Virus record (IMG/VR): IMGVR_UViG_3300032220_001630
Span: 39,136 to 103,135 of that record
Direction: 5' to 3' (one strand)
Length of the DNA stretch: 64,000 nt
Source of the DNA: a virus
The translations under genes and the position numbers were made by a program. This document shows, one piece after another, positions 1 through 64,000 of this stretch. Within the stretch, counting starts at the first letter, position 1. Each line of letters opens with the position of its first letter. The notes below the pieces were generated by a model. It did not search any database. It was not told the DNA's origin and worked only from the letters and a program-made list of their open reading frames with translations.

Positions 1-1365
1 GGTAGTAAAGATCAAAGTATTATAGATTCTTTCAGAAAACAATATCAGCAAGTACTAGACGATTTTACAAAGAGCTCAGAAGAATATGAAGTCAATTCTG
101 GTAAAGAATATGACGAGTATGTATCTAAAATTGATTTCTCTGAATTAGAAAAACCATTATCAGCAGCAAATAAAGCATTTGTAGAAGCAAAACTGCTATC
201 TTCAGATGTATTAAAAGAGATTAAGGATGTTTTAGCAATAGAAGGTGCGGGAAGTACAGGTTCAGGAGGTTCTACTGGAGGAACTAATAGTGGCTCAACA
301 AATACATCAAGTATTAAAGTTGCTAAAACAATTAAAAGTGGTACAACTCCAACAGGTGAAGATGCTGAGATAACTAAAAAGATTTTTGCATTAATCTGTG
401 AAAAATGGAAAGAATCGAAAACATTAACTGCTACTACAGCATGGAAAAAATCAGCATTCTGTTCACCTGGTTCATTAATCTTAGGACCTAACAGAAAAAA
501 ATGTGTAGCTGCAATTAAAGCTGCATATGGTATTTCCGATAGCAGTGGAGATTTAACACAAGAGTTAGTGGATAAATTATCTGCATCTGAAGCAGTTAAA
601 GAATCATTCGAAGTTAAATCAATTCCTACATCTTCGAGACTTCTTTCTTTCAATGATTTTTTATCCGCGAAATCAACATTCAATGAAGAGGTTAATATGG
701 ATGCTCTTAAAAAAGCATTAGGCGGTGGATCATCAGATGGTAAAAGTAAATCTGGATCTTCTGATAAAAAAAGTAGCTGGGAATCTCCATTCAAAAATAA
801 GGAAGAAGGAGACGCTTTTAGAAAATGGGTTAATGATAATCATTCAGACTGGGCTAAAGAAAATAAACTTGACGTAAGTGGAAGCCACACTAACTCTTTC
901 GTTAAAAAAGCTTGGGAAAAATTCAAGAATGACTATAAGCCAGGTGAAAATAAATCAGACAGTAAAGTAGATTCTGGAAACGCAAGTGAAAATGCTGCTG
1001 AGATAGAAAAACTAATGTTATCAGCTTCTGATTCAATCGTTGAGCTTTTCAATAACGCAGAATTTTGGAGAGATTATAAAGGTAAATTTGATGACAACGA
1101 AGAAAAAGCTAAAGTTGGATTCAATGATTGGTGGGATAATAATATCTTAAGAAAAAAACTTAAGCCCGCTAAGCAAAAATTAGAGACTTTACCAGAAGAT
1201 TCAGACGAAAAGAGTACTTGCAAGAAAATGTACGACACTATCGTAGGTCTAAAAAGCACTATAGATAATAAAATCATAGGCGAAACAGAGAACGATACTG
1301 CCACTTGGAAAATGTATTTGTTAAACGGAGAAGCTAAAAGCTACAAAGTAGATACAGATTTCTAA
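1..1365 (+). CDS. Partial virion-type protein with internal capsid-targeting-like motif (5' end outside window)
   Basis: The frame is open from the first base, so the N-terminus is missing; 454 residues are visible. An internal Met at 568 is not needed as a start. The visible part has a charged helical region, a Gly/Ser/Thr-rich linker at about residues 81-110, and a segment with a WKKSAFCSPG motif. The motif LLSFNDF lies at about residues 214-220 and resembles those at the N-termini of neighbouring phage proteins. A second globular part contains FRKWVNDNHSDWAKENKLD, a pattern I associate loosely with phage structural or peptidoglycan-related proteins. The C-terminal part is charged and Trp/Lys-rich. 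An internal or structural virion protein is inferred. No enzyme signature is visible. Confidence 0.5.
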   Translation, partial: GSKDQSIIDSFRKQYQQVLDDFTKSSEEYEVNSGKEYDEYVSKIDFSELEKPLSAANKAFVEAKLLSSDVLKEIKDVLAIEGAGSTGSGGSTGGTNSGSTNTSSIKVAKTIKSGTTPTGEDAEITKKIFALICEKWKESKTLTATTAWKKSAFCSPGSLILGPNRKKCVAAIKAAYGISDSSGDLTQELVDKLSASEAVKESFEVKSIPTSSRLLSFNDFLSAKSTFNEEVNMDALKKALGGGSSDGKSKSGSSDKKSSWESPFKNKEEGDAFRKWVNDNHSDWAKENKLDVSGSHTNSFVKKAWEKFKNDYKPGENKSDSKVDSGNASENAAEIEKLMLSASDSIVELFNNAEFWRDYKGKFDDNEEKAKVGFNDWWDNNILRKKLKPAKQKLETLPEDSDEKSTCKKMYDTIVGLKSTIDNKIIGETENDTATWKMYLLNGEAKSYKVDTDF

Positions 1366-1410
1366 AAGCAAGAAATTTTTAATAAATTAGGGGTATAATG
1401 AATAAACATT

Positions 1411-1947
1411 ATGCCCCTTTTAATTGTAGAAGGTCCTAGAAAATCCGGTAAAAGTTACCTAATATCCCAGCAGGATTCTCTTCCAGTTTTTAAGTTTAAC
1501 TTCAATGAGAATTTTGCATACTGGAACTTTGACAAAAATGGTAAAGATGTTCATTGGTTTGGACTGGGAAAAGAAGTTATGCTTCACGAATTGAACAATG
1601 CTGGATTTATTCCAAAGATGATTGTTGACAGGGGTATACTTACAAATTCAGTATGGGGAGTTTTCCAAAAGAGAATAACAGAGGAACAGGCAAAAAAAGA
1701 TCTTGTTAATTTCTATAAAAGAGGACTTTTTAACGATGTAAGTATCTTGCTAATCGAAGGTAATTACAAGAAGGATAGAGTAAAAGATATATGGGATCAA
1801 GACGATGCTAGACAGGATGAAGAAAGACGTCTTTTTTCATCGTTTTCTTTGCTTTTACGAGACTTAGGAGTAGAGGTCAATGTTTTCCATAATAATATGG
1901 ATTTGGACTCCGTAATAAGATTTAAAACAAAAATATCAGAATTATAA
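1411..1947 (+). CDS. P-loop nucleotide kinase-like protein
   Basis: This 178-residue protein has a clear Walker A motif, GPRKSGKS, at residues 8-15 straight after the first beta-strand. A VDRG motif at residues 72-75 recalls the DR(S/G) motif of deoxynucleoside and thymidylate kinases. The C-terminal half has the charged helices (DQDDARQDEERR) expected of a lid region. A (deoxy)nucleoside or nucleotide kinase is the most likely role, but the substrate cannot be read from the sequence and another small-molecule kinase is possible. The gene ends four bases before the asparagine-synthetase-like gene, so the two are probably co-transcribed. A GGTATAATGA element about 15 bases before the start resembles elements at 29671 and 36461. 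Confidence 0.6.
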   Translation: MPLLIVEGPRKSGKSYLISQQDSLPVFKFNFNENFAYWNFDKNGKDVHWFGLGKEVMLHELNNAGFIPKMIVDRGILTNSVWGVFQKRITEEQAKKDLVNFYKRGLFNDVSILLIEGNYKKDRVKDIWDQDDARQDEERRLFSSFSLLLRDLGVEVNVFHNNMDLDSVIRFKTKISEL

Positions 1948-1951
1948 AAAC

Positions 1952-3367
1952 ATGTGTGGAATTTTAGTAGCTATTAACCCGACAAAGGAAAGGATAGAAT
2001 CTATATCTCATAGAGGAATAGAACATTCTATTGTAAACGATCAAAATCTATATCTAGTTCATCACAGGCTTCCAATACAAACAGTGGATGGTGATAGCTG
2101 GTCACAGCCTATACAAATTGGCGAAAATAGGTGGCTGTTATTTAATGGCGAGATTTTCAATTATAGTGGCGGATTCGATTCGGATACAGCATACCTTCAA
2201 AATCTATTTAGTAGTTTTAATTTTAGTGGTATTGACATGCTACAAGCTATATACGAACCCCATATAGTTTCATGGGATGGGTTTTGGGCAATAGTTATGG
2301 TAGACACCAAAGAGAAAGAAATATATGCTTTTACTGATCCTTTGGGCAAAAAGGTTTTATACAAGAACGATCTTGGCGAAATCTGCTCAGAAATAAAAGG
2401 ATTATTTGAAAAGGACAATGAACCCGCACCAGATCCATCATTCTTCAGTGGTGTTATAAAGTGGGGATATTTAACCACCGATCAGACACCTTATGAAGGC
2501 ATAAAAAAACTACAACCTAATAGATTTTATAAATGGAATCTCTATAACCCATCAAAAATGGAAGTATCTGATCCATATTATAATTTTTACTCTTTTGAGG
2601 CAGGATTAGAAACATATGAAGATAGAATGGATTGGTTATGGAATAAACTTGAAAATTCAGTAGAATCAAGATTGATCTCTAAAAACTACCCGACATCTCT
2701 TCTGTTATCAGGGGGTTTAGATTCTGCCATTATTGCAGGTCTTCTTCTTAAACTCGGAGCAGATGTTCAGTTTTATTCTATATCCAACGGTGAAGATGAG
2801 CAATACGTAAAAGCATGTGAGGAATATTGGGGTGTTAAATCTATAAGATTAGATTACGATGTTGACATAGAAAGCGAAGAGGGTAAGAATAAAACACTAG
2901 AAATATATCAGAAATGGAATGAATCACCCATAGATATGGGAAGTGTTCTACCTCAATATCATTTATTTGATGCAATAAAAAAAGGATCTAAAACCAGGAT
3001 AGTTATTTCAGGAGATGGAGCTGATGAATTATTTGGAGGATATAGGAGAATTAATGAATACGATTCACAAGATTCAGACATCTTTCACGAATTAACTTCA
3101 TACCATCTACCAAGATTGGACAAGTTATCAATGGCACACACCTTGGAGCTTAGAAGTCCTTTTTTAAATCACGACATAGTAAGATTTGCTTTAACACTTC
3201 CTTTTGAAGAGAGAAAGAATAAAAAAATATTGAAGGATACTTTTAAAGGATTAGTTCCAGATTCAGTAATTGAAAGAAAAAAATTGCCTCTTAAAAATCA
3301 GATGATTGTAGAGGATCAAATTTCTTACAGAAAAAAGATAAAGGATTTATATCTTAAATCCATTTGA
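1952..3367 (+). CDS. asnB: Asparagine synthetase (glutamine-hydrolysing), AsnB type
   Basis: The protein starts MCGI, placing the catalytic nucleophile Cys2 of a class II glutamine amidotransferase at the N-terminus. NGEIFN at residues 65-70 is the conserved glutamine-site loop. The synthetase half has the PP-loop SGGLDS at residues 253-258 and SGDGADELFGGY near residue 353, which bind ATP and activate the carboxylate. At 471 residues it is shorter than bacterial AsnB (about 550) but keeps both active sites. The reaction expected is amide transfer from glutamine to aspartate, or to a related carboxylate. Its 3' end overlaps the convergent ATP-grasp gene by 21 bases. A related amidation of a sugar or peptide cannot be excluded. 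Confidence 0.85.
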   Translation: MCGILVAINPTKERIESISHRGIEHSIVNDQNLYLVHHRLPIQTVDGDSWSQPIQIGENRWLLFNGEIFNYSGGFDSDTAYLQNLFSSFNFSGIDMLQAIYEPHIVSWDGFWAIVMVDTKEKEIYAFTDPLGKKVLYKNDLGEICSEIKGLFEKDNEPAPDPSFFSGVIKWGYLTTDQTPYEGIKKLQPNRFYKWNLYNPSKMEVSDPYYNFYSFEAGLETYEDRMDWLWNKLENSVESRLISKNYPTSLLLSGGLDSAIIAGLLLKLGADVQFYSISNGEDEQYVKACEEYWGVKSIRLDYDVDIESEEGKNKTLEIYQKWNESPIDMGSVLPQYHLFDAIKKGSKTRIVISGDGADELFGGYRRINEYDSQDSDIFHELTSYHLPRLDKLSMAHTLELRSPFLNHDIVRFALTLPFEERKNKKILKDTFKGLVPDSVIERKKLPLKNQMIVEDQISYRKKIKDLYLKSI

Positions 3368-4828
3368 TAAAACTACCTCCACACCCGCAACAGGATCCCC
3401 TTTTGCGTCTTTTGGAGAATATCCGTCTGGTCTATCTGTTAATACGAAATCCTCTGAAGGATCTACTATTAAACCTGCGGAGCTTAGAAAATCTCTATTT
3501 AATAAAAGAGGTGTGCTTTTTTCAGTTCTATCTACTAGTGAAAACTTTACTTTCTTGTAAAGAATACCATTGAATTCAACATCAAGATTAACAACCGCTC
3601 TGTGGTGGATTTTTTCACCAACCTCAGCTTTAGATTGTCCTACGATTTTATTTACAAATTGCTGATTACCTAAAGTCCATACCACTTCTCCGTCTTTTTC
3701 TTCGATAGTATCTGCGTGTAACGAACAAGACGTAGCACCATTACCAGTATCTAATTTTCCTACAAACGTACCAACTCCAGAGATAGATATCAATTCTCTA
3801 AATCCTGTTACTTTCTTAGGCTTAACCCAGTTTTTTCTATCAATTAAGAAATCTACTACAATATCTGTTACTGGTATACCGGTTGTTTTTTCTATCCCCG
3901 TAGTTCCAGGAGATGCGTTAACTTCTAATACGTATGGGTTTTCTGTTCCTTTATCAACAATTATATCAACTCCACACCATAGACAACCTGTAGCTTTAGC
4001 AGATTCAATAGCTATTTTTTCTATCGATTCTGGTAGCTCTACTGTTTCAGTGTCACCACCGAGTGAGAAGTTAGTTCTAAAATCGCCTTTAATCTTAATT
4101 CTTTTCATCGCTGCGATGACTTTGTACTCTCTTCCAGACATACCATCAGATTCAGCAATTACGTGAATTCTTAAGTCATATTCAGCTTCGATTTTTTCTT
4201 GTAAAACTATCTCAGTTCCTGGTGCTAAATGCCATAAAGCTTGAAGAGTAGAAACTAATGATGGTCTCGAATCAATCATGAATACTCCTATACCTTTAGT
4301 TCCTGAAAGAAACTTACATACTACAGGGTATTTTCCACCAACATCTTCAACAGCCTTATCTATATCTGCCTCAGAAGATATTAAAGATGTTTTAGGTACG
4401 GGGATATTATTTAATTGAAGCTTTCTTGTTGTTTGTAATTTATCCTCACATATGATAACAGAATCATAAGAGTTAACACAAGGAAAACCTAAATCTTCCA
4501 TTTTCTTAAAGAATCCCTTAGCAGCATTATTTTTTATGGAAGATCTTCTAGTTAGAACTATTGTACGATCAAGATAAATTTCTTGCTGTTTATCTCCTCT
4601 ACTAGATATAAGATATGTTCCTTTTGGTGTTTTTTGAATAGATCCTTTTTCTGTATCTACTATAATACATTTTAAACCTTTCTCCTCACATATCTTCATT
4701 ATTTTGTCAGTGGTTGGAGCATTCTTTAGGGTCTTACCTAATTTAGTGGTTAGCACAACTACTGTTAAGGGTCTTTCTTTTCCTTTTACCCCTTTGAATA
4801 TAAATTTTTCTAGCAATGGATTATCCAT
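3347..4828 (-). CDS. RimK-like ATP-grasp ligase fused to retropepsin-like (RimK-associated protease) domain
   Basis: Residues 1 to about 320 form an ATP-grasp ligase of the RimK type. VVCKFLSGTKGIGVFMI is the flexible ATP-binding loop, and VDIIVDKGTENPYVLEVNASPG is split here by short description: the metal-binding E-x-N sits in VLEVNASPG. RimK-family enzymes join an amino acid, often glutamate, to a carboxyl end. Residues from about 345 to the end resemble the domain annotated as 'ATP-dependent zinc protease' and found beside RimK genes: KLDTGNGATSCSLHA carries a retropepsin-like D-T-G triad at about 357-371, and LLNRDFL follows later. A ligase and a possible peptidase in one chain is notable. 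The gene sits just downstream of a Glu-rich protein gene but is separated from it by a terminator and has its own promoter-like element (4833-4846). Confidence 0.8.
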   Translation of the reverse strand: MDNPLLEKFIFKGVKGKERPLTVVVLTTKLGKTLKNAPTTDKIMKICEEKGLKCIIVDTEKGSIQKTPKGTYLISSRGDKQQEIYLDRTIVLTRRSSIKNNAAKGFFKKMEDLGFPCVNSYDSVIICEDKLQTTRKLQLNNIPVPKTSLISSEADIDKAVEDVGGKYPVVCKFLSGTKGIGVFMIDSRPSLVSTLQALWHLAPGTEIVLQEKIEAEYDLRIHVIAESDGMSGREYKVIAAMKRIKIKGDFRTNFSLGGDTETVELPESIEKIAIESAKATGCLWCGVDIIVDKGTENPYVLEVNASPGTTGIEKTTGIPVTDIVVDFLIDRKNWVKPKKVTGFRELISISGVGTFVGKLDTGNGATSCSLHADTIEEKDGEVVWTLGNQQFVNKIVGQSKAEVGEKIHHRAVVNLDVEFNGILYKKVKFSLVDRTEKSTPLLLNRDFLSSAGLIVDPSEDFVLTDRPDGYSPKDAKGDPVAGVEVVLSNGFKI

Positions 4829-4832
4829 GTTG

Positions 4833-4846
4833 TATATATCGATATA
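4833..4846 (-). promoter_or_regulatory. Promoter-like AT element before the ATP-grasp gene
   Basis: Read on the minus strand, CGATATATA lies a few bases before the ATG at 4828. It resembles the GATATATA/GAATATATA elements before other transcription units here. A 12-base palindrome, TATATCGATATA, overlaps it. Promoter activity is inferred. Confidence 0.4.
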
Positions 4847-4851
4847 ACACT

Positions 4852-4877
4852 AAAAAGCCTAGAATAGTCTAGGCTTT
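4852..4877 (-). terminator. Intrinsic terminator of the minus-strand internal-protein operon
   Basis: A perfect 10-bp stem (AAAGCCTAGA paired with TCTAGGCTTT) with a 4-base loop spans 4854-4877. On the minus strand it is followed by a run of five T. It lies between the end of the Glu-rich gene and the start of the ATP-grasp gene, so it would end the upstream operon. Confidence 0.75.
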
Positions 4878-4897
4878 ATAAATTGTATATTTAAGTT

Positions 4898-5647
4898 TTA
4901 ATTGAAGAACTTATCAAATCTTATAACTCTTTGAGATTCCTCCTCTTTATCTTCCAGATCTGATTCATCCTCTTCCTCAGTATCTTCAGTATCATCTTCT
5001 ATCTCAGTAGTTTGCATAGGGGCTTCATCTGAAATAACCTCGTTATCATCTTCTTCCTCGGTTTCTTCATCTTCATCTTCTTCGTCTTCTTCTTCGTCTT
5101 CTTCATCTTCTTCAGATTCCTCGTCTTCATCTTCATCTTCAGATTCATCGTTCTCTTCCTCGTCTTCAGATTCTGCATCTTCTTCAGATTCCTCGTCCTC
5201 GTCTTCCTCTTCAGGCTCTTCTTCGGTTTCCTCTTCTGATTCTTCTTCAGATTCCTCGTCTTCCTCTTCAGACTCTTCCTCAGTCTCTTCTTCAGATTCC
5301 TCGTCTTCCTCTTCGGACTCTTCCTCAGTTTCTTCGTCTTCCTCTTCGGACTCTTCTTCTGATTCTTCGTCTTCCTCTTCGGACTCTTCTTCTGATTCTT
5401 CCTCAGTCTCTTCTTCAGATTCCTCGTCTTCTTCTTCAGTTTCCTCTTCAGATTCTTCCTCAGTTTCCTCAGTGTTGTCAGATTCTTCTTCAGAACCTTC
5501 CTCCTCTGATTCTTCTTCAGTTTCCTCCTCGTCCTCAGTTTCCTCCTCTTCCTCTATTTCTAGATCTTTCCAGATTTCATTTTCTTCTGGTAATTGGTTG
5601 CTTCTATTAGAGGCAAACTCTTCGAATGATAATATTTTTTTCTCCAT
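4898..5647 (-). CDS. Extremely Glu-rich acidic protein, possible prohead core protein (T4 gp67-like)
   Basis: The 249-residue protein is mostly Glu, with Asp, Ser and Thr in short units such as ESEEETEEE from about residue 30 to 205. The N-terminus, MEKKILSFEEF, has the [IL]xx[YF]xxF pattern of T4 capsid-targeting sequences. A possible prohead-protease site, LPE followed by E, lies near residue 21. The C-terminus ends RVIRFDKFFN, a similar aromatic pattern. T4 gp67 (PIP) is also a small, very acidic head-core protein that is cut into internal peptides, so a scaffold or packaged counter-ion role is plausible. A different reading is a polyacidic substrate or mimic linked to the RimK-like ligase next door. 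It is the last gene of a three-gene minus-strand operon. Confidence 0.55.
   Translation of the reverse strand: MEKKILSFEEFASNRSNQLPEENEIWKDLEIEEEEETEDEEETEEESEEEGSEEESDNTEETEEESEEETEEEDEESEEETEEESEEESEEEDEESEEESEEEDEETEEESEEEDEESEEETEEESEEEDEESEEESEEETEEEPEEEDEDEESEEDAESEDEEENDESEDEDEDEESEEDEEDEEEDEEDEDEETEEEDDNEVISDEAPMQTTEIEDDTEDTEEEDESDLEDKEEESQRVIRFDKFFN
5035..5560 (-). repeat. Low-complexity Glu/Ser/Thr coding repeat
   Basis: The plus strand shows near-continuous TCTTC/TCCTC units encoding Glu-Glu-Ser and Glu-Glu-Thr on the minus strand. The units are imperfect and codon usage varies (GAA and GAG), so selection appears to act on the acidic protein rather than on exact DNA copies. Confidence 0.8.
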
Positions 5648-5653
5648 TTTGTT

Positions 5654-5905
5654 TTATTCTGTTATTCCTATAGCATGAGCACTTCCAGATTCGGTAGCGC
5701 CATATCCAGGATAGTCTATTTTAGATACGCCTTTAAAAACGGAATCTTGGAATCCAACATAAGCATAAGCCTCTTCAGGTGTTATTTTATGTAGTCCAGT
5801 TCTGTCTTCTTTGCTAAGATTTTCAGGATTCCATGGGTCTTGTGCGACTTTCATAAAATCCTTATAGCTAAGAATTTCTCTCTTTTTTATGTTCTTTTGG
5901 TTCAT
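5654..5905 (-). CDS. Small protein with capsid-targeting-like N-terminus
   Basis: This 83-residue protein begins MNQKNIKKREILSYKDF, which contains the ILSYKDF version of the [IL]xx[YF]xxF motif shared with neighbours. The rest (PWNPENLSKEDRTGLHKI, then a Gly/Tyr-rich end) matches no family I know. It lies 6 bases upstream of the Glu-rich gene and 14 bases downstream of the preceding gene, in one operon. A small packaged head protein is inferred. No (I/L)xE cleavage site is obvious near the motif. Confidence 0.45.
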   Translation of the reverse strand: MNQKNIKKREILSYKDFMKVAQDPWNPENLSKEDRTGLHKITPEEAYAYVGFQDSVFKGVSKIDYPGYGATESGSAHAIGITE

Positions 5906-5919
5906 TTTAATTACTTCTT

Positions 5920-6627
5920 TTAGAATTGTAGGATATTAGATAATCCGGTTTTCATGGCCTTAGCAAAAATGTTAGGGTCATTAGTTTCCGCTTTTTCTAT
6001 TTCTGATGATAATTTTTGTTTGTCTCCTTGAGTAATGTTACCAGATAAAACGTCACCTAGACTAAATCCACATATTTTATCTCCTATCATTTTCTCTACG
6101 TTATTCATGAAGTTAGTATTGTTTATAGCATTAGTTAAAGCTTCTCTTAATCCTGCTGATATAGTACCACCCATACCTGTATTCATGTCAATTTTTAATC
6201 CTAGTTTAGGTAATAAATATTCTACTCCTCTCTCTTGCAATGTTTCAGATAATCCCTCTACTATTGCTCTTGCCCAATTTTTACAAGATCCTTTACCAAA
6301 ATAACTTCCCAACTCGGTTATACTTACTCCTTCTATTACGTTTCTTATAAGTTGGTAAAAGAATGTTGGCTGGTTTTGTTCATCGTAAGGTTCTATACCT
6401 AATTTTTGTGCTGCCCAGTCGATAACATAATCTTTAAAGGTATCAGTAAAACCTCCACCTAAAGATCCAAGTAAAGATGAAAAAATGTTTTCGTTTATTT
6501 CTTGCTCTGATAGACCCTCTCCCTTCATTCTCAAATACTCATTCTCGAGTATAGCTATTTGATCTTTTGAACCATTATTTCTAGGTGTTGCCGACTCAGA
6601 AACAAACTGTGAATATCTGTATATCAT
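5920..6627 (-). CDS. Putative internal head protein with capsid-targeting-like N-terminus
   Basis: The 235-residue protein starts MIYRYSQFVSESATP. This is close to the T4 internal-protein leader (MKTYQEFIAEA), and FVSE/S could be a prohead-protease cut site. The remainder is predicted largely helical, with a Gly-rich stretch (LLGSLGGGF) near residue 55 and amphipathic segments that could associate with membranes or DNA. It is first in the three-gene minus-strand operon and has a promoter-like element 14-26 bases upstream. I do not recognise a family; packaging and possible injection with the DNA are inferred from the leader only. Confidence 0.5.
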   Translation of the reverse strand: MIYRYSQFVSESATPRNNGSKDQIAILENEYLRMKGEGLSEQEINENIFSSLLGSLGGGFTDTFKDYVIDWAAQKLGIEPYDEQNQPTFFYQLIRNVIEGVSITELGSYFGKGSCKNWARAIVEGLSETLQERGVEYLLPKLGLKIDMNTGMGGTISAGLREALTNAINNTNFMNNVEKMIGDKICGFSLGDVLSGNITQGDKQKLSSEIEKAETNDPNIFAKAMKTGLSNILQF

Positions 6628-6640
6628 TCCCGTTTACTTT

Positions 6641-6653
6641 TCTTATATATATC
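6641..6653 (-). promoter_or_regulatory. Late-promoter-like element for the minus-strand internal-protein operon
   Basis: The minus strand reads GATATATATAAGA about 14-26 bases before the ATG at 6627. It matches the GATATATA family seen elsewhere and is back to back with the plus-strand element at 6672. Confidence 0.5.
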
Positions 6654-6671
6654 ATTTTACTATCTAAATTC

Positions 6672-6680
6672 TGATATATA
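6672..6680 (+). promoter_or_regulatory. Late-promoter-like element TGATATATA
   Basis: TGATATATA ends 7 bases before the ATG at 6688, and AGGAGA fills the gap. That purine run is too close to the ATG (1 base) for a standard Shine-Dalgarno spacing. With the minus-strand element at 6641-6653 it makes a divergent promoter region. Confidence 0.5.
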
Positions 6681-6687
6681 AGGAGAA

Positions 6688-7098
6688 ATGTCTAGAATAC
6701 TAAAAATTGACGATTTTGAAAAATCATTCCCTACCAAATATGGTTTGGATGCTGATGGATCTTGTTACGAGATAGAATCTCCATTTGATATAATGATAAT
6801 TGTAGATTATGAAGATTTAGACGGGCAGATTGATACTAAATACAAATCACCAAAATGGGAAAAGTTTAAAACTAGCAAGGGTGATGTTATACTGTGTAGT
6901 AAAAACGGATCTTTTATATTTCCAAAAGACAAAGAAGGATTCGTAGAATGCACACCAGTAAAAGATTCAAATCAACAAGATATTAGTTTTGATACATTTC
7001 CAAAAAATTCTTTAAAGAAAATAGGAAAGGATCTTTTTAGAATGCACTCTATGCCTTTCGAGGAAAGAAAAAAAATGACCATCTTTAACGGGCTATGA
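6688..7098 (+). CDS. Unknown 136-residue protein
   Basis: The protein starts MSRILKIDDFEKSFP, a weaker version of the [IL]xx[YF]xxF leader of its neighbours. It continues as a mixed alpha/beta domain with acidic and aromatic segments (IMIIVDYEDLDGQID, FIFPKDKEGFVECTP). No family is recognised. Its end overlaps the start of the next gene by four bases (ATGA), so the two are translationally coupled. It belongs with the putative head-protein group by position. Confidence 0.4.
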   Translation: MSRILKIDDFEKSFPTKYGLDADGSCYEIESPFDIMIIVDYEDLDGQIDTKYKSPKWEKFKTSKGDVILCSKNGSFIFPKDKEGFVECTPVKDSNQQDISFDTFPKNSLKKIGKDLFRMHSMPFEERKKMTIFNGL

Positions 7099-7649
7099 AA
7101 AATTTAAAGAATTTCAAAAATTTTATTATCAATGAGAGTTCTGCTGCAGGAAACAGAGAACATACTTACGATACTCCATTCTCTTACACCTCAAACGATC
7201 CAAAATTTGGATACAACAGTAAAAGCTTTGTAGACGACCTTAAAGCTCTTTTTGTAGAGAAACCTTCTCTGAAAGGAGAAATTACTGAATTTCTTGTTCA
7301 AAATACAGGGATATCAAGAGTTGAGGATTTAGCTTTAAAGCCTTTTGCATTAATAAAAGAGATAATTCCTGAAATAGAAAGAATAATAGCTGCTGGAGAA
7401 TATGAGCCAGAACTTATTATGCCTGGTGGTGCTTTACTGTTTATAAGAAATAAAATACTAGACAACGGAAAAGGAGCTGATTTCTATATAAACAGGAAAG
7501 GAACTAAAATAGAAGTTGTTACTGACGATTTTAACGGGGAAGAAAAAGTATTATTCTACAATTCTAAAAATTTCCCGTACGATAGGTATGATTTCACACA
7601 AGAGGAAAAAGAAGAACTTCAATCAATTATAAAAGCAAAGGGAGCTTAA
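7095..7649 (+). CDS. Putative internal head protein with strong capsid-targeting-like leader
   Basis: The 184-residue protein begins MKNLKNFKNFIINESSAAG. This is the best match in the window to the T4 capsid-targeting leader: LKNFKNF followed by INE/SSA, where I-x-E before a small residue fits the T4 gp21 protease consensus. The mature part would be an alpha/beta domain with no recognised family. It overlaps the upstream gene by four bases, and its stop overlaps the convergent gene at 7646. Packaging in the head is inferred from the leader. Confidence 0.5.
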   Translation: MKNLKNFKNFIINESSAAGNREHTYDTPFSYTSNDPKFGYNSKSFVDDLKALFVEKPSLKGEITEFLVQNTGISRVEDLALKPFALIKEIIPEIERIIAAGEYEPELIMPGGALLFIRNKILDNGKGADFYINRKGTKIEVVTDDFNGEEKVLFYNSKNFPYDRYDFTQEEKEELQSIIKAKGA

Positions 7650-8356
7650 TTATTATTAAAATTTTTAAGTATAAGCTCTATAGATTTTTCTTTTCCTATT
7701 TCGGTTCCTGTTTCTAGATCGACACCTTTAGCAACATCCGCAATAATAACACAATCAAATTTATCTGAGAAATCTTTTATATTGGTCTTCAAAAATCTTC
7801 TTATTTTAATAATCTCAGTGGTTGTTTCGCATTTAGGATCTAACATTTCTGTCATAAGAAGTGCTACTTTTTCATCATCCCCTATCTTAACAACAGAAAA
7901 GAACCAGCTAAATACTTTCATATATTCCTCTTCGGTTTTTCTTACTACCAAAAATCCCTGATCCCAAAGATTGTATCTGGTACAATAGCTTTCAACATCA
8001 ACTAGTGAATTATATTTAAAAGACACCTCTTTATTCTCCTCCATAAATTTATCTATGGTTTCTATGGAGTTTTTAACTATCGTCTCTATTTCGCCGATCA
8101 GATCTAAGTTTTTATCTAGTAAGTTGTAGAAAATATTTTTATCTACGTCGGTCATATTTGCAAGGGTCCTTTGACTAAACTCTGTTTTTTTATCAAAACT
8201 CTCAAGATCTCTCTTAAGTATTAATACCTCTTTAAAGTGTTTCTCAAATCCCTTTTTATTAAAATTATTTTTTGCCTTCGTTAGTAAATCCATCAAAACA
8301 TAATATTTATGCTCTACATCTATAGGGGATTCGAGAAACCAATATGGCTTTATCAT
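7646..8356 (-). CDS. Unknown 236-residue helical protein
   Basis: The protein is Lys/Glu-rich and probably mostly helical in its first 130 residues (AKNNFNKKGFEKHFKEVLILKRDLE, shortened here as a description of one helix). The second half is alpha/beta and contains DKFDCVIIADVAKGVDLETG. No catalytic motif is recognised. It is a single minus-strand gene whose stop overlaps the convergent plus-strand gene by four bases. A CTATATATAAGTT element lies about 26 bases upstream of its start. Confidence 0.4.
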   Translation of the reverse strand: MIKPYWFLESPIDVEHKYYVLMDLLTKAKNNFNKKGFEKHFKEVLILKRDLESFDKKTEFSQRTLANMTDVDKNIFYNLLDKNLDLIGEIETIVKNSIETIDKFMEENKEVSFKYNSLVDVESYCTRYNLWDQGFLVVRKTEEEYMKVFSWFFSVVKIGDDEKVALLMTEMLDPKCETTTEIIKIRRFLKTNIKDFSDKFDCVIIADVAKGVDLETGTEIGKEKSIELILKNFNNN

Positions 8357-8517
8357 TATCTTGTATTATTCTGTATCTATAACTTATATATAGAACAAAA
8401 TGTTTTATTCCGGTTGTAGAAAAAAATTTTTCTATATGTGAAACTTATCTCCGAACAGGGACTAAAATTTTTACGTAGTAAATCCCGGACTATGAATCAT
8501 ATAATATAGTATTACTT
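8357..8517. promoter_or_regulatory. Divergent intergenic region before the glycan cluster
   Basis: The region separates a minus-strand gene from the glycan cluster. TTATATATAG at about 8384-8393 resembles the GATATATAG elements elsewhere and could act in either direction. A short inverted repeat (TAGAAAAA/TTTTTCTA, 8417-8434) and a CATATAATATAGT stretch just before the ATG at 8518 are also present. This is the most likely site of the main promoter for the sugar genes. Confidence 0.4.
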
Positions 8518-9141
8518 ATGTGCCCCCAATTCTTAGTTATCGCTTACTATACTGAAAACACTTCCTACCAAGACTTAGCTGAAAAATTAAAAAATTCGCT
8601 TCAAAGGTTTGGTTTACCCCATTACATAGAACCTATCAAAGATCAAGGCTCATGGGAAAAGAATACACACTACAAAGCTTATTTTATTAAGAAATGTCTA
8701 AATGACAGAAATCTAGATCTTCTCTACGTAGATGTAGATGCAGTGTTTAAAGCGTATCCTAGCTTAATCGATGGCTTAGATTGTGACATTGCATACAGAA
8801 CCCAAGATTTTAGATGGAGAAAAGATGAGGCCTTATCTGGTACTATCTTTCTAAAGAACAATGACAAGGTAAAGAGGTTAGTTGATAGGTGGATAGAGAT
8901 TAACGAAAAGACTCCTGCTGAAAGAATGAAACCTGAGACCTGGGAGCAAAAAAATATGCAAACCGCACATAGAGAATTCTCCGATGTGGTTTATTATAAT
9001 CTACCACCAGAATATACTTTTATATTTGATCACTCAAGAACAATGTATCCTAAGGCTTCTCCTGTAATAGAGCATTACCAAGAATCTAGAAATGTACATC
9101 GAAATAATTTACAATCTCGAGGTATAATTAGAAAAAGATAG
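8518..9141 (+). CDS. Glycosyltransferase, nucleotide-diphospho-sugar transferase-like (GT-A)
   Basis: This 207-residue protein has the early beta-strand FLVIAYYT and the metal-binding DxD-type motif LLYVDVDAVF near residue 80. It continues with ALSGTIFLKNN, the usual 'acceptor-side' strand of this transferase group. It should move a sugar from a nucleotide donor; donor and acceptor are unknown. It resembles the downstream genes at 9871 and 10509 in overall plan, suggesting expansion by duplication. It opens the 19-kb glycan cluster and lies one base before the next gene. Confidence 0.65.
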   Translation: MCPQFLVIAYYTENTSYQDLAEKLKNSLQRFGLPHYIEPIKDQGSWEKNTHYKAYFIKKCLNDRNLDLLYVDVDAVFKAYPSLIDGLDCDIAYRTQDFRWRKDEALSGTIFLKNNDKVKRLVDRWIEINEKTPAERMKPETWEQKNMQTAHREFSDVVYYNLPPEYTFIFDHSRTMYPKASPVIEHYQESRNVHRNNLQSRGIIRKR

Positions 9142-9142
9142 A

Positions 9143-9874
9143 ATGCAATTAACCTATGCAGTAGTCAGCTCTAATTCCAACCCTGAGTACTTGGATTTTT
9201 GGCCATATGTGGCAAAAATGTGGCAGAGGATAGGATTAGAGCCTGTCCTTTTTTATATAGATAAAGAAGCTCCTAAGGAAAATGCGGCAGAATATGGTAG
9301 AGTTATCTTTCTAGAATCTATACCCGAATGGGACATAGCCCAACAGGCACAGTGTATTAGATTTTGGGCTGCAAAGGTTTTAGACAATCCTTTTATTATC
9401 TCAGATATTGATATGCTTCCTATTTCAAAGGATTATTACATAAATGAAGCATTGAAAATAGGACACAGAGGTATAATATCCTATAGTTCTGATATTATCA
9501 AATATAGATGGTATAGGACTAATCCTCAGTATCCTATGTGTTATCTTGCCGGAGATCCCTTATCATTCACACAGCTTCTGGATATGAATGATACTGATCA
9601 TAAAAGTTTTCTCAGAAGATTAATGAGAATGAATATCAGATTTGGTACTGATCAAAAATTCTTCTATAACCAATCCCTTCGAAAGCCTGATATTAAAATT
9701 AAGCATTTGGAGAGAGGATGGATAGAAGAAAAATATGCGGTTAAAAGACTTGATAAAGCTATCTGGCCAAAATCTGATTATAATCCAGAGGAATATATAG
9801 ACTGTCATTTACCTAGACCCTTATCATCAAATGCAGTCCTTTGTAAAAAATTATTTAGTAAGCTAGATTTATGA
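9143..9874 (+). CDS. Glycosyltransferase (paralogue of the 19972 gene)
   Basis: The 243-residue protein carries IISDIDMLPIS, a DxD motif, near residue 92, and FGTDQKFFYNQSL further on. Its N-terminus (AVVSSNSNPEYLDFWPYVAKMW) and C-terminus (CHLPRPLSSNAVLCKKLF) line up with those of the gene at 19972, so the two are paralogues about 10 kb apart. A GT-A sugar transferase role is inferred. It overlaps the next gene by four bases (ATGA). Confidence 0.65.
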   Translation: MQLTYAVVSSNSNPEYLDFWPYVAKMWQRIGLEPVLFYIDKEAPKENAAEYGRVIFLESIPEWDIAQQAQCIRFWAAKVLDNPFIISDIDMLPISKDYYINEALKIGHRGIISYSSDIIKYRWYRTNPQYPMCYLAGDPLSFTQLLDMNDTDHKSFLRRLMRMNIRFGTDQKFFYNQSLRKPDIKIKHLERGWIEEKYAVKRLDKAIWPKSDYNPEEYIDCHLPRPLSSNAVLCKKLFSKLDL

Positions 9875-10512
9875 CAAATCTCCCTATATTTATATCCTAT
9901 CATACTGGGGATTCTTATTATTCCTCCTGTGCAGAAAATCTTGTATCTAATATAAGATCTTTAGGCGGTGAGATAATAATGGAGAAAGTTACAGATACTG
10001 GATATTACTGGAAGAATACTTTAAAAAAGCCTGGGTTCATACTTTCTAAAATGGATGAACTAAAAAGAGATCTAATTTGGATAGATGCAGATACCAATAT
10101 TTTTGGATATACAGATTGTATGAAAAAATGGGAATCCGATATACTATTTGCATCCCATACCGGAGACATCCATGGTATAAAGGCATCTCCTATGGGTATA
10201 AAGTACAGTGAAAAAACACTGGGATTCTTTAAAAAATTTTCAGATTTGTGTAATCATAAAATAGAATCCAATGAATTGGATTTAGATCACGACGTTTTAA
10301 AGTATGAATTACTTCCTGATTACAAGGAGAAGATCAGTTTAGAAATTTTAGGTTGTGAAGGAGTACCATCGGATTACACAGACGGGAAATATATAAGAAA
10401 TGGAATTTCCAGAGGAATTAATAAAGGAAGAGAGGTTCATTCTGTCACTTTAAAAAATTCTACTAGAGATCTAAAATTTAGAATGCTATCTTTAAATGAC
10501 TTCACAATATGA
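9871..10512 (+). CDS. Glycosyltransferase, nucleotide-diphospho-sugar transferase-like
   Basis: LIWIDADTNIFG near residue 70 is the DxD-containing strand. IKASPMG and ELDLDHDVLKYELLPDY follow, and both recur in altered form in the next gene (VASPVYF, ELDHDALKHSILPHY). The two are therefore tandem paralogues. At 213 residues it is a single GT-A-like domain. It overlaps its neighbours by four bases on each side, which implies coupled translation. Confidence 0.6.
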   Translation: MTNLPIFISYHTGDSYYSSCAENLVSNIRSLGGEIIMEKVTDTGYYWKNTLKKPGFILSKMDELKRDLIWIDADTNIFGYTDCMKKWESDILFASHTGDIHGIKASPMGIKYSEKTLGFFKKFSDLCNHKIESNELDLDHDVLKYELLPDYKEKISLEILGCEGVPSDYTDGKYIRNGISRGINKGREVHSVTLKNSTRDLKFRMLSLNDFTI

Positions 10513-11324
10513 GCACATACAGAGTAACTAAAAGAGGTGACCTTAGAAGAAGAGTAATTAATAATTCACCACCTTTACAAAATTCAAACAAAAACGAAAT
10601 AGGAAAAGAAGAAAAAATGAACGAAGATTTATTTTATCCGATTAAAAATTCTAGGGAAAGAAAAATAATAGAAAGAAAGGAGAGATTGACAGGTAAAGAT
10701 GATATTGTAATATCTTTTATATCTGATCCCGTAGGATCAAATTTTTACAGCGAAAAATTTAGAACCTTATTAGATAAGGTGGATCAATTAGGACTTGATT
10801 ATATTTTCTGTAAATACGAAAGTGATAGGAATTATTACCAGAACTGCTGTTACAAGCCATATTTTATAAAGACACTTATCAAAGAAACTGGAAAAAACGT
10901 TATATGGGTCGATGGAGATACAATATTAAAGAATGGGTTTTCTTCATTAAACAGAAAGGATAAGGAATTTGATATGGGATTAGTATCATATACAGGATCG
11001 ATGGATTCTTTTGTAGCATCCCCTGTTTATTTCAAAAACACAGAGGTAAGCAATACTATTATAGATCATTGGGAAAACCATTGTACTTCTAGAATAGAAA
11101 ATGGAGAATGTGAGTTAGATCATGATGCTTTAAAGCATTCTATACTTCCACATTATAGAGATAGAGTTAGAATCAATCTCTGTGGGATCGAGCTCCATAA
11201 GGGAGAAAACGTAGAAAATGTAAATTCAGATGTTCCGTATAAAAGAGATATACTTATAAAAATGAGAAGCGTAAATATGAATAGAACATTTCCAGGAAAT
11301 ATAACAAACTATAATATAGTATGA
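10509..11324 (+). CDS. Glycosyltransferase, tandem paralogue of the preceding gene
   Basis: The 271-residue protein has a Lys/Arg-rich, probably disordered leader of about 60 residues. The transferase domain follows, with VIWVDGDTILKNG as the DxD strand and FVASPVYFKN and LDHDALKHSILPHY matching the gene upstream. The extra basic leader is absent from the paralogue. It is embedded in a chain of four-base overlaps. Confidence 0.6.
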   Translation: MSTYRVTKRGDLRRRVINNSPPLQNSNKNEIGKEEKMNEDLFYPIKNSRERKIIERKERLTGKDDIVISFISDPVGSNFYSEKFRTLLDKVDQLGLDYIFCKYESDRNYYQNCCYKPYFIKTLIKETGKNVIWVDGDTILKNGFSSLNRKDKEFDMGLVSYTGSMDSFVASPVYFKNTEVSNTIIDHWENHCTSRIENGECELDHDALKHSILPHYRDRVRINLCGIELHKGENVENVNSDVPYKRDILIKMRSVNMNRTFPGNITNYNIV

Positions 11325-12166
11325 ATAAATTAAAAACTAACTGGGCGCCTTTTCCTCACGAGTATTCGTCTTGTTCAAATTTTAAACCTGAGGACTTCGA
11401 ATGGTCAAGAACTGAGGGAATAGCTAATATAGTTATCGATAATCAGATAATGACTTACAATCCTCCTTTAAACGAGAAAAATTTTGGATGGTTCTGTGAG
11501 TCCAGTGAAATACTTCCATCTTTAAAATCCTATATTAGAAGTAATATGCCGGCTCTAAAGAGGAAGTTTAGAAATATATTTACCTCTGATCGTGAAATAA
11601 TCTCTTGGGATCCAAGCTTTTTTATATTTAACCCTCCAGGATCTAATTTACCATGGACACCTAAGAATAATTATAGGATTCCTGAAAAAACTAAAAAATG
11701 CTCAATGATCTGCAGTCCAAAAAGTATGACATCCGGACATAAATTGAGATTAGAAGTAGCAGAAAAATATAGTGCAAATTTTGATCTGTTTGGCGGAGCA
11801 TCAGGAAGCTCTCGAATAGGATCCGGATCTGGTCCTAATGGAGATTGGTGGAGATCTAAAGAAGAAGCATTAGCTCCATATATGTTTTCTTTAGTTTTTG
11901 AGAATGCTAAAATAGATAAGTATTATACTGAAAAAATAACAGATTGCTTTGCATTGGGGGTAATTCCTATATACTGGGGAACCGATAAGATCTCTGAAGA
12001 TTTCAATATGGGAGGTATTATTAAATGGGAAGATAATTTTGATTTTTCTATGCTTACGTTGGATCTTTACAACTCTAAAATGGAATATGTAAAAGATAAC
12101 ATGGAAAGAGTCAGAAATATGTTATCCGCAGATTCATTAATTTTCAATAAGATAAAAACTTTATGA
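11321..12166 (+). CDS. GT10 (alpha-1,3-fucosyltransferase)-like glycosyltransferase
   Basis: The C-terminal half matches the fucosyltransferase fold: KLRLEVAEKY, FDLFGGASG, then PYMFSLVFENAKIDKYYTEK and DCFALGVIPIYWG. This corresponds to the conserved GT10 block around the FxFENS and YxTEK donor-binding signatures. The N-terminal acceptor half is short. GDP-fucose is the expected donor, and gmd and fcl in the same cluster would supply it. The match is from memory of the family pattern, so another GT-B transferase remains possible. Confidence 0.7.
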   Translation: MNKLKTNWAPFPHEYSSCSNFKPEDFEWSRTEGIANIVIDNQIMTYNPPLNEKNFGWFCESSEILPSLKSYIRSNMPALKRKFRNIFTSDREIISWDPSFFIFNPPGSNLPWTPKNNYRIPEKTKKCSMICSPKSMTSGHKLRLEVAEKYSANFDLFGGASGSSRIGSGSGPNGDWWRSKEEALAPYMFSLVFENAKIDKYYTEKITDCFALGVIPIYWGTDKISEDFNMGGIIKWEDNFDFSMLTLDLYNSKMEYVKDNMERVRNMLSADSLIFNKIKTL

Positions 12167-12885
12167 GTAAAATAAACCTCGTAGCTGCATCCAGACAAAG
12201 ACCAGTAAGGATGTTCAATGTATTAAAAAAATGGCTGAGTAATTCTGCATCACCTTCTGATATAAAGGTAATTATATCTATAGACTCTAGCGATCCTACA
12301 ATTGATAAATATTTTGAATTAATAAATCCATTATCGCTGGAATACAATACAAATATATTGATAATTGTTAACCACAATACATGTACAGTTGAAGCAATAA
12401 ATTCTGTTAAGCCATATTTGGATGGGGATTTAGTTATAGTATTTTCTGATGACACAGATTGCTTTAAAAATTGGGATAAGGAATTGATAGATTTCTCGAC
12501 TAATCTTTCAGGTAAATATGTGATAAAGACCTCTGATGGAATAGGCAAAGACCTTATTACAATGCCAGTATTTTCTAAAGAATATTTAGATGGATTCACT
12601 TACATATACCATCCATCTTACAAGCATATGTTTTGTGATACAGAACTTACGTGTGTAGCTACCGTATTAGGGTGTGTGATTAATGGCGATCAATTTGAAT
12701 TTAAGCATTTACACTACTCCCAATTACATCATGATAAGGATTCTGTTGATGATAAAAATCAATCTACTTTTTATGACGGAATGGACATTTTTAAAGAAAG
12801 ACTTTCTAATAATTTCGATCTAGAACCTTCTGATTTTAAATGTGAAATGCCAAAAGAAATAATAGAATGGATATCTCAAAAATAA
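12163..12885 (+). CDS. Glycosyltransferase, GT2-like
   Basis: The 240-residue protein begins with a GT-A entry strand (INLVAASRQRPVRMFNVLKKW), then IIVNHNTCTVEAINSV and LVIVFSDDTDCF, where D-D-x-D sits in the expected metal-binding position near residue 88. His-rich C-terminal residues (FKHLHYSQLHHDKDS) may complete the site. The role is transfer of an unknown sugar. It overlaps the next gene by 19 bases. Confidence 0.6.
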   Translation: MSKINLVAASRQRPVRMFNVLKKWLSNSASPSDIKVIISIDSSDPTIDKYFELINPLSLEYNTNILIIVNHNTCTVEAINSVKPYLDGDLVIVFSDDTDCFKNWDKELIDFSTNLSGKYVIKTSDGIGKDLITMPVFSKEYLDGFTYIYHPSYKHMFCDTELTCVATVLGCVINGDQFEFKHLHYSQLHHDKDSVDDKNQSTFYDGMDIFKERLSNNFDLEPSDFKCEMPKEIIEWISQK

Positions 12886-13532
12886 ATCTTGATAGAGTAA
12901 CATTGGTGTGTATCGATGGGAGGGAAGAGGATTCTGAAAGAACCTCTAGATATAGAGATATATTTAGATACTCTATGAATCATATTGATTTTAAAAGAGT
13001 AATTTTTTTCAGCCACATAGATTACAAATTCGATGGGGTAGAAACTATTAATATATGGAAACTAGGAAGTACTGGTGAATATTCTAATTTTTGTATGAGA
13101 TTGCTAAATCCTTATATCAATACAGATTACTGTATGATTATGCAGGATGATGGATTTATATTAAATCCTGATCTATGGGATGATGAATTTTTATCTTATG
13201 ATTATATAGGAGCTCCCTGGCCTATAGGATTAGGATCTACTACAGAGGAAACACAGGTAGGAAATGGAGGATTTTGTATAAGAAGTAAAAAATTTCTAGA
13301 GTTTAGTTCTAAGCTTTTCCCTACAATGCAAAACGAGGATAAGTACATATTAGAAACTAACAGAAAAGCAGTTAATCAAGCGAATTTAAAAATAGCACCA
13401 GTCGAGTTAGCTAAAAGATTTTCTGTAGAAATTCCAATAGATGATCAGCATAGTATAAAGAATTGTTTTGGTTTTCATGCAAAACATCTATTGGAAGAAT
13501 CAATTGAATACATAAAAAATAAAAATAAATGA
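12867..13532 (+). CDS. DUF5672-like putative glycosyltransferase
   Basis: The signature is IMQDDGFILNPDLWDDEFL followed by YDYIGAPWP and VGNGGFCIRSKKFL, the core of the DUF5672 family found in sugar clusters. The acidic QDD probably binds metal. C-terminal FGFHAKHLLE is also typical. At 221 residues it is a compact, apparently complete domain. The activity of this family is inferred from fold and context rather than assay. Confidence 0.7.
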   Translation: MDISKINLDRVTLVCIDGREEDSERTSRYRDIFRYSMNHIDFKRVIFFSHIDYKFDGVETINIWKLGSTGEYSNFCMRLLNPYINTDYCMIMQDDGFILNPDLWDDEFLSYDYIGAPWPIGLGSTTEETQVGNGGFCIRSKKFLEFSSKLFPTMQNEDKYILETNRKAVNQANLKIAPVELAKRFSVEIPIDDQHSIKNCFGFHAKHLLEESIEYIKNKNK

Positions 13533-14110
13533 CTAAACAAATCAAAGCCTTTAACACGGATTACAAACTAGCAGAAAGATTTATTGCTTTTAAGAAAAAG
13601 TACAAAATAAAAACTGCAATAGAAACCGGAACATACCATGGAGACACCACATCCTGGCTAGCAGAAAATTTCGATACTGTATATACTGTCGAATACGATA
13701 AAAGATATCTAGACGTGGCTCAGGATCAAATATCCAAGTATACCAATATAAGAAGTTATTTAGGTAGCAGCACGGATTATCTTGGAAAATTCCTTGATGA
13801 ATCAAAGGATAATAATGTTATAGTTTTCCTAGATGCACATTGGTATGCTAATCCAGTATTACAAGAACTGGACAGGATTAGAGAGTCTGGAACAAAACCT
13901 GTTCTTGCTATACACGATTTCAAAGTTCCAGAAAGACCAGATCTTGGTTATGATGAATATCCTAATCAGGGTATAGTCTATGAATGGAATTGGATAAAGG
14001 AAAAAATAGATGCCATTTATGGAATCGATCAGTATGACATAGAATACAATACATACTCTGAACAAAATATGAGAGGCTGTATATTCATATTACCAAAAAA
14101 TAAATTATGA
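13529..14110 (+). CDS. SAM-dependent methyltransferase-like protein
   Basis: TAIETGTYHGDTTSWLAENF near residue 30 is a class I methyltransferase motif I, E-T-G-T-x-x-G-x-T-T. VYTVEYDKRYLDVA (acidic residue after beta-2) and VIVFLDAHWYANP (motif IV region, D-A-H-W) follow. Methylation of a sugar or of another small molecule in the glycan pathway is likely. It overlaps both neighbours by four bases. Confidence 0.65.
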   Translation: MTKQIKAFNTDYKLAERFIAFKKKYKIKTAIETGTYHGDTTSWLAENFDTVYTVEYDKRYLDVAQDQISKYTNIRSYLGSSTDYLGKFLDESKDNNVIVFLDAHWYANPVLQELDRIRESGTKPVLAIHDFKVPERPDLGYDEYPNQGIVYEWNWIKEKIDAIYGIDQYDIEYNTYSEQNMRGCIFILPKNKL

Positions 14111-14796
14111 TAAAATTAAACGACTATAGAAAGAGTGTCTACTCTCAAACAGGTGAAGACGGAATACTAGAAAAACTTTTCCAAACTCTAGATATAAAAC
14201 AAGGCCAATTTTGTGAATTTGGTGCATCTGATGGTATGTCATATTGTAATACCCGAAAATTGAGAGAGGAAGGATGGGGAGGAGTTTTAATCGAAGGTGA
14301 TCCATTATATGCAGAGGGAATAAAAGAAAACCTTAAGGACTATAAAAATATTGAGATCCTAGATAGCTTTATTAGCTGTGAACCAGGAAGTACATTGGAT
14401 GAGATTCTAAAACCTACGAAATTAAAAAAAGACTTTGATTTTATTTCAATAGATATAGACGGGAACGATCTTTGGGTCTGGGAATCTTTAAAAAATTATT
14501 CTCCTAAGGTAATAATGGTAGAATATAATTCTAATTATCCTTCTACTGATAGCTTGTCTATAAAATATGATAAGGATCATAGACATCAGTTAGATGCTTA
14601 TTATAGCGCCACAGCTGGTGCATATAAGAAATTAGCTGATAAGAAGGGATATAAATTAGTAGGATTTACTGAGGGATTAAACCTAGTATTTTGTAAGAAT
14701 GAATTAGCTTCCAATTTTTACGAATATAAACTAGAGGAAATACCAGTAATGAGAGTGTGGCCTATAAAAGAAGGGAGAGAGCTTTTAATATATTAA
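14107..14796 (+). CDS. FkbM-family-like methyltransferase
   Basis: The N-terminus carries YSQTGEDGILEKLF, a phrase common in this methyltransferase group. QFCEFGASDGMSYCNT follows as motif I, VLIEGDP as the acidic strand and FDFISIDIDGNDLWVWESL as motif IV. One of three FkbM-like genes in the cluster (with 17928 and 20802). It probably O-methylates sugars, the known role of several FkbM relatives. Confidence 0.7.
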   Translation: MIKLNDYRKSVYSQTGEDGILEKLFQTLDIKQGQFCEFGASDGMSYCNTRKLREEGWGGVLIEGDPLYAEGIKENLKDYKNIEILDSFISCEPGSTLDEILKPTKLKKDFDFISIDIDGNDLWVWESLKNYSPKVIMVEYNSNYPSTDSLSIKYDKDHRHQLDAYYSATAGAYKKLADKKGYKLVGFTEGLNLVFCKNELASNFYEYKLEEIPVMRVWPIKEGRELLIY

Positions 14797-14797
14797 A

Positions 14798-15469
14798 ATG
14801 AAAATAATATCTTTCTCACTTTGGGGAGAACACGAGAGATACTTTATAGGTGCTTTTAGAAATTGCGAGTTAGCTTTACAGTGGTATCCGGATTGGACAT
14901 GCTTTTTTTATGTAAGATCTGATTCTAGTATAAAGCATATGGATAAATTGAGAGCTTATCCGAATGCTAGAGTTATTGAAATAGAATCACCCGATGAAAA
15001 AAGAGGACTTTTCTGGAGGTTTATTCCTGCTTTTGATAAATCGATAGATGTTACAATTGTAAGAGATTGCGATTCACGTCTCTCTGAGAGAGAATTATTA
15101 GCGGTTAATCAATGGCTCGAAAGTGACAAGGCATTTCACATAATGAGAGATCATCCTTATCATAGTACCGAAATACTTGGCGGTATGTGGGGAGTTAAGA
15201 ATAAAATGATAGATCTAGGAGATCCTCTTAATCTTGAAATCATTAGTTCTTACAAAGATGAATACCAAGAGGACCAAAGATATCTTAGAGAAAAGATATG
15301 GCCAAGAGTCAAGGATAATTGCATGATACATGACGAATTTTTCGGTGGATTAAAATTTCCTAAGGAAAGGTATGATTTTGACGATTTTGTTGGTCAGCAA
15401 TATAACGATAATGATCAGCCGGTAAAGGAAAATTCAGATATTCTTAAAAAATACTTGCAAGGATCATGA
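14798..15469 (+). CDS. Glycosyltransferase-like protein with DCDSR motif
   Basis: The protein begins KIISFSLWGEHERYFIGAFRN, typical of a small sugar-transferase group. VTIVRDCDSRLSERE near residue 88 gives the D-x-D. HIMRDHPYHSTEILGGMWG forms the next conserved block. The length (223 residues) fits one GT-A-like domain. The acceptor is unknown. The gene lies one base after the previous stop and overlaps the next by four. Confidence 0.65.
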   Translation: MKIISFSLWGEHERYFIGAFRNCELALQWYPDWTCFFYVRSDSSIKHMDKLRAYPNARVIEIESPDEKRGLFWRFIPAFDKSIDVTIVRDCDSRLSERELLAVNQWLESDKAFHIMRDHPYHSTEILGGMWGVKNKMIDLGDPLNLEIISSYKDEYQEDQRYLREKIWPRVKDNCMIHDEFFGGLKFPKERYDFDDFVGQQYNDNDQPVKENSDILKKYLQGS

Positions 15470-16302
15470 GGATTATTATTATACAAGAAGCAGGAAGGCA
15501 TGACGAGAATAGAAATTTTAGAGAGTGCTTAAGCTTACAGAGAGCATTTCTATATAACGGTCATCAGTGCGACGTTTGGGGATTGGGTCATTCCAATTAT
15601 AGTCAAATCCCAGATTGGGATTCCTATGATCTTATAATGAATATAGAAAATTACGATTCTGTCGGATGGGTTCCTAATCTATCTTCATTTAATAAACCCA
15701 TAAAATTACTTTGGAGTATAGATGCTCACTGTAGGGGAGAAGAGATATACGAAAATACCTTTTCTTCTGGAAGATATAATTTCTTGCTTCACTCCACTAA
15801 AGATTTTGTCAAAAATAATTATCATATATGGTTTCCTAATTGTTTTGATGACGACCTAGTTAAAAATATGCAGGTTGATAAAAAACATTTCATAGGGTTT
15901 TGTGGTAATTATGTTAACAGAAAAGATCTTATAGATACAATTACTTCCGAATTCGGTATGAAGCAGGACATATTTGTAATAGGAGAATCTATGGTTAAAT
16001 CTATCAATGAATATAGAATACACTTTAACAAGAACATGTTAAACGATATAAACTATAGAAACTTCGAAACAATAGGTACAGGTACAGTTCTACTCACGAG
16101 CAATAATCCAAATTATGAAAGTCTTGGGTTTATCGATGGTGAAAATTGTTTAATATATAATGATATTGGGGACATTAGAAGAATATTGATGGAGGTAAAA
16201 CAAAATCCTGATATTTTGGAAAAAATAGGGGATTCCGGATATGGACTTTCTAAAAATCATACCTATAAAGTAAGGGTTAATGATTTATTGAAAAAAATTT
16301 AG
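15466..16302 (+). CDS. Glycosyltransferase, CgeB/GT-B-like
   Basis: The first half has a Rossmann-type strand with an EAG motif, then LLWSIDAHCRG. The second half contains IGFCGNYVNRKDLIDTI and YRNFETIGTGTVLLTSNNP followed by FIDGENCLIYNDIGDI. This is the usual C-terminal donor domain of CgeB-like GT-B enzymes. At 278 residues it is compact. It would transfer an unknown nucleotide sugar in the cytoplasm. Confidence 0.65.
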   Translation: MRIIIIQEAGRHDENRNFRECLSLQRAFLYNGHQCDVWGLGHSNYSQIPDWDSYDLIMNIENYDSVGWVPNLSSFNKPIKLLWSIDAHCRGEEIYENTFSSGRYNFLLHSTKDFVKNNYHIWFPNCFDDDLVKNMQVDKKHFIGFCGNYVNRKDLIDTITSEFGMKQDIFVIGESMVKSINEYRIHFNKNMLNDINYRNFETIGTGTVLLTSNNPNYESLGFIDGENCLIYNDIGDIRRILMEVKQNPDILEKIGDSGYGLSKNHTYKVRVNDLLKKI

Positions 16303-16303
16303 C

Positions 16304-17254
16304 ATGAGAGTTTTAATTACAGGCGGAGCAGGATTTATCGGATCTAATATAGCTAATCAACTTGCTAAAGATGATATTATTAAAGATGTGATTGTTCTTG
16401 ATAATTTATCTAATGGAAGTGTTTCCAATTTAATAGATTCTCCAAAGATAAATTTTATAGAAGGAGATATCTGCGATTACAAATTAGTTTCCGATATATG
16501 TAAAAATGTTGATATTATATCGCACCAAGCTGCATGGGGATCTGTCCCTAAGTCTATAATAGATCCTATAAATTTTATTTATAACAATGTTTATGGATTT
16601 ACCTGTATATTACAAGCTGCAAGGGATAATCAGGTAAAAAAAATTATTTATGCTACTTCTTCTTCTGTATATGGAGATAATGAACTTTATAAGAAGAATG
16701 AAAAAATTATAGGAAATCCTCTTTCCCCTTATGCTTTGAGCAAAAGGTTCGATGAGATGCTAGCTGATAATTTTAACCGTTTGTATGGTATTAATTTTTA
16801 TGGACTAAGATATTTCAATGTCTTTGGAGAAAATCAAAGGTTTGATTCGGAATATTCTGCGGTTATCCCTAAATTTATAGATGCTATCATAAAAAAAGAA
16901 CAGCCCGTAATATATGGTGACGGGGAGCAAAGAAGAGATTTTACATATATTAAAAATGTCGTAGATTTTAATGTAGACCTAATAAAAAAGGAGGTCGCTA
17001 AAGGATCACATATTTATAATGTTGGGGCGGGAAAAAGTACATCTGTTAATGAGATATTTAGCATGATAAGAAATAAATTGAAATCCGATATAAATCCTAG
17101 ATATACTGATAGGAGAAATGGCGATATATTGAATTCTTTAGCTGATATAGATGCTTCTGTTAATATAGGATATATCCCTAAGATTGATGTTGAAGAAGGT
17201 ATAGAGAAGACCATAGAATGGTTTAAAAATAAAAATAAAAATGCAGGATATTAA
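16304..17254 (+). CDS. NAD-dependent sugar epimerase/dehydratase (extended SDR)
   Basis: TGGAGFIGSN at residues 6-15 is the NAD-binding glycine motif. ATSSSVYGDN supplies the catalytic Ser/Thr, and SPYALSK the Y-x-x-x-K pair. YGLRYFNVFG and DFTYIKNVV are typical of UDP-hexose 4-epimerases (GalE/WbpP group). At 316 residues it is full length. It likely makes a donor such as UDP-Gal(NAc) for the cluster; the exact substrate is not readable. Confidence 0.85.
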   Translation: MRVLITGGAGFIGSNIANQLAKDDIIKDVIVLDNLSNGSVSNLIDSPKINFIEGDICDYKLVSDICKNVDIISHQAAWGSVPKSIIDPINFIYNNVYGFTCILQAARDNQVKKIIYATSSSVYGDNELYKKNEKIIGNPLSPYALSKRFDEMLADNFNRLYGINFYGLRYFNVFGENQRFDSEYSAVIPKFIDAIIKKEQPVIYGDGEQRRDFTYIKNVVDFNVDLIKKEVAKGSHIYNVGAGKSTSVNEIFSMIRNKLKSDINPRYTDRRNGDILNSLADIDASVNIGYIPKIDVEEGIEKTIEWFKNKNKNAGY

Positions 17255-17921
17255 AAAAAGAATATTAGTTATATCCCCACATACTGATGATGAACTATTT
17301 GGTGTGGGTGGAACTTTGATAAAGAGAAAAAAAGAAGGATCTCACATAAAAGTTGTTGTTATGTCTTGCTCTAGTAGGTATCTTCACCATTTAGGAAGGG
17401 AGATAACAGAGGAAGAGCAATGGTCTGAGTTTAATAATGTTTCAAAGTTTATATCAACAGAAGAACCTGAAAAATTCGATACTGGCGGTATAAGACTGGA
17501 AGAAGTTCCGCAATATAAGATTGTTAGGTGGTTAGACGAATTGATAAGATCCTATAGGCCTACTGTTATTTATATTCCAGAGCCTTCTTACCACCAAGAA
17601 CATAAAGATGTTTATAATGCTTGTATATCAGCGGTTAGACCTACCGGGGTGGGATTAATCCCTGAAATCATATCCTATGAAATACCAACATCAACGTGGT
17701 CTGATCCATCCAATAGATTTCAGCCTAATTTATTTGAGAACATCGAGGATACCATAGAAGATAAAATAAACATTTTTAAAGAAAATTATGTTTTACAGTA
17801 TACTAAAACAAAGAGGGATAAATTGGGTGAAGAAGGAATAAAAGCACATGCTCATTATAGGGGATTTGAGTGCGGGATAAAGTATGCAGAAGCTTTCAAC
17901 ATAATAAGAAAAATAAAATAA
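17241..17921 (+). CDS. PIG-L/LmbE-family deacetylase
   Basis: SPHTDDELFGVGGTL at residues 12-26 carries the zinc-binding P-H-x-D-D-E motif. HQEHKDV near residue 118 supplies the second histidine. The family removes N-acetyl groups from sugars such as GlcNAc. At 226 residues it is complete. The upstream epimerase overlaps it by 14 bases, so the two may act on the same HexNAc unit. Confidence 0.85.
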   Translation: MQDIKKRILVISPHTDDELFGVGGTLIKRKKEGSHIKVVVMSCSSRYLHHLGREITEEEQWSEFNNVSKFISTEEPEKFDTGGIRLEEVPQYKIVRWLDELIRSYRPTVIYIPEPSYHQEHKDVYNACISAVRPTGVGLIPEIISYEIPTSTWSDPSNRFQPNLFENIEDTIEDKINIFKENYVLQYTKTKRDKLGEEGIKAHAHYRGFECGIKYAEAFNIIRKIK

Positions 17922-17927
17922 AATATT

Positions 17928-18599
17928 TTGAGAATTAATTTTTTCGATTTAGGAGCTTTCGATGGGATAGAATCCAAAATAGCTTCGGATATCTTTAGAT
18001 CATTAGGTATTGAAGATTTTAAAATATACACTTTTGAACCGTGTCAAAAATCTTTTGACCAAATATCTTCCCTGTTAAAGGATGATCCTAATGTTAAACT
18101 TGTAAAATCTGCTATTTCTAATAGTAACGGAATGAGCAAATTATATCACTCATTTGAAGGAAATGAAGTGGGGCACTCTATTTTCTCCTCGAAAAATAAC
18201 GTATACGAAAGTGATTATGAAGAAATAGAAACTATAAAATTTTCTTCATTTTGTACTAATGAAAATATTGACCTAGAAAATGGGTTTAATATCATTAAAA
18301 TTAATATCGAAGGCGCTGAATGGCATCTATTTAATGATTTGATAGATTCAAAAATGATTCAAAATATACATATTTTTTGCGGGGAAGCAATAGACATGCC
18401 TAAAGTTAAAGAGCTACATCCTTACATACCCGAGTATGAGTCGATGCTAAAAAAATACAAAATAGAATTCGTACCATTTTCAGCACAGGGTATACAAAAC
18501 GAATCTGATAGGGTACTTAGTGAAACCCGAGATTTTAAAAATAAAATAAAAATGGAATATGAAAAAATGCAGGGATTTGACCCAGGATCTACAAAGTAA
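17928..18599 (+). CDS. FkbM-family methyltransferase (TTG start)
   Basis: The frame has no ATG near its beginning; TTG at 17928 is the best start. It places INFFDLGAFDGIESKIA, a motif I variant, at the N-terminus. IYTFEPCQKSF (acidic strand) and FNIIKINIEGAEWHLF (motif IV with IEGAE) identify the FkbM family. Length is 223 residues. A TATTTTG stretch overlaps the start. Sugar O-methylation is the likely role. Confidence 0.75.
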   Translation: MRINFFDLGAFDGIESKIASDIFRSLGIEDFKIYTFEPCQKSFDQISSLLKDDPNVKLVKSAISNSNGMSKLYHSFEGNEVGHSIFSSKNNVYESDYEEIETIKFSSFCTNENIDLENGFNIIKINIEGAEWHLFNDLIDSKMIQNIHIFCGEAIDMPKVKELHPYIPEYESMLKKYKIEFVPFSAQGIQNESDRVLSETRDFKNKIKMEYEKMQGFDPGSTK

Positions 18600-19413
18600 T
18601 CCAATTAAAAGGGAATCTAATAAATTCATCGATGTAAACACAAAAGTTTTCACTATAGGTAGCTGTTTTGCACTTGAGATAAAGGATTTTCTCATGAGAA
18701 ATTCGTATAATGTATTGGTTCCAGAGGAGACAAGCTCAACACCAGAGCCAAGATTGATATGGTATAACACATATACTATATTATATGAATTTCAAAGAAT
18801 AACCGGTGAATTTGTACAGAAAGAGGATGATGTTTGGGATCTGGGTAATAGGTGGCAAGACCCTTACAGAAGGTGTGTATTTGGTGATACGAAAGAGGAT
18901 CTTTGGAAAAAAATAAATAAATTAAACGAGGATATAAAATTTGGAATTTTAAACTCTGAATGTTTAGTAATAACTTTAGGACTTACAGAAGTTTTCTTTA
19001 ATGGAAACTCCGCAATATGTTCCACACCGGGTTATGCTGGAGGAGGTGGACATGAGTGCGTATTTCGACCTACTAAATTCAATGAAAATTACGATAATGT
19101 GAAAAAGATTGTTGAAATACTAAAAAATATAAATCCTAATTGTAGTATAATTTTAACTGTTTCTCCTGTTCCCCTAGGAATGACCTTCAGAGATTTAGAC
19201 CATTTAATTGCAAATACTGAAAGTAAATCTATATTAAGAACCGTAGCTGGACAAATACAGGAAGAATATCCAGATATAGTCAATTATTTCCATAGCTTTG
19301 AGATTTCATCAAATAGTAATAGAGAAGCTGTTTATATGGAAGATGCGAGACATGTTCGTAGAGATTTTGTTGAGGGAATTATGAGTGAATTTAAAAAATA
19401 TTTCATAAAGTAA
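18559..19413 (+). CDS. GSCFA-domain protein
   Basis: VFTIGSCFALEI near residue 30 is the family-naming GSCFA motif. VITLGLTEVFF and the late DARHVRRDFV (D-x-x-H) are the other SGNH-hydrolase-like blocks. GSCFA proteins occur in bacterial and viral sugar clusters and are thought to be acyl-esterase or transferase-like. The start overlaps the preceding gene by 41 bases; no nearer ATG keeps the motif. It is followed at once by a WbqC gene. Confidence 0.8.
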   Translation: MKKCRDLTQDLQSNPIKRESNKFIDVNTKVFTIGSCFALEIKDFLMRNSYNVLVPEETSSTPEPRLIWYNTYTILYEFQRITGEFVQKEDDVWDLGNRWQDPYRRCVFGDTKEDLWKKINKLNEDIKFGILNSECLVITLGLTEVFFNGNSAICSTPGYAGGGGHECVFRPTKFNENYDNVKKIVEILKNINPNCSIILTVSPVPLGMTFRDLDHLIANTESKSILRTVAGQIQEEYPDIVNYFHSFEISSNSNREAVYMEDARHVRRDFVEGIMSEFKKYFIK

Positions 19414-19979
19414 TGACTATTTCTATACACCAGCCTAATTTTTTCCCCTGGTATCCTTTTTTTCAGAAAGTCGAAAAATCCCAAAAATTTATTCTTTTGA
19501 ATCAGTCACAATTTCAGAAGAACAATCTGCAGAATAGATTTAGTATGGACGATAAATGGTATACTATTTCTGTTAATAGAGGACTAGATCCAATATTTAC
19601 AAAAAAATATTTATCCCCAACCGATGATTGGGAAAGAATAAAAAAATCACTTCCCGAATACAAAAAGATTTTAGAAAAATTTGATCCTTTCATAGGTCAT
19701 GATTTAAAAGACACCAATACTAATATAATCAAAAAAATATGTGATATTATTGAAGTCGATACCGAAATATTATCCGATTACCCTACTGAATTAAAAGCAA
19801 GCGAAAGAATTTTGGACATATGCTTAAAATTCGAAGCTTCTACTTATATTTCTGGCATTTCTGGAAAAAAATACTTAGACCTAGAGATTTTCAAAAAAAA
19901 TGGTATAGAGGTATTTTTTCAAAAAGAGGAAGAAATGATCAAGGAACCTATTTTAAAAATACTAAAAAAATATGTTTAA
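19413..19979 (+). CDS. WbqC-like family protein
   Basis: The N-terminus ISIHQPNFFPWYPFFQKV with a later NNLQNRF is the H-Q-P-N/F-P-W signature of WbqC proteins. FEASTYISGISGKKYLD corresponds to the conserved S-G-x-x-G-x-x-Y block. Members sit in O-antigen clusters, where their reaction is not well defined. At 188 residues it is near full length. Start and stop overlap neighbours by a few bases. Confidence 0.8.
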   Translation: MTISIHQPNFFPWYPFFQKVEKSQKFILLNQSQFQKNNLQNRFSMDDKWYTISVNRGLDPIFTKKYLSPTDDWERIKKSLPEYKKILEKFDPFIGHDLKDTNTNIIKKICDIIEVDTEILSDYPTELKASERILDICLKFEASTYISGISGKKYLDLEIFKKNGIEVFFQKEEEMIKEPILKILKKYV

Positions 19980-20799
19980 TAGAGTTATTGTTAGCTCAGA
20001 CGATTCTGATTTTAAAAATTTCTGGCCTATAGTGGTTAAGTCTTGGAATAAATATTTTCCGGAAGTAAAGGTGTGTTTAGCATTTGTAACGGACAGAAAA
20101 GAAAATGATGAGATCGTAAAAAGGCTTAAAAAATATGGTGAGGTTTATTTATTCCCCGTTCAACCTAATATACCTACTCCCAACCAAGCAAAAATGTACA
20201 GACATATATTAGCTGGACAATTTGGTGATGATGTGTGTATGATAGAGGATATAGATACTATTCCACTACAATCTGAATTTGTACACAGAATCCTATCTCA
20301 GAGGGATTTTGGAAAAATGCTCAGGGTTGGCTCTGAGATCTACAACGGGACACTTGACGAGGGTAAATTTCCTACGAGTAACCTTACAGGGGAATCATAT
20401 CTCTTCAAGGAATTAATAAATCCAGATAATCTAAACTACAAATCTCTATTTGATACGTGGTGTAATATTAGATATTATGACCACAAAGAATCTGTTAATA
20501 ACCATCCGGATTTATCTGGATTAGATGGATTCTCTGATGAATCTTTGATGAGAGTACTAATGAATAGATTTTCCCCAACAAAAGATAGAATTAATGAAAT
20601 AAAAAGGGATGTTGATATACGGGACAATTGGATAGACAGATCTTGGTGGAATATAGATAAAAATAAATTAATTAATAACGAATATGTGATCTGTAACTTT
20701 TTAAGACCTTTTGCTGAAAATATTCATCTATGCAAACCGATAATTGAATATATATTCGACACTCAAAATATCCGGTTAGACGAAATATTAATAGATTAA
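19972..20799 (+). CDS. Glycosyltransferase (paralogue of the 9143 gene)
   Basis: MIEDIDTIPLQ near residue 90 gives the D-x-D. The ends match the gene at 9143: VIVSSDDSDFKNFWPIVVKSW at the start (same fold position) and CNFLRPFAENIHLCKPI at the end. A loop of about 30 residues is longer here. GT-A transferase with unknown donor. Confidence 0.6.
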   Translation: MFNRVIVSSDDSDFKNFWPIVVKSWNKYFPEVKVCLAFVTDRKENDEIVKRLKKYGEVYLFPVQPNIPTPNQAKMYRHILAGQFGDDVCMIEDIDTIPLQSEFVHRILSQRDFGKMLRVGSEIYNGTLDEGKFPTSNLTGESYLFKELINPDNLNYKSLFDTWCNIRYYDHKESVNNHPDLSGLDGFSDESLMRVLMNRFSPTKDRINEIKRDVDIRDNWIDRSWWNIDKNKLINNEYVICNFLRPFAENIHLCKPIIEYIFDTQNIRLDEILID

Positions 20800-20801
20800 A
20801 A

Positions 20802-21440
20802 ATGATTACAACCATTTATGAGCATTCTGTTGATTTAGAAATTCTAGAAAAAGGTGGGTGGGTTTTAGATCTGGGATGTGGTGTAGACTTCCTATTTTCA
20901 AAAGCCATGCTAGAAAAAGGAATGAAAGTTTTAGCAGTAGATCCAAATCCTAAAATTTCACAAATTCCAGATCATCCTAATTTCTATTTTGTAAACAAGG
21001 CAATAACCACAGAAGAATCTAAAGAGCCTTTGGAATTCACCATATATAATGACTCTGACGCATTTAGTTCAGTTAATACAATGCATGATGTTTCCTTCGT
21101 TGAAAAACAGGGGAATATCATGATTGAAACTGTGACCCTCAATGATCTTAAAAACGAATTTTCAATTAATTCTATAGAGCTGATTAAAATTGACATCGAA
21201 GGGGCAGAATACGGTCTATTAGAATCTTTACATTATCCAATTTCTAGACAAATAAGTATCGAGTATCACGATTTTAGAGGAATGAATCCATATTTTCCAA
21301 ATAATCAATTATACCATGATAAATTGAAAATAAAACTTGGCTTTTACAACTTTGTTAAGTACAGCATAGAACAACACAAGGGAATTTCAGGAGAACAGGG
21401 ACTTAATTATTGGGATTGTCTTTTAGTTCAAAAAAATTAG
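20802..21440 (+). CDS. FkbM-family methyltransferase
   Basis: GGWVLDLGCGVDFLFSKAML gives motif I, VLAVDPNP the acidic strand, and IELIKIDIEGAEYGLLESL the FkbM-type motif IV. The 212-residue length is normal for the family. It is the third FkbM-like gene of the cluster and probably methylates a sugar hydroxyl. Confidence 0.75.
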   Translation: MITTIYEHSVDLEILEKGGWVLDLGCGVDFLFSKAMLEKGMKVLAVDPNPKISQIPDHPNFYFVNKAITTEESKEPLEFTIYNDSDAFSSVNTMHDVSFVEKQGNIMIETVTLNDLKNEFSINSIELIKIDIEGAEYGLLESLHYPISRQISIEYHDFRGMNPYFPNNQLYHDKLKIKLGFYNFVKYSIEQHKGISGEQGLNYWDCLLVQKN

Positions 21441-21444
21441 ATCT

Positions 21445-22116
21445 ATGGTTATAGGAAATGGCCTACTGGCAAGAAAGTTCCAAGGAATTGACAATGTTAT
21501 TGTTTTTGCTTCCGGAGTTTCAGACTCTTCAGAAACCGACCAGAAAGAATTTGAAAGAGAAAAAAAACTCCTTTTAAAGGTAATAGAATCGAACTCTTGT
21601 GTTCCTCTTGTTTATTTCAGTTCTGTTTCAATATTAACCCAATCTTCACCATATATCTTACACAAGAAAGAAATGGAACAAATCATACAAGGATTAGGGA
21701 TTAATTATTGGATATTTAGACTTCCCCAAATTGTTGGCTTTGGCGGATGCAAAAGAAATCTTATAAATTTTATTCTTGGTAAGATAATGTCAGGAGATGA
21801 AATACAAATTTATGACACAAAAAGAAGTATATTGGACGTTGATGACGCTAGGAGTATTGTTGAGTATATCATACAAAACTTTGAACCTAATAAAATTTTA
21901 AATGTTGGCGGGGTGCAAGCTTTGAAGGTTCATGATATTGTTGACATTTTAGAATCTTTAACTGGAAATAAACCCATAGTAAACAAAATCAAGAAAGAAT
22001 GTTTAGATCAATCTACTGTTAATTCGGAAGAAGTTGAACAAGCAATCAGCTTTCTGGGAATAAAAACTGAATTTTACATTAAAAAAACTTTAGCTAAATA
22101 TGTTGCACATTACTGA
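21445..22116 (+). CDS. Short SDR-type nucleotide-sugar reductase/epimerase-like protein
   Basis: It begins VIGNGLLARKF, a reduced form of the NAD(P)-binding glycine motif. VYFSSVSIL supplies the catalytic Ser, SPYILHKKEME the Y-x-x-x-K, and ILNVGGVQALKVHDIV the substrate domain. At 223 residues it is shorter than RfbD-type reductases (about 300), so the fold is trimmed. A dTDP-sugar reductase or epimerase role is possible but the substrate is uncertain. Confidence 0.6.
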   Translation: MVIGNGLLARKFQGIDNVIVFASGVSDSSETDQKEFEREKKLLLKVIESNSCVPLVYFSSVSILTQSSPYILHKKEMEQIIQGLGINYWIFRLPQIVGFGGCKRNLINFILGKIMSGDEIQIYDTKRSILDVDDARSIVEYIIQNFEPNKILNVGGVQALKVHDIVDILESLTGNKPIVNKIKKECLDQSTVNSEEVEQAISFLGIKTEFYIKKTLAKYVAHY

Positions 22117-23017
22117 AGAAACACACCACGACCTATATTATAATGTAGAAAAATGTGTGGAGTATTGTAGACAAATTAAGACATCTGTTCGCAAGGAAAT
22201 AACTGAATATCACATGTTTTGGAATGTCGGTTTACCATTCGAGAGAAAACAAATTTTATCTATAAAATCATATCTTTGTACTCAAGATCTTAAGAATACA
22301 CGATTAAACATATGGTCAAATGTAGACCTAAGGTCGAATCATTTTTTGTTGCCTTTTCTCCCTTATATAAATTTTAAAATATGGGATCCTATCAAAGAAG
22401 CACGAGGAACTGAATTGGAAGGGAGGTTAGATGTTCTTCTAGTAAAAGACGACTTAAACTATTCTGCGGGGGATCTTTTCAGAATTTTGGTTTTGCATAA
22501 TTATGGAGGATTATACGTAGATTTTGATGTCGTTTTTTTAAGGGATTTCTCCCCTATTCTTGATCAAGAATTTATGTATAAATGGTCCTTCCAAGAAGAA
22601 ATGATAAATGGTGCTGTGATGAGGATGTTTAAAGGTAGTAAACTTTCTAAGGATCTTTTAAAAGAAATAGCAAAAGGTGAAGTTTATTCTGGAACTGTTA
22701 ATTGGTCAACAGTTTTATATCAAAAAGTTAGATCTTATAATAAGGATTGGACAGTTTTCCCTTGTGCGTTCTTTAATACTGAGTGGCAAATTAAATTAAC
22801 AGAGGAACAAAAAAACAACGACCCCGAATATAGGGAATTAGTTAATTTTATTCTTTATCCTTTCAAAAAAACAGAATGGAGTTCAAAATTGATGTATGAG
22901 GGGGTATTCAGTTGGCATTGGCATAACAACTGGAATGCAGAAATTGAAATAGGAAGTAAGTGGCAAATTTTAGAAGATAAATTTAACAATGAAATCAAAA
23001 CAAAATTTAAAATTTGA
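22100..23017 (+). CDS. GT32-like glycosyltransferase (DXD sugar-binding)
   Basis: GDLFRILVLHNYGGLYVDFD (near residues 121-140) is the classic block of sugar-transferases with the DXD motif: Y-G-G-x-Y-x-D-x-D. FSWHWHNNW near the C-terminus is the usual His-rich end. The 305-residue length fits. Mannose, glucose or galactose donors are used by relatives; the donor here is unknown. It overlaps the preceding gene by 17 bases and the next by 29. Confidence 0.75.
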   Translation: MLHITEETHHDLYYNVEKCVEYCRQIKTSVRKEITEYHMFWNVGLPFERKQILSIKSYLCTQDLKNTRLNIWSNVDLRSNHFLLPFLPYINFKIWDPIKEARGTELEGRLDVLLVKDDLNYSAGDLFRILVLHNYGGLYVDFDVVFLRDFSPILDQEFMYKWSFQEEMINGAVMRMFKGSKLSKDLLKEIAKGEVYSGTVNWSTVLYQKVRSYNKDWTVFPCAFFNTEWQIKLTEEQKNNDPEYRELVNFILYPFKKTEWSSKLMYEGVFSWHWHNNWNAEIEIGSKWQILEDKFNNEIKTKFKI

Positions 23018-23570
23018 TATCGATAAAAAGTATTTAACAATGTTTACGTCAGATAAAGAGGTAAACCAGCTTGGATGGGGATCGATACATTCTCAAAATA
23101 GTAGATTTGAAATACTCCTACAGATTAGAGGATACAACCAAAACGATACGGTATTAGATGTTGGGTGTGGATACGGGGATCTTTGTAAATATATTCAAAA
23201 TTATACTGGTATAGATCTGAGAGCATCTGCAATAGACAAGGCTAAAAATAAATACCCAGGGAGGGATTTTAAAAATTGTGAAATATATTCAATCGACGAG
23301 AAATATGACTGGGTTTTTGCATCGGGAATATTTTGTTTTGATTATGAATGGGAAAAAAATACTAATGATTGCATAAAAAAAATGTATGAAATTTCCAAAA
23401 AAGGATTAGCCTTTAATTTCCTTTCTGACCTAAGCGAGGGCAATAGAGAAATCGGAATGAAATATACCAAAATAGAAGAGGCTTTACCTATTGTTTCATC
23501 ATTATGTAAGAATTTTACATTTAGACACGACTATCTAAAAAACGATTTTACTGTCTATATGTACAAATAA
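22989..23570 (+). CDS. Class I SAM-dependent methyltransferase
   Basis: TVLDVGCGYGDLCKYI near residue 53 is a textbook motif I, and YTGIDLRASAI gives the acidic residue after beta-2. WVFASGIFCF is the motif IV strand. The 193-residue chain ends FTVYMYK. Probable small-molecule or sugar methyltransferase. A Met at 23041 is an alternative start that would keep all motifs. Confidence 0.75.
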   Translation: MKSKQNLKFDIDKKYLTMFTSDKEVNQLGWGSIHSQNSRFEILLQIRGYNQNDTVLDVGCGYGDLCKYIQNYTGIDLRASAIDKAKNKYPGRDFKNCEIYSIDEKYDWVFASGIFCFDYEWEKNTNDCIKKMYEISKKGLAFNFLSDLSEGNREIGMKYTKIEEALPIVSSLCKNFTFRHDYLKNDFTVYMYK

Positions 23571-23614
23571 TTCACGTTATAGGAGGAACTATCTTTAATA
23601 CATTTTATATAATT

Positions 23615-23622
23615 TATAAATA
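23615..23622 (+). promoter_or_regulatory. TATAAATA, T4-late-promoter-like element
   Basis: TATAAATA, identical to the T4 late -10 consensus, lies in one of the few gaps of the glycan cluster and ends 5 bases before the fcl ATG at 23628. An internal promoter for the fcl-gmd-kdsD-kdsA group is plausible. If transcription starts at normal spacing the transcript would be almost leaderless. Confidence 0.45.
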
Positions 23623-23627
23623 TCGTT

Positions 23628-24554
23628 ATGATTCTTTGTATTTTTGGATCCTCTGGATTAGTAGGAAGCAATCTTTATAATAAATGTTTAGAAAAATATT
23701 CGAATTACAGAATACTTGCTCCTAAAAGATCTGATGTGGATCTTTCTAATAGGGAAGAAACCTTATCGTATCTCCATTTTAATAAGCCCGACATAGTTTT
23801 TCTATGTGCTGCTAAAGTTGGAGGAATAAAGGCTAATAGCGATTTTAAAGCTGATTTTATAACAGAGAATATAAAAATACAATCCAATGTTATAGAGGGA
23901 TGTTTTCTAGCTGGTATAAAGAAGCTAGTATTTTTAGGATCTTCTTGCATATATCCTAAGAATTGTCCTCAACCCATCAAGGAAGAATACCTCATGACTG
24001 GACCATTAGAACCTACTAACGATGCTTATGCTATTGCAAAGATATCTGGGATTAAGATGTGTCAATCCTACAGAAGTCAATATGGATGTGATTTTATATC
24101 CGTAATGCCGTCAAATCTTTATGGTCCTGGTGATAATTTCGATCTTAATTCGAGTCATGTATTGCCTGCTCTAATTAGAAAATTCCACGAGGCTAAAATA
24201 AAAAATAAGCCATACGTTGAGGTGTGGGGATCTGGTACACCCATGAGAGAATTTTTATATGTTGAGGATCTTGCGGATGCTTTAATTTTTCTGTCCGAAA
24301 ATTATTCAGACGAGAAAATAATAAATGTTGGATCTGGAATGGACCTATCAATTAAACTTTTGTCCCATTATATACAAAAAGAAGTCGGTTATGAGGGTGA
24401 TGTAGTTTTTAATAATTCTTATCCTGACGGAACAATGAGAAAGGTTATGGACTCATCCAGAATATTCGAAATGGGATGGAGTCCTAAAATTTCATTGGAG
24501 GATGGGATTAAAAAGACATATTCCTACTATAAAGAAACATATGAACAACAATAA
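23628..24554 (+). CDS. fcl: GDP-L-fucose synthase
   Basis: [10 protein letters not shown] at residues 7-16 binds [22 protein letters not shown] and [15 protein letters not shown] are diagnostic blocks with the Ser, Tyr and Lys of the active site, and [10 protein letters not shown] follows. The enzyme converts GDP-4-keto-6-deoxymannose to GDP-L-fucose by epimerisation and reduction. At 308 residues it is full length. It directly precedes gmd, giving both steps from GDP-mannose. Confidence 0.93.
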
Positions 24555-25569
24555 GAAAGCTATTATAACCGGGGTTAATGGGCAGGACGGAAGCTACCTT
24601 GCTGAACTTCTTCTGAATAAAGGATATGAGGTTCATGGTACAATAAGAAGATCCTCGTCTTTTAATACCTGGAGAATAGATCATTTAAGAAAAGATAGTA
24701 ATTTTCACTGGCATTATGCTGATATAACAGACCCAGTAAGTATATCTAACCTAGTATCTTCTCTAAAACCTGACGAATTCTATAACCTTGCAGCGCAAAG
24801 CCATGTAAAGATTTCTTTTGAAATCCCATACTATACCGGACAAGTTGATGCTATAGGGACTTTAAATGTATTAGAGGCTATCAGATCACACTCGCCTAAT
24901 ACTAAATTGTATCAGGCATCAACCTCTGAATTGTACGGTATGGTTCAAGAGATACCGCAAAATGAAAAAACACCTTTCTATCCAAGATCCCCCTATGGAG
25001 TTGCAAAGCTCTATGGGTTTTGGATAATTAAAAACTACAGAGAAGCCTACAATTTATTTGCATGTAACGGTATACTATTTAATCACACTTCTCCAAGAAG
25101 GGGTGAAAATTTCGTCGAGAAAAAAATAGTTGATGCTCTTGCTGATATTATACACAATCAAAAGATCACATCTTTTTCATTAGGTAACTTGAACTCACAA
25201 AGGGATATAGGTCATGCTAGGGAATATGTTGAAGGTATGTGGAGAATGCTCCAACAGAAAACTCCTGATGATTTTGTTCTTGCAACAGGAACAACGTATA
25301 CTATTAGATCAATTGTTGAGATGACAGCTTCTATTTTAGGAGTTCATTTAATATGGGAGGGTGAAGGAATAAATGAAGTTGGTAAAAACAAAGAAACAGG
25401 AGAAATACTGGTAACTATTGATTCTAAATATTTTAGACCTTCTGAGGTTGATCTTTTAATAGGAAATCCTGAGAAGGCTGAATCTGTATTAGGATGGAAA
25501 GCTAAAATGGATCTTACTGAAATATTAAAGGAAATGGTTGAATCTAAAATTAATGGAAATGTACGCTGA
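24541..25569 (+). CDS. gmd: GDP-mannose 4,6-dehydratase
   Basis: [17 protein letters not shown] (near residues 9-25) is the Gmd NADP-binding motif, then [27 protein letters not shown] and ASTSELYG with the catalytic Thr/Ser and Glu. [10 protein letters not shown] gives Tyr and Lys. I place the start at ATG 24541, overlapping fcl by 14 bases, which gives 342 residues, the family's usual size. It turns GDP-mannose into GDP-4-keto-6-deoxymannose for Fcl. Confidence 0.93.
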
Positions 25570-26137
25570 TTTATTATTCAGGGAGATAGAATATCTTAGT
25601 AGGATACCTGTTCATAAAATATCTTTTCTTGTAGATCTTGTACATGGGGGAATAGATGAAGACAGTAGGATAATCTGTTCAGGTATGGGAAAGGCAGGAC
25701 AGATTGCACATACCTTTTCTACAACTTTAAGCTCTACTGGAGTCCCCTCATATTTCCTTCATCCTTCTGAAGCACAACACGGGGATCTTGGTATTTTAGG
25801 TAAGAATGATATTCTTATGCTATTTTCAAATTCTGGAAAAACTAGGGAGGTTTTAGAATTGATTGATCTATCTAAGAGATTGCATCCTGATTTAAGAATA
25901 CTTTGTATAGTTGGAGAATCTAATAAGGAGCTGGAAGAAAAAACCTCTCTTGTTTTAGATTTTGGTCCTGTCAAAGAAATATGTCCATTAGGATTAACAC
26001 CTACTACATCAACAACCTGTATGTCCGTTATATGCGACCTTATAGTTGTTGGATTAATGAAGAAGAATAATTTTACTAAAGAAGAATACGCAAAAAGACA
26101 TCATGGAGGATATCTTGGAGAAAAGTCAAAATCCTAA
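25553..26137 (+). CDS. kdsD: D-arabinose 5-phosphate isomerase, SIS domain only
   Basis: [20 protein letters not shown] and [15 protein letters not shown] match the KdsD/KpsF sugar-isomerase domain. [19 protein letters not shown] and [14 protein letters not shown] complete the active-site loops. The enzyme isomerises ribulose 5-phosphate to arabinose 5-phosphate, the first Kdo step. The protein lacks the C-terminal CBS pair of E. coli KdsD (about 195 versus 328 residues). I choose ATG 25553, overlapping gmd by 17 bases, over an upstream TTG. Confidence 0.85.
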
Positions 26138-26906
26138 ATTTTTAATATCTGGACCTTGTGTAATAGAGAATCTAGATCTCTGTGTACATATAGCTAAGGA
26201 GGTAAAAAGGGTTGGTGAATTATACGGCTTTAAACCGATCTTTAAAGCTAGTTACGATAAGGCTAATAGGACATCAGGTGATTCGTTTAGAGGAGTTGGA
26301 ATTAAAGAAGGATTATACATATTGGATAAGGTAAGGTTTATTGTAGATATTCCTTTTATAACTGACGTTCATGATGTTGAACAAGTTAAGATTGTTGCTC
26401 CTTTTGCAGACTATTTACAGATCCCTGCTTTTTTATCTAGACAGACAGATCTCGTTGAAGCTTGTGCAAAAACAGGATTGCCAACCTTAGTGAAAAAAGG
26501 ACAGTTTCTTTCACCTGAAGCATGCTCTTATATAGAAAGAAAATTCTATAAAGCTGGCGGATCACAGATGATGATATGTGAGAGAGGAAATTCTTTTGGT
26601 TATAATGATCTAATAGTAGATGTTACATCTCTTTCTAGATTAAAAAAATCGTGTGAAAATTCTTCCGTTATTATGGACTGTACACACAGTTTACAAAAGC
26701 CTAATGGAATTTACGGTAAAACAGAAGGGAGAGGGGACATGGTAGAAGAGATGGTTAGATTTGCATCTGTAATGGGTGCTGATGGCTTATTCATAGAAAC
26801 ACATCCAGATCCTAGTAAATCACCTTCTGACTCCGAAAATATATTGGAACTTTCAATGCTAGACAAGGTATTAAATATATCAAGAAAAATATACGATTGT
26901 GAGTAA
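26103..26906 (+). CDS. kdsA: 3-deoxy-8-phosphooctulonate (Kdo-8-P) synthase
   Basis: FLISGPCVIEN, FKASYDKANR, TDVHDVEQV, GSQMMICERGNSFGYNDL and DCTHSLQKPNG are the KdsA signatures that bind phosphoenolpyruvate and arabinose 5-phosphate. The late block (IETHPDPSKSPSDSEN) is also conserved. At 267 residues it is complete. It uses the product of the preceding kdsD gene, whose end it overlaps by 35 bases. Kdo-8-P phosphatase (kdsC) and kdsB are not in this window, so the host would have to finish activation. Confidence 0.93.
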   Translation: MEDILEKSQNPKFLISGPCVIENLDLCVHIAKEVKRVGELYGFKPIFKASYDKANRTSGDSFRGVGIKEGLYILDKVRFIVDIPFITDVHDVEQVKIVAPFADYLQIPAFLSRQTDLVEACAKTGLPTLVKKGQFLSPEACSYIERKFYKAGGSQMMICERGNSFGYNDLIVDVTSLSRLKKSCENSSVIMDCTHSLQKPNGIYGKTEGRGDMVEEMVRFASVMGADGLFIETHPDPSKSPSDSENILELSMLDKVLNISRKIYDCE

Positions 26907-27609
26907 AGTGGATATTGTAATAGTCAGTTATGCTAAAGACGATTACTGTAAGAATTTAACAGAAAATTGTATAAACAGTCTTTTTCATTCAGAAGAGGAC
27001 AAAGATCTATTTAATGTTATTGTAGTAGAATCAGAGCCCGGAGTTAAATGGGAAGAAAAATTTACACAAAATGTAACTACATATGAAGCACCACTTCCTT
27101 ACGGATACCATAAATTTTTAAACTTCGGTAGAAAAAAAGGAAATTCTGAATGGGTAGCATTATGTAATAATGATTTACAGTTTACAGTAAATTGGTTTTC
27201 TAAAATACTTAAGTCAAATAAAGAGAATCCTGATGTGATTTCATTTTCTCCGATTTGTCCAATGACCCAAACCCTGTATGGTATTAATCCACATACGGGT
27301 ATTCATCTGGGTTACGAAATTAGAAAACAAATTTCAGGGTGGTGCATAGTACACAAGAGAGAGATCTACGAAAAAATCGGGGATTTAGACGAGAATTTTT
27401 ATCATTGGTTTTGTGACAATGATTATGCTATGACTCTGCAAGAAGAAGGTTTAAAGCATGCTCTTGTTACAGACTCTATAGTTATACATCACGAAAAGAC
27501 CATAGGGAAAACTACCGAAAGGGTAGTTGAAACTAATGATGAGATGTATAGGTTAACCATGGGATCTCAATCGATATTTCAAAAAAAATGGGAAAAAATT
27601 AGAATATGA
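26899..27609 (+). CDS. GT2-family glycosyltransferase (GTG start)
   Basis: GTG at 26899 is the start; it overlaps kdsA by eight bases. VDIVIVSYAKDDYCKNLTEN is the GT2 entry, WVALCNNDLQFTVNWF the metal-binding N-D region, and GWCIVHKREIYEKIGDLDE with FCDNDYAMTLQ the late acceptor block. At 236 residues it is a complete domain. It is the last gene of the cluster. Confidence 0.75.
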   Translation: MSKVDIVIVSYAKDDYCKNLTENCINSLFHSEEDKDLFNVIVVESEPGVKWEEKFTQNVTTYEAPLPYGYHKFLNFGRKKGNSEWVALCNNDLQFTVNWFSKILKSNKENPDVISFSPICPMTQTLYGINPHTGIHLGYEIRKQISGWCIVHKREIYEKIGDLDENFYHWFCDNDYAMTLQEEGLKHALVTDSIVIHHEKTIGKTTERVVETNDEMYRLTMGSQSIFQKKWEKIRI

Positions 27610-27718
27610 AAAGATACGAGATCATAAACATTAGATAGGTTTATTGCTAATTCATTGAATTGGGATTTTTAATAAAATCAGAAATGATATATTAAACCTA
27701 ATGGACGATGAAAATTTT

Positions 27719-27743
27719 AAATCCAATTATTCAATTGGATTTT
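27719..27743 (+). terminator. Stem-loop after the glycan cluster
   Basis: A perfect 10-bp stem (AAATCCAATT with AATTGGATTT) and a 4-base loop span 27719-27742, followed by only one further T. It lies in the 189-base gap after the last sugar gene. The T-run is short, so it may be a weak terminator or a processing hairpin. Nothing else coding is seen in the gap. Confidence 0.5.
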
Positions 27744-27798
27744 ATTGATAACAATGAAATTATTATCTTCTATTTGCTATAACTTATAACGGGGTAAA

Positions 27799-28059
27799 AT
27801 GGAAATTCCTATAGGATTTAAAATGATTCTTTCGAGAGCCAAAGGCAAGACACAGATTGAAATAACTAGACACAAAGATCCTATAATGGATAATATGCTT
27901 ATAGTTAATAGCATAGGAAGTAAAGCATATAAAGATTCATGGATAATAGAAAAAGATCTTCCTACATGGTTAAGCTATTTACAAAAAGAAGGATACACCG
28001 AAATAAAAACAATCGAGGATGTGGGATCTTCTAAAAAAAATAATACGAAAAAAATCTAA
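27799..28059 (+). CDS. Small unknown protein
   Basis: The 86-residue protein has a mixed beta/alpha pattern (IGFKMILSRAKGKTQIEITR, then DSWIIEKDLPTWLSYLQKEG) and a Lys-rich tail. It has no recognised family. It opens the tail-gene block and ends one base before the next ATG. Confidence 0.45.
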   Translation: MEIPIGFKMILSRAKGKTQIEITRHKDPIMDNMLIVNSIGSKAYKDSWIIEKDLPTWLSYLQKEGYTEIKTIEDVGSSKKNNTKKI

Positions 28060-28060
28060 G

Positions 28061-28660
28061 ATGGAAAATATCGAGGAATTAGATATAGAGGTTCTTGACC
28101 AAGAACTAAAACCTTTTGCCTATCAATGGACAAAAGGAGACAATAACGGAAACGTATGCGAGTACGCGGATGTTTTTAAAGACGGCACTACTGGTGTTAT
28201 CTGGGTTAATTTTAAGGATGGAACCAGAATTAATTATTCATTACTGAATGAATACATGATTCAAATAGATCCTAGTAATAGAAGAGCATTAGCAGCTCCT
28301 TTGGTTGAAGCTACCAGCACTCCTGTTGAAAGAGCTTCACCAGTTAGGAATGTTATGCTTGCTGATAATTCCTCAATCAGTGCCAAGTCTTCTAACCCTA
28401 TAACATCGCTTCTTGAAAAACAAAAACCAAATTGGGTGGAAGTAGGAATTACTCTTAAACTAAATCTTCCAACAAAAAGCCTTTATAATGTTTTAACCTC
28501 CTCTTTTGAAGAAGCTGACAAAGAAATTATAGAATTCGTTGTTAGCGATCTTGATTTAGAAATAATAAAAGAAAGCTTAAGGATAAATATAAAGGAGATA
28601 TATAAAGGTACTAATGGAAATATTCGAAAAGGCGGAAATAACATCTCTACAGAAGAGTAA
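28061..28660 (+). CDS. Unknown 199-residue protein
   Basis: I take ATG 28061 as the start, one base after the previous stop. The N-terminal 70 residues look like a small beta domain (YADVFKDGTTGVIWVNFKDG). A Ser/Pro/Ala-rich linker follows, then a helical C-terminus (LEIIKESLRINIKEIYKG). No family is recognised. Its end overlaps the Nudix gene by 47 bases. Confidence 0.45.
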   Translation: MENIEELDIEVLDQELKPFAYQWTKGDNNGNVCEYADVFKDGTTGVIWVNFKDGTRINYSLLNEYMIQIDPSNRRALAAPLVEATSTPVERASPVRNVMLADNSSISAKSSNPITSLLEKQKPNWVEVGITLKLNLPTKSLYNVLTSSFEEADKEIIEFVVSDLDLEIIKESLRINIKEIYKGTNGNIRKGGNNISTEE

Positions 28661-29174
28661 AAATACCGAATCTGTAGAAATAGACGGGAAACTTTTTATA
28701 AGACAAATTAACCCTGGGGTTATAATAATGCCTTATACTTTGGATTCTGATAAAAACCCAAATGAAATTGGGATAATTAGTGAGATTCTAGGACAAAGAC
28801 CTGGTGGTATTTCTATGACATTAATCACAGGTACCCCAGAAGATAGTGATGCAAATATTTTTCAGACCGCTATAAGAGAACTTAAAGAGGAGTCTGGATT
28901 TTTTGTTGATGATATCAAGAGATGGAATTTTTTAGGAACTTTGTATACATCAAAAATGGTTCTTAATGCTAACCCTTGTTTTAGTGTTGATATAACAGGA
29001 TTGGTTGCAGAGCAAAAAACAACCGACGGATCTCAATCAGAAGCAGATAGTAAATTCGAATTAATTAGTATAGAAGAAGCTTTAGACCTTGAGGATTCTT
29101 TAGTTAGTACTCTTTTCATCAAAACTTTTAAAAACGTTTTCATTAAAAAAATAAAAGAGGATGATATTACCTAA
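28614..29174 (+). CDS. Nudix hydrolase
   Basis: The Nudix box is visible as GTPEDSD...AIRELKEESGF near residues 79-101, with R-E-L-x-E-E-S-G as the metal-binding core. The 186-residue length suits the family. Substrates of phage Nudix enzymes include nucleotides, NAD-type dinucleotides and nucleotide sugars; none can be chosen from sequence. It is embedded between small unknown genes by overlaps on both sides. Confidence 0.85.
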   Translation: MEIFEKAEITSLQKSKNTESVEIDGKLFIRQINPGVIIMPYTLDSDKNPNEIGIISEILGQRPGGISMTLITGTPEDSDANIFQTAIRELKEESGFFVDDIKRWNFLGTLYTSKMVLNANPCFSVDITGLVAEQKTTDGSQSEADSKFELISIEEALDLEDSLVSTLFIKTFKNVFIKKIKEDDIT

Positions 29175-29331
29175 TAGAAAAGAAAGAAGAAAATTGGCCA
29201 AAGAGATGGGTCTTTTTGGTAAGAATAAAAATACTAATAGTAGCGAGACATCCGAAAGATCTAGATCTATGGGAAAATTGATACACCTCAGAAATTTAAC
29301 TGAGCAGAGAAATTCCAAAAAAAAATCTTAA
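29161..29331 (+). CDS. Small basic protein, 56 residues
   Basis: ATG 29161 opens a frame of 56 codons that overlaps the end of the Nudix gene by 14 bases in another frame. The product is strongly basic (NRKERRKLAKEMGLFGKNK at the start, KKKS at the end). It fills the gap between two genes, and the overlap is like that of its neighbours. The role is unknown; nucleic-acid binding or a small assembly factor is possible. Confidence 0.5.
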   Translation: MILPNRKERRKLAKEMGLFGKNKNTNSSETSERSRSMGKLIHLRNLTEQRNSKKKS

Positions 29332-29340
29332 ATCTAATTA

Positions 29341-29664
29341 GTGTATTTTAAATCCTTCATCGTCACCAAAATTGACAAGATTAAAAATGCAGATTTAGAA
29401 AACTGCGAGATATGTTCCATTGATGTGAACTCCTGGTTCAAATCTAATAGTCTCACACCTTCAAGTATGAATGAAATAAGACAATACATATTTGAAGAGT
29501 GGTTACATAAAAAAATATCTGGATCTAAGAATAAGATATCTACAGGATCCAATCTAGTAATAGTTTACGATAGCCCTACTGATCCTTTTATCGCTTTGTT
29601 GAAGGAAAAAATATCTGACGTTTTTGAGTGTGAATTTTGCGAAGTTGTTTTAATCGCAGAATAA
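29341..29664 (+). CDS. Unknown 107-residue protein (GTG start)
   Basis: GTG 29341 gives a start 9 bases after the previous stop. The product has ENCEICSIDVNSWF near the N-terminus and LVIVYDSPTDPFIALL with a Cys pair (ECEFCEV) near the C-terminus, four Cys in all, which might bind metal. No family is recognised. Confidence 0.45.
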   Translation: MYFKSFIVTKIDKIKNADLENCEICSIDVNSWFKSNSLTPSSMNEIRQYIFEEWLHKKISGSKNKISTGSNLVIVYDSPTDPFIALLKEKISDVFECEFCEVVLIAE

Positions 29665-29683
29665 ATAGTCAGGTATATAGTAT

Positions 29684-31531
29684 ATGAATCCTCCTGAACA
29701 AATTACTTCTCAAGGGATAACTCCACCTTCGAATCTTTCTAGCGGAGGAAGTACGGTATCTGATATCCAAACATTTGCCAAAGGAATATATTCTTTTGAT
29801 AGTGATAAGACGTTTTATACTTACGAGTTAAGCGAATTAAAATCACTTCCTAAGAGTTTATTTTACGATGCAGCAACCTCTGACGGTGTATATAGAGGTT
29901 TATTTTCTTATTATGTATTAGGAACAAATAGAGGAAATAAAGTACCCTATCACAGGTCAGAAAGTACCCAATATCTACAGGATATAACTCCTATAGAATC
30001 TAGGAATCCCACTGCAAAAATGATCATTGATACAGTTAGCAAAAAAACTGGAACTACCCCTGCATATCTTAATCCCTCTAGTCCTTACAGAGGACAAGTT
30101 TATAACGTTAAGGATTTTATATTTTGTAAGCATTACGGGATCATTCCTAACAACAGGATGATAACTCTTAGAAGATTTCCTTATCCAACTTTAGATTCTT
30201 TAAGAATTCTTCCAGATAAACCTGCGGAGTTCACAAAAGAAGGAAATAAGGTAAAATACGAAGCTGTATCTATTCCTGAATTAGGGAGAGTTAAAGATTT
30301 AAAAGGTATAGAAAACTCATCTTTACCGGTAGCTCAAGCAGTAACTTATTTTGGTGGGGATACGGGTAATAATTTGTCTACTATATTAGGTATATCTACA
30401 GGATTAAATTTTGCGTCACAGACGCAAGAACCCATGAAAAATGAACAAACTGGGGACCCTGGATTATTAAATTCACCCTTTGGGGATCTTATAAAATCCT
30501 TTGTTTCTAGCGGACAAAGTAATATAAATGTTGAAGATGTTGATAATTTACTCGGGACATTTGTTGCACCGGAAAGAAATATTAACAGACTAAAGAGGAA
30601 GCTTTTAGATAACGCTTTACAAGCAGACGGACCTTTATCTAAGAAGATTTTCGTAAATGTTAACACTGTTAACCAGATGATGGTAAGAACCCAGGGTTTC
30701 AGTGGAGGTATGAATCAGTTTACTATAAATTTTGAATATAATTTAACTTCTGTTGGAACTGTAAATACAAAGCTTTTATTCTTGGATTTAATGACTAATC
30801 TTTTATCTATAGGTACGGATTATGGTCAATTTCTCTCTCCTGAACTAAGACTTGAACAAACTAGCGTGGGTTTAGGATTTCCTGGAGGAGCAAAAGGTTA
30901 TGCTAAATCTATAGTGGATCCAATTGGATACATTAAAGATCAAGTTAGCGGGATATTATCAGAGCAAAGCGTAAACAATCAATTAACTGCAGAGGGATCA
31001 GTAAAAAAGGATATAGAAGAAGCAACAAATGAATTGAAGAATTTCATTGCAGATCCTAAAAACGGAATACCTAAAAATGGTAAATTCTATAACTCGATTG
31101 CTGTTTTACTGAGTGATATGTTTCTCAAGAAGGTTTATTATCAACCGATAATGTTAAGTGGATATCCAGTAGGAGAATGGCATTTAGTAGTGGGTAATCC
31201 TTTAAATCCTATAGCTATGATTGGTAATTTAGTTTGTACTAACGTGACTATAAACTTTAATGATGATTTAGGTCCAGACGATTTTCCAACTGAAATAAAA
31301 GCAAGCTTTACTCTATCTCCTGGTAGACAAAGACATAGAGGAGATTGGGAATCAATGTTTAATAGAGGTAACGGAAGATTATATCTTGGTCAATTGGTTT
31401 CTTCTGGAGAAAGTACTAATGCTTATATTACTACAGGTGGTGTAAAAGTTAATCAACCAGGACTTAGTATAGAACAGATAACAGAAGCAACAGCTCCTGC
31501 AAATAACACAGGAAATACATCAAATCAATAA
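29684..31531 (+). CDS. Tail/baseplate structural protein
   Basis: The 615-residue protein begins with a Ser/Pro/Gly-rich leader. VGEWHLVVGNPLNPIAMIGN, then LGPDDFPTEIKASFTLSPG and SMFNRGNGRLYLG, form a C-terminal block that I associate with conserved tail proteins of large contractile phages. QMMVRTQGFSGGMNQFTINF lies mid-chain. It precedes the LysM and hub genes and is co-oriented with them, so a tail-tube-end or baseplate-hub position is likely. The exact T4 equivalent is not clear. CAGGTATATAG lies just before the start. Confidence 0.6.
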   Translation: MNPPEQITSQGITPPSNLSSGGSTVSDIQTFAKGIYSFDSDKTFYTYELSELKSLPKSLFYDAATSDGVYRGLFSYYVLGTNRGNKVPYHRSESTQYLQDITPIESRNPTAKMIIDTVSKKTGTTPAYLNPSSPYRGQVYNVKDFIFCKHYGIIPNNRMITLRRFPYPTLDSLRILPDKPAEFTKEGNKVKYEAVSIPELGRVKDLKGIENSSLPVAQAVTYFGGDTGNNLSTILGISTGLNFASQTQEPMKNEQTGDPGLLNSPFGDLIKSFVSSGQSNINVEDVDNLLGTFVAPERNINRLKRKLLDNALQADGPLSKKIFVNVNTVNQMMVRTQGFSGGMNQFTINFEYNLTSVGTVNTKLLFLDLMTNLLSIGTDYGQFLSPELRLEQTSVGLGFPGGAKGYAKSIVDPIGYIKDQVSGILSEQSVNNQLTAEGSVKKDIEEATNELKNFIADPKNGIPKNGKFYNSIAVLLSDMFLKKVYYQPIMLSGYPVGEWHLVVGNPLNPIAMIGNLVCTNVTINFNDDLGPDDFPTEIKASFTLSPGRQRHRGDWESMFNRGNGRLYLGQLVSSGESTNAYITTGGVKVNQPGLSIEQITEATAPANNTGNTSNQ

Positions 31532-31534
31532 GAT

Positions 31535-32140
31535 ATGTTAGCAATTGACATTATAGAATCTAAGTCACTCAGAACTAATCCAAATACTAAAATTCAATAT
31601 TTGGATCTTGTTACTTCTTCGTGGGACACTAGAAGGATAAATTACAGTTTAAGAAGTATAGCGATTGTCACAGACGAGACCCAAATGAGACCTGATTTGG
31701 TTGCTTTATCCTATATGGGGGATCAGTCAGAACTAGGAACACTTTTAAAACTTAATAACATTTCAAATCCTCTTTCTGTAGCAACTGGAGAAGTTTTAGC
31801 AGTCCCTGGACAAACGATGACTAAAGACCTTTTTAATAGTGGACAATCGATAACAAACCAAAAGCAAAAGGCAAAATCGTTCAGAAAAGAATTACAAGAA
31901 AAGATCTCTCAGGTTAGTAAAGAAAGATTAGAATATCTAAATTCTAAAAATATTTCTAATCTAGCAGACACGCCTTTGCCACCTAATCTTTTACAAGATG
32001 GACAACAGCAGATATTGGTAGAGGGCGGAAAACTTTTATTCGGTCCTGACATAGGTCAATGTAGAACGAAGGTAAAGAAAAATGTATCTGTAACAGATAT
32101 TAAAACAAAGCTAGCACAGAAGAATATTTTTAGAAGATAA
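31535..32140 (+). CDS. LysM-domain baseplate protein (gp53/tail protein X-like)
   Basis: Residues about 45-90 (PDLVALSYMGDQSELGTLLKLNNISNPLS is the core, described here in outline) have the LysM pattern: early strand, Y-x-G-D, L-L-x-x-N-N-I, and a final G-E-V-L-A-V-P. T4 gp53 and the tail protein X family share this in baseplates. At 201 residues, a helical tail (KAKSFRKELQEKISQVSKERL) follows the domain. It overlaps the hub gene by one base. Confidence 0.7.
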   Translation: MLAIDIIESKSLRTNPNTKIQYLDLVTSSWDTRRINYSLRSIAIVTDETQMRPDLVALSYMGDQSELGTLLKLNNISNPLSVATGEVLAVPGQTMTKDLFNSGQSITNQKQKAKSFRKELQEKISQVSKERLEYLNSKNISNLADTPLPPNLLQDGQQQILVEGGKLLFGPDIGQCRTKVKKNVSVTDIKTKLAQKNIFRR

Positions 32141-33768
32141 TGGCAGAATTTAATTTAAGAAAAGCTATACTGCAATATAGAAATCCTGATATATTTCTGG
32201 ATGAGTTATCAGTGGTTGATACTTCGGTACAAGAAGGTGACCCACAAGTAAATGATGCTAAAACTGGAAATATACAGAAGAAGTATTTTGGTATGGCTGA
32301 ACCTCTAATAAGGATAAACAGCGTCATAGTAAAGGGTCTTAGCTATTTTAATTTAGATCTTACTGGATTTAAACCTGTTGCTATGTTTAGGTTCCAAACT
32401 ATAGATGAAAGATTTATGTTCACGTCTTTTCCTAAAGATGGTGACATCTTTTCAGTTTATATAAGAGCATTTGGGGAAATGTTTAAACCTATCAGAATGG
32501 ATTTTATAATAACTGAGGTTATATCTCCATTTTCTAGATCTTCTTCTTCATTAAATGAAGAGAATAATATTGAGCCCTCTACTGGGAAATTTCAAACTTA
32601 TACAATTACTGGGGAGGTTAGAATACCCAAGTTATATAAAAATGTATCCAAAGTTTTTAAAGGAAACAGTTCCGATGCTTTAATAAAAATATCTGAAGAT
32701 CTTGGATTAGGATACGCATCTAATGAACCAAAGACTAATGATTCGATGAATTGGGTATGTCCTAATCTAGATTATGAGACACTTATAAAAAACATAGTTG
32801 GTAGTTCGTGGCTAGGTGAGGAAGATTATTTTGATTGCTGGATTGATCAATATTATAATATTAATTTAGTAAATCTTAAAAAGCAATTTGATGAACAAAA
32901 TTCACAAATAGAAACCATTAGAATGGCTTATGGAGCTGATTATAATACAGACTTAGCACCTGGTGCAGATACCAAAGAGATTGAATTTCCTATATTATTA
33001 ACCAACGCAACAAACTATAGTAAGTCTCCTCTTTTTGTTACAGCGCTATCTTTAGAGCAACACGCAGGACAGATTAATAACGATCTTGGATATTTTCAAA
33101 GATTGCAGTTTTATGATGACAAACTAAAATCAGATAAACCTAAGAATAAATTTGTTTCATATAACATAGAGGCTGTTACTAATAAGGATCTAGGAGCTAG
33201 AGATGCAATTAATAAGGGAAGATTAGGTGAATCCCTATATAAGGACGAGATAAAAAGTACCTATATAGGAACTATGTATTTTGAAAATGTCCACGAAAAT
33301 TATCACCAGGCACAGGTGCAAAATATAGTTAATAAAAACGATAGCTATAAGATATTATTGAAAGTAAAAAATAGAGCATGGACTCCTTTTCTTTATAGAG
33401 GACAAACATTCCCTGTTAATATAATGACCGAGGGAAGTTCTACTGTTTCTGGTGATTCTAAGTATACTGCAGCTAGAGGTGATGGAACATCTCTTGCACC
33501 TCCGCCTGATAAAAGAACACCTAATGCTTTCCTTTCAGGAAACTATGTTGTTCTTGGATTTTCTATCGAATACAACAAAAAAGACGGAATGCACCAAACT
33601 ATGGTATTAGGAAAGAAACAATGGACTCTTAATCCAGGACTTTCTTCTGATCCATCCACTCTTGATCCTAAAAATGACCCAGCAGATTTTAACGATCTTG
33701 TTGAGAACGCTTCTAGCCAACTACAAAATGATATTGGTAATATAAAGAGCGATATATTCGGAAAATAA
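32140..33768 (+). CDS. Baseplate hub protein (gpD/gp27-like)
   Basis: The first 150 residues are beta-rich. ALIKISEDLGLGYASNEP and DYETLIKNIVGSSWLGEEDY then DCWIDQYYNINLVNL follow the pattern of late-control protein D/gp27 hubs, where a domain swap surrounds the spike. The C-terminus has YVVLGFSIEYNKKDGMHQTM, another hub-like strand pair. It sits between the LysM gene and the spike gene. The 542-residue size exceeds T4 gp27 (391), so an extra domain is present. Confidence 0.65.
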   Translation: MAEFNLRKAILQYRNPDIFLDELSVVDTSVQEGDPQVNDAKTGNIQKKYFGMAEPLIRINSVIVKGLSYFNLDLTGFKPVAMFRFQTIDERFMFTSFPKDGDIFSVYIRAFGEMFKPIRMDFIITEVISPFSRSSSSLNEENNIEPSTGKFQTYTITGEVRIPKLYKNVSKVFKGNSSDALIKISEDLGLGYASNEPKTNDSMNWVCPNLDYETLIKNIVGSSWLGEEDYFDCWIDQYYNINLVNLKKQFDEQNSQIETIRMAYGADYNTDLAPGADTKEIEFPILLTNATNYSKSPLFVTALSLEQHAGQINNDLGYFQRLQFYDDKLKSDKPKNKFVSYNIEAVTNKDLGARDAINKGRLGESLYKDEIKSTYIGTMYFENVHENYHQAQVQNIVNKNDSYKILLKVKNRAWTPFLYRGQTFPVNIMTEGSSTVSGDSKYTAARGDGTSLAPPPDKRTPNAFLSGNYVVLGFSIEYNKKDGMHQTMVLGKKQWTLNPGLSSDPSTLDPKNDPADFNDLVENASSQLQNDIGNIKSDIFGK

Positions 33769-33778
33769 AACATAAACA

Positions 33779-36436
33779 ATGGCAGATTTTATATCAGATT
33801 TTGGATCTAGTTTGGGAGATAAGGTATTACCTAACGGTGATGCGCTTAATAGAAAAATAGATTTTCAGAGAGATAAGTTTTTAAAAGGTATCTCTAGTAC
33901 CAAGCATGGTAAGAAAGAGGACCCAACGTATCTGCATTTTAAATTTATTTTTGATTTTGGCGATACCTCTTTAATAGACCCTGAAACATTCCTTGCACCG
34001 TCTCCTTTATTCAGACCTTATAATCCTGATGCTTATGAAATTGAGAGGGATGCACAAGGTACTGCTAATTTTAAACTACAGAGTGAAAATAGTATAAACC
34101 TCGACAAATCTCTTTCTGATACTCAGAGACAAGATGAACTTAATAAAATCAATAAACTATCAAGTGGAGAGGAGGGGTTTAAAACAGACATGGATTTTTT
34201 CTATGGTTCTAAGTCTAAAATCGATGATAGAATAGGAGTTGGATTTTATCCTACCGGAGATATAGCTTATATGGGAGCTCAACAGTTCTTATTCCAAAGA
34301 TCTGTTAAGAGGCAACAAATGCTAAAATCCTTCAAGAATGGAATATCATTCATAAACAAGGAATGTCCTTATTATTTTCAAACATTAAGTGGATTAGACC
34401 AAATTCTGAAAAATGATATAGGGAATTATCACAAAAAAATGGGAGCTCCAAAAAGAGCAGGAACCCTGACAATAGATTGTATGGAATCTATTGATATGAG
34501 AATTTTTGGTCTTAGCGAGCTTTACAGAAAAGCAATATATGATTATACTTATCATCGTGCAATGCTTCCTGAAAATCTAAGAAAGTTTAGAATGTGGGTA
34601 GTTGTAACAGAGCTAAGAAATATACAATTAACTTACGGAATAAATGATATATTAAATCCATTCTCTATTCCTTCTGTAGCTCAGGCAGCAAACTTTGCAG
34701 ATAGTTTTAATAGTCAAACTGGTCTATTAAACAATAGCCAGGGCTTATTACAGAAATCTACTAACACTGAGCAACCAGGTAGCGATAAATTTGGAACTTA
34801 TGAAATGGGTCCTTATGCTTTCGTGTATCAATTAGAACAATGTGAATTTGATTTTGATGAGACGTATCCTTCTTATAATAGTATAGATAACAAAGGTGGA
34901 CAAGCTGTTAGCACTAAATTTAAAATACATGTTGGACGAGCTAAAGACTATAAAATTCAGTTTAATCAATTGGCAGACGTCCTTAAAAAAGATGATAACA
35001 TACAGCAGATGGTTTTATCTGATGTGTGGGGAAATAAATCTAGCGCTTATAATGACTATGATTATGTAGGTACAGAAGGACTTGCTCCGATAGATCTTAC
35101 AAATACCCCCAATCCTGCTCAATTCTTTGCGCAGATGGCTTCCAATTTTATAAATAACACTGTAGCAGATCTTAAGAATCAAGGAGTTTCTATTTTACAG
35201 GGCGCTTTATTAGGAAATATTTATGGATTTGGAGGAGTAAATCTAGGGCAAGCAGCATCTAGTGTACAATCGCTAGTTAATACGGTAAAAGGAGGAATTC
35301 CGAATCCGTTCGCTGATAATACCCCACAAGCTAATGGATTTGGAGGTCCTACGGAAAGACAATATCCTACGGTAAATTATGATGTTTATCCTGATGTTCC
35401 TTCTCAGCCGGGGCAGAATTTAGGAAATGTTATTTCTAACACTCCTGGTAATAATTCTCTTTCCTCTGATGTATATGCTAATACACCTGGAACAGATTTA
35501 GGATTACCTGATAGACAATATCCAGCTCCTGGTGGTGATGAATATGCAAATGTACCTGGATCTGATTTAGGTATACCAGGAAGAGTTTATCCTATCCCTA
35601 CTGGTGATCAATATACGGATGTCCCTGGTGTAGATTTAGGATTACCTGATAGACAATACCCTTCTCTGAGTGGAGACGAATATGCAAATGTCCCTGGAGC
35701 TGATTTAGGAGCACCTGGAAGGGTTTATCCAGTTCCTTCTGGCGATCAATATGCAAATGTCCCTGGATCTGATTTAGGATTGCCTGATAGACAATATCCT
35801 CCTTCATCGGGAGACGAATATGCAAATGTGCCTGGGTCTGATCTAGGAGCACCTAATAGAGTTTATCCAGTTCCTACCGGAGACCAATATTCAGATGTAC
35901 CTGGAGCGGATTTAGGATTACCTGATAGACAATATCCCCCTTCAGCGGGAGACGAATATGCAAATGTGCCTGGAAAAGATCTTGGAGTACCCGATAGGGT
36001 TTATCCAGTTCCTTCTGGTGACCAATATGCAAATGTACCAGGATCTGATTTAGGATTACCTGATAGACAATATAATGTGCCACCTACAAAGGACGAATAT
36101 CCAAATGTTCCAGGATCAGATCTTGGAGTATTAGGAAGAGTTTATGATGAACCCACTGGAGACCAATATAAAAATGTACCAGGCTTGGATTTAGGACTTC
36201 CGTCTAGAGAATATAAAACTCCCCCTCCTAAAGATGAATATAGTGACGTACCAGGAAAAGATCTTGGTGTAGTTGGAAGAGTTTATCCAGTTCCGAATGA
36301 AGATGTCTATAATAAAACTCCAGGTACTGATCTTGGATTGCCTGGTAGAACATATCCGGGAGTAGTTGGGGATGAATACACAAACAATCCTCAAATTGAT
36401 TCAATAAATCTGGGCAGGATATATCCTACAGAGTAA
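33779..36436 (+). CDS. Baseplate/tail protein with fourteen C-terminal tandem repeats
   Basis: Residues 1 to about 440 form a globular part with YLHFKFIFDFG, then NKECPYYFQTLSGLDQI, LPENLRKFRMWVVVTELR and YQLEQCEFDFDETYPS. This pattern is typical of conserved tail proteins in large contractile phages, in the place of gp48/gp54. A Gly/Ala/Asn-rich linker follows. From residue 564 to the end, fourteen copies of a 23-24-residue unit (core PGxDLGLPxRxYP) alternate between two types. The repeats are Pro/Gly/Tyr/Asp-rich, without Cys, and could make an extended fibrous arm. It lies between the hub and spike genes. Confidence 0.6.
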   Translation: MADFISDFGSSLGDKVLPNGDALNRKIDFQRDKFLKGISSTKHGKKEDPTYLHFKFIFDFGDTSLIDPETFLAPSPLFRPYNPDAYEIERDAQGTANFKLQSENSINLDKSLSDTQRQDELNKINKLSSGEEGFKTDMDFFYGSKSKIDDRIGVGFYPTGDIAYMGAQQFLFQRSVKRQQMLKSFKNGISFINKECPYYFQTLSGLDQILKNDIGNYHKKMGAPKRAGTLTIDCMESIDMRIFGLSELYRKAIYDYTYHRAMLPENLRKFRMWVVVTELRNIQLTYGINDILNPFSIPSVAQAANFADSFNSQTGLLNNSQGLLQKSTNTEQPGSDKFGTYEMGPYAFVYQLEQCEFDFDETYPSYNSIDNKGGQAVSTKFKIHVGRAKDYKIQFNQLADVLKKDDNIQQMVLSDVWGNKSSAYNDYDYVGTEGLAPIDLTNTPNPAQFFAQMASNFINNTVADLKNQGVSILQGALLGNIYGFGGVNLGQAASSVQSLVNTVKGGIPNPFADNTPQANGFGGPTERQYPTVNYDVYPDVPSQPGQNLGNVISNTPGNNSLSSDVYANTPGTDLGLPDRQYPAPGGDEYANVPGSDLGIPGRVYPIPTGDQYTDVPGVDLGLPDRQYPSLSGDEYANVPGADLGAPGRVYPVPSGDQYANVPGSDLGLPDRQYPPSSGDEYANVPGSDLGAPNRVYPVPTGDQYSDVPGADLGLPDRQYPPSAGDEYANVPGKDLGVPDRVYPVPSGDQYANVPGSDLGLPDRQYNVPPTKDEYPNVPGSDLGVLGRVYDEPTGDQYKNVPGLDLGLPSREYKTPPPKDEYSDVPGKDLGVVGRVYPVPNEDVYNKTPGTDLGLPGRTYPGVVGDEYTNNPQIDSINLGRIYPTE
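35468..36433 (+). repeat. Fourteen 69-72-base coding tandem repeats in alternating pairs
   Basis: Each unit encodes D-x-Y-x-x-x-P-G-x-D-L-G-x-x-x-R-x-Y-P plus a short linker. Odd units tend to start DQY and contain LPDRQYP, and even units start DEY and contain RVYPVP, so the true period is about 46 residues. Two units are one residue longer (units 9 and 11). The last unit is degenerate and ends at the stop codon. Codons differ among copies, so the array is not a recent exact amplification. Confidence 0.9.
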
Positions 36437-36473
36437 AAAGAAACTCATAAATCTTAATCAGGTATAATTAAAT

Positions 36474-37343
36474 ATGTTAATCACAAGAGATAAATTAGTT
36501 AGCAAGGATTTAGATGCAGGCCATTATCTGGGTGTTGTCGTTGACAATAAAGACCCGGAATTTAGAGGAAGAGCTAAAATAAGAGTTTTTGGTACTTTCG
36601 ATGATATAGAGGATGCAGATCTTCCTTGGTCTCACCAATCATTTGAAATGAGCTACGGGCTTGGTGGTGGAAGTGGGAGAATGTCAGTTCCTAAATTGGG
36701 TTCAGTTGTTCATGTTGAATTCAATAATGGAAATATGTATAGCCCTGAATATAAAGCAGTTCAGGAACTTTCCCCAGATTTAATAGAAGAGATAAGAGCA
36801 AGTTACGACGGAGCTCATTCTGTGATCTATGACGGCATAGAAAGACTTAAAATGTACTATACTGTTCAGAAAGGGCTTGTAATCGATTTAAAGGAGTCTA
36901 AAATAATAATTAGGAATGATAATTCTATTCTTATAACTCACGCGGATGATTCTTCGTCTATAGAGTTAAAAGGAGGGAAGATAACTAAGTATGCAGACCA
37001 GGAGATAGAAAATACAGCAGTGACAAGAATAAAGCACTCATCTGAAGAAGTTTGGATGGACGGAAAAACAACTAACCTAGGTCACTCTCCAGTATTTTCT
37101 GCTGTTTGTGCAGAACCCTTATGGGATTTCTTAAAAAAGTTGGCAACCGCAGTAGATGCTAAAATGCCAGCTACTCCAAGTGTAAATTCTACACTTGCCT
37201 CTAGTTTTGAGCAATTAGCAACTAGTCAAACAGTAAGGGTCACAAGGGAAAATTCTCCTGAGGTTCCAACTGTTCCTGCTCAAAATAATTTCCCGGTTTC
37301 TTTACCTGCTACTGGTGCAGCTACCGGAACAACTGGAGGATAA
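36474..37343 (+). CDS. gp5: Baseplate central spike, gp5 OB-fold type without lysozyme domain
   Basis: The N-terminus DAGHYLGVVVDNKDPEFRGR, then KIRVFGTFDDIEDADLPW, is the gp5/VgrG OB-fold of contractile spikes. LGSVVHVEFNNGN completes it near residue 85. The next 120 residues show short beta repeats (LVIDLKESKIIIRNDNSILI) expected of the triple-stranded beta-helix. T4 gp5 has a lysozyme domain between these parts; none is present here. The C-terminus is Ala/Thr/Pro-rich. CAGGTATAATTAAAT just before the start may be a promoter element. Confidence 0.8.
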   Translation: MLITRDKLVSKDLDAGHYLGVVVDNKDPEFRGRAKIRVFGTFDDIEDADLPWSHQSFEMSYGLGGGSGRMSVPKLGSVVHVEFNNGNMYSPEYKAVQELSPDLIEEIRASYDGAHSVIYDGIERLKMYYTVQKGLVIDLKESKIIIRNDNSILITHADDSSSIELKGGKITKYADQEIENTAVTRIKHSSEEVWMDGKTTNLGHSPVFSAVCAEPLWDFLKKLATAVDAKMPATPSVNSTLASSFEQLATSQTVRVTRENSPEVPTVPAQNNFPVSLPATGAATGTTGG

Positions 37344-37344
37344 T

Positions 37345-40300
37345 ATGGCAACAGAAGATAGCATAGGAAGTAAGATAGATCAACTATTAGGTAAAGATTT
37401 TGAAAAATTAACTACCGATGAAATAGTTCAGACTATAATGGGGGAAAAAATAGATATCCCCTATGAGGATTTACAGTCTGAAGATGGATTCAATAAACAA
37501 CTTGAAATTGCAGACAAAGAGGTTGAAGCATTAGTTAAAGGCTTAGAACCAAAAAGTCCACCTATTCCTATGTCCAAAATAGAGGATCTCTCGTGTAAAT
37601 TTGAGGGCGATTCTCTTTATGCACAGATATTAATAGAGAGCATTAAGAAGGATAAATCTGATTTATATTTAGAACTAAAGAAATCTGGTGCCCTTGATGA
37701 AAAAACAATAACACCGGATGATCTTGGTATAAAAAGTTCTATTCCTTCATTAAAGAACGACAGAGAAATAACATCTTCTGGTATAATCAAATTTCTAGAG
37801 AATAATGATCCTTCATTTCTGGACGAAACAAACGAAAGAATTTTTGATAATTTAGACCCACTTTTGGTTGGGAAACCTTCAAACTCTGGATCTAGAAAGA
37901 AAAGAGAATTAAATATACTAGGATTTAAAATTCCTTTGGAATTTATAATGTCTGGTAAAAAAATAGTGCATGTTAAAATATCTGGACCTAAACTCAGCAA
38001 TAAGGAAGCTATAGATAAAATAAATCAAACATTAAGCGAGCAATACAAAAATAGCAAGCCGTGTGATTTTGATGGACTTGACGAAGCATCACAGGATACA
38101 GATAATGGAAATCAAGGGATCCCAGAAACTACAAGGATAGACGACTATGATTCCAATTTTTATCCTGAGGGAGATGATCCGATATTAGACCAAGATTGTG
38201 CACCAGGACTTCCCGAAGATCCTATAACAGGGGATGTCATATTAACAAAAGATGCTTTTGATGATTCTAAAGATGATTTTTGTGATCCTCCAGCTTATGA
38301 TTTTTCAGGATTAAATCCTGACGAACCTGATCCTGAAGCACCTCCAGTGGACGTGGATGCTATCCAAGCTTGTATAGATTCAGCTCTAGAAAAAGCTGAT
38401 AAGATAGACAACAATAGCAAGCTTTTAGGTAGATGGTCAATGATAGAAAAAAATCTCGAGGAGATATTGTATCACTATGAGATAATATGGGAATATCAAA
38501 GAAATTTTACTGAAAAATTTAGGAGTAGAGTTTCATTTAATGATTCAGGTAATCCAACTTCTCCTCAGGCAATAATACAGGCACTAACCTATGATGATCA
38601 ATCTAAGGAGCTAAATCTTCAAATAACAAAATCCCAAACTCTTCTCGATAACGATAAAAATATTTTTCTTCAAAACAATCCTATTTTTACTAGCTCCCTG
38701 TTCAATCTCACAGTTTTAGATTTAGAAGATATAAGTAATTACACACAACAGGAGGGATATAGTTTTATTCAAGATTATATTGATTCTGGGAATTCGATAA
38801 TACAATATGATGATGCGAAAAAGGATTGGCCAATTTCGGATGGTTATACTGAACTTGTCAATAATATACCAGACATAAGAGAGATTATAATTAAGGGAAA
38901 TTTTTTAGATGCTCTAAAAGAACAAAGACAAGAGGTTATTAATCAGAGAAAAACCAATCTAGATTTCTTATCCGATCAAAAAGGTCAAATTGTTACAATA
39001 GATAATATAGATCAGGTTATATCCTCTGCCGTTTACGGACAGGAAATAACCAATGATTCATTTAGAAGAGTATTTGAAAACATATATTCGCCTGGTGGAT
39101 ATGATTCTTATGGATACGATTTTATAAATTCATTAAAGAAATTCTCTGTTAGATTTAAAAATACTTCAGTTGATTCTTCAGATAGCGAATTAAAATTTGA
39201 GGTTTCTTTTATGGATAATTTTGGCCTTCCACTTCCATATAAGAGCACTAAGAAGCCAGGAAAAATATCAATGAAGGGATCTTCTTCAGAGCCTTTAAAA
39301 GAAGTTTCTGAACCTGATACTGAAAAGATAAAGATAGGTAACGAATTTGCAAACAATGGCGGATTGCTATCCAGTTATCCCAAGGACATTTTTAAAAGTT
39401 CTAGCTTTCTAAAGGTGAACAATCTAAAAGATGGACAGACTGATGTCGGAAAATTTTATGATTTCATAGAGAAGATAATTAAAACAAATGATAGTAAAAC
39501 ATCTATCATAAATTATATAAAAACAGAAAGAGGAATTTTATATGGTGAGTTAATTGAAAAATCTGGATCTAACTGGCTATTTTTTAATCCTGAAGAAAGA
39601 GGTGATAATGATGCTAGAGATCCTTCTAAATTAAGGCCATCTAGTTTTACTACCGACGGAGAGCCAAATGAAATCTTCTCAGATTTTTACGGTAACTTCA
39701 AACCTAAATGGGATACCAAATATCAGCAGAATAAATCTTCTTATATAGAACCAGAGATAGCATCTTTAAAAGCTAAAGCATTAAAAGCTGCAGAAGGAGC
39801 TGCAGCCACCGCGAATATTTCAGATTTTATTGCCCTTAGAATTTATAGAAACTATTTTGATATAAAATCGAAGATGGATCAAATAGAAGAAATTCTTCTA
39901 TTTGCTGCACAGAAAAGACAGGAGATACAAGATGGGCTTAGTCCTGAAGCTTTAGAAAAAGAATTCTCTGATATTAAATGTGCTGGAGCTTCCAACGGAG
40001 CAGCTGAACCAGGAGGTAATGACCCAGAAAATTGTCCACCTCCTTGCTGTGGTCCTGCAGGATCAGATTTTAAATCTGGTGGAAATTATTTATTATCTTC
40101 CCCACCAAGTTCAGATTGTCCTACTATATTTCAAAGATGTTGGTGGAAACAATTTTGTAAAGATGTTACTAAGGTTGGACTTCTTCCCTACCCTAACGGA
40201 TTACCCCCGATAGAAAATACTTCCTATTTTTTATCTGCTGGTCCATCAGTTAGACTTGGATTAAAATACTGGCCAGTTGGCTACCTTCCTCCTGCTTTTA

Positions 40301-42468
40301 TACCTATCCCTATACCTAATCCGGTAGACGGTCTTCCTTATATAAGAATACCTCTCCCTATGATATGGACAATTATACCACCTATAGTTATTCCTTTACC
40401 TTTTAATCTAGGAATATTGGTAATCTTTATACCCTTGATAGGTGGATTTATGCCTACACCTCTTGTTTATTTAAAAGAGTTTATCACTGGTAGTTCTTTA
40501 TTTTTAACAGGAATAAGAGGTCCAAGATTTATTCCGAGAAAATCTGATCCGACTTTAAAAGATCCTCTTGAGAAAATTAAACAAGCACTATCTTTTGGAA
40601 TTCCTGATAAGCTTATACCTCTTCCAGGATTTGGTAATGATAATCTAGATTCTCCTATGAGAATCATAACTGATATTCAAAGTAACTTTACTAAGATACT
40701 GGATAGCATACCCCCTCCTGGTGATATAGAGGAATTAAGAGATGTGCAACAAAAAGAGCTGGAAGTAAAAAATAGAATACTTTCGAAAAAGAAAGAATAT
40801 GAAAAAAAGGCTGCATTATTAGATGATCCTGCTCCTAATTTTGATCAAGATAAAGTTGAATTAGATCTTTTACTAAACGAAAGAAAAAACGCTTTAAAAC
40901 AAGTTATAAAGGACTATTTAGATAAAGGTATACCTAATCCTAAGTCTATCTATTTTCCGAAGGATAAGGACAAATTAAAGATCGATATACCGGGTATAGT
41001 AAAGTCATTGAGAATACTAAAAGAGCTTAAAGCTAGTTTTGTTCCAATAACATGTGGCTCTGATATTAATTTTAAGGATGAGATAAGAGAAGTTTTAAAG
41101 CTTGTAAAAATACCAACTCCCCCTAAATACATTTTAGAAAATTTAGATGTTTCTAATCCTAATAAGATATTTTTAAGAATTGATAAAGATCCTAGAACTA
41201 TGAGTGAGGATGAGTTCGAGGACCTTGTTAAGGGGATAAAAGCAACATCCTTAATTATAACACATATCTTACTGAGAGGTAATAAATTTTCTGTTGTTAA
41301 GAAGATTAGAAAAGGTGCATTTTCCATTATTGATGGATGCGATTACCAAGGACAGTTTGCATTTCCTCCAGTAAAGATAACTAATGCAGCTCCTACACCT
41401 CTTAAATTCTTGAAGATTCCTAATCCGATTCTTACTGCTATGTACTTAAGAATAATGGAGGGAATGGCTAAAGCTGATTATACGACAGAAGATTTTTCTA
41501 GATATGTTAGATATGATGGTGAAAATCCATTACTTGTTATAAGGGTTAAGGATCTTAAAAAATTAATATCTAAGAAATTGGGATTAAGTAGAAGAGGCCC
41601 TTTTGATCCAGAAAGACCTTTAGACAGAGAAGAACCTTTAATATCTAAGTTTCCACATCCTGAAGGTCCTTTATGTTGTCTTGAATCACTAAATGGTAGT
41701 TTTGGTAATGCTATTTCTGCTTTTGAAATGCCAACAGTTTTTCCACCAAAATCAGATCAGATAACTCAGACACAAGGTGTTGGTGGTATTATACAAATTA
41801 CTATCCCTGGAGCAGTAATAAAATCTTTTGCTGTAAATGTTATAACCAAATCTCTGGACGCTTTAATTGATCAGCTTTTTCCTGAGATCAACGATATAAA
41901 TTCTCCGAAATTTACAAATCTTCAGCCTCAGGATATACAGAAGATGGTAAGGAATATGATAAGAGAGAATTTCAATCCAGATTCTCCAAACATACCTGAA
42001 TTTTTAAATATTGCAAAAATCCCAATTATTCCTCCCGCAAGACCTACTGACATCATCGAGCAAGCCATAATTGGTATGGGTGCACCACCGCCTGCTAGAA
42101 TAGTCTATTCACTATTCTGGAAATATTTTAAAGGAGTTCCAAAAACTCCTTTATTGGAAAGTATAGTTAGACCTGCTATAGATCTATCTGGAAAGATATT
42201 GCCTAAAATTCCTTGGCCTTTGACAGTTCTTCTAGGAAGAAACGTTGTTAACCTTATTAACCCAATAATTATGTCTGATGACCATCCTTCTTGGAGAAGA
42301 ATGAGTTTGAAAAACACGTATTATGTAATCTATATAGATGAATTTTTAAGGAGTGCAGCAGATGTTTCTGGTCTTTTTAAATTCTTTCTAGGATCTGCAG
42401 ATCCTGTGTATCCTATACCAGAACTCCCATCTGAATTACAAAAAGCGTTTAATGTAAAAAAATATTAA
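37345..42468 (+). CDS. Very large (1707-residue) putative baseplate/tail protein
   Basis: I take ATG 37345 (GGATAAT upstream), one base after the spike gene. The N-terminal 900 residues are charged and mostly helical with acidic Pro/Asp-rich stretches (residues about 270-340). A Cys-rich segment near residues 897-940 (CPPPCCGP, CWWKQFC) leads into a Pro-rich hydrophobic region at about 965-1050 (PAFIPIPIPNP, PLPFNLGILVIFIPLIGGF). The rest is mixed, with more Pro-rich helices. No enzyme motif is seen. Position after the spike argues for a baseplate role. The hydrophobic stretch could insert in a membrane. I do not recognise the family. Confidence 0.5.
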   Translation: MATEDSIGSKIDQLLGKDFEKLTTDEIVQTIMGEKIDIPYEDLQSEDGFNKQLEIADKEVEALVKGLEPKSPPIPMSKIEDLSCKFEGDSLYAQILIESIKKDKSDLYLELKKSGALDEKTITPDDLGIKSSIPSLKNDREITSSGIIKFLENNDPSFLDETNERIFDNLDPLLVGKPSNSGSRKKRELNILGFKIPLEFIMSGKKIVHVKISGPKLSNKEAIDKINQTLSEQYKNSKPCDFDGLDEASQDTDNGNQGIPETTRIDDYDSNFYPEGDDPILDQDCAPGLPEDPITGDVILTKDAFDDSKDDFCDPPAYDFSGLNPDEPDPEAPPVDVDAIQACIDSALEKADKIDNNSKLLGRWSMIEKNLEEILYHYEIIWEYQRNFTEKFRSRVSFNDSGNPTSPQAIIQALTYDDQSKELNLQITKSQTLLDNDKNIFLQNNPIFTSSLFNLTVLDLEDISNYTQQEGYSFIQDYIDSGNSIIQYDDAKKDWPISDGYTELVNNIPDIREIIIKGNFLDALKEQRQEVINQRKTNLDFLSDQKGQIVTIDNIDQVISSAVYGQEITNDSFRRVFENIYSPGGYDSYGYDFINSLKKFSVRFKNTSVDSSDSELKFEVSFMDNFGLPLPYKSTKKPGKISMKGSSSEPLKEVSEPDTEKIKIGNEFANNGGLLSSYPKDIFKSSSFLKVNNLKDGQTDVGKFYDFIEKIIKTNDSKTSIINYIKTERGILYGELIEKSGSNWLFFNPEERGDNDARDPSKLRPSSFTTDGEPNEIFSDFYGNFKPKWDTKYQQNKSSYIEPEIASLKAKALKAAEGAAATANISDFIALRIYRNYFDIKSKMDQIEEILLFAAQKRQEIQDGLSPEALEKEFSDIKCAGASNGAAEPGGNDPENCPPPCCGPAGSDFKSGGNYLLSSPPSSDCPTIFQRCWWKQFCKDVTKVGLLPYPNGLPPIENTSYFLSAGPSVRLGLKYWPVGYLPPAFIPIPIPNPVDGLPYIRIPLPMIWTIIPPIVIPLPFNLGILVIFIPLIGGFMPTPLVYLKEFITGSSLFLTGIRGPRFIPRKSDPTLKDPLEKIKQALSFGIPDKLIPLPGFGNDNLDSPMRIITDIQSNFTKILDSIPPPGDIEELRDVQQKELEVKNRILSKKKEYEKKAALLDDPAPNFDQDKVELDLLLNERKNALKQVIKDYLDKGIPNPKSIYFPKDKDKLKIDIPGIVKSLRILKELKASFVPITCGSDINFKDEIREVLKLVKIPTPPKYILENLDVSNPNKIFLRIDKDPRTMSEDEFEDLVKGIKATSLIITHILLRGNKFSVVKKIRKGAFSIIDGCDYQGQFAFPPVKITNAAPTPLKFLKIPNPILTAMYLRIMEGMAKADYTTEDFSRYVRYDGENPLLVIRVKDLKKLISKKLGLSRRGPFDPERPLDREEPLISKFPHPEGPLCCLESLNGSFGNAISAFEMPTVFPPKSDQITQTQGVGGIIQITIPGAVIKSFAVNVITKSLDALIDQLFPEINDINSPKFTNLQPQDIQKMVRNMIRENFNPDSPNIPEFLNIAKIPIIPPARPTDIIEQAIIGMGAPPPARIVYSLFWKYFKGVPKTPLLESIVRPAIDLSGKILPKIPWPLTVLLGRNVVNLINPIIMSDDHPSWRRMSLKNTYYVIYIDEFLRSAADVSGLFKFFLGSADPVYPIPELPSELQKAFNVKKY

Positions 42469-42528
42469 AAAAATGGAAATCTTTTTATCCTTCCACACTA
42501 AAAACAATAATACAAACTAAAGAAGTAA

Positions 42529-43644
42529 ATGAAAAGAAAAAATTATACTTGCTTCGAATATGAGGCGGGAGAAAGGGAAATACTAGAAAAGAAATATTCT
42601 CAGTATTTTCCTGCGGATCTTCCAAATGATTTTAGTGGAAAAGACTTGACACAGAATTCTTCAGCTAGAGTTATAATTACTCAATTTGATAGCAACTCAG
42701 GAGTTGCAGTAGGAGAAACAATGTTTGGTCAATCTGTCATAATAGATACAAACAAAGAAGAGAAGAGCTTAAGAAAACTTGGATACCCTTCAATCGGTAT
42801 GGAAGCAGGCCAAGTATTAGATGTCGTAATTTATAAAGATCCCTCAGGGACTTTTAACGGATCAGTATCTGCAGGATACGAAAAAGCTCTAAAACAAGAA
42901 TTACATAAATCTATCGTAAAAGAAGATTGCGCATATAGAATAAAAGTTAAATCTGTATGTAATGGAGGTTTCATGGTGGATCTTTCAGGAATAGAATGTT
43001 TTCTTCCTGGTAGTTTAGCAGCTGCTAACAGAATCATGAATTTTGCAGACTATGTAGGGAAAGAACTACACGTAATGATTGAGGTATACGACCAAAGAAG
43101 GGATATATTTGTCGTATCTTTCAAAAAATATCTAAAGAAGATCATAGACTCTGAAGTACAGAATCTTTCTTTCTCTAATAAATATGAGGGAATAGTTACT
43201 GGGTCTTCAAGTACTGGTGTTTTTGTTGAATGGGATGAAATCTTTACTGGTATCGTTCCTTTTGAAGATTCAACAAAAGAATCATTGGATAAATTAAAAC
43301 CAGGAGATTCTTTAAGTTTCTATGTTGTAGATATTAAGAATCCACAAAGAGTAGTTCTTTCTATCACAGAACCAAATGGAAAACTTAAGAATATCCAGGA
43401 ATTGAAAGATTCATCTGAGGATGTTTTAGGAGAAAATTCTGATCTCAAAGTTTATAAAGCAGAAATCTCTAAAGTGAAAACTTTTGGTGTATTTGTTAAA
43501 TTAGAGAACGGACTAACAGGTCTAATAGAAAAAGAAAGATTAGCAAATTCGATTAAAGAATATGAAATCGGACAATTAATAGATTGCTCGGTTTTAAGCG
43601 TTGATCTATCAAATCTTAAGGTTCAGTTAGTAGAAGTAGAATAA
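42529..43644 (+). CDS. Multi-domain S1-like RNA-binding protein
   Basis: About four S1/OB-type repeats are visible in 371 residues. The first (about 45-118) is divergent. The second (about 127-203) has YRIKVKSVCNGGFMVDLSGIECFLPGS. The third (about 214-283) has YEGIVTGSSSTGVFVEWDEIFTGIVP. The fourth (about 308-371) has AEISKVKTFGVFVKLENGLTGLI. Their strand order matches ribosomal protein S1, which recruits mRNA to the 30S subunit. A translation role would suit a phage with few Shine-Dalgarno sequences, but that is inference. A strong terminator follows. Confidence 0.8.
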   Translation: MKRKNYTCFEYEAGEREILEKKYSQYFPADLPNDFSGKDLTQNSSARVIITQFDSNSGVAVGETMFGQSVIIDTNKEEKSLRKLGYPSIGMEAGQVLDVVIYKDPSGTFNGSVSAGYEKALKQELHKSIVKEDCAYRIKVKSVCNGGFMVDLSGIECFLPGSLAAANRIMNFADYVGKELHVMIEVYDQRRDIFVVSFKKYLKKIIDSEVQNLSFSNKYEGIVTGSSSTGVFVEWDEIFTGIVPFEDSTKESLDKLKPGDSLSFYVVDIKNPQRVVLSITEPNGKLKNIQELKDSSEDVLGENSDLKVYKAEISKVKTFGVFVKLENGLTGLIEKERLANSIKEYEIGQLIDCSVLSVDLSNLKVQLVEVE

Positions 43645-43664
43645 ACCCTGTTTTTATATTTGAG

Positions 43665-43697
43665 AAAGAGCTTTACCTTACGTAAAGCTCTTTTTTT
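43665..43697 (+). terminator. Strong intrinsic terminator
   Basis: A perfect 12-bp stem (AAAGAGCTTTAC with GTAAAGCTCTTT) and a 5-base loop are followed by further T residues, giving a T-run of seven. It closes the hub-spike-S1 transcription unit. Confidence 0.9.
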
Positions 43698-43731
43698 GTA
43701 AGTCTCCTTATAAATTTTATATTTCTTCTCG

Positions 43732-43742
43732 TGAATATATAG
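43732..43742 (+). promoter_or_regulatory. Late-promoter-like TGAATATATAG
   Basis: The element lies just after the terminator and ends 3 bases before the ATG at 43746. It is nearly identical to the elements at 46100 and 47296. No Shine-Dalgarno sequence is present. Confidence 0.55.
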
Positions 43743-43745
43743 TGT

Positions 43746-45185
43746 ATGAATTTAAGTAGTATAGATTTTTTTTATTCTGCCAAAATAGGTTTCGAGTTTG
43801 AGTTCTATAGCAACTTGAATAGGAACGAGATAGTTGAAAATTTAAGAAAGTCCATAGGTAAAAAAATCCTACTTTTTAATAAGTACCATTCTAATTTTAA
43901 ACCAACCAAGGATATTTTTAAGTTGGAGCCGGATTATTCTGGCGGATCTAAAATGGTAGAGTTAATTACGGGACCACTCCCTTATTTTGAAGCCATTCCT
44001 TTATTGATAAGAATACTCAAATGGATAGACGTAAATGGGTACACTGATAAAAGATGTGCTTTCCAATTTGGGATTAGTATAGACACTTCGATATTTCCGG
44101 AGGTTCCTCCTGTTAGCAAGCTTAACATGCTGAAATTTATTCTTGGATTCGATGAGAATGTCATTTATAAAAGATTTCCAGAGAGAGCAAATTCCCTTTA
44201 TGCTAAGTCAATAAAAAGAGTTACTCCTACTAATAAATTTGTAGATCCCTCTAATATTTCTTTCATAGACAAGAATCTGTTCAATGTACCGGTTGAAAAA
44301 AATATGGGGATAAACTTCCTTAAACTTCCCGAGGGATATTTTGAAGTTAGATATTTAGGAGGAAACGATTATCAGAAAAAATACACTTCTATAAAAGAGG
44401 TGATAGATTACATTATTACCTATACCTTCCAGGTATTACAGACCAATGATCTTTTTACAGATAACGATCTTAAGATCCTTAAGATGTTTCTTTCAGAGAT
44501 TTATAAGAACGCATCAACTTTCATAGATCCTGAATCATTCCAAAAAAATTATCCTCATATGAATATTATGGTGGATTTAAGATCTGACCCACAGATTTTA
44601 AGAACTTTCTTCCTTAGTATAAGAGAAGTTCTTTATGATCTAATAGTTGAGAATAACATAAAGGAAGGATTGGTTAATTACGACAGCAACTTAGGAAAAT
44701 ACCAACTTAAGGAAATAAAAACTTCTAAAGCTTACCTATTAAAAGACTATGATATTCTCGAAAGTGAAGTATCTGGTAACCTTTTGAATTGTAGAATTTT
44801 TTCCACTAAGATATCTGATAGTACGCTAGAAGACTGTGATTTAATTAACAGTAACGAAGTTTATAGGTCTAAGCTAATGTATAGTGATATAATGTTCAGT
44901 AACGTTATACACGACAGCTATATTGACAATAAGACGAAGGAAATAAACTGTGAGGTTTTTGGAGGAATAATAAGATCTGGATTTATTGGGCAGCTTGCTA
45001 CAATATCTCCAGAAACTGAAATAGTTAATGATGCAGAGGACGATAAGAAAATGAAGGGGTCTTCTAAGAAAAGATTATTCCCGAATAGAAATGATTCTCA
45101 GGATTCTCCACTTCAAACTATTTTTAAAGACAACAATACTAAGCCATCTGGGATACCAGGGGTAAGATTCAATCAAAGCAACTAA
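43746..45185 (+). CDS. Amidoligase-like protein with pentapeptide-like C-terminal region
   Basis: The N-terminus reads IGFEFEFYSN, the G-x-E-x-E-F entry of glutamine-synthetase-fold amidoligases. GGSKMVELITGPLPYFEA follows, similar to their E-L-x-S/T-x-P-L block. GYTDKRCAFQFGISID replaces the usual G-x-H-V-H segment. These enzymes join amines to carboxyls, as in peptide or protein modification. Residues from about 335 to 420 show short-period repeats (ESEVSGNLLNCRIF, STLEDCDLINS) suggesting a right-handed beta-helix of the pentapeptide type. The last 60 residues are low complexity. Family assignment is from pattern memory only. Confidence 0.6.
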   Translation: MNLSSIDFFYSAKIGFEFEFYSNLNRNEIVENLRKSIGKKILLFNKYHSNFKPTKDIFKLEPDYSGGSKMVELITGPLPYFEAIPLLIRILKWIDVNGYTDKRCAFQFGISIDTSIFPEVPPVSKLNMLKFILGFDENVIYKRFPERANSLYAKSIKRVTPTNKFVDPSNISFIDKNLFNVPVEKNMGINFLKLPEGYFEVRYLGGNDYQKKYTSIKEVIDYIITYTFQVLQTNDLFTDNDLKILKMFLSEIYKNASTFIDPESFQKNYPHMNIMVDLRSDPQILRTFFLSIREVLYDLIVENNIKEGLVNYDSNLGKYQLKEIKTSKAYLLKDYDILESEVSGNLLNCRIFSTKISDSTLEDCDLINSNEVYRSKLMYSDIMFSNVIHDSYIDNKTKEINCEVFGGIIRSGFIGQLATISPETEIVNDAEDDKKMKGSSKKRLFPNRNDSQDSPLQTIFKDNNTKPSGIPGVRFNQSN

Positions 45186-45186
45186 T

Positions 45187-45966
45187 ATGACCGAAGCAGA
45201 TTTAATCCAAGAAATAAAAGACGAGATTTCACACTCTTGTGCTTTACCTTACAATCTTAACGATCAAGAGATTAAAAGGATCATAAAAAGAGCTAGAGCT
45301 TATTTTTATGATAACTATCAGTACGCTGTAGAGGATAGAATATTTGTTTTAGGAAAAGACCTATTTTCTGCTGCTGCATTTAGAGCAACTAGACAGATAC
45401 AACTTCCATCTTGTGTAGTTTCTGTGTATGACGTTAGAGAGGTTAACGGTTCTGGTCTTACAGGAACACCAGATAAAGATTTTGGGGATTCTAAACTTCT
45501 TGGTTCTGAACTTATGCTTTCACCCTTTGTTGGGGATAACTTAGTTTACAGAACAGTCTTATATTCTTTTTTCGATCTTGCTAAGGCATACCTTTTAGAA
45601 AGCTACGCTTTTAATTTTAATAAAAATACTAAAAAACTTACCATCAACGGTAGAGATCCTGCAAGAACAAATACGACTATGGGTGGAGCTGATACAACTT
45701 TGTATTCTGGCGTTGATGTAGGGGTTAGAGCTTATATAGCAATCCCTGATGAAAGCCTATATGATGATGAACTATTTGTGAGATATTGTCTTGCAGAGGC
45801 AAAGATCAATATAGGTAGGCTGTTAGGAACATTCGAGTATAATCTACCTGGAGGAGTGAGAGTTAACTACAATAACATCCAATCTTTAGGAACGTCTGAG
45901 AAGACAGAAATACTACAGATGATCAAAGACGAGAACACTCCAAGTTATTTTTTGCAGTGGAATTGA
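45187..45966 (+). CDS. Putative neck/head-tail connector protein
   Basis: The 259-residue chain starts with a helical domain (TEADLIQEIKDEISHSC, DQEIKRIIKRARAYFYDNY) and ends with a helix-strand unit (LAEAKINIGRLLGTFEYNLPGG, then VNYNNIQSLG). The latter resembles connector/neck proteins where a conserved L-P-G-G precedes a strand. No enzyme motif. It lies one base after the amidoligase-like gene. The connector reading is moderate; a baseplate role is the alternative. Confidence 0.45.
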   Translation: MTEADLIQEIKDEISHSCALPYNLNDQEIKRIIKRARAYFYDNYQYAVEDRIFVLGKDLFSAAAFRATRQIQLPSCVVSVYDVREVNGSGLTGTPDKDFGDSKLLGSELMLSPFVGDNLVYRTVLYSFFDLAKAYLLESYAFNFNKNTKKLTINGRDPARTNTTMGGADTTLYSGVDVGVRAYIAIPDESLYDDELFVRYCLAEAKINIGRLLGTFEYNLPGGVRVNYNNIQSLGTSEKTEILQMIKDENTPSYFLQWN

Positions 45967-45980
45967 AATAAACACAGGTT

Positions 45981-46008
45981 TTGGATATTTAATACTAAAA
46001 ATATCCAA
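45981..46008 (+). terminator. Stem-loop after the neck-like gene
   Basis: A perfect 10-bp stem (TTGGATATTT with AAATATCCAA) with an 8-base loop lies 14 bases after the stop. No strong T-run follows, so it may terminate weakly or protect the mRNA end. Confidence 0.5.
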
Positions 46009-46099
46009 TGTGTATATTACAAAAAATTGAAGAGTGGAGATCTAAGACAGGACAGCAAAGGAGAAAGAATCACAAAATAACAGGCCGTTCTTTTTTCTT

Positions 46100-46110
46100 T
46101 GAATATATAA
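46100..46110 (+). promoter_or_regulatory. Late-promoter-like TGAATATATAA
   Basis: The element ends 3 bases before the ATG at 46114 and follows the stem-loop at 45981. It matches the 43732 and 47296 elements. Confidence 0.55.
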
Positions 46111-46113
46111 TAA

Positions 46114-46473
46114 ATGAGTAATTTTGTAAATTTAGGAGTCTTCAAAATATTTCCTTTGTATTTTGTTTTAAATATGGAAGAAGCAGAGGAAAAAATTAAA
46201 GAATTTGGAAATAATGCAAGATTTTTAACCTTTCCAGAGATGCTTTATTTGAATAATGAAATTAGAAATCTTTCAGTCCTTAACCTATCCGAGGGGGATT
46301 ATTGGATGAAAAACGATAAAAAAATACCGAATGTTTATTGGAATAAAGCCACAATTTTTAAGATGAAGAATAAACTTCCAGGCTGGGAAAATTATAATTA
46401 TGATTTCTGGAGTGCGACAAAGAAAGATAAATTAATAAAAAGAATTCTTATAGTTGGTAAAGATGTCAATTAA
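46114..46473 (+). CDS. Unknown 119-residue protein
   Basis: The segment ARFLTFPEMLYLNNEI, followed by SEGDYWMKND and YDFWSATKKD, recalls the L-P-T-x-x-E-L and Y-W-S-S-T pattern of DUF1566-like domains in Bacteroidota, but it is weak. No signal peptide is obvious. It has its own promoter-like element. Function unknown. Confidence 0.45.
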   Translation: MSNFVNLGVFKIFPLYFVLNMEEAEEKIKEFGNNARFLTFPEMLYLNNEIRNLSVLNLSEGDYWMKNDKKIPNVYWNKATIFKMKNKLPGWENYNYDFWSATKKDKLIKRILIVGKDVN

Positions 46474-46491
46474 TTCTGGTTTAATTAGTTC

Positions 46492-46501
46492 TGATATATA
46501 G
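46492..46501 (+). promoter_or_regulatory. Late-promoter-like TGATATATAG
   Basis: It lies 16 bases before the ATG at 46518. The following GAGCAA is also found after the 47296 element (ATATATAGAGCAA in both). Confidence 0.5.
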
Positions 46502-46517
46502 AGCAAAAAATATACCA

Positions 46518-46853
46518 ATGAATAATATAAAATTAGAAGAGGAAGTTAGATCTTCCTTTGTATTAAAAACGTATAATTCCATTTATAAACTTGTAAAATT
46601 TATCCCTTACTTTAAATGGACTGCTGGTATATTGTTCGTAATAGGATTTTTAGAAACAGTTTTTTTAGGGGAACCTGATAAATTTATCACTTGGGGAAAT
46701 GTTATTGTTTGGATTCCGGGATTATTATTTGTTTTAGCTGGTGGTTTTTTTCACTTTTTCACTGGAATAAAACTTAGAAATATGTCTAATAGATATAGAA
46801 TGGATCAATCTGAATTACAAAAAAAAGCGGATGCGATCTTAAACAATAAATAA
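46518..46853 (+). CDS. Small two-pass membrane protein
   Basis: Two hydrophobic segments are clear in 111 residues: about 31-51 (TAGILFVIGFLETVFL) and about 61-82 (NVIVWIPGLLFVLAGGFFHF). The N- and C-termini are charged and soluble. The layout permits a holin-like or envelope-modifying role, but there is no neighbouring endolysin in this window to support it. Confidence 0.55.
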   Translation: MNNIKLEEEVRSSFVLKTYNSIYKLVKFIPYFKWTAGILFVIGFLETVFLGEPDKFITWGNVIVWIPGLLFVLAGGFFHFFTGIKLRNMSNRYRMDQSELQKKADAILNNK

Positions 46854-46861
46854 ACCTAATC

Positions 46862-47218
46862 ATGCTAGATTTCATTAAAAAATTTATAGGGAAAGGAAAA
46901 TTTGAGGTTTCTTTAAACAGAAGCGATGAATATTTTTTTAAACTGAAAGCATCAAATGGAGAAACTATATTGGTCTCAGAATTCTATAAAAATAGACAAG
47001 GGTGCGATAACGGTATTCAGGCAGTTAGAGAAAATTCGTCTTTGGAGGAAAATTTTGATATAAGAATTTCTAAAGACAAAAAAAGATACTTTGTTCTTAA
47101 AGCAAAAAATGGAGAGATTATAGGTAAAAGCGAGAATTACAATTCTTTAGCTAATACCTTAAATGGAATAGAATCTGTTAAAAGATTCGGTCAAACTGAC
47201 GACGTGAAATTTGTCTAA
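46862..47218 (+). CDS. DUF1508 (YegP-like) tandem-repeat protein
   Basis: Two DUF1508 repeats are visible: FKLKASNGETILVSEFYKNR with CDNGIQAVREN at about 22-57, and FVLKAKNGEIIGKSENYNS with LNGIESVKR at about 79-110. The family is small, usually two copies per chain, and its role is not established. At 118 residues this is the normal size. It lies 8 bases after the membrane protein gene, so the two are probably co-transcribed. Confidence 0.8.
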   Translation: MLDFIKKFIGKGKFEVSLNRSDEYFFKLKASNGETILVSEFYKNRQGCDNGIQAVRENSSLEENFDIRISKDKKRYFVLKAKNGEIIGKSENYNSLANTLNGIESVKRFGQTDDVKFV

Positions 47219-47295
47219 TCTATTATTTCGCTAATTTTTTCTCTTTTGACCTTAGTACTGATAAACAACTCAGAAATAACATCAGATTAATTTGC

Positions 47296-47306
47296 TGAAT
47301 ATATAG
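47296..47306 (+). promoter_or_regulatory. Late-promoter-like TGAATATATAG before gp25
   Basis: The element ends 6 bases before the ATG at 47313, in a 94-base gap. It probably drives the gp25-gp6-giant-protein unit. Confidence 0.55.
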
Positions 47307-47312
47307 AGCAAG

Positions 47313-47684
47313 ATGGCAAGATATTCAGAAATTTACCCTAGAAGTCCTGATGATCCTAATTATAAAGTTGGGCTTTTGCATACCGATGATGAGGTTGAAA
47401 TCCTAATCGGAATGATAAAGCAGTGCATGATGACTGCTCCAGGAGAGGTCCTAGGAGATCCTTATTTTGGAATAGATCTGGAGTCTCTTCTTTTCGATTT
47501 TGAGATTGATCAAAAAACCCTAGAAAGAGCTATAAGACTGCACCTTTTAACTTATGTTCCTTTAGCAGGGACTAAATATGATGTGGATTTTACTGTTGGA
47601 TTTTTTAAAGGTGAAACGAGAGATACTTGTGTCATTGATTTTGCTATAAGAGGAAACCCTATACTGGGGATTAAAATAATATAA
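47313..47684 (+). CDS. gp25: Baseplate wedge protein, gp25-like
   Basis: APGEVLGDPYFGIDLESLLF at about residues 44-63 is the gp25/lysozyme-like core, where the E-x-x-x-x-P-x-x-G-x-x-L pattern is conserved. LERAIRLHLLTYVPL follows. At 123 residues it matches T4 gp25 (132). It forms the wedge that initiates sheath assembly. It ends one base before the gp6-like gene, the usual order in contractile phages. Confidence 0.85.
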   Translation: MARYSEIYPRSPDDPNYKVGLLHTDDEVEILIGMIKQCMMTAPGEVLGDPYFGIDLESLLFDFEIDQKTLERAIRLHLLTYVPLAGTKYDVDFTVGFFKGETRDTCVIDFAIRGNPILGIKII

Positions 47685-47685
47685 G

Positions 47686-49383
47686 ATGGATTTACTACAA
47701 AAAAATAAAGCGAAAATATCAGATCTGATAAGTCAAACATTTGATCTTATACAGGCTAGATATTCGATGTCAAACCAGCTATTCACGGTAGCTTCTGTTT
47801 GGGGACAGATCATATTTGTTCTAGACAACCTTTCTCAGTTTATCCTTTTCTTTATAGAGGATTCAATCACTGAGTTAAATATCAACCAGGCAACCAGAGA
47901 ATCTTCCATTTATGGTCTTGCTACTCTTGCAGGACACAACCCTACTCGAGCAATTTCTGCTAAAGGTGAGGTTGTTGTAACATGGAACGGAAAAGGATTT
48001 GAAGATATAGGTGGTGGAGCAATATTAATCCCTAATAACAGCGAGATTAAGTGTGTGAATAATGGAAAGATCTATCTTCTAAAATTACCTCAAGAGTATT
48101 TAAGAATAAATTTAGATCCTTCATCTAAAATAATAGCTTCGATAGTGGAAGGAACTATAAAAGTTAACCAGTACACTAGCGACGGTACAAAACTACAGAG
48201 CTTTAATATATCTGCAAGAGGAACTTCAAGTATAGAAAATTTTGAGGTTAGTGTTAAGGTCAATGGAGAGGAATGGAAAAAATACGATTCACTTTATGAT
48301 ATACCAAGAAATGCAAAGGGCTACATAGTAAAAAGCTCATTAATTTCGGGTATAGATATTTTCTTCGGAACTAATGACTTTGGATTTCCTCCTAATGCTG
48401 GAGCTATTATAGAAGTTACATATTTAGAGTCTACCGGGGCATTCGGTAATCTTTTAGTAGAAGACGCATATCAGGCATTAATGAATTTTGATTCTGATGG
48501 AACAGATCTTTTTGGAAGACAAATAACATTAAAAGATTATCTTCAAGTTTCTTGTAGCATTGCTCCTCAATTAGGTGCAAACCAAGAACCTGTTGACCTA
48601 ACAAGATTAATAGCTCCTAAAACTTCTAGAAGTTTTGTTTTAGCAAATCCAACTAACTATATTACTTTCTTTGAAAAGTTTGGACAATTTTCTATAATAG
48701 AAGCTTTTACAACATTTGATGACCAGTATATAGACGATGATAATATCATTTACTTAATCCTAGTCCCAGATATTTCATTAACTCTTAAGAGCAACGAAAC
48801 ATACTTTGACGTTCCTCTTTCTAGATTCAAATTAACTAAAACACAGACCGATAGAATTTATCAATTATTAGATGAGAGCGGTCAGAAAATAGTTACAACA
48901 GTAGTTAAAGTGCTAGATCCTTTATTGGTAAGATTCGTTGTTAACATAGCTATTACTATTTTCGAAGGAAATGATCCAGATACAATAAAATCACAGATTG
49001 TCAACATCTTAAGTGATTACTTCTTAAATATCAGAAGAAGAGATAAAATACCAAGATCTGATTTAATTGCTGCAATAGAAGGCATAGAAGGTATAGACTC
49101 TGTTTCCTTATATTTTGTTGGCGAGGAAAACGAAGCTGCAAAAACACAGAGTGCTAATTCACCAGAAATAGGATTTGATGAATTTGGAGATATAGTCATA
49201 GGTAAAGATCAAGTAGTAGTTATCTCTGGAGGATGGGAAGACAGAAATGGAATTTATTACGATTATGGAGCTAGTATGCAAACACTATCTTCTGTAAATA
49301 TAGATGTTAGATCTATAGTTCCAGTTACTTATAACACAAGGGTAAACAATATCCTTAAAAATTCACTAAAAACAGGTAATTAA
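47686..49383 (+). CDS. gp6: Baseplate wedge protein, gp6/J-like
   Basis: The N-terminal helices (FILFFIEDSITELNINQATRE in part) and ATLAGHNPTRAISAKGEV give the entry typical of baseplate J/gp6 proteins. NIRRRDKIPRSDLIAAIEGI and GIDSVSLYFVG near residue 450-475 are the conserved C-terminal J block. The 565-residue size fits gp6 (660). It follows gp25 and would form the wedge ring with the downstream giant protein. Confidence 0.8.
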   Translation: MDLLQKNKAKISDLISQTFDLIQARYSMSNQLFTVASVWGQIIFVLDNLSQFILFFIEDSITELNINQATRESSIYGLATLAGHNPTRAISAKGEVVVTWNGKGFEDIGGGAILIPNNSEIKCVNNGKIYLLKLPQEYLRINLDPSSKIIASIVEGTIKVNQYTSDGTKLQSFNISARGTSSIENFEVSVKVNGEEWKKYDSLYDIPRNAKGYIVKSSLISGIDIFFGTNDFGFPPNAGAIIEVTYLESTGAFGNLLVEDAYQALMNFDSDGTDLFGRQITLKDYLQVSCSIAPQLGANQEPVDLTRLIAPKTSRSFVLANPTNYITFFEKFGQFSIIEAFTTFDDQYIDDDNIIYLILVPDISLTLKSNETYFDVPLSRFKLTKTQTDRIYQLLDESGQKIVTTVVKVLDPLLVRFVVNIAITIFEGNDPDTIKSQIVNILSDYFLNIRRRDKIPRSDLIAAIEGIEGIDSVSLYFVGEENEAAKTQSANSPEIGFDEFGDIVIGKDQVVVISGGWEDRNGIYYDYGASMQTLSSVNIDVRSIVPVTYNTRVNNILKNSLKTGN

Positions 49384-49384
49384 A

Positions 49385-49633
49385 ATGGCAGATAAAAAAA
49401 GTTGGTACGATTTCATAAGAACACAAAACGAGATTAGATCTAATGTCGGATTTGATTATGAAGGTAAGATATTTGAAAAAACATTATCTAACCAATTATT
49501 GAACGGGGATGAGAATAGGGTTTTAATACTTGCTAGTATTGAGAAGGTTGTTAATCAATTATTTGAAACCACTAAGTATATAAAGAACTATATTAATTAC
49601 ACTGTTCCTAAAAATAATAAGTACGTAAGATAA
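49385..49633 (+). CDS. Small unknown baseplate-cluster protein
   Basis: This 82-residue protein (KKSWYDFIRTQNEIRSNVGF at the start) lies one base from each neighbour, between the gp6-like gene and the giant gene. It is mostly helical with a Tyr/Asn-rich end. A small structural or assembly protein is likely from position. Confidence 0.5.
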   Translation: MADKKSWYDFIRTQNEIRSNVGFDYEGKIFEKTLSNQLLNGDENRVLILASIEKVVNQLFETTKYIKNYINYTVPKNNKYVR

Positions 49634-49634
49634 A

Positions 49635-52600
49635 ATGACAACTCAGAATCTTTTATTCTTTGATAAAAAAGGAGAACAATATAACTTTGAATGGAATGGA
49701 AATTTCTGGGAGGGATCTGTTTTATTTCCTATAGTTTCAGAAAAGCTTTTCGAAATAGAGCATATTTTCATCATTGAAAAATTCCTAGATAATGTTGGTG
49801 ATACTAAATATGGATTTCCACATAGCTATGGAATAAGTCCAGGAAATCCAATCTGGAGAACAAAATGGGAATCTGCTTACGATGGAAAAGTAGATGTATC
49901 CTCTATCTTATTTACCTACGAGCTTGGTATAGATCCAGTTTTAGATGCACCATATCTCGTAAAAACACAGAACGTAGAATTCTACCCTGAGGTTGTTGCG
50001 GGAGATACTATAAGTTCACCTAGTGGGATAGTTGTTACCTCTGATATCACTTCATCTTCGATGCAGATTAATATTGCACTTAATTCTGACGCTGAAGGTG
50101 TATACGATAGAACATTAATACTAGAGGATTATACGGATCCGAACAATCCTGTTACTATATTAAAGGTAAATTTTCATGGTGAGGTAGAAGGGGAAGATTC
50201 CAGACTATCTGTTCTTCTGGATAACTTCGGAAGATCTTTTGTTGAATCTGATTCTTTTATAGTAAGAGATACTGACATAAAAGAGCCTCTTCCTAATTTT
50301 GAGATAATAAACAAAAAAAGAAAGGAATTACTTCTAACTGGCGAAAGTATATTTCCTTATTTGGGATCTTATAAATCTCTTTTTAATGCTATAAAATTCT
50401 TTGGTTATTATGACTTAAGAATAAAAGAGTATTGGTTAAATGTCAAAGTTGACTCAGCTGATGTGTTGACACCTTTACAGCAAAATTCTAAAATTTTAAC
50501 CCAGTTAGCAAAACCTAATTTAGAGGGACAAAATTCACTAGAGCTGATAAGTAGTTTATTAAAAGACGAAAATGAGGGAAAATTTAAGCATGTAGAAATT
50601 TACGGGAAAAGAAAGGATGGTTCATTTGGATTAAAAAAGCAGTTCGAAGAAATATTTCCTTCTAAATCATATAAGAAAACTTCTCTTTTTGGTTTATTCT
50701 ATGATATTAATAGAGTAGTAGAAGATCAAGACGAAGATCAATACGGATATCCTATAGTTGAAGATGCTTTCATGTTCAGTCCAGAGGAGGTTTTATTAAA
50801 GCTTTTCGGGTTAAAAGAAAGATTAAAAAGAGATTACCTTCCTTTAAATGCTAGAATAGTAGATATAACAGGAGAAGGTGTATACTTTAATATTTATAAA
50901 ACAAGAGGATGGGTAGATCAGTTAGGGATAGATGAAGTAAAAACTGGTATAAAAGTAGACTTTACTGTTTTTCCTAATGATGGATACGTCGAGGATCTAA
51001 GAGTTTTCTACACTAAGCCTAATCAAAATGGTCTTCTTTATCCAGCCATTAATGGTCCAGAAGAAGGAATTAGCTACTACGGAAATACGATAGAACCTTA
51101 TTCATATTTTCAAAAATATCCAGTTTCTAATATACCACTTCTAACTGATGCTATACAAAAATTCTATACTGACGTTGAAAGTGGTGCGATGCCTAAATTC
51201 TTAGGTGACGGTGATTATGATCCACCTGGGTATAAATTATACGAAACAGGCGAGGAATATGTTTTCCCTGCAGGCTGTCCTGTTATAATCAAGGATAACA
51301 CATTCGATTTAACTTGGGATGAACTTAGCGTAATTTGGCAGGGATTAGATCCTACTATAACTACTGATACCTTCGATGTAGCTAGTTACACTAGTACCAC
51401 GTCAAGTAATCCTGGTACACCTTTACAATCTGTAAATAGCTCTACTAATTTTACAATAAACAGTACTTTACCACAAACTGCTAATTTTAATATAGGATTG
51501 GGTAATACTTGGTTTAGTCCAGTAGGAACGGAAATCGTTTTTGTAAGAATAGAATCTGTTACTTCTCCTGGAAATTTAATTCTAGGCTATTGCACATCTG
51601 CTGATTATAATCCAGCTACTGGTAGCTTAACAGTTCAGATTATATCTAAGAGAGGTAGTGGAACATATTCAAATTGGAAAGTATCTCCAACTAATATTTC
51701 TACCTCTACTTATGAGTTTACATATTTTATGAATTATGTACACTCAGGAGGATTTTATTCATGGAGTAGATTGCCATTCTTAGATTTCTATGAAATAGAA
51801 TGGACTATTTATAAAAATGATGATAGACCTTATTATTTCCAAATAAGAGGTGGACTTCCTGATTTAGAAACTTTACCTCACTTTTTACCATATACTGGTG
51901 AATACAATGTTCAGTGCAGAGTATGGGACACATTAAATTCTATTTCACTTGGAATTAAAAGAAGTGTAATAAAGGTAGGAAAGAGAGAAATTGAGTTAAA
52001 CACTATAACAAGATATAGAGAGTCTGAAAAATACGATTGGGAAAATATGCCATTGAAATGGGATAGCTATCCTTCTCAATGGATATGGCCAGTTGAAAAC
52101 ACTGACAAAACCGATAATATATCTGACTTTATTCAAAATTTCCCAGAATATTCTAATAACTATAATGAAGGGCAAACATGCGAGGTTTTAAGTAAAGTTG
52201 CTGAGATTAAAGCTACTTCTACCTTTGATTTATCTGCTTCATCAATTGCTATAAGTACTATACAGAGTAATCCAGTAGGTGGTGGATATTCTTTTGCTGT
52301 AGTAACAACATCAGCACCTCATGGATATTCTTCAGGGGATACTGTTTGGATAAAAGATATTCCTTCGACAGGGGATTCTTATGGGCAATTTCCTATAACT
52401 GTATTATCTAGTACTACTTTTGAGATCCCGCAAATAATTATAACTGCTATATCTGGTGGAAATGTTTATGGACCAGGTAATGTAAAAATTATAGCAGATG
52501 GAACAGAAATAGCAAACACTAATTTTCAGGGAGACTTAAATTCAACTGTTGGGTTAGTATACAACTCTATAAACACTTCTTTAGTTCTTCCTAAGTGTAA

Positions 52601-55600
52601 GATTATAAGCTTAACTGATTCTGTTACTCCTGGAAGTAAAACTTTTGTTATACAAGCTCCTAATAATAGCGGATCTTTATGGAACGGAAAAACATTAGTT
52701 ATACAAACTACTGGATGTTTATCTGCTACACCTACTAATACTACTTTTAGTGGTGGAGTAAACGAAAAAGAAGAATATTTACCATATGATTTTAATAGTC
52801 CTCCTAATCCAGTAATGAAATATTGGGGAACTAAAAAATTATGTTGGGACACTTTTGAAGATTTCGAATTCGCTAAAGCATATGCCCATACTTGGGACAT
52901 GTATGATTACCATAACGATTGGTTGGGTGGATTTGATTTATATGCTCTTCAATATGGAGATAGAGTAAGAGTATCTTCAGAGACTAATGGAATTGTTTTC
53001 GGAGAAACATCATCCCCTGGAAATAGTTACTTAGGATTATGGGAAGCAGCAGAGCAATTAAATAATTCAACAGATGAGAACATAAAGAGATTTAATTATG
53101 AGGTTAGAGGGTTTTCAGAACTTCCTAATGCTTTCTATCCTAATTCTAATTACATTTCTCCTGAGATTGAATCTGATGCAGGTCCTCAGAATTTCAGATC
53201 ATCTATATTCCAAAGTCCTAAAAGCACTCCGTTTACTGGGACTGCTTTTGATGGTAATGGTGATATATGGATAACTGGAGAGGATCTAATGAAGTTCGAC
53301 GGAGCTAACTTTACCGTTTATGATTCATCTAATAGCGTAATGCCTGCTCCTGGTACGTTCACAAATTGTATTAAAATAGACAGAGATGATAATATATGGG
53401 TAGGGTGTGAATTAGTAAATACCCCACTTATAAAAATAAATCAAAAATACCCTAATGAGAGTATTGCTTTTGATGTTACGGATTTTATTGATAATTCAGG
53501 AAATCCCGTTATTGGCAATTCACCTTCAACTATTTTTGATCTAGAAATAAATCCTAATAATGGGGATATTTTCTGTGCAATTACGGTAGGGGCAACTCCA
53601 GGGGAAGAAGGACTATTATACTATGATGGATCTGCTAAATCTTGGAAATTTTTTGATCCCGCTAATTCAAATTTAGTTTCAGGAACAATATATGATCTTA
53701 AGATTGAATACGTTTCTATTAATAAGTGGTATTTATGGATTGCAACTTTAAATGGATTATCTAGATTTGATGGAGTAGATTTTAAAAACTATACGGTTTT
53801 AAATTCAGGATTACCTGATAACGCGGTACACTCTATATCTATAGATAAATTAGGACATAAGTGGCTTGGTTGTAAGGATAATTTAGTTTATTGGGATAAT
53901 ATCAGATGGAAAGTTTGGAATTCGACAACTAATCCTGAGCTATCCGCGATAAGTTTTTTTCTTGAAGTTGTTGATTCTGGTAATTCAAATATATGGTTTA
54001 TTGGTAAGGATAGTAATAGCCTCTGGAGTTTTGATGGATATAATTTCAGAGAATTCCTATACAGAAATGATGGAACTACTTTAATTGAACCAAACTTTAA
54101 TCCGTTTGGTGAATTGATAACTATAGCTCCATGGAAAACAATAAAAGAAGGGTTTACTGTTTATCCTAAAAATCTAATCTATGGAACTATTTATGGGGAA
54201 TTAATAATTAGTGATTATGTGATTCCTCATATACATGCAACATCTACCCAACCAGGAACTAATGGATGGGATTTCGTCTATCATGAGACATCTGATCCTA
54301 TGCCTTCTATTGGATATATTTATAATTCAGGTGTAGGAGAATCTCAGATAGGATTTAACTTCGTACTAGGGCCTTTAAATGATAATATAACTTTAAATTC
54401 TGAATACACAAGACCAGTGATGGCTAATGTTGATAGAAATTCATGGTATAAGCCTATTTGGCAGCGTTATACGATCGATTATTTAAAGAATCAGTTCCCA
54501 TCATTAAATATCGACGATGTCTTCTTATATGCGCCATTAAGAGATATTTTAAATGGCAAGGCAACTAAAGAGAGCTATTGGAGGAATAATCAGATTGAGA
54601 GAATTGCTAAGAAAAAATCTAGAGATCTATTTCAAAACTTCGAATGGCTTATTGCAATAGGTAAAAACAATGACGACCAAGGAACAAAGATTTCAATAGA
54701 TTCAGAAGGTGATATTATAGCGGTTGGAGATTTCTCTGGTACTATTTATATGGGTGAAGTTAATAATGTGGCTTCTCAGGATGTTAGTCTTAGTAGTTCT
54801 GGTCATGGCGTATTTATTGGTAAATATAATTCAGGAGGGGTTCTTCAATGGGCTAGAGCTATAACATACGGTGGTGCACCATCGATTGGAAATTATGCTA
54901 GATCGGTAATTACTGATAAAAATGATAACATATACGTGGTTTATGATAATAATCAGGGCAACTATATGAGGATGAGAAAATATGACCGAGACGGAAATTT
55001 ACTTTTAACTGCAACACTTTTATCTGTTCCAACGAATAGCTTCCACTACATTGGTGACATAAAGGTAGACCAATACGAGAATCTTTACATCTGTGGTAGC
55101 TTCAAAGGTGATTTACGCTTGAACTCTGGGACAAATTCTATATTAAATTCAGTTCAAGAGGTTGGGTACATTATGAAATTTGATGCCTCTTACAATTTAA
55201 TATGGGCTAAACAGCTTGGTAATAACTACTATTCTAGATCATATGAATTATCAGTTTTAAAAGACGGTGATATTTATGTAGCTGGTATTTTTGATACTGA
55301 GTTAGATCTTGGAAACTCAACATTAACGAGCACTAGTAATTCGGATATGTTTTTAGGGAAATTCTCAGGATCTGATGGAACTTGTATTTGGTCAGAATCC
55401 TTTGCTGATAATTCCACAACAACTTTCTCCGAGGTTTCTATAACAATGGATAAGAAGGAACACATACTTTTAACTGGAGGATTCCAAGGAACTATTAACA
55501 TGGAAGGAAATAAATTAAGCTCCTTCCCTGGATCAACCGATATATTTGTATTAAAAATACTTTCTACCGGTAAATTGATATGGATGAAAATGTGTGGAGG

Positions 55601-56408
55601 AGCATCTGGTGATACTGCTTATGATATAGAGTCTGATTCAGAAGAGAATGTTTACATAACAGGTAGCTATACATCTCCTGCATATTTCTCCCCTGAGGTG
55701 ATTAACTCTAGAGGAGGATCTGATATTTTCCTAACTAAGTTTAATAAGGATGGTACATTAGTAGATATTGTTACTGCTGGTGGAAGTAACAATGACAGAG
55801 GAGCGGATTTGGTAATGGATAAGGACGAGAACCTATACATAACAGGTTACTTCCAAGGTGAGGGAGAATTTTCTCCGTATTTGGCATCTCCTCCGGGAAA
55901 TTATCTAGATGCTTTCTTAGGTAAAATCCCTAAGGAAAGATTCCAATCTGGATATAATATAGGATCGATTCAATCATGGCTAGGATCTCATTCATGGTCA
56001 TGGAGAGACGAAGTATTTTATGACGAGGAATTTGAAATACCTCTCGCAACTACTATTTTTATAAATCCTATAGATTCTTTAATACCAGGTAAGAAAAACC
56101 ATATATGGACTTTAACTGATACTGAGACCGGGGAAGATATAGCTAAGATAAGAAAAACCCCTTACTTCATTTGGACTTTTACTAAGCCTGGTTTTTACAG
56201 TGTTTCTTGCTCGTTACAGGACGCAAATGGAAACATATATGAAACACAGCATAAAGGGAAAATACGTGTAATAGATCATAAAGAAGCTTATGCTGGAGAC
56301 CTTATTCCAGATGTAGTAAATCCAAATGACTATCTCCTCAGATCAATCTACTACAATAGAGAAGAAATGGGGTTTCCCCCATTAAATCCCTTTGAAGTTA
56401 CTGCTTAA
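49635..56408 (+). CDS. Giant baseplate/adhesin protein (gp7 position) with two predicted beta-propellers
   Basis: The chain is 2257 residues. The first 450 residues look like a wedge protein (FKSLFNAIKFFGYYDLRIKEYW, shortened; then LFGLKERLKRDYLPLNARI). A PKD-like region lies at about 696-780 and another at about 2136-2216. Residues about 1200-1475 hold six or seven 'two-component propeller'-type blades (GDIWITGEDLMKFDG, NIWVGC). Residues about 1670-2105 hold seven SBBP-type blades (ENVYITGSYTS, ENLYITGYFQG). Propellers in such a place suggest carbohydrate or protein binding at the host surface. T4 gp7 is 1032 residues, so the insertions roughly double it. Confidence 0.65.
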   Translation: MTTQNLLFFDKKGEQYNFEWNGNFWEGSVLFPIVSEKLFEIEHIFIIEKFLDNVGDTKYGFPHSYGISPGNPIWRTKWESAYDGKVDVSSILFTYELGIDPVLDAPYLVKTQNVEFYPEVVAGDTISSPSGIVVTSDITSSSMQINIALNSDAEGVYDRTLILEDYTDPNNPVTILKVNFHGEVEGEDSRLSVLLDNFGRSFVESDSFIVRDTDIKEPLPNFEIINKKRKELLLTGESIFPYLGSYKSLFNAIKFFGYYDLRIKEYWLNVKVDSADVLTPLQQNSKILTQLAKPNLEGQNSLELISSLLKDENEGKFKHVEIYGKRKDGSFGLKKQFEEIFPSKSYKKTSLFGLFYDINRVVEDQDEDQYGYPIVEDAFMFSPEEVLLKLFGLKERLKRDYLPLNARIVDITGEGVYFNIYKTRGWVDQLGIDEVKTGIKVDFTVFPNDGYVEDLRVFYTKPNQNGLLYPAINGPEEGISYYGNTIEPYSYFQKYPVSNIPLLTDAIQKFYTDVESGAMPKFLGDGDYDPPGYKLYETGEEYVFPAGCPVIIKDNTFDLTWDELSVIWQGLDPTITTDTFDVASYTSTTSSNPGTPLQSVNSSTNFTINSTLPQTANFNIGLGNTWFSPVGTEIVFVRIESVTSPGNLILGYCTSADYNPATGSLTVQIISKRGSGTYSNWKVSPTNISTSTYEFTYFMNYVHSGGFYSWSRLPFLDFYEIEWTIYKNDDRPYYFQIRGGLPDLETLPHFLPYTGEYNVQCRVWDTLNSISLGIKRSVIKVGKREIELNTITRYRESEKYDWENMPLKWDSYPSQWIWPVENTDKTDNISDFIQNFPEYSNNYNEGQTCEVLSKVAEIKATSTFDLSASSIAISTIQSNPVGGGYSFAVVTTSAPHGYSSGDTVWIKDIPSTGDSYGQFPITVLSSTTFEIPQIIITAISGGNVYGPGNVKIIADGTEIANTNFQGDLNSTVGLVYNSINTSLVLPKCKIISLTDSVTPGSKTFVIQAPNNSGSLWNGKTLVIQTTGCLSATPTNTTFSGGVNEKEEYLPYDFNSPPNPVMKYWGTKKLCWDTFEDFEFAKAYAHTWDMYDYHNDWLGGFDLYALQYGDRVRVSSETNGIVFGETSSPGNSYLGLWEAAEQLNNSTDENIKRFNYEVRGFSELPNAFYPNSNYISPEIESDAGPQNFRSSIFQSPKSTPFTGTAFDGNGDIWITGEDLMKFDGANFTVYDSSNSVMPAPGTFTNCIKIDRDDNIWVGCELVNTPLIKINQKYPNESIAFDVTDFIDNSGNPVIGNSPSTIFDLEINPNNGDIFCAITVGATPGEEGLLYYDGSAKSWKFFDPANSNLVSGTIYDLKIEYVSINKWYLWIATLNGLSRFDGVDFKNYTVLNSGLPDNAVHSISIDKLGHKWLGCKDNLVYWDNIRWKVWNSTTNPELSAISFFLEVVDSGNSNIWFIGKDSNSLWSFDGYNFREFLYRNDGTTLIEPNFNPFGELITIAPWKTIKEGFTVYPKNLIYGTIYGELIISDYVIPHIHATSTQPGTNGWDFVYHETSDPMPSIGYIYNSGVGESQIGFNFVLGPLNDNITLNSEYTRPVMANVDRNSWYKPIWQRYTIDYLKNQFPSLNIDDVFLYAPLRDILNGKATKESYWRNNQIERIAKKKSRDLFQNFEWLIAIGKNNDDQGTKISIDSEGDIIAVGDFSGTIYMGEVNNVASQDVSLSSSGHGVFIGKYNSGGVLQWARAITYGGAPSIGNYARSVITDKNDNIYVVYDNNQGNYMRMRKYDRDGNLLLTATLLSVPTNSFHYIGDIKVDQYENLYICGSFKGDLRLNSGTNSILNSVQEVGYIMKFDASYNLIWAKQLGNNYYSRSYELSVLKDGDIYVAGIFDTELDLGNSTLTSTSNSDMFLGKFSGSDGTCIWSESFADNSTTTFSEVSITMDKKEHILLTGGFQGTINMEGNKLSSFPGSTDIFVLKILSTGKLIWMKMCGGASGDTAYDIESDSEENVYITGSYTSPAYFSPEVINSRGGSDIFLTKFNKDGTLVDIVTAGGSNNDRGADLVMDKDENLYITGYFQGEGEFSPYLASPPGNYLDAFLGKIPKERFQSGYNIGSIQSWLGSHSWSWRDEVFYDEEFEIPLATTIFINPIDSLIPGKKNHIWTLTDTETGEDIAKIRKTPYFIWTFTKPGFYSVSCSLQDANGNIYETQHKGKIRVIDHKEAYAGDLIPDVVNPNDYLLRSIYYNREEMGFPPLNPFEVTA

Positions 56409-57080
56409 TTAAGTGGTATATTCTTTATAAACGTCTAGAATATCTGGAACTATAGGATGTCTGTGATTTTTCTTCAATGTAATAACCTTAACACCTTGTA
56501 CTCTTGATGCTAGTGTGTTCATAAAATCTAATCCTGATTCCTTCTTGTTCTTAAGATCTATCTGTGAAGTATCTCCACATATGATCATTTTTGATCCTAT
56601 ACCTAATCTTCCAAGAACCATCTCCATTTGATTCATAGTTACGTTTTGTGCTTCGTCTACTACTACACAAGAATTAACTAATGTTCTACCTCTCATGAAA
56701 GGGAAGGGAAGAATTTCTATGATGCCATCCGCTAAAAGCTTTTCTATTTTTTGCTTTTCGTATAGCATTTCTAGATTTGAATAGATTGGTGCTAACCACG
56801 GATCCATTTTTTCTTTTAGATCACCGGGTAAAAATCCGATGTCCTCTTTTGCCACTGTGGGTCTTGTAATTACTACCTTTTCAATTTCCCTAGTGAATAA
56901 AAGATCTAAAGCTATCTGAACAGCCAATAGCGTTTTACCGGATCCTGCAGATCCTTTTAAAACGTTTACTGGGTTTTCAAGAATAATTCTTTTAGCCTCT
57001 TTTTGTTCTTCGTTAAGGGTAATTTTGAATTTGATAGGACCCTTGGGTTTTCTCTTTTGTGTCCAATTGCTTTCTGTCAT
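56409..57080 (-). CDS. phoH: PhoH-like P-loop ATPase
   Basis: GSAGSGKT at residues 43-50 is Walker A, VVVDEAQN near 135-142 is Walker B, and KNHRHPIVPD is near the C-terminus. VVITRPTVAKEDIGFLPGD is also a PhoH signature. Phage PhoH is widespread in marine myoviruses; it is often proposed as an RNA helicase/nuclease partner. At 223 residues it is complete. It is the only minus-strand gene in the right half, and its stop abuts the giant gene's stop. Confidence 0.9.
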   Translation of the reverse strand: MTESNWTQKRKPKGPIKFKITLNEEQKEAKRIILENPVNVLKGSAGSGKTLLAVQIALDLLFTREIEKVVITRPTVAKEDIGFLPGDLKEKMDPWLAPIYSNLEMLYEKQKIEKLLADGIIEILPFPFMRGRTLVNSCVVVDEAQNVTMNQMEMVLGRLGIGSKMIICGDTSQIDLKNKKESGLDFMNTLASRVQGVKVITLKKNHRHPIVPDILDVYKEYTT

Positions 57081-57087
57081 GGAAAAA

Positions 57088-57093
57088 CTCCTT
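57088..57093 (-). promoter_or_regulatory. Canonical Shine-Dalgarno sequence for phoH
   Basis: Read on the minus strand, AAGGAG lies 7 bases before the ATG. Such a spacing and match are missing at nearly all other starts in the window, so this gene stands out. Confidence 0.6.
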
Positions 57094-57165
57094 TTTTTTA
57101 GAAACTACTTGCGTGTTTTCGTGTTTAATAAATGGCCTGTACTTTTCCTATCTGAATCCGTACAG

Positions 57166-57175
57166 GATATATATC
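57166..57175 (+). promoter_or_regulatory. Late-promoter-like GATATATATC
   Basis: The element lies 17 bases before the ATG at 57193 and is followed by an A-rich stretch without a Shine-Dalgarno sequence. An inverted repeat (CTGTAC at 57137 and GTACAG at 57160) lies just upstream. Confidence 0.5.
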
Positions 57176-57192
57176 AAAAAAAGAAAAATCAA

Positions 57193-58092
57193 ATGGCAGT
57201 AACAATCACAGAAATCCTTGGAACCGATTCGATTTCAGGTTCTAGATTAACAATTAATGCAAACTTTTTATTATTAGAGAACGCTTATAATGATCTTGAG
57301 AATACTTTTAACATTAATGTGTTAACTGGATCGATGGATGTATCAACGGCATCTAGCGGACAGATAAAAGCAAAAGCATTTATTTCCAATAGTTTAGTGA
57401 TGCCTTCATCAGGAAGCCCAACTATTGAAATATACGGAACAGGTGCAAGTGCAGGTTATATGGTAGCTTCCAGTACAATTGCAGGAGCAACTGGTATTTT
57501 CTCTAATGTTCTTCAAGTTAATACATTTTCAGCAACAGGAGCAGCTACTTTTGGAGCAACCGCTTCTTTCCAAGCACAAACAAATATAAACGGAGCATTA
57601 ACTTTTGGAGCTTCTGGATCTATAGTTAATACTAATAGAAAAGCAAGTGTTGGATCTACCACAGCTTTTCCATCTGCACCAGCTTCTGGTGTTACTGGAA
57701 CATATGCTAATCCTTATGCTTTGAATTTCACAGAGAATGTAATTTATATTCAATCAGATTATTCAGCTGGTGGTTATTCTGGATTTTTCTTCTATGCAAC
57801 TACTGGATCTGGAGCAACCGCTTCTGATATTCCTGCAGGATTCACTGTCACTCTTATAGATACAGCAACTAGTGGAGGAATAATAGCTACTGGAGTAACA
57901 GGAGGAGGAGCTCAATATTATACAGGATTTAATGAAGCTGATGGACAATACAGTCCTACCTCTATTACTACAACTCCTAACCCTTATAAATCTTCAGTTA
58001 CTCTTATGTGGGAACCAAGAATAGCACAAGGAGATGCTACACAAAAAGGATCATGGGTAGTTATTTCAAGCACTCCTAACTGGACATTCTAA
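57193..58092 (+). CDS. Fibre/whisker-like structural protein
   Basis: ATG 57193 is chosen because it follows the promoter-like element; upstream in-frame codons lie in the phoH promoter region. The 299-residue product starts VTITEILGTDSISGSRLTIN and is Ser/Thr/Ala/Gly-rich, with repeated short beta phrases (FSATGAATFGATASFQ). That is usual for trimeric fibre shafts. The C-terminal 120 residues form a beta-rich head ending WVVISSTPNWTF. A virion surface fibre or decoration is inferred. Confidence 0.55.
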   Translation: MAVTITEILGTDSISGSRLTINANFLLLENAYNDLENTFNINVLTGSMDVSTASSGQIKAKAFISNSLVMPSSGSPTIEIYGTGASAGYMVASSTIAGATGIFSNVLQVNTFSATGAATFGATASFQAQTNINGALTFGASGSIVNTNRKASVGSTTAFPSAPASGVTGTYANPYALNFTENVIYIQSDYSAGGYSGFFFYATTGSGATASDIPAGFTVTLIDTATSGGIIATGVTGGGAQYYTGFNEADGQYSPTSITTTPNPYKSSVTLMWEPRIAQGDATQKGSWVVISSTPNWTF

Positions 58093-58108
58093 TTAATTTT
58101 AAAAATAA

Positions 58109-60292
58109 ATGGCAAAAACACCATACATACGTCCAATATCAGTTCAAGGTGGAACTTTTTATACTTTTTCTTCTGCTGCTGAGGATCTATCACTTACTTT
58201 CAACAACTCTCTAAAGAAGTTCAAGTTTTCAAAGTATGCTCTTCTAAAATTACCAGAATTTGGTAGACCAACTTATGGAGAGAATACTTTCCAATTTGAT
58301 GCTATAGATACTACATTTTTGGATGCTGCATATGGAGATTTTGTTCTTTCTAATCCTAATAACCTTAGTCCCTCGCCAGAGATTTCTTTTCAAAACTATT
58401 GTTTGAATCTAGAATCTACTGTCATTTCTGATTCAAACTACAATCCTGAATTAAAAAGAAATGTATCGGAGAGAGTTTTTTGGAAGTGGGTTAAAGAAGT
58501 TGGAGGAATTAGATACAGAAGTGCTAATACAAATGAAGTTGTTGCTTCACTTAATCAGGTAACTACATCTACCATTGACGGATATCCTTATTCAGATAAA
58601 AGATGGGTTGAAGAGGACACTTATTTAACTGGTAACGGAACTCCTACACCAAGATATGACAGAATAGTTCAATACGTCGGGGAAATAGACGTTGTGAATT
58701 CTGTTCAGAATTCAGATAATGCTTATTCTGAGGTTTATATCCACGTTCCAACGGGAGACGGGGCAACACCTTACGTCCTTTTTAAAACAGTAGCTGACGA
58801 AAATTATTATCCAGATAGAACATGGACACACAATCCAACAGATCCACTTGATACAGAATATATTCAAGGTAGAGATTCTGCTAGCGGTTTATATGGTCCT
58901 AATGGATTACCTAAACTTGCAATATTTGACCAGGACGTTCTAGGAGAACCTGGAGTAAGCGGAACATCATCTACTGGAGCATTTACTTCTAATTGGTATT
59001 CACCAAGAGATGAAGCAAATTCTTATTTCAGTGATCCTTCTTTTTTCGATGCTTCAAATTATGAAATAGAAAAATACGTAGCAGCTACCGGATTAGGTGG
59101 TTATACAGTTACATATAAAAGAAGTAATCTTGATGGAGTACAGATAGATTTTGAACCATCTTCTTATAAAGCTATACAAAATTATGTAGGCATAACAACA
59201 ATAGAAGAATGGAACGGAACTCCATCAACAACCTCTTTTGAGTTTAATGTAGTTTTAGTTTATTACGACGTTTACGATCCTAATAATCCAACTGACTCAG
59301 AAACTAATCTTTATGGAATTTTATTCCTTAATGATCCAGAACCGGTTTCAACTAATGCTGCTAAGCTTCCAAACTTTAAAAAATTCAAGCCAGATCCAAT
59401 TACTAAGTTAAATGGTAATTCTTATGGATTTAAGATTAATTTAAAGTTTGACACTGACGTAGAAAGTACGGGTGTAGAACAAGCTATTAATGATTATTCT
59501 TCTTTCTCTCTTTCCATCTTCATGGATGCTGCAACAGTATTACAAGATGCTGCAAAAAATCTTAATGATAGAACATTAGAGATAATGGGATTACAAGATG
59601 AGGTAGCAGCTCTAAAAGATCTTATTATAAATACTGACGATAGTGAGGAGATCAAACAAAGATTAACAACCGTTGAAAATTCATTACAAGCTAATCAAGC
59701 TCTTTTTGAAAATACACAAGATATTCTAAGTTTAATCGAAAAGAACAGCGATAGTATTCAGGACATTTTACAGAACCAAACATCTATAACAATGTCTTAT
59801 AATCTGGATCTACTAAAAGACGGGGACGGAACAACTGTAGATAGATCAGTACCTAACATATTAAGAGTGGATGTTACACAACAGGATTACAACATAAGTA
59901 ACAATTCTTTGTTTACTATAAATCCTGCAGCTGGAAATACTATTCCTCTTGAGATTTATACAAACTATCTAAAGCATAAAAACAACGGATTATCTATTAC
60001 TGCAACGAATGATATAGTTCTTAGAATAGACGATTCTTTAGCTAAATGGAAAAAAGGGCAAGTATTAAGATTGGTCATCGGAGATGATATAGATCTTGGT
60101 AATTATTCTCTTGTGATCCTTACTGATGCTTTAGGTGAATATCCAAAAGGAACACCATCAGGAGTTCCTTATTCGACAGTAGTTGCTGGATTTACTAATA
60201 GTAGTTTCAGTAGCTCTTCTTATAAGCCAATTTTTGATATTGTTTGTATAGATGATATCAATCTAATATTTGAAGTAGATCAAATAAAATAA
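58109..60292 (+). CDS. Large virion surface/baseplate protein with coiled coil
   Basis: The first 450 residues are beta-rich with many Tyr and Asp (YVGEIDVVNSVQNSDNAYSE, then YIHVPTGDGATPYVLFK). Residues about 471-564 form a coiled coil (LQDEVAALKDLI, RLTTVENSLQANQALF). The C-terminus is a compact beta domain (GQVLRLVIGDDIDLGNYSLVI). The plan suits a trimeric baseplate-attached fibre or whisker. No precise T4 match is recognised. Confidence 0.5.
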   Translation: MAKTPYIRPISVQGGTFYTFSSAAEDLSLTFNNSLKKFKFSKYALLKLPEFGRPTYGENTFQFDAIDTTFLDAAYGDFVLSNPNNLSPSPEISFQNYCLNLESTVISDSNYNPELKRNVSERVFWKWVKEVGGIRYRSANTNEVVASLNQVTTSTIDGYPYSDKRWVEEDTYLTGNGTPTPRYDRIVQYVGEIDVVNSVQNSDNAYSEVYIHVPTGDGATPYVLFKTVADENYYPDRTWTHNPTDPLDTEYIQGRDSASGLYGPNGLPKLAIFDQDVLGEPGVSGTSSTGAFTSNWYSPRDEANSYFSDPSFFDASNYEIEKYVAATGLGGYTVTYKRSNLDGVQIDFEPSSYKAIQNYVGITTIEEWNGTPSTTSFEFNVVLVYYDVYDPNNPTDSETNLYGILFLNDPEPVSTNAAKLPNFKKFKPDPITKLNGNSYGFKINLKFDTDVESTGVEQAINDYSSFSLSIFMDAATVLQDAAKNLNDRTLEIMGLQDEVAALKDLIINTDDSEEIKQRLTTVENSLQANQALFENTQDILSLIEKNSDSIQDILQNQTSITMSYNLDLLKDGDGTTVDRSVPNILRVDVTQQDYNISNNSLFTINPAAGNTIPLEIYTNYLKHKNNGLSITATNDIVLRIDDSLAKWKKGQVLRLVIGDDIDLGNYSLVILTDALGEYPKGTPSGVPYSTVVAGFTNSSFSSSSYKPIFDIVCIDDINLIFEVDQIK

Positions 60293-60299
60293 TTAAGAA

Positions 60300-63200
60300 A
60301 TGTCAAATACGAAAAATTCATTTTCATCGTTAATAGCTCAATTTCTAAGGCTGCAAAAAAACTCTTTAGAAATAATCAACAAATTAAATGATGTTGCAAC
60401 ATCATCAAAGGATTCTGTTGAGATAGAATTTTTGATGGATGATAACACATCTGAAAATATACAGATTCCATCATACGGATTTCTTAAGTCTGAGATCAAC
60501 CGATTAGATCAAAACATATTAGCTCTTTCTGGAATGGAAGATAACACAGCTAATATTAGAAAATCTGATGGAACTGTTGCTAAGATCTATCAGGCAACTG
60601 TTCTTAAAGATCCAAATTCCCCTAGTAGTTTACAAGTACCTGGTACATTCCAGGCAAGAAATAACTGGTTTTTTGAATCGTTTCTTAATCCTCTTCTTTA
60701 CATTTCAGTTGATGTAGAAAATCAGATACCGGATAATTCTGAGAAGGTATTAGTTAAGAGAATCATAGCAAGCACACAATCTGATATACAAAAGCAATAT
60801 TTTGATGCTAATATAAAAGGTAGAAATGATCTATCCGATGAAGATTATATTGCAGCTCTTGAAAGCCAAGGAATAGCTTATTTTACCGACGAGCAAATAA
60901 ATGAATTAGAATTAAGAACTATCAGATATACTGGATCTTTTGGAGTTCTAAGAATTTTTGACGAAGAAACTCAAACTACAGAGAACGGAATAACTACAAC
61001 CAATACTGTAAGAAAATACAAACTTAGCACTTTCAGATATAATGACACTTTAGCTACTACGACTGATTCTAGAACACTAGCTAAAGGTGATCAACTTATA
61101 ACTCCTGGAGGAACTAAATATGAAATCTCTTCAATAGATTATACTGATTATACAGTTTCTTTGAGAAGATTATTTGGTTTCGAAGCTATACAGATTGGAG
61201 ATGGATCACTAACTATATTCTCAAATACACTTTCAAATAGAACTGTAGAGGTTAACGTTGGATTTGATGAGAGACAGGCAATATTTATAAAATCTATAGA
61301 TGGGGATTTTAATGTTGCATCTAGCAGTTACAGCCCAGGAATAACTTTCTGGTCAAATGAATTACAGATTAATACTTCGGATGGTGTTCAAACACTCTCT
61401 GATTTTTATAATTCACAAGTTTCCGATTTTGGACAAATCTTTATAGCGGCAGCTAAAGAAAAAACTATCCCTGCAGTTTACGGACAATCTCCAGCTGCTC
61501 CTATAGTTTCTGCTGAAAATTTCAAGGTTGTTCAGGTTAATTCACAAATAACAGATTCGAAAGAAAATAAAGCTTTCAAAGAAAAGATCCAAGTAAAAAC
61601 TTCTCTTAAGAATGAGATATCCTCAATCGACAGAGCAATAGATCAAACAAGAAAGCAAATCTCTGATCTAACAACCACTTCCACTAAGAAGGCACCTACT
61701 GCTGAATTTAAGAAGTTAAGTGATAAGATCACAACCCTTACTAAAGATAAAACAAACAAAACTGATCTCTTATCTACAACCATAACAGATCTTAATAACA
61801 TCACAACAACAACTCCAGCTTTGGTTGAACCTCCTAAGTATAGAGTTAGAGGATTCTGGCCTATACCAGAGCCTATAACAGATGCTAAAACAGGGGAACA
61901 GAATATTATTCAATTCAATGTAAGATACAGATATCTTTCGTTAACTGGTAATCCTAACGGAACAACTCAGATAGATTTTGTTGACAATGACGGTGTAAAA
62001 AGAGCAGGACAATTTTCAAACTGGACACAGTTTAAGAGCGATTTAAGAAAGAAAGTATATGATGAGAATACTGGAACATATACATGGAAAATTGAAGACG
62101 TAAGCGATGCTAATACGGTAAATATTAACCAGCTAGACGTAGCTATCACAAGAGGAGAAAAGGTAGAAATTCAAGTACAGGCAATATCTGAAGCTGGATG
62201 GCCAACCAACCCATTAACTTCTGATTGGTCTACTTCTATAACTGTAGATTTCCCTGCTGATCTTGCTGTTCAGATAGACAATACTCCTTTTATAACTCAG
62301 AACATGAGTGACCAAACTATTGTTCAAATACAAGCTGAGTTACAAGCTAAAGGATTAGATCAACATCTTTCAACATCTTTCACATCTGGAGATAAGTATT
62401 ATGGACACACGTCCAATGCAATATCTTCTGGATTTTTTGATGCAAACGGGGTTGCTATAGATTTATTCCAAAAATTAACTCAAATTGATAACGAGTTACA
62501 GTCATTAAGAGCATTAATAGCAAAAGCAAAAGGAACTCTTGGAGTTTATATCAGAAGTGGAAACGCATCAACAAAAGTAAATCCTGGAAGTACAGTAAAT
62601 CTATTTGCTGGATATTATGATCAATTAATAGATCTATCAAATCCTAACAACAAAGGAAAGATCGCAACTGTAACATATTACATAGAACTAAGAAATGAAG
62701 CTGCAACTCCTTTAGAGCTTTCTTCTTTAATACCGGGGGGTCAAGGTGTACATGCACCACAGACAATAGTTGGACAAACAGACTATAACAATAATAGAAA
62801 ATACGGAGATACTCCTCTTCAGTTATCTGGTGTGGTTGCGTCACAGGTTGATACAACAGCTCCTGGTGATTTTGTTCAAGCTCTTGGATATCAAAGTGGG
62901 AATGCTTACTCTCAATTTGTTTACCCTAGATACAAGAGCGTGGGGTTAGACGAGAATTTATATTTTACACCTGCCACTTCATTACCTTGGGGAATATCAA
63001 ACGGTACTTCAAATTTACCAATAAATAACTATGGTATATTAATGCCATTTGATCCTGCTACTACTTCTGCACCTAATCTAGGTACTAATATAAATATATG
63101 GAACGGAGCATATACTTCTTCAGTTCCTGATGGATCTGGATATCTGAATGAATTCTGTGTTCACGTTTCTCATCCATCTTTAAATGGCGATGTTTTCAGT

Positions 63201-63782
63201 GATCTTGAAAGACCTGCTGTTACTACAAGTACAATGGTTTATCCAGCTTTTAGACATGCTCTAGGATTTGAGGTAGATGCTAATAGTACAAGTTCAGGAA
63301 CTGGAGGTACTCAAACATTAGCAATACAGCAATTAGAATTTTATAGTGCTAGCTCTAGTGCAGCTTTTGGTACCGATGACAATGCTTATCCTAATAAATT
63401 AGGATTTGTTGAATCTGACGAGTATTTATGCGGAAAATTCTCTTGCGGATCGTATTTATTTATTGCCCCTACTAATCACACTGCAGTACAGGTGGAAGGA
63501 TCAACACAGCTAGCTAAGAAAACATTAGAATTTGGACAAGAAAATTCTATAACAGTTCCTATAATTTTCCAAATGAGAGCTCAGGATAAATTAGGATATG
63601 TTGGAGGATGGAGACAGGCAGGTAACCTTAAAAATATAACTTACAGTAAGAAAATAGGTATTGATGTACAGGTTAAGAATGAGGATTTATTTTCATTCGA
63701 TGTACTTATATCAGGAAGCTATACTAAGACATCTCTAGTATCTCCAGCTTATTCTCAAACAGTAATCACATCTAAGAAATAA
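60300..63782 (+). CDS. Large fibre/baseplate protein with coiled coil and Fn3-like region
   Basis: The N-terminal part has a long helix (SSLIAQFLRLQKNSLEIINKL). A coiled coil lies at about residues 431-500 (SSIDRAIDQTRKQISDLTTT). A fibronectin-III-like domain follows at about 514-654 (YRVRGFWPIPEP, then VEIQVQAISEAGWPTNP). The C-terminal half is beta-rich with Gly/Ser/Asn. At 1160 residues it is a probable tail fibre or baseplate appendage; receptor-binding ability is inferred from plan only. Confidence 0.5.
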   Translation: MSNTKNSFSSLIAQFLRLQKNSLEIINKLNDVATSSKDSVEIEFLMDDNTSENIQIPSYGFLKSEINRLDQNILALSGMEDNTANIRKSDGTVAKIYQATVLKDPNSPSSLQVPGTFQARNNWFFESFLNPLLYISVDVENQIPDNSEKVLVKRIIASTQSDIQKQYFDANIKGRNDLSDEDYIAALESQGIAYFTDEQINELELRTIRYTGSFGVLRIFDEETQTTENGITTTNTVRKYKLSTFRYNDTLATTTDSRTLAKGDQLITPGGTKYEISSIDYTDYTVSLRRLFGFEAIQIGDGSLTIFSNTLSNRTVEVNVGFDERQAIFIKSIDGDFNVASSSYSPGITFWSNELQINTSDGVQTLSDFYNSQVSDFGQIFIAAAKEKTIPAVYGQSPAAPIVSAENFKVVQVNSQITDSKENKAFKEKIQVKTSLKNEISSIDRAIDQTRKQISDLTTTSTKKAPTAEFKKLSDKITTLTKDKTNKTDLLSTTITDLNNITTTTPALVEPPKYRVRGFWPIPEPITDAKTGEQNIIQFNVRYRYLSLTGNPNGTTQIDFVDNDGVKRAGQFSNWTQFKSDLRKKVYDENTGTYTWKIEDVSDANTVNINQLDVAITRGEKVEIQVQAISEAGWPTNPLTSDWSTSITVDFPADLAVQIDNTPFITQNMSDQTIVQIQAELQAKGLDQHLSTSFTSGDKYYGHTSNAISSGFFDANGVAIDLFQKLTQIDNELQSLRALIAKAKGTLGVYIRSGNASTKVNPGSTVNLFAGYYDQLIDLSNPNNKGKIATVTYYIELRNEAATPLELSSLIPGGQGVHAPQTIVGQTDYNNNRKYGDTPLQLSGVVASQVDTTAPGDFVQALGYQSGNAYSQFVYPRYKSVGLDENLYFTPATSLPWGISNGTSNLPINNYGILMPFDPATTSAPNLGTNINIWNGAYTSSVPDGSGYLNEFCVHVSHPSLNGDVFSDLERPAVTTSTMVYPAFRHALGFEVDANSTSSGTGGTQTLAIQQLEFYSASSSAAFGTDDNAYPNKLGFVESDEYLCGKFSCGSYLFIAPTNHTAVQVEGSTQLAKKTLEFGQENSITVPIIFQMRAQDKLGYVGGWRQAGNLKNITYSKKIGIDVQVKNEDLFSFDVLISGSYTKTSLVSPAYSQTVITSKK

Positions 63783-63789
63783 TTAGAAA

Positions 63790-64000
63790 TTGGCAAGGAA
63801 AATAATAAAACAGACGGCTTCGTTTGGGGTTCTTAGGGCTAATCCAAGAATTTCTGGTAATGTAAAAATTACGGTTGATTCAAATAGCGATATTTGGCTT
63901 AATTCGATAGACTCGAATCAAGAAATGTCAAACCAAGCATATAAGGGATTTAGAATATCCCCTGAATCATCTTTTGACAGGGATCTTTATACCTTTTTCA
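63790..64000 (+). CDS. Truncated structural protein at right edge (TTG start)
   Basis: TTG 63790 opens a frame without stop to the window end, 70 residues. The start ARKIIKQTASFGVLRANPRI, then GNVKITVDSNSDIWLNSIDS, resembles a conserved structural-protein N-terminus of large marine myoviruses (R-x-N-P-x-x-x-G-N-V-K). No ATG fits better. It is 7 bases after the previous stop. A further virion structural protein is expected. Confidence 0.55.
   Translation, partial: MARKIIKQTASFGVLRANPRISGNVKITVDSNSDIWLNSIDSNQEMSNQAYKGFRISPESSFDRDLYTFF

What the first reader, a model, noticed from the sequence alone, without database searches (positions are those of the whole stretch)
3347..5647. RimK-like ligase fused to a protease-like domain, next to a Glu-rich protein
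Seen: an ATP-grasp ligase with a C-terminal DTG-containing retropepsin-like domain lies just downstream of a protein that is mostly glutamate. Known: RimK-family ligases add glutamate or similar residues to protein ends, and this protease-like domain is found beside RimK. Inference: the pair could add and trim acidic tails on a phage or host protein, with the Glu-rich protein as substrate, mimic or competitor. A separate terminator and promoter lie between them, so co-function is not shown by operon structure.
Basis: partly seen in the sequence, partly recalled or inferred. Interest (0 to 1): 0.7.

Follow-up and report, generated by a model that had tools for sequence, protein, structure and literature searches.

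The report
Phage polyglutamate ligase fused to protease
A T4-like phage carries one protein that looks able both to add chains of glutamate to proteins and to cut them, and in most related phages that enzyme bears the address tag T4 uses to pack proteins into its head, so it is probably carried in the virus particle and injected; the acidic protein beside it looks like a head-core protein and is not a proven partner.

Summary
ORF 3347-4828(-) is a RimK alpha-L-glutamate ligase fused to a C-terminal retropepsin of the RimB/RloA kind. The catalytic residues tested are kept, and so are the basic residues that bind polyglutamate. Next to it lies a 249-aa protein with 135 Glu. The architecture occurs in dozens of phage contigs and in isolates YerA41 and Mosig, annotated 'structural protein' and 'glutathione synthetase'. 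The published bacterial hybrid has the opposite domain order.

New: outside the window's clade, 29 of 36 distinct fusions start with a T4 internal-protein-type capsid-targeting sequence (other ORFs 35/448; interior windows 31/2490). A matrix built from them ranks T4 IPII and IPIII first and second of 565 T4 ORFs. The enzyme is thus probably head cargo, injected like T4 Alt. In the window's own clade this leader has decayed (E10 to K/Q), so packaging there is open.

The acidic gene is confined to that clade. It sits in a conserved block beside the head genes, before a conserved terminator, and its ends carry an F-x-x-F element; it resembles an acidic T4 gp67-like core protein. Nothing shows it is a substrate. 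The biochemical target is unknown.

The parts
3347..4828 (-). RimK-type glutamate ligase fused to C-terminal RimB/RloA-type retropepsin (493 aa)
4781..4828 (-). N-terminal leader, residues 1-16 (MDNPLLEKFIFKGVKG): decayed capsid-targeting-type element; homologous position is F-I/V-x-E-A/S in the other clades
   Evidence: alignment; low pLDDT 1-16
3833..4768 (-). RimK/ATP-grasp region, residues 21-332; K172, R243, R251, N253, D288, E302, N304 invariant in 45
3437..3814 (-). retropepsin domain, residues ~339-464; K358, D360-T-G, R410, R434 correspond to RloA K46, D48, R114, R137
4833..4840 (-). GATATATA promoter-like element 4 nt before the fusion start
4854..4877 (-). terminator hairpin after the acidic gene, conserved in 8 orthologues
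4898..5647 (-). acidic protein (249 aa, 135 E, 31 D) with conserved N-terminal ILSFEEF and C-terminal VIRFDKFF; Glu run at residues 32-36
5654..5905 (-). 83-aa protein of the same operon, N-terminal ILSYKDF element
5920..6627 (-). 235-aa first gene of the operon, full capsid-targeting-type leader YSQFVSES
6646..6653 (-). GATATATA element before the 235-aa/83-aa/acidic operon

Best explanation
The ORF encodes a bifunctional polyglutamylation enzyme. Its RimK part ligates L-glutamate onto a protein end using ATP; its retropepsin part, acting as a dimer, cuts polyglutamate runs, so that together they set tail length. In T4-like phages this enzyme is typically a head protein: a T4 IP-type capsid-targeting leader brings it into the prohead core, the prohead protease removes the leader after the Glu, and the enzyme is injected with the DNA to modify a host protein early (ribosomal protein S6 is the obvious candidate). 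In the window's own clade the leader has lost its processing residue and its first aromatic; the gene has its own promoter element of the class that also precedes the prohead protease, and it sits beside the head genes, so it is probably still a late gene but may now stay uncleaved in the head or act in the cytoplasm. The acidic neighbour is most likely an acidic head-core protein, functionally like T4 gp67. Shown by computation: domains, residues, leader statistics, synteny, promoter element, terminator. Inferred: packaging, injection, activity, target.
For: Enzyme: domain, profile and fold matches. Ligase residues equivalent to E. coli RimK K141, R211, N213, D248, E260, N262 invariant in 45 sequences. 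DTG in at least 42 of 45. Polyglutamate-binding residues shown important in RloA (R114, R137; PMC12239564) map to R410 and R434, and K46 to K358; all three are invariant in 43 domain sequences. Packaging: leader in 29/36 distinct fusions against 35/448 neighbouring ORFs (odds ratio 49) and 31/2490 interior windows; the matrix from fusion leaders ranks T4 IPII and IPIII 1-2 of 565; T4 IPIII residues 4 and 7 target, 8 and 10 process (PMC9026906); YerA41_066 is annotated 'structural protein' in a phage with particle proteomics. Setting: head maturation protease and T4-type major head protein 5-7 kb before the window; the same promoter element before the prohead protease gene and the fusion.
Against: No activity, packaging or target has been measured. 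The window's clade lacks E10 and Y4 of the leader, so the packaging argument is weakest for the very gene of this finding. The leader matrix was built from motifs chosen by eye, though T4 was independent. YerA41's own fusion has no clear leader, and its mass-spectrometry table (supplement) was not read. RimK R216 is L or Q in all 45, so the acceptor may not be S6. The retropepsin has N/D in the LLNR motif, and its NCBIfam scores are far below the equivalog cut-offs. In Mosig-type phages the gene lies in the replication module.
Confidence: 0.62

Rival explanations
1. The enzyme acts during head assembly: it polyglutamylates or trims a phage head protein (the acidic protein, or a head protein with a Glu-rich C-terminus) to tune core charge or stability, and is not for the host.
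For: Beside the head genes, same promoter class; acidic neighbour with a Glu run of 5-7 at residues 31-38 in the closest subclade, with few other runs of 5 or more; an 867-aa protein two genes before the capsid gene ends in ...ESEE/SSEE/SEEE in the closest subclade.
Against: The acidic gene is confined to one clade while the enzyme is far wider. Outside the closest subclade the position-31 Glu run is absent and the 867-aa C-terminus is not Glu. RloA did not cut 6 or fewer Glu and did not cut a genome-encoded acidic run. In low-complexity repeats a shuffle is a weak null.
Confidence: 0.2
2. One reading: the acidic protein is substrate, mimic or competitor of the fused enzyme, which adds and trims acidic tails.
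For: Neighbouring genes throughout the clade; the protease family prefers Glu runs.
Against: Separate transcription units, inversion in L029/L031, clade-restricted, C-terminus FxxFF and not Glu, Glu runs mostly of 4 or less in the closest subclade.
Confidence: 0.1
3. Cytoplasmic late or early phage enzyme that makes free poly-alpha-glutamate or modifies S6 without being packaged; the leader is an unrelated assembly tag.
For: Leader decayed in the window's clade; RimB stimulates poly-alpha-glutamate synthesis by RimK (PMC11957791); the gene lies in the replication module in Mosig.
Against: Leader enrichment and T4 ranking; YerA41 annotation.
Confidence: 0.2

Closest known systems
RimBK hybrid of Desulfotalea psychrophila (PMC11957791)
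   Same: one chain with RimK ligase and RimB retropepsin
   Different: bacterial; RimB at the N-terminus, here the protease is C-terminal; no capsid-targeting leader described
RimK of E. coli / Pseudomonas
   Same: fold and active-site residues
   Different: fused protease, R216 replaced by L/Q, phage N-terminal leader
RimB / RloA retropepsins
   Same: fold, DTG, K46/R114/R137 equivalents
   Different: far below the NCBIfam equivalog cut-offs; fused; second motif LLNRxF
T4 internal proteins IPI-III and Alt
   Same: IP-type capsid-targeting leader ending at Glu; Alt is also an injected protein-modifying enzyme
   Different: unrelated catalytic domain; leader degenerate in the window's clade
T4 gp67 prohead core protein
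   Same: most acidic T4 ORF (44% D+E), head core
   Different: no sequence homology to the acidic protein was shown

Membership tests
RimK alpha-L-glutamate ligase | RimK ATP-grasp domain and TIGR00768 above cut-off | tested here: met
RimK alpha-L-glutamate ligase | ATP/Mg residues (K141, D248, E260, N262 of E. coli) | tested here: met
   45/45
RimK alpha-L-glutamate ligase | R216 before GG as in E. coli RimK (S6-specific form) | tested here: not met
   L 31, Q 14 of 45; the S6-specific equivalog NF007764 also fails (103 of 331 bits). Membership is therefore claimed at family level only.
RimK alpha-L-glutamate ligase | adds Glu to S6 | not testable with these tools
   needs biochemistry
RimB/RloA retropepsin | retropepsin fold | tested here: met
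RimB/RloA retropepsin | DTG and polyglutamate-binding K/R/R | tested here: met
RimB/RloA retropepsin | NCBIfam equivalog cut-off for RimB or RloA1-3 | tested here: not met
   20.9-29.6 bits against 200-280; so it is filed as a retropepsin of this kind, not as RimB or RloA itself
T4-type head cargo (CTS) | IP-type N-terminal leader in the family outside the window's clade | tested here: met
   29/36 distinct fusions
T4-type head cargo (CTS) | full IP-type leader in the window's own protein | tested here: not met
   positions 7 and 8 kept, 4 and 10 lost
T4-type head cargo (CTS) | protein present in virions | tested here: inconclusive
   YerA41_066 annotated structural; proteomics supplement not readable
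T4-like phage | T4-type major head protein and prohead protease | tested here: met
   phrog_138 1.6e-32, phrog_207 5.5e-39

The most novel reading that the evidence does not exclude
A widespread class of T4-like phages packs a self-contained polyglutamate writer-and-trimmer in its head and injects it to reset host protein (ribosome) glutamylation at the start of infection: a virion-delivered glutamylation enzyme, analogous in delivery to T4 Alt.
Probability: 0.35. Interest if true: 0.85.

Novelty: new variant of a known kind. Interest (0 to 1): 0.68.

Why it matters
Phages are known to inject ADP-ribosyltransferases; an injected glutamate ligase with its own eraser would be a new kind of takeover enzyme, aimed at a modification (S6 polyglutamylation) whose role is still being worked out. 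The reversed domain order gives a natural test of how ligase and protease regulate each other. The leader statistics also give a simple way to list unknown head cargo in uncultured T4-like phages.

Tried and rejected
(1) Acidic protein as retropepsin substrate: the Glu run at residues 31-38 is fixed in the closest subclade but absent in the sister subclade; kept only as a rival. (2) Universal pairing: no acidic ORF directly beside the fusion below ~50% identity. (3) Head protein with Glu C-terminus as ligase substrate: not conserved outside the closest subclade. (4) Cellular relatives: one genome-contig scan gave only one weak partial match; the pattern method is limited, so absence is not shown. 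(5) Literature for phage RimK in virions: none found in the library. (6) Sigma-70 consensus promoters: not above chance; replaced by GATATATA.

Full report
What is there. The window is bases 39136-103135 of a 103-kb virus record. ORF 3347-4828(-) encodes 493 aa. Pfam and NCBIfam place a RimK-type ATP-grasp ligase in it (PF08443 5e-37; TIGR00768 above its cut-off) and a weak C-terminal match to PF05618 and RloA3. A profile of 45 homologues matches solved RimK structures over residues 21-332 (7e-48 for E. coli RimK) and the bacterial retropepsins 9G59 and 9G58 over ~339-464. Folded alone, the C-terminal domain (pLDDT 90) matches 2PMA, RloA2, RloA and then HIV-1 protease. The acidic ORF 4898-5647(-) has 135 Glu and 31 Asp in 249 residues.

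Is it active-looking? In 45 non-redundant homologues the equivalents of E. coli RimK K141, R189, R204, R211, N213, D248, E260 and N262 are invariant; RimK R216 is L or Q in all (the E. coli numbering follows from the alignment). D360-T-G is kept in 42-44 of 45 at each position; in L065 and L067 no DTG was found. In RloA, K46, R114 and R137 contact polyglutamate, and R114A and R137A have the strongest loss (PMC12239564). By spacing to the DTG (K46 lies two before D48; R114 and R137 lie 23 apart) and by the HMM alignment these are K358, R410 and R434 here, all three invariant in 43 domain sequences. A polyglutamate specificity is therefore likely, but this is inference.

How wide is it? Thirteen close loci and 79 with a profile, plus YerA41, its near relative GN1 and Mosig. 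The published bacterial hybrid RimBK has the protease at the N-terminus (PMC11957791); here it is C-terminal. Mosig's is annotated glutathione synthetase, YerA41's structural protein.

The leader. Outside the window's clade the fusions begin MKAPKFREFITEA, MQVHKFRDYITEA, MEAFKSFIAES, MMNLKYFSDFVNEA and so on. T4 IPII and IPIII begin MKTYQEFIAEA. A matrix from 17 fusion leaders ranks IPII and IPIII first and second of 565 T4 ORFs. The motif is in the first 30 residues of 29 of 36 distinct fusions, 35 of 448 neighbouring ORFs and 31 of 2490 interior windows. In T4 the first ten residues suffice for packaging; residues 4 and 7 target, 8 and 10 serve processing, and Asp at 10 blocks cleavage but not targeting (PMC9026906). 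At the aligned place the window's clade has KF-I/V-F-K/Q-G: residues 7 and 8 kept, 10 changed, 4 lost. The tree separates the acidic-partner clade and the leader-bearing sequences by one change.

The surroundings. The record has a head maturation protease and a T4-type major head protein some 3-7 kb before the window start, followed by several small genes with leader-like starts. GATATATA occurs 19 times, 12 of them just before genes (0.4 expected), including the prohead protease gene, the fusion and the 235-aa gene that heads the acidic operon; it is also before the fusion in nearly all clade loci. A terminator hairpin after the acidic gene is present in eight orthologues. The neighbours form a syntenic block of about eight genes in the clade, so adjacency of acidic gene and fusion is block conservation, not special coupling; in L029 and L031 the acidic operon is inverted relative to the fusion.

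The acidic protein. Its ends are conserved (ILSFEEF......FDxFF or FNxFF) while the middle is fast-changing low-complexity acid. The F-x-x-F element is the targeting half of the T4 leader without the processing Glu. The most acidic T4 ORF is the prohead core protein gp67. I read it as an acidic core-type head protein; this is analogy, not homology. RimB needs about 5-6 contiguous Glu (PMC11957791), RloA 8. The closest subclade has a fixed run of 5-7 Glu at residues 31-38 and few others, the sister subclade does not, so a substrate role is not supported.

Verdict. The enzyme assignment is firm; that the family is head cargo is likely; that the window's own copy is packaged is open; the target is unknown.

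Noticed in passing
1952-3367 (+): Asparagine-synthase-like amidotransferase, convergent with the fusion and overlapping its 3' end by 21 bp; conserved beside it in the whole clade. An amide-forming partner of a glutamate ligase is conceivable.
   Followed up: partly
8518-27609 (+): Long one-direction run of genes that look like glycosyltransferase, methyltransferase and nucleotide-sugar enzymes (by eye only) between the head and tail modules.
   Followed up: no
whole record; e.g. 4833-4840, 6646-6653: GATATATA is a phage promoter-like element: 12 of 19 copies lie just before genes, 0.4 expected.
   Followed up: yes
5920-6627, 7095-7649 and L018:17037-18748: Several proteins with capsid-targeting-like N-termini (YSQFVSES, FKNFIINESS, LKDFLSEQ): candidate unknown head cargo.
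   Followed up: partly
L018:9457-12060: 867-aa protein two genes before the major head protein ends in ...ESEE (S6-like) in the closest subclade only.
   Followed up: partly
L004:4334-4930: Acidic gene lacks its N-terminal segment against L003; probably a repeat-mediated deletion or assembly collapse.
   Followed up: no
L101:82-1131: Methylophilales phage Melnitz-3 has a RimK without retropepsin but with a leader (FSQFITEE): the leader goes with the ligase.
   Followed up: partly
L102:18966-19130: T4 gp61.1 starts MKTFKEFIKED, an internal-protein-like leader; ranks third in T4 with the fusion-leader matrix.
   Followed up: no

Follow-up and report, generated by a model that had tools for sequence, protein, structure and literature searches.

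The window, a 64,000-nucleotide stretch of viral DNA, belongs to a fragment of 103,135 bp, so absences from this contig are provisional. Between positions 8518 and 27609 it carries a glycan island of 26 open reading frames (ORFs) of 188-355 aa, all on the plus strand, which cover 99.6% of the span. At eight of the 25 junctions the neighbouring ORFs overlap by exactly the four bases ATGA, and the only gap longer than 6 bp is one of 57 bp before g22, in agreement with the near-gapless, one-strand, 26-gene block with four-base overlaps described in the initial annotation. Most of the ORFs matched a glycan-related family in Pfam or NCBIfam, a few below the curated cut-off. The families comprise GT10, GT2, GT1-like, GT32 and DUF5672, GDP-mannose dehydratase, fucose synthase, KdsD/KpsF and KdsA, a GalE/TviC-type epimerase, PIG-L, GSCFA, WbqC, and FkbM and other methyltransferases. 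These matches bear out the earlier call of a glycan cluster with transferases, methyltransferases, a deacetylase and WbqC/GSCFA proteins; 6/26 ORFs (g01-g04, g10 and g17) have no accepted Pfam family. None of the 26 proteins contains a membrane-helix-like hydrophobic stretch, the highest Kyte-Doolittle 19-residue mean being 1.56. The island and its borders are as follows.

7646..8356 (-), fL_7646, conserved left flank gene of unknown function, adjoining the island in 13/13 related contigs
8385..8393 (+), promoter-like [ATG]ATATATA[AG] site, 125 nt upstream of g01
8440..8495 (+), conserved noncoding leader GAAACT..CTAAAATTTTTAC-NNN-GTAAATCCCGG..TATGAAT, upstream of g01 in 13/13 islands
8518..9141 (+), g01, GT-A glycosyltransferase by structure model, conserved left anchor (family in 13/13 islands; invariant DxD)
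9143..9874 (+), g02, probable GT-A glycosyltransferase, near-clade left anchor (9/9 near-clade islands, 67-76% identical; invariant DxD)
9871..10512 (+), g03, g01 paralogue (same cluster c0, alignment A1)
10509..11324 (+), g04, g01 paralogue (same cluster c0, alignment A1)
11321..12166 (+), g05, GT10 fucosyltransferase (PF00852, 29.5 bits, cut-off 23.9; 11/13 islands)
12163..12885 (+), g06, GT2-like (PF00535, E 0.017, below cut-off)
12867..13532 (+), g07, DUF5672, putative transferase (PF18922, E 1.7e-19)
13529..14110 (+), g08, methyltransferase-like (PF13578, E 0.0026, below cut-off)
14107..14796 (+), g09, FkbM methyltransferase (PF05050), holding the left breakpoint of the G001 exchange
14798..15469 (+), g10, probable glycosyltransferase by position and size (G009 homologue 78%; no Pfam match)
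15466..16302 (+), g11, GT1-like transferase (PF13524, E 9.8e-14)
16304..17254 (+), g12, NDP-sugar epimerase/dehydratase, TviC/GalE-like (PF01370, E 1e-57; best NCBIfam NF011728, below its cut-off)
17241..17921 (+), g13, PIG-L deacetylase (PF02585, E 3.7e-15)
17928..18599 (+), g14, FkbM methyltransferase (PF05050)
18559..19413 (+), g15, GSCFA protein (PF08885, E 3.6e-40)
19413..19979 (+), g16, WbqC (PF08889, E 4.5e-27)
19972..20799 (+), g17, distant g02 paralogue (same cluster c3, alignment A2)
20802..21440 (+), g18, FkbM methyltransferase (PF05050, E 2.3e-13)
21445..22116 (+), g19, truncated epimerase-like protein (PF01370 partial, E 1.2e-6)
22100..23017 (+), g20, GT32 DXD transferase (PF04488, E 2.5e-7)
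22989..23570 (+), g21, methyltransferase (PF13847/PF08241)
23628..24554 (+), g22, GDP-L-fucose synthase (Fcl), right anchor (NF047922, 427.7 bits, cut-off 500)
24502..25569 (+), g23, GDP-mannose 4,6-dehydratase (Gmd), right anchor (TIGR01472, 495, above cut-off 415)
25538..26137 (+), g24, SIS-only KdsD/KpsF-type arabinose-5-phosphate isomerase (TIGR00393, 150 bits, cut-off 203.7)
26103..26906 (+), g25, KdsA, Kdo-8-phosphate synthase (NF003543, 311, above cut-off 242; PDB Kdo8P synthases, E 7e-61)
26899..27609 (+), g26, GT2 transferase, near-clade right anchor (PF00535, E 7.9e-7; 9/9 near-clade islands)
27799..28660 (+), fR_27799 and fR_28019, conserved right flank genes adjoining the island

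Structure databases supported several of these assignments: the g05 family profile matches the fucosyltransferases 5zoi/2nzw (E ~5e-13), g22 matches PDB fucose synthases (E 2e-91), and the best PDB match of g24 is 3etn, a 'phosphosugar isomerase involved in capsule formation' (E 2.8e-59). A PDB sequence search with the g01 and g02 families gave no match, and we therefore compared folds. The AlphaFold model of g01 (pLDDT 84) has the GT-A fold, and its best PDB match is 2p6w, a capsid-glycan transferase domain of PBCV-1 (TM 0.67, E 1.4e-7, probability 1.00), with GT6/GT8-type enzymes scoring nearly as high. The best viral sequence matches of g01 are giant-virus transferases, at 25-29% identity. 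For g02, the model (pLDDT 68) gave weak matches to GT-A/nucleotidyltransferase folds; it is probably GT-A-like, the model being too weak for a finer call.

The nearest neighbours of the island are neither head nor tail genes, which corrects the earlier placement between the two. To the left lie a RimK-like ATP-grasp gene, a gene for an Asp/Glu-rich protein and unknowns, with the capsid gene ~11.7 kb before the island (record coordinates 34156-35943); to the right, unknowns and a NUDIX gene precede tail/baseplate genes from 29684. Matches of the capsid and tail proteins are to jumbo phages of Bacteroidota (Lak, Tenacibaculum PTm1 and the huge phage LR756500) and to Flavobacterium and uncultured huge phages, and the organism tallies of these matches include no cyanophage. 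The marine T4-like phages first offered for comparison thus belong to the wrong lineage, and only their gene content is comparable. Judged from these proteins, the phage is of the Bacteroidota jumbo, Lak-related kind, and its host phylum is probably Bacteroidota. The closest named relatives of the contig are LR756500 and Lak; LR756500, an outgroup without the island, also keeps fR_28019.

A glycan island of 9.5-19.4 kb and 13-26 genes occupies the same site in 13/13 related contigs that contain both flanks. Its left end holds the g01 family in all 13 and, in most, g02 and the GT10 fucosyltransferase. The right end holds the GDP-fucose synthesis genes, with Fcl in 12/13 islands, Gmd in 12/13 and both in 11/13, to which the near clade adds KdsD/KdsA. 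KdsD/KdsA are missing from the distant clade, which does carry Fcl, Gmd and GT10. A fucosyltransferase of GT10 or GT11 is present in every island (13/13). Between these ends the middle is hypervariable, with 73 families of which 32 are singletons. A probe with GSCFA for other phages carrying the cassette found no named phage and, in viral contigs, only G001.

A single-strand block of bacterial-type enzymes whose middle genes differ among relatives could be recent, host-derived cargo with no conserved role, and the initial annotation had called the cluster 'inserted'. Against this, the site is the same in 13/13, with conserved ends and leader, codon usage resembles that of the structural genes (r = 0.98), and the closest bacterial matches of Gmd, from mixed phyla, are only 59-62% identical, versus mostly 68-89% in phage relatives. 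The island is fixed in its lineage, and we regard recent cargo as most improbable.

Two comparisons among these metagenomic contigs captured exchange of the middle. Contigs G006 and G007 share 94-98% identity to either side of the middle and have no blastn similarity from the end of g02 to the start of Fcl, a distance of 6.4 kb in one and 9.5 kb in the other. In the second case, a 9.6-kb middle (14.3 to 23.88 kb in the window) matches G001 at ~99.5% identity within a backbone of 65-75% identity; of the 201 differences, two-thirds (135) fall at third codon positions. The breakpoints lie at ~14230 in g09, where the alignment crosses the junction, and at 23881 in g22 (Fcl). The Fcl of G001 is truncated, possibly through faulty assembly or recombination. 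The variable middle may be replaced by homologous recombination in the conserved ends, at g02/g09 to the left and at Fcl to the right, so that a swap would alter the glycan type as in bacterial capsule or O-antigen loci. Conserved ends with an exchangeable middle, the defining trait of a capsule-type switching locus, are present here, and we read the island as a permanent glycan locus of the lineage, whose type would be switched by replacing the middle while the fucose genes are retained.

Upstream of g01, the leader pattern matched 17/17 times between fL_7646 and g01, and nowhere else, when 2.9 million viral contigs were scanned. No Rfam family reached the gathering score in 8340-8540, which argues against an Rfam riboswitch; the wcaG RNA found ahead of the S-SCSM2R cluster, to which the leader is unrelated, was accordingly not seen. 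A structured RNA was rejected as well, since the leader gave no consensus fold. The [ATG]ATATATA[AG] motif is intergenic at 14/24 sites in the contig, versus 2.85% noncoding (p ~ 3e-16). It recurs 4-17 nt before structural-region genes (e.g. 43746, 46114 and 47313), and an AT-rich site resembling that at 8385..8393 was found in 13/13 relatives. The island may thus be transcribed as one unit from this site ~125 nt upstream of g01, and position and motif would suggest late expression. Other candidates were rejected: T4-type late promoter sites (TATAAATA) were few and most did not precede genes, the Bacteroidota -7/-33 promoter (TTTG..TANNTTTG) occurred at chance level, and an exact pair of CTATAACTTATA flanking the island, considered as attachment sites, was at chance once mismatches were allowed.

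The gene content suggests a route to the product. Gmd and Fcl would convert host GDP-mannose to GDP-L-fucose, KdsD and KdsA would raise the supply of Kdo-8-phosphate, and, in the cytoplasm, the soluble transferases would assemble a short glycan that is fucosylated and methylated/deacetylated. Flippase (Wzx), polymerase (Wzy) and initiating phosphoglycosyltransferase (PF01943, PF04932, PF02397 and PF00953) were absent from all 19 records searched, the window contig and 18 related records, which are fragments and in which positive controls were detected. This profile search upheld the earlier observation that no flippase or polymerase is visible. The earlier proposal of attachment inside the cell, for example to virion proteins, is sound as an idea, and the g01 fold resembles a PBCV-1 transferase. 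A product on the host surface is nevertheless compatible with the missing Wzx/Wzy: lipid A-core could be extended by soluble transferases on the cytoplasmic face and exported by host MsbA, a route that KdsD/KdsA fit.

The glycan might accordingly belong to the host, extending or replacing the lipid A-core oligosaccharide at the cytoplasmic face and leaving through host MsbA or Wzx. The changed surface would block competing phages or grazers during infection, and type switching would follow host or competitor type. Kdo is an inner-core sugar that normally ends up in lipid A-core, and WbqC and GSCFA typically occur in loci for surface polysaccharides. KdsD and KdsA would raise Kdo, and a core-type product requires no exporter. 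Cyanophage LPS clusters have been read in this way (PMC7824862, PMC2984593, PMC9602691). However, Fcl, Gmd and GT10 occur without KdsD/KdsA in the distant clade, no Kdo-transferase family was seen in the island (the window contig yielded neither this nor a CMP-Kdo synthetase), the locus is tied to the structural module, and the g01 fold is nearest a virion-glycan enzyme. We consider a host-surface product possible but rather doubtful. We give about even odds to a fucosylated glycan of switchable type that is made in the cytosol by soluble enzymes and is probably destined for the virion; the likeliest acceptors would then be virion proteins produced concurrently, with PBCV-1 as the precedent. 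KdsD/KdsA, which point to Kdo, speak against a virion product, and the g01 fold likeness leaves the acceptor undefined.

Phage transferases can also glycosylate DNA bases and thereby evade restriction, an option raised for the core transferases of moraphages (PMC12619734). A base-hydroxymethylating enzyme was not seen here: PF00303, the thymidylate synthase/dCMP hydroxymethylase family, scored above cut-off in 1/19 records, which was not the window contig. Twenty-six genes including a deacetylase, WbqC, GSCFA and Kdo enzymes exceed what base glucosylation needs, making this role very unlikely. The middles of relatives' islands include PhyH, carbamoyltransferase and aminotransferase genes, which resemble secondary-metabolite enzymes, and a role of that kind has been put forward for a second cluster in cyanophages (PMC7824862). 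Instead of a single surface glycan, the product could then be a small sugar metabolite that diffuses, or one shared between virion and host; but the window island holds glycan-type enzymes only and fucosyltransferases are retained throughout, and we think such a product unlikely.

Several contiguous transferases and NDP-sugar enzymes beside structural genes on the same contig fit a phage-encoded polysaccharide (LPS-type) cluster. The LPS/capsular clusters of the T4-like cyanophages P-SSM2, S-SCSM1 and S-SCSM2R likewise combine such genes; S-SCSM1 has Gmd, Fcl and fucosyltransferases (PMC9602691), and S-SCSM2R has GT10, GT11 and, separately, KdsA/KdsB. These clusters belong to another phage lineage and host phylum, and the 24 genes of P-SSM2 lie in two clusters (PMC2984593), the main one of 15 genes (PMC7824862), whereas the island is one contiguous block. 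The cyanomyovirus hyperplastic region g15-g18 also holds variable host-like genes (4-14) within the structural module (PMC2984593), but with predicted roles in carbon and photosynthesis metabolism rather than as a dedicated glycan locus with conserved ends, and in a different lineage. Bacterial capsule/O-antigen loci share conserved end genes, a variable middle and wholesale recombinational replacement (PMC4943193, PMC4453057); the island differs in being phage-borne and in the lack of Wzx, Wzy and an initiating transferase in the searched records. PBCV-1 encodes Gmd and fucose synthase for its capsid glycan, with its own transferases and methylated sugars (PMC4691112). The island shares with giant-virus virion glycosylation its own GDP-fucose pathway, soluble transferases and the g01 fold match, although PBCV-1 is a eukaryotic virus with a proven virion glycan, which here is inferred. 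To our knowledge, no contiguous switching locus is known in PBCV-1 or giant viruses.

In jumbo phages, large glycan clusters have been regarded as chiefly a cyanophage trait, with host surface change as their presumed role. The island is such a cluster in a lineage of Bacteroidota phages unrelated to these, where it keeps a fixed position, is centred on fucose and apparently switches type by cassette exchange; its diversity implies that an exposed sugar is under selection. If the glycan is on the virion, phage particles would have switchable coats, affecting adsorption, persistence and recognition. We tentatively propose, at somewhat less than even confidence, phages with their own serotypes, in which a dedicated locus with its own leader element builds a fucosylated virion coat glycan and is cassette-switched between conserved ends. 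Moraphages are large, Lak-related aquatic Bacteroidota phages with a capsid protein clade adjacent to that of Lak phages and with four core transferase families, in which variable islands have been observed and a glycan locus has not been described (PMC12619734). Their genomes span 200-307 kb; contigs related to ours reach 219 and 245 kb, the window contig itself being a 103-kb fragment. Should it be a moraphage, the island would bear on the content of variable islands, an open question named in that paper (PMC12619734).

Collagen-like, Thr-rich Gly-X-Y proteins were found near the capsid genes in 5/7 genomes inspected there, and as candidate glycan acceptors they are suggestive only.

The window corresponds to 39136-103135 of an IMG/VR record 103,135 bp long. 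The stretch at 8518-27609 holds 26 ORFs (g01-g26, left to right), all on the plus strand and together covering 99.6% of it, with an exact 4-base overlap at eight junctions and only one gap longer than 6 bp, of 57 bp, just before g22. This layout and the family matches of the encoded proteins, which were assigned by Pfam and NCBIfam profile searches, bear out the 26-gene, one-strand glycan cluster described in the initial annotation:

g05, GT10 fucosyltransferase
g07, DUF5672 protein
g09, g14 and g18, FkbM methyltransferases
g11, GT1-like transferase
g12, epimerase, TviC/GalE-like
g13, PIG-L protein
g15, GSCFA protein
g16, WbqC protein
g20, GT32 transferase
g21, methyltransferase
g22, GDP-fucose synthase (Fcl)
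g23, GDP-mannose 4,6-dehydratase (Gmd)
g24, KdsD/KpsF-type isomerase
g25, KdsA
g26, GT2 transferase

Matches of g06 and g08 fell below cut-off, no accepted Pfam family was found for g01-g04, g10 and g17, and none of the 26 proteins looked membrane-spanning.

Using the tail protein at 29684-31531 as query, we recovered 46 related loci; both flanks were obtained for 12 records, giving, with the window, 13 islands for comparison. In all 13, the island (9.5-19.4 kb, 13-26 genes) lies between the conserved left flank gene fL_7646 and the right flank genes fR_27799/fR_28019, and the right-end anchor genes were present in all 21 partial loci with at least 6 kb upstream. The nine near-clade islands, that of the window among them, have all their genes in one orientation; all four distant-clade islands (G013, G014, G015 and G017) have two short right-end genes on the opposite strand. 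In LR756500, a huge phage used as island-less outgroup, the same tail genes are syntenic, with fibre-like genes and no glycan genes upstream, and no island proteins were found around the homologous tail gene of MaF61, PTm1 and one Lak phage. The island and the structural genes use codons alike (r 0.98), with GC3 values of 0.253 and 0.219, so the island has long been resident. The shared site and codon usage thus do not support the earlier description of the cluster as inserted.

Together the 13 islands carry 231 genes in 73 families, of which 32 are singletons. Among widespread families (at least 9 of 13 islands), the g01-type transferase and the Fcl-type epimerase cluster occur in all 13 (Fcl by identity in 12, G004 having a 31% match only), Gmd in 12 (missing from G011), GT10 in 11, and the g02-type, KdsD and g26 GT2 families in nine each. 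The two islands without GT10, G007 and G020, carry a GT11-type alpha-1,2-fucosyltransferase (PF01531; E 2e-34 in G020), so no island lacks a fucosyltransferase. The distant clade retains g01, GT10, Fcl and Gmd and is missing KdsD, KdsA and g26, the place of which is taken by its two minus-strand genes (L060-L063). Variable genes of the relatives include pyruvyl-, carbamoyl-, hexapeptide acyl- and DegT aminotransferases. In the G006 and G011 islands (L053, L058), Fcl has an N-terminal extension of ~250 residues (ORFs of 556-567 aa), possibly a fusion with another protein.

Two different comparisons agree in pointing to replacement of the middle of the island via its conserved ends, as judged from sequence. 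Left of the island, G006 and G007 share 94% identity, and right of it 97-98%, over 18 kb, yet from the end of g02 up to where Fcl begins (6.4 kb and 9.5 kb) blastn shows no similarity between them. The window and G001 show the opposite pattern, being ~99.5% identical between about 14.2 and 23.88 kb and 65-75% outside; 135 of 201 differences (in a compared stretch that includes the diverged part of g08) fall at third codon positions, the pattern that genuine divergence would give. On the left, identity changes gradually, inside g08/g09; on the right the switch is abrupt, inside Fcl, where G001 is without the remaining Fcl and most of Gmd, which may reflect true deletion or an assembly fault.

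A noncoding element of ~55 bp (8440-8495; GAAACT...CTAAAATTTTTAC-NNN-GTAAATCCCGG-CTATGAAT) lies ~25 bp upstream of the original g01 start in 13 of 13 islands. When the viral collection was scanned with two sequence patterns, this leader turned up in 17 contigs, each time between fL_7646 and g01. It had no Rfam family match at threshold and RNAalifold gave no common fold; an RNA regulator and an operator are both conceivable roles for it. Upstream of it is a promoter-like [ATG]ATATATA[AG] site, a motif concentrated ~20-fold in the contig's intergenic DNA and also found 4-17 nt ahead of structural-region genes; this placement suggests that the leader may be 5'-untranslated and that island and virion genes may be under shared control. 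In G003 (L051) and G009 (L056), an HNH endonuclease gene interrupts g01 behind the leader, just past the original start, probably by homing into the island's most conserved gene.

Gmd and Fcl would convert GDP-mannose to GDP-fucose, the fucose then being transferred by GT10/GT11 enzymes, and KdsD and KdsA would yield Kdo-8-phosphate. PF02348, the CMP-Kdo synthetase-type family, was not found in the window contig, and the Kdo branch would therefore need completion by the host. The AlphaFold model of g01 (pLDDT 84) best matched the PBCV-1 capsid-glycosylation transferase (2p6w/2p72/2p73; E 1.4e-7, TM 0.67); its best matches in viral models were Fadolivirus and Tetraselmis virus transferases (25-29% identity). 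Like the window phage, PBCV-1 encodes its own Gmd and fucose synthase, and its capsid protein carries a fucose-centred, O-methylated glycan (PMC4691112).

The initial annotation saw no polymerase or flippase; neither was found in the 19 records searched, nor was an initiating transferase. Because these and membrane enzymes are lacking there, we prefer cytosolic glycosylation of the virion, at about an even chance. The strongest rival, possible but less likely, is that the host lipid A-core is modified instead, a route that makes a phage exporter unnecessary and provides a use for Kdo; action of the island transferases on phage DNA is unlikely. We infer host, timing, glycan and target; the contigs are all metagenomic and partial, and absences apply to the records searched. 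Thr-rich collagen-like Gly-X-Y proteins are encoded near capsid genes (L004:1086-4649, with similar genes in L112, L114, L115 and L116) and are possible glycan acceptors.

The capsid gene (contig 34156-35943) matches LR756500 (43%), Prevotella Lak phages (38%), Tenacibaculum PTm1/PTm5 and others, and the tail protein at 32140-33768 has matches in LR756500, Flavobacterium MaF61, Tenacibaculum and Lak phages. For g24, the SIS-only isomerase, the closest PDB entry is 3etn, a Bacteroides protein whose annotation names it a phosphosugar isomerase with a part in capsule formation. From these matches, the host is likely a member of the Bacteroidota rather than a cyanobacterium. The traits of the recently described moraphages (aquatic, Lak-related, hosts mostly Bacteroidota, four core transferase families, variable islands unexplored) fit the window phage, a likeness by description rather than sequence comparison (PMC12619734). 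Phage glycan clusters are already known, chiefly from cyanophages, and are mostly taken to alter the surface of the host (PMC2984593, PMC7824862, PMC9602691). Within the literature searched, several points are new: that a Lak-related Bacteroidota lineage carries a phage glycan locus, that the locus keeps a fixed site and has a conserved fucose core and leader, and that its cassette switching is directly evidenced.

Left of the window, two divergent T4-type portal genes stand in tandem (contig coordinates L003:13355-14944 and L003:14948-16621; both PF07230, E about 1e-60); one portal gene per phage is the rule, and an adjoining pair is unusual. Between tail and baseplate genes, 33779-36436 encodes a protein with ~23-residue repeats of the YPVPSGDQYANVPGSDLGLPDR type. 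Left of the island, 1952-4828 holds asparagine-synthase-like and RimK-like ATP-grasp genes; the latter is kept in relatives (54-89%), and its product might modify virion or host proteins.
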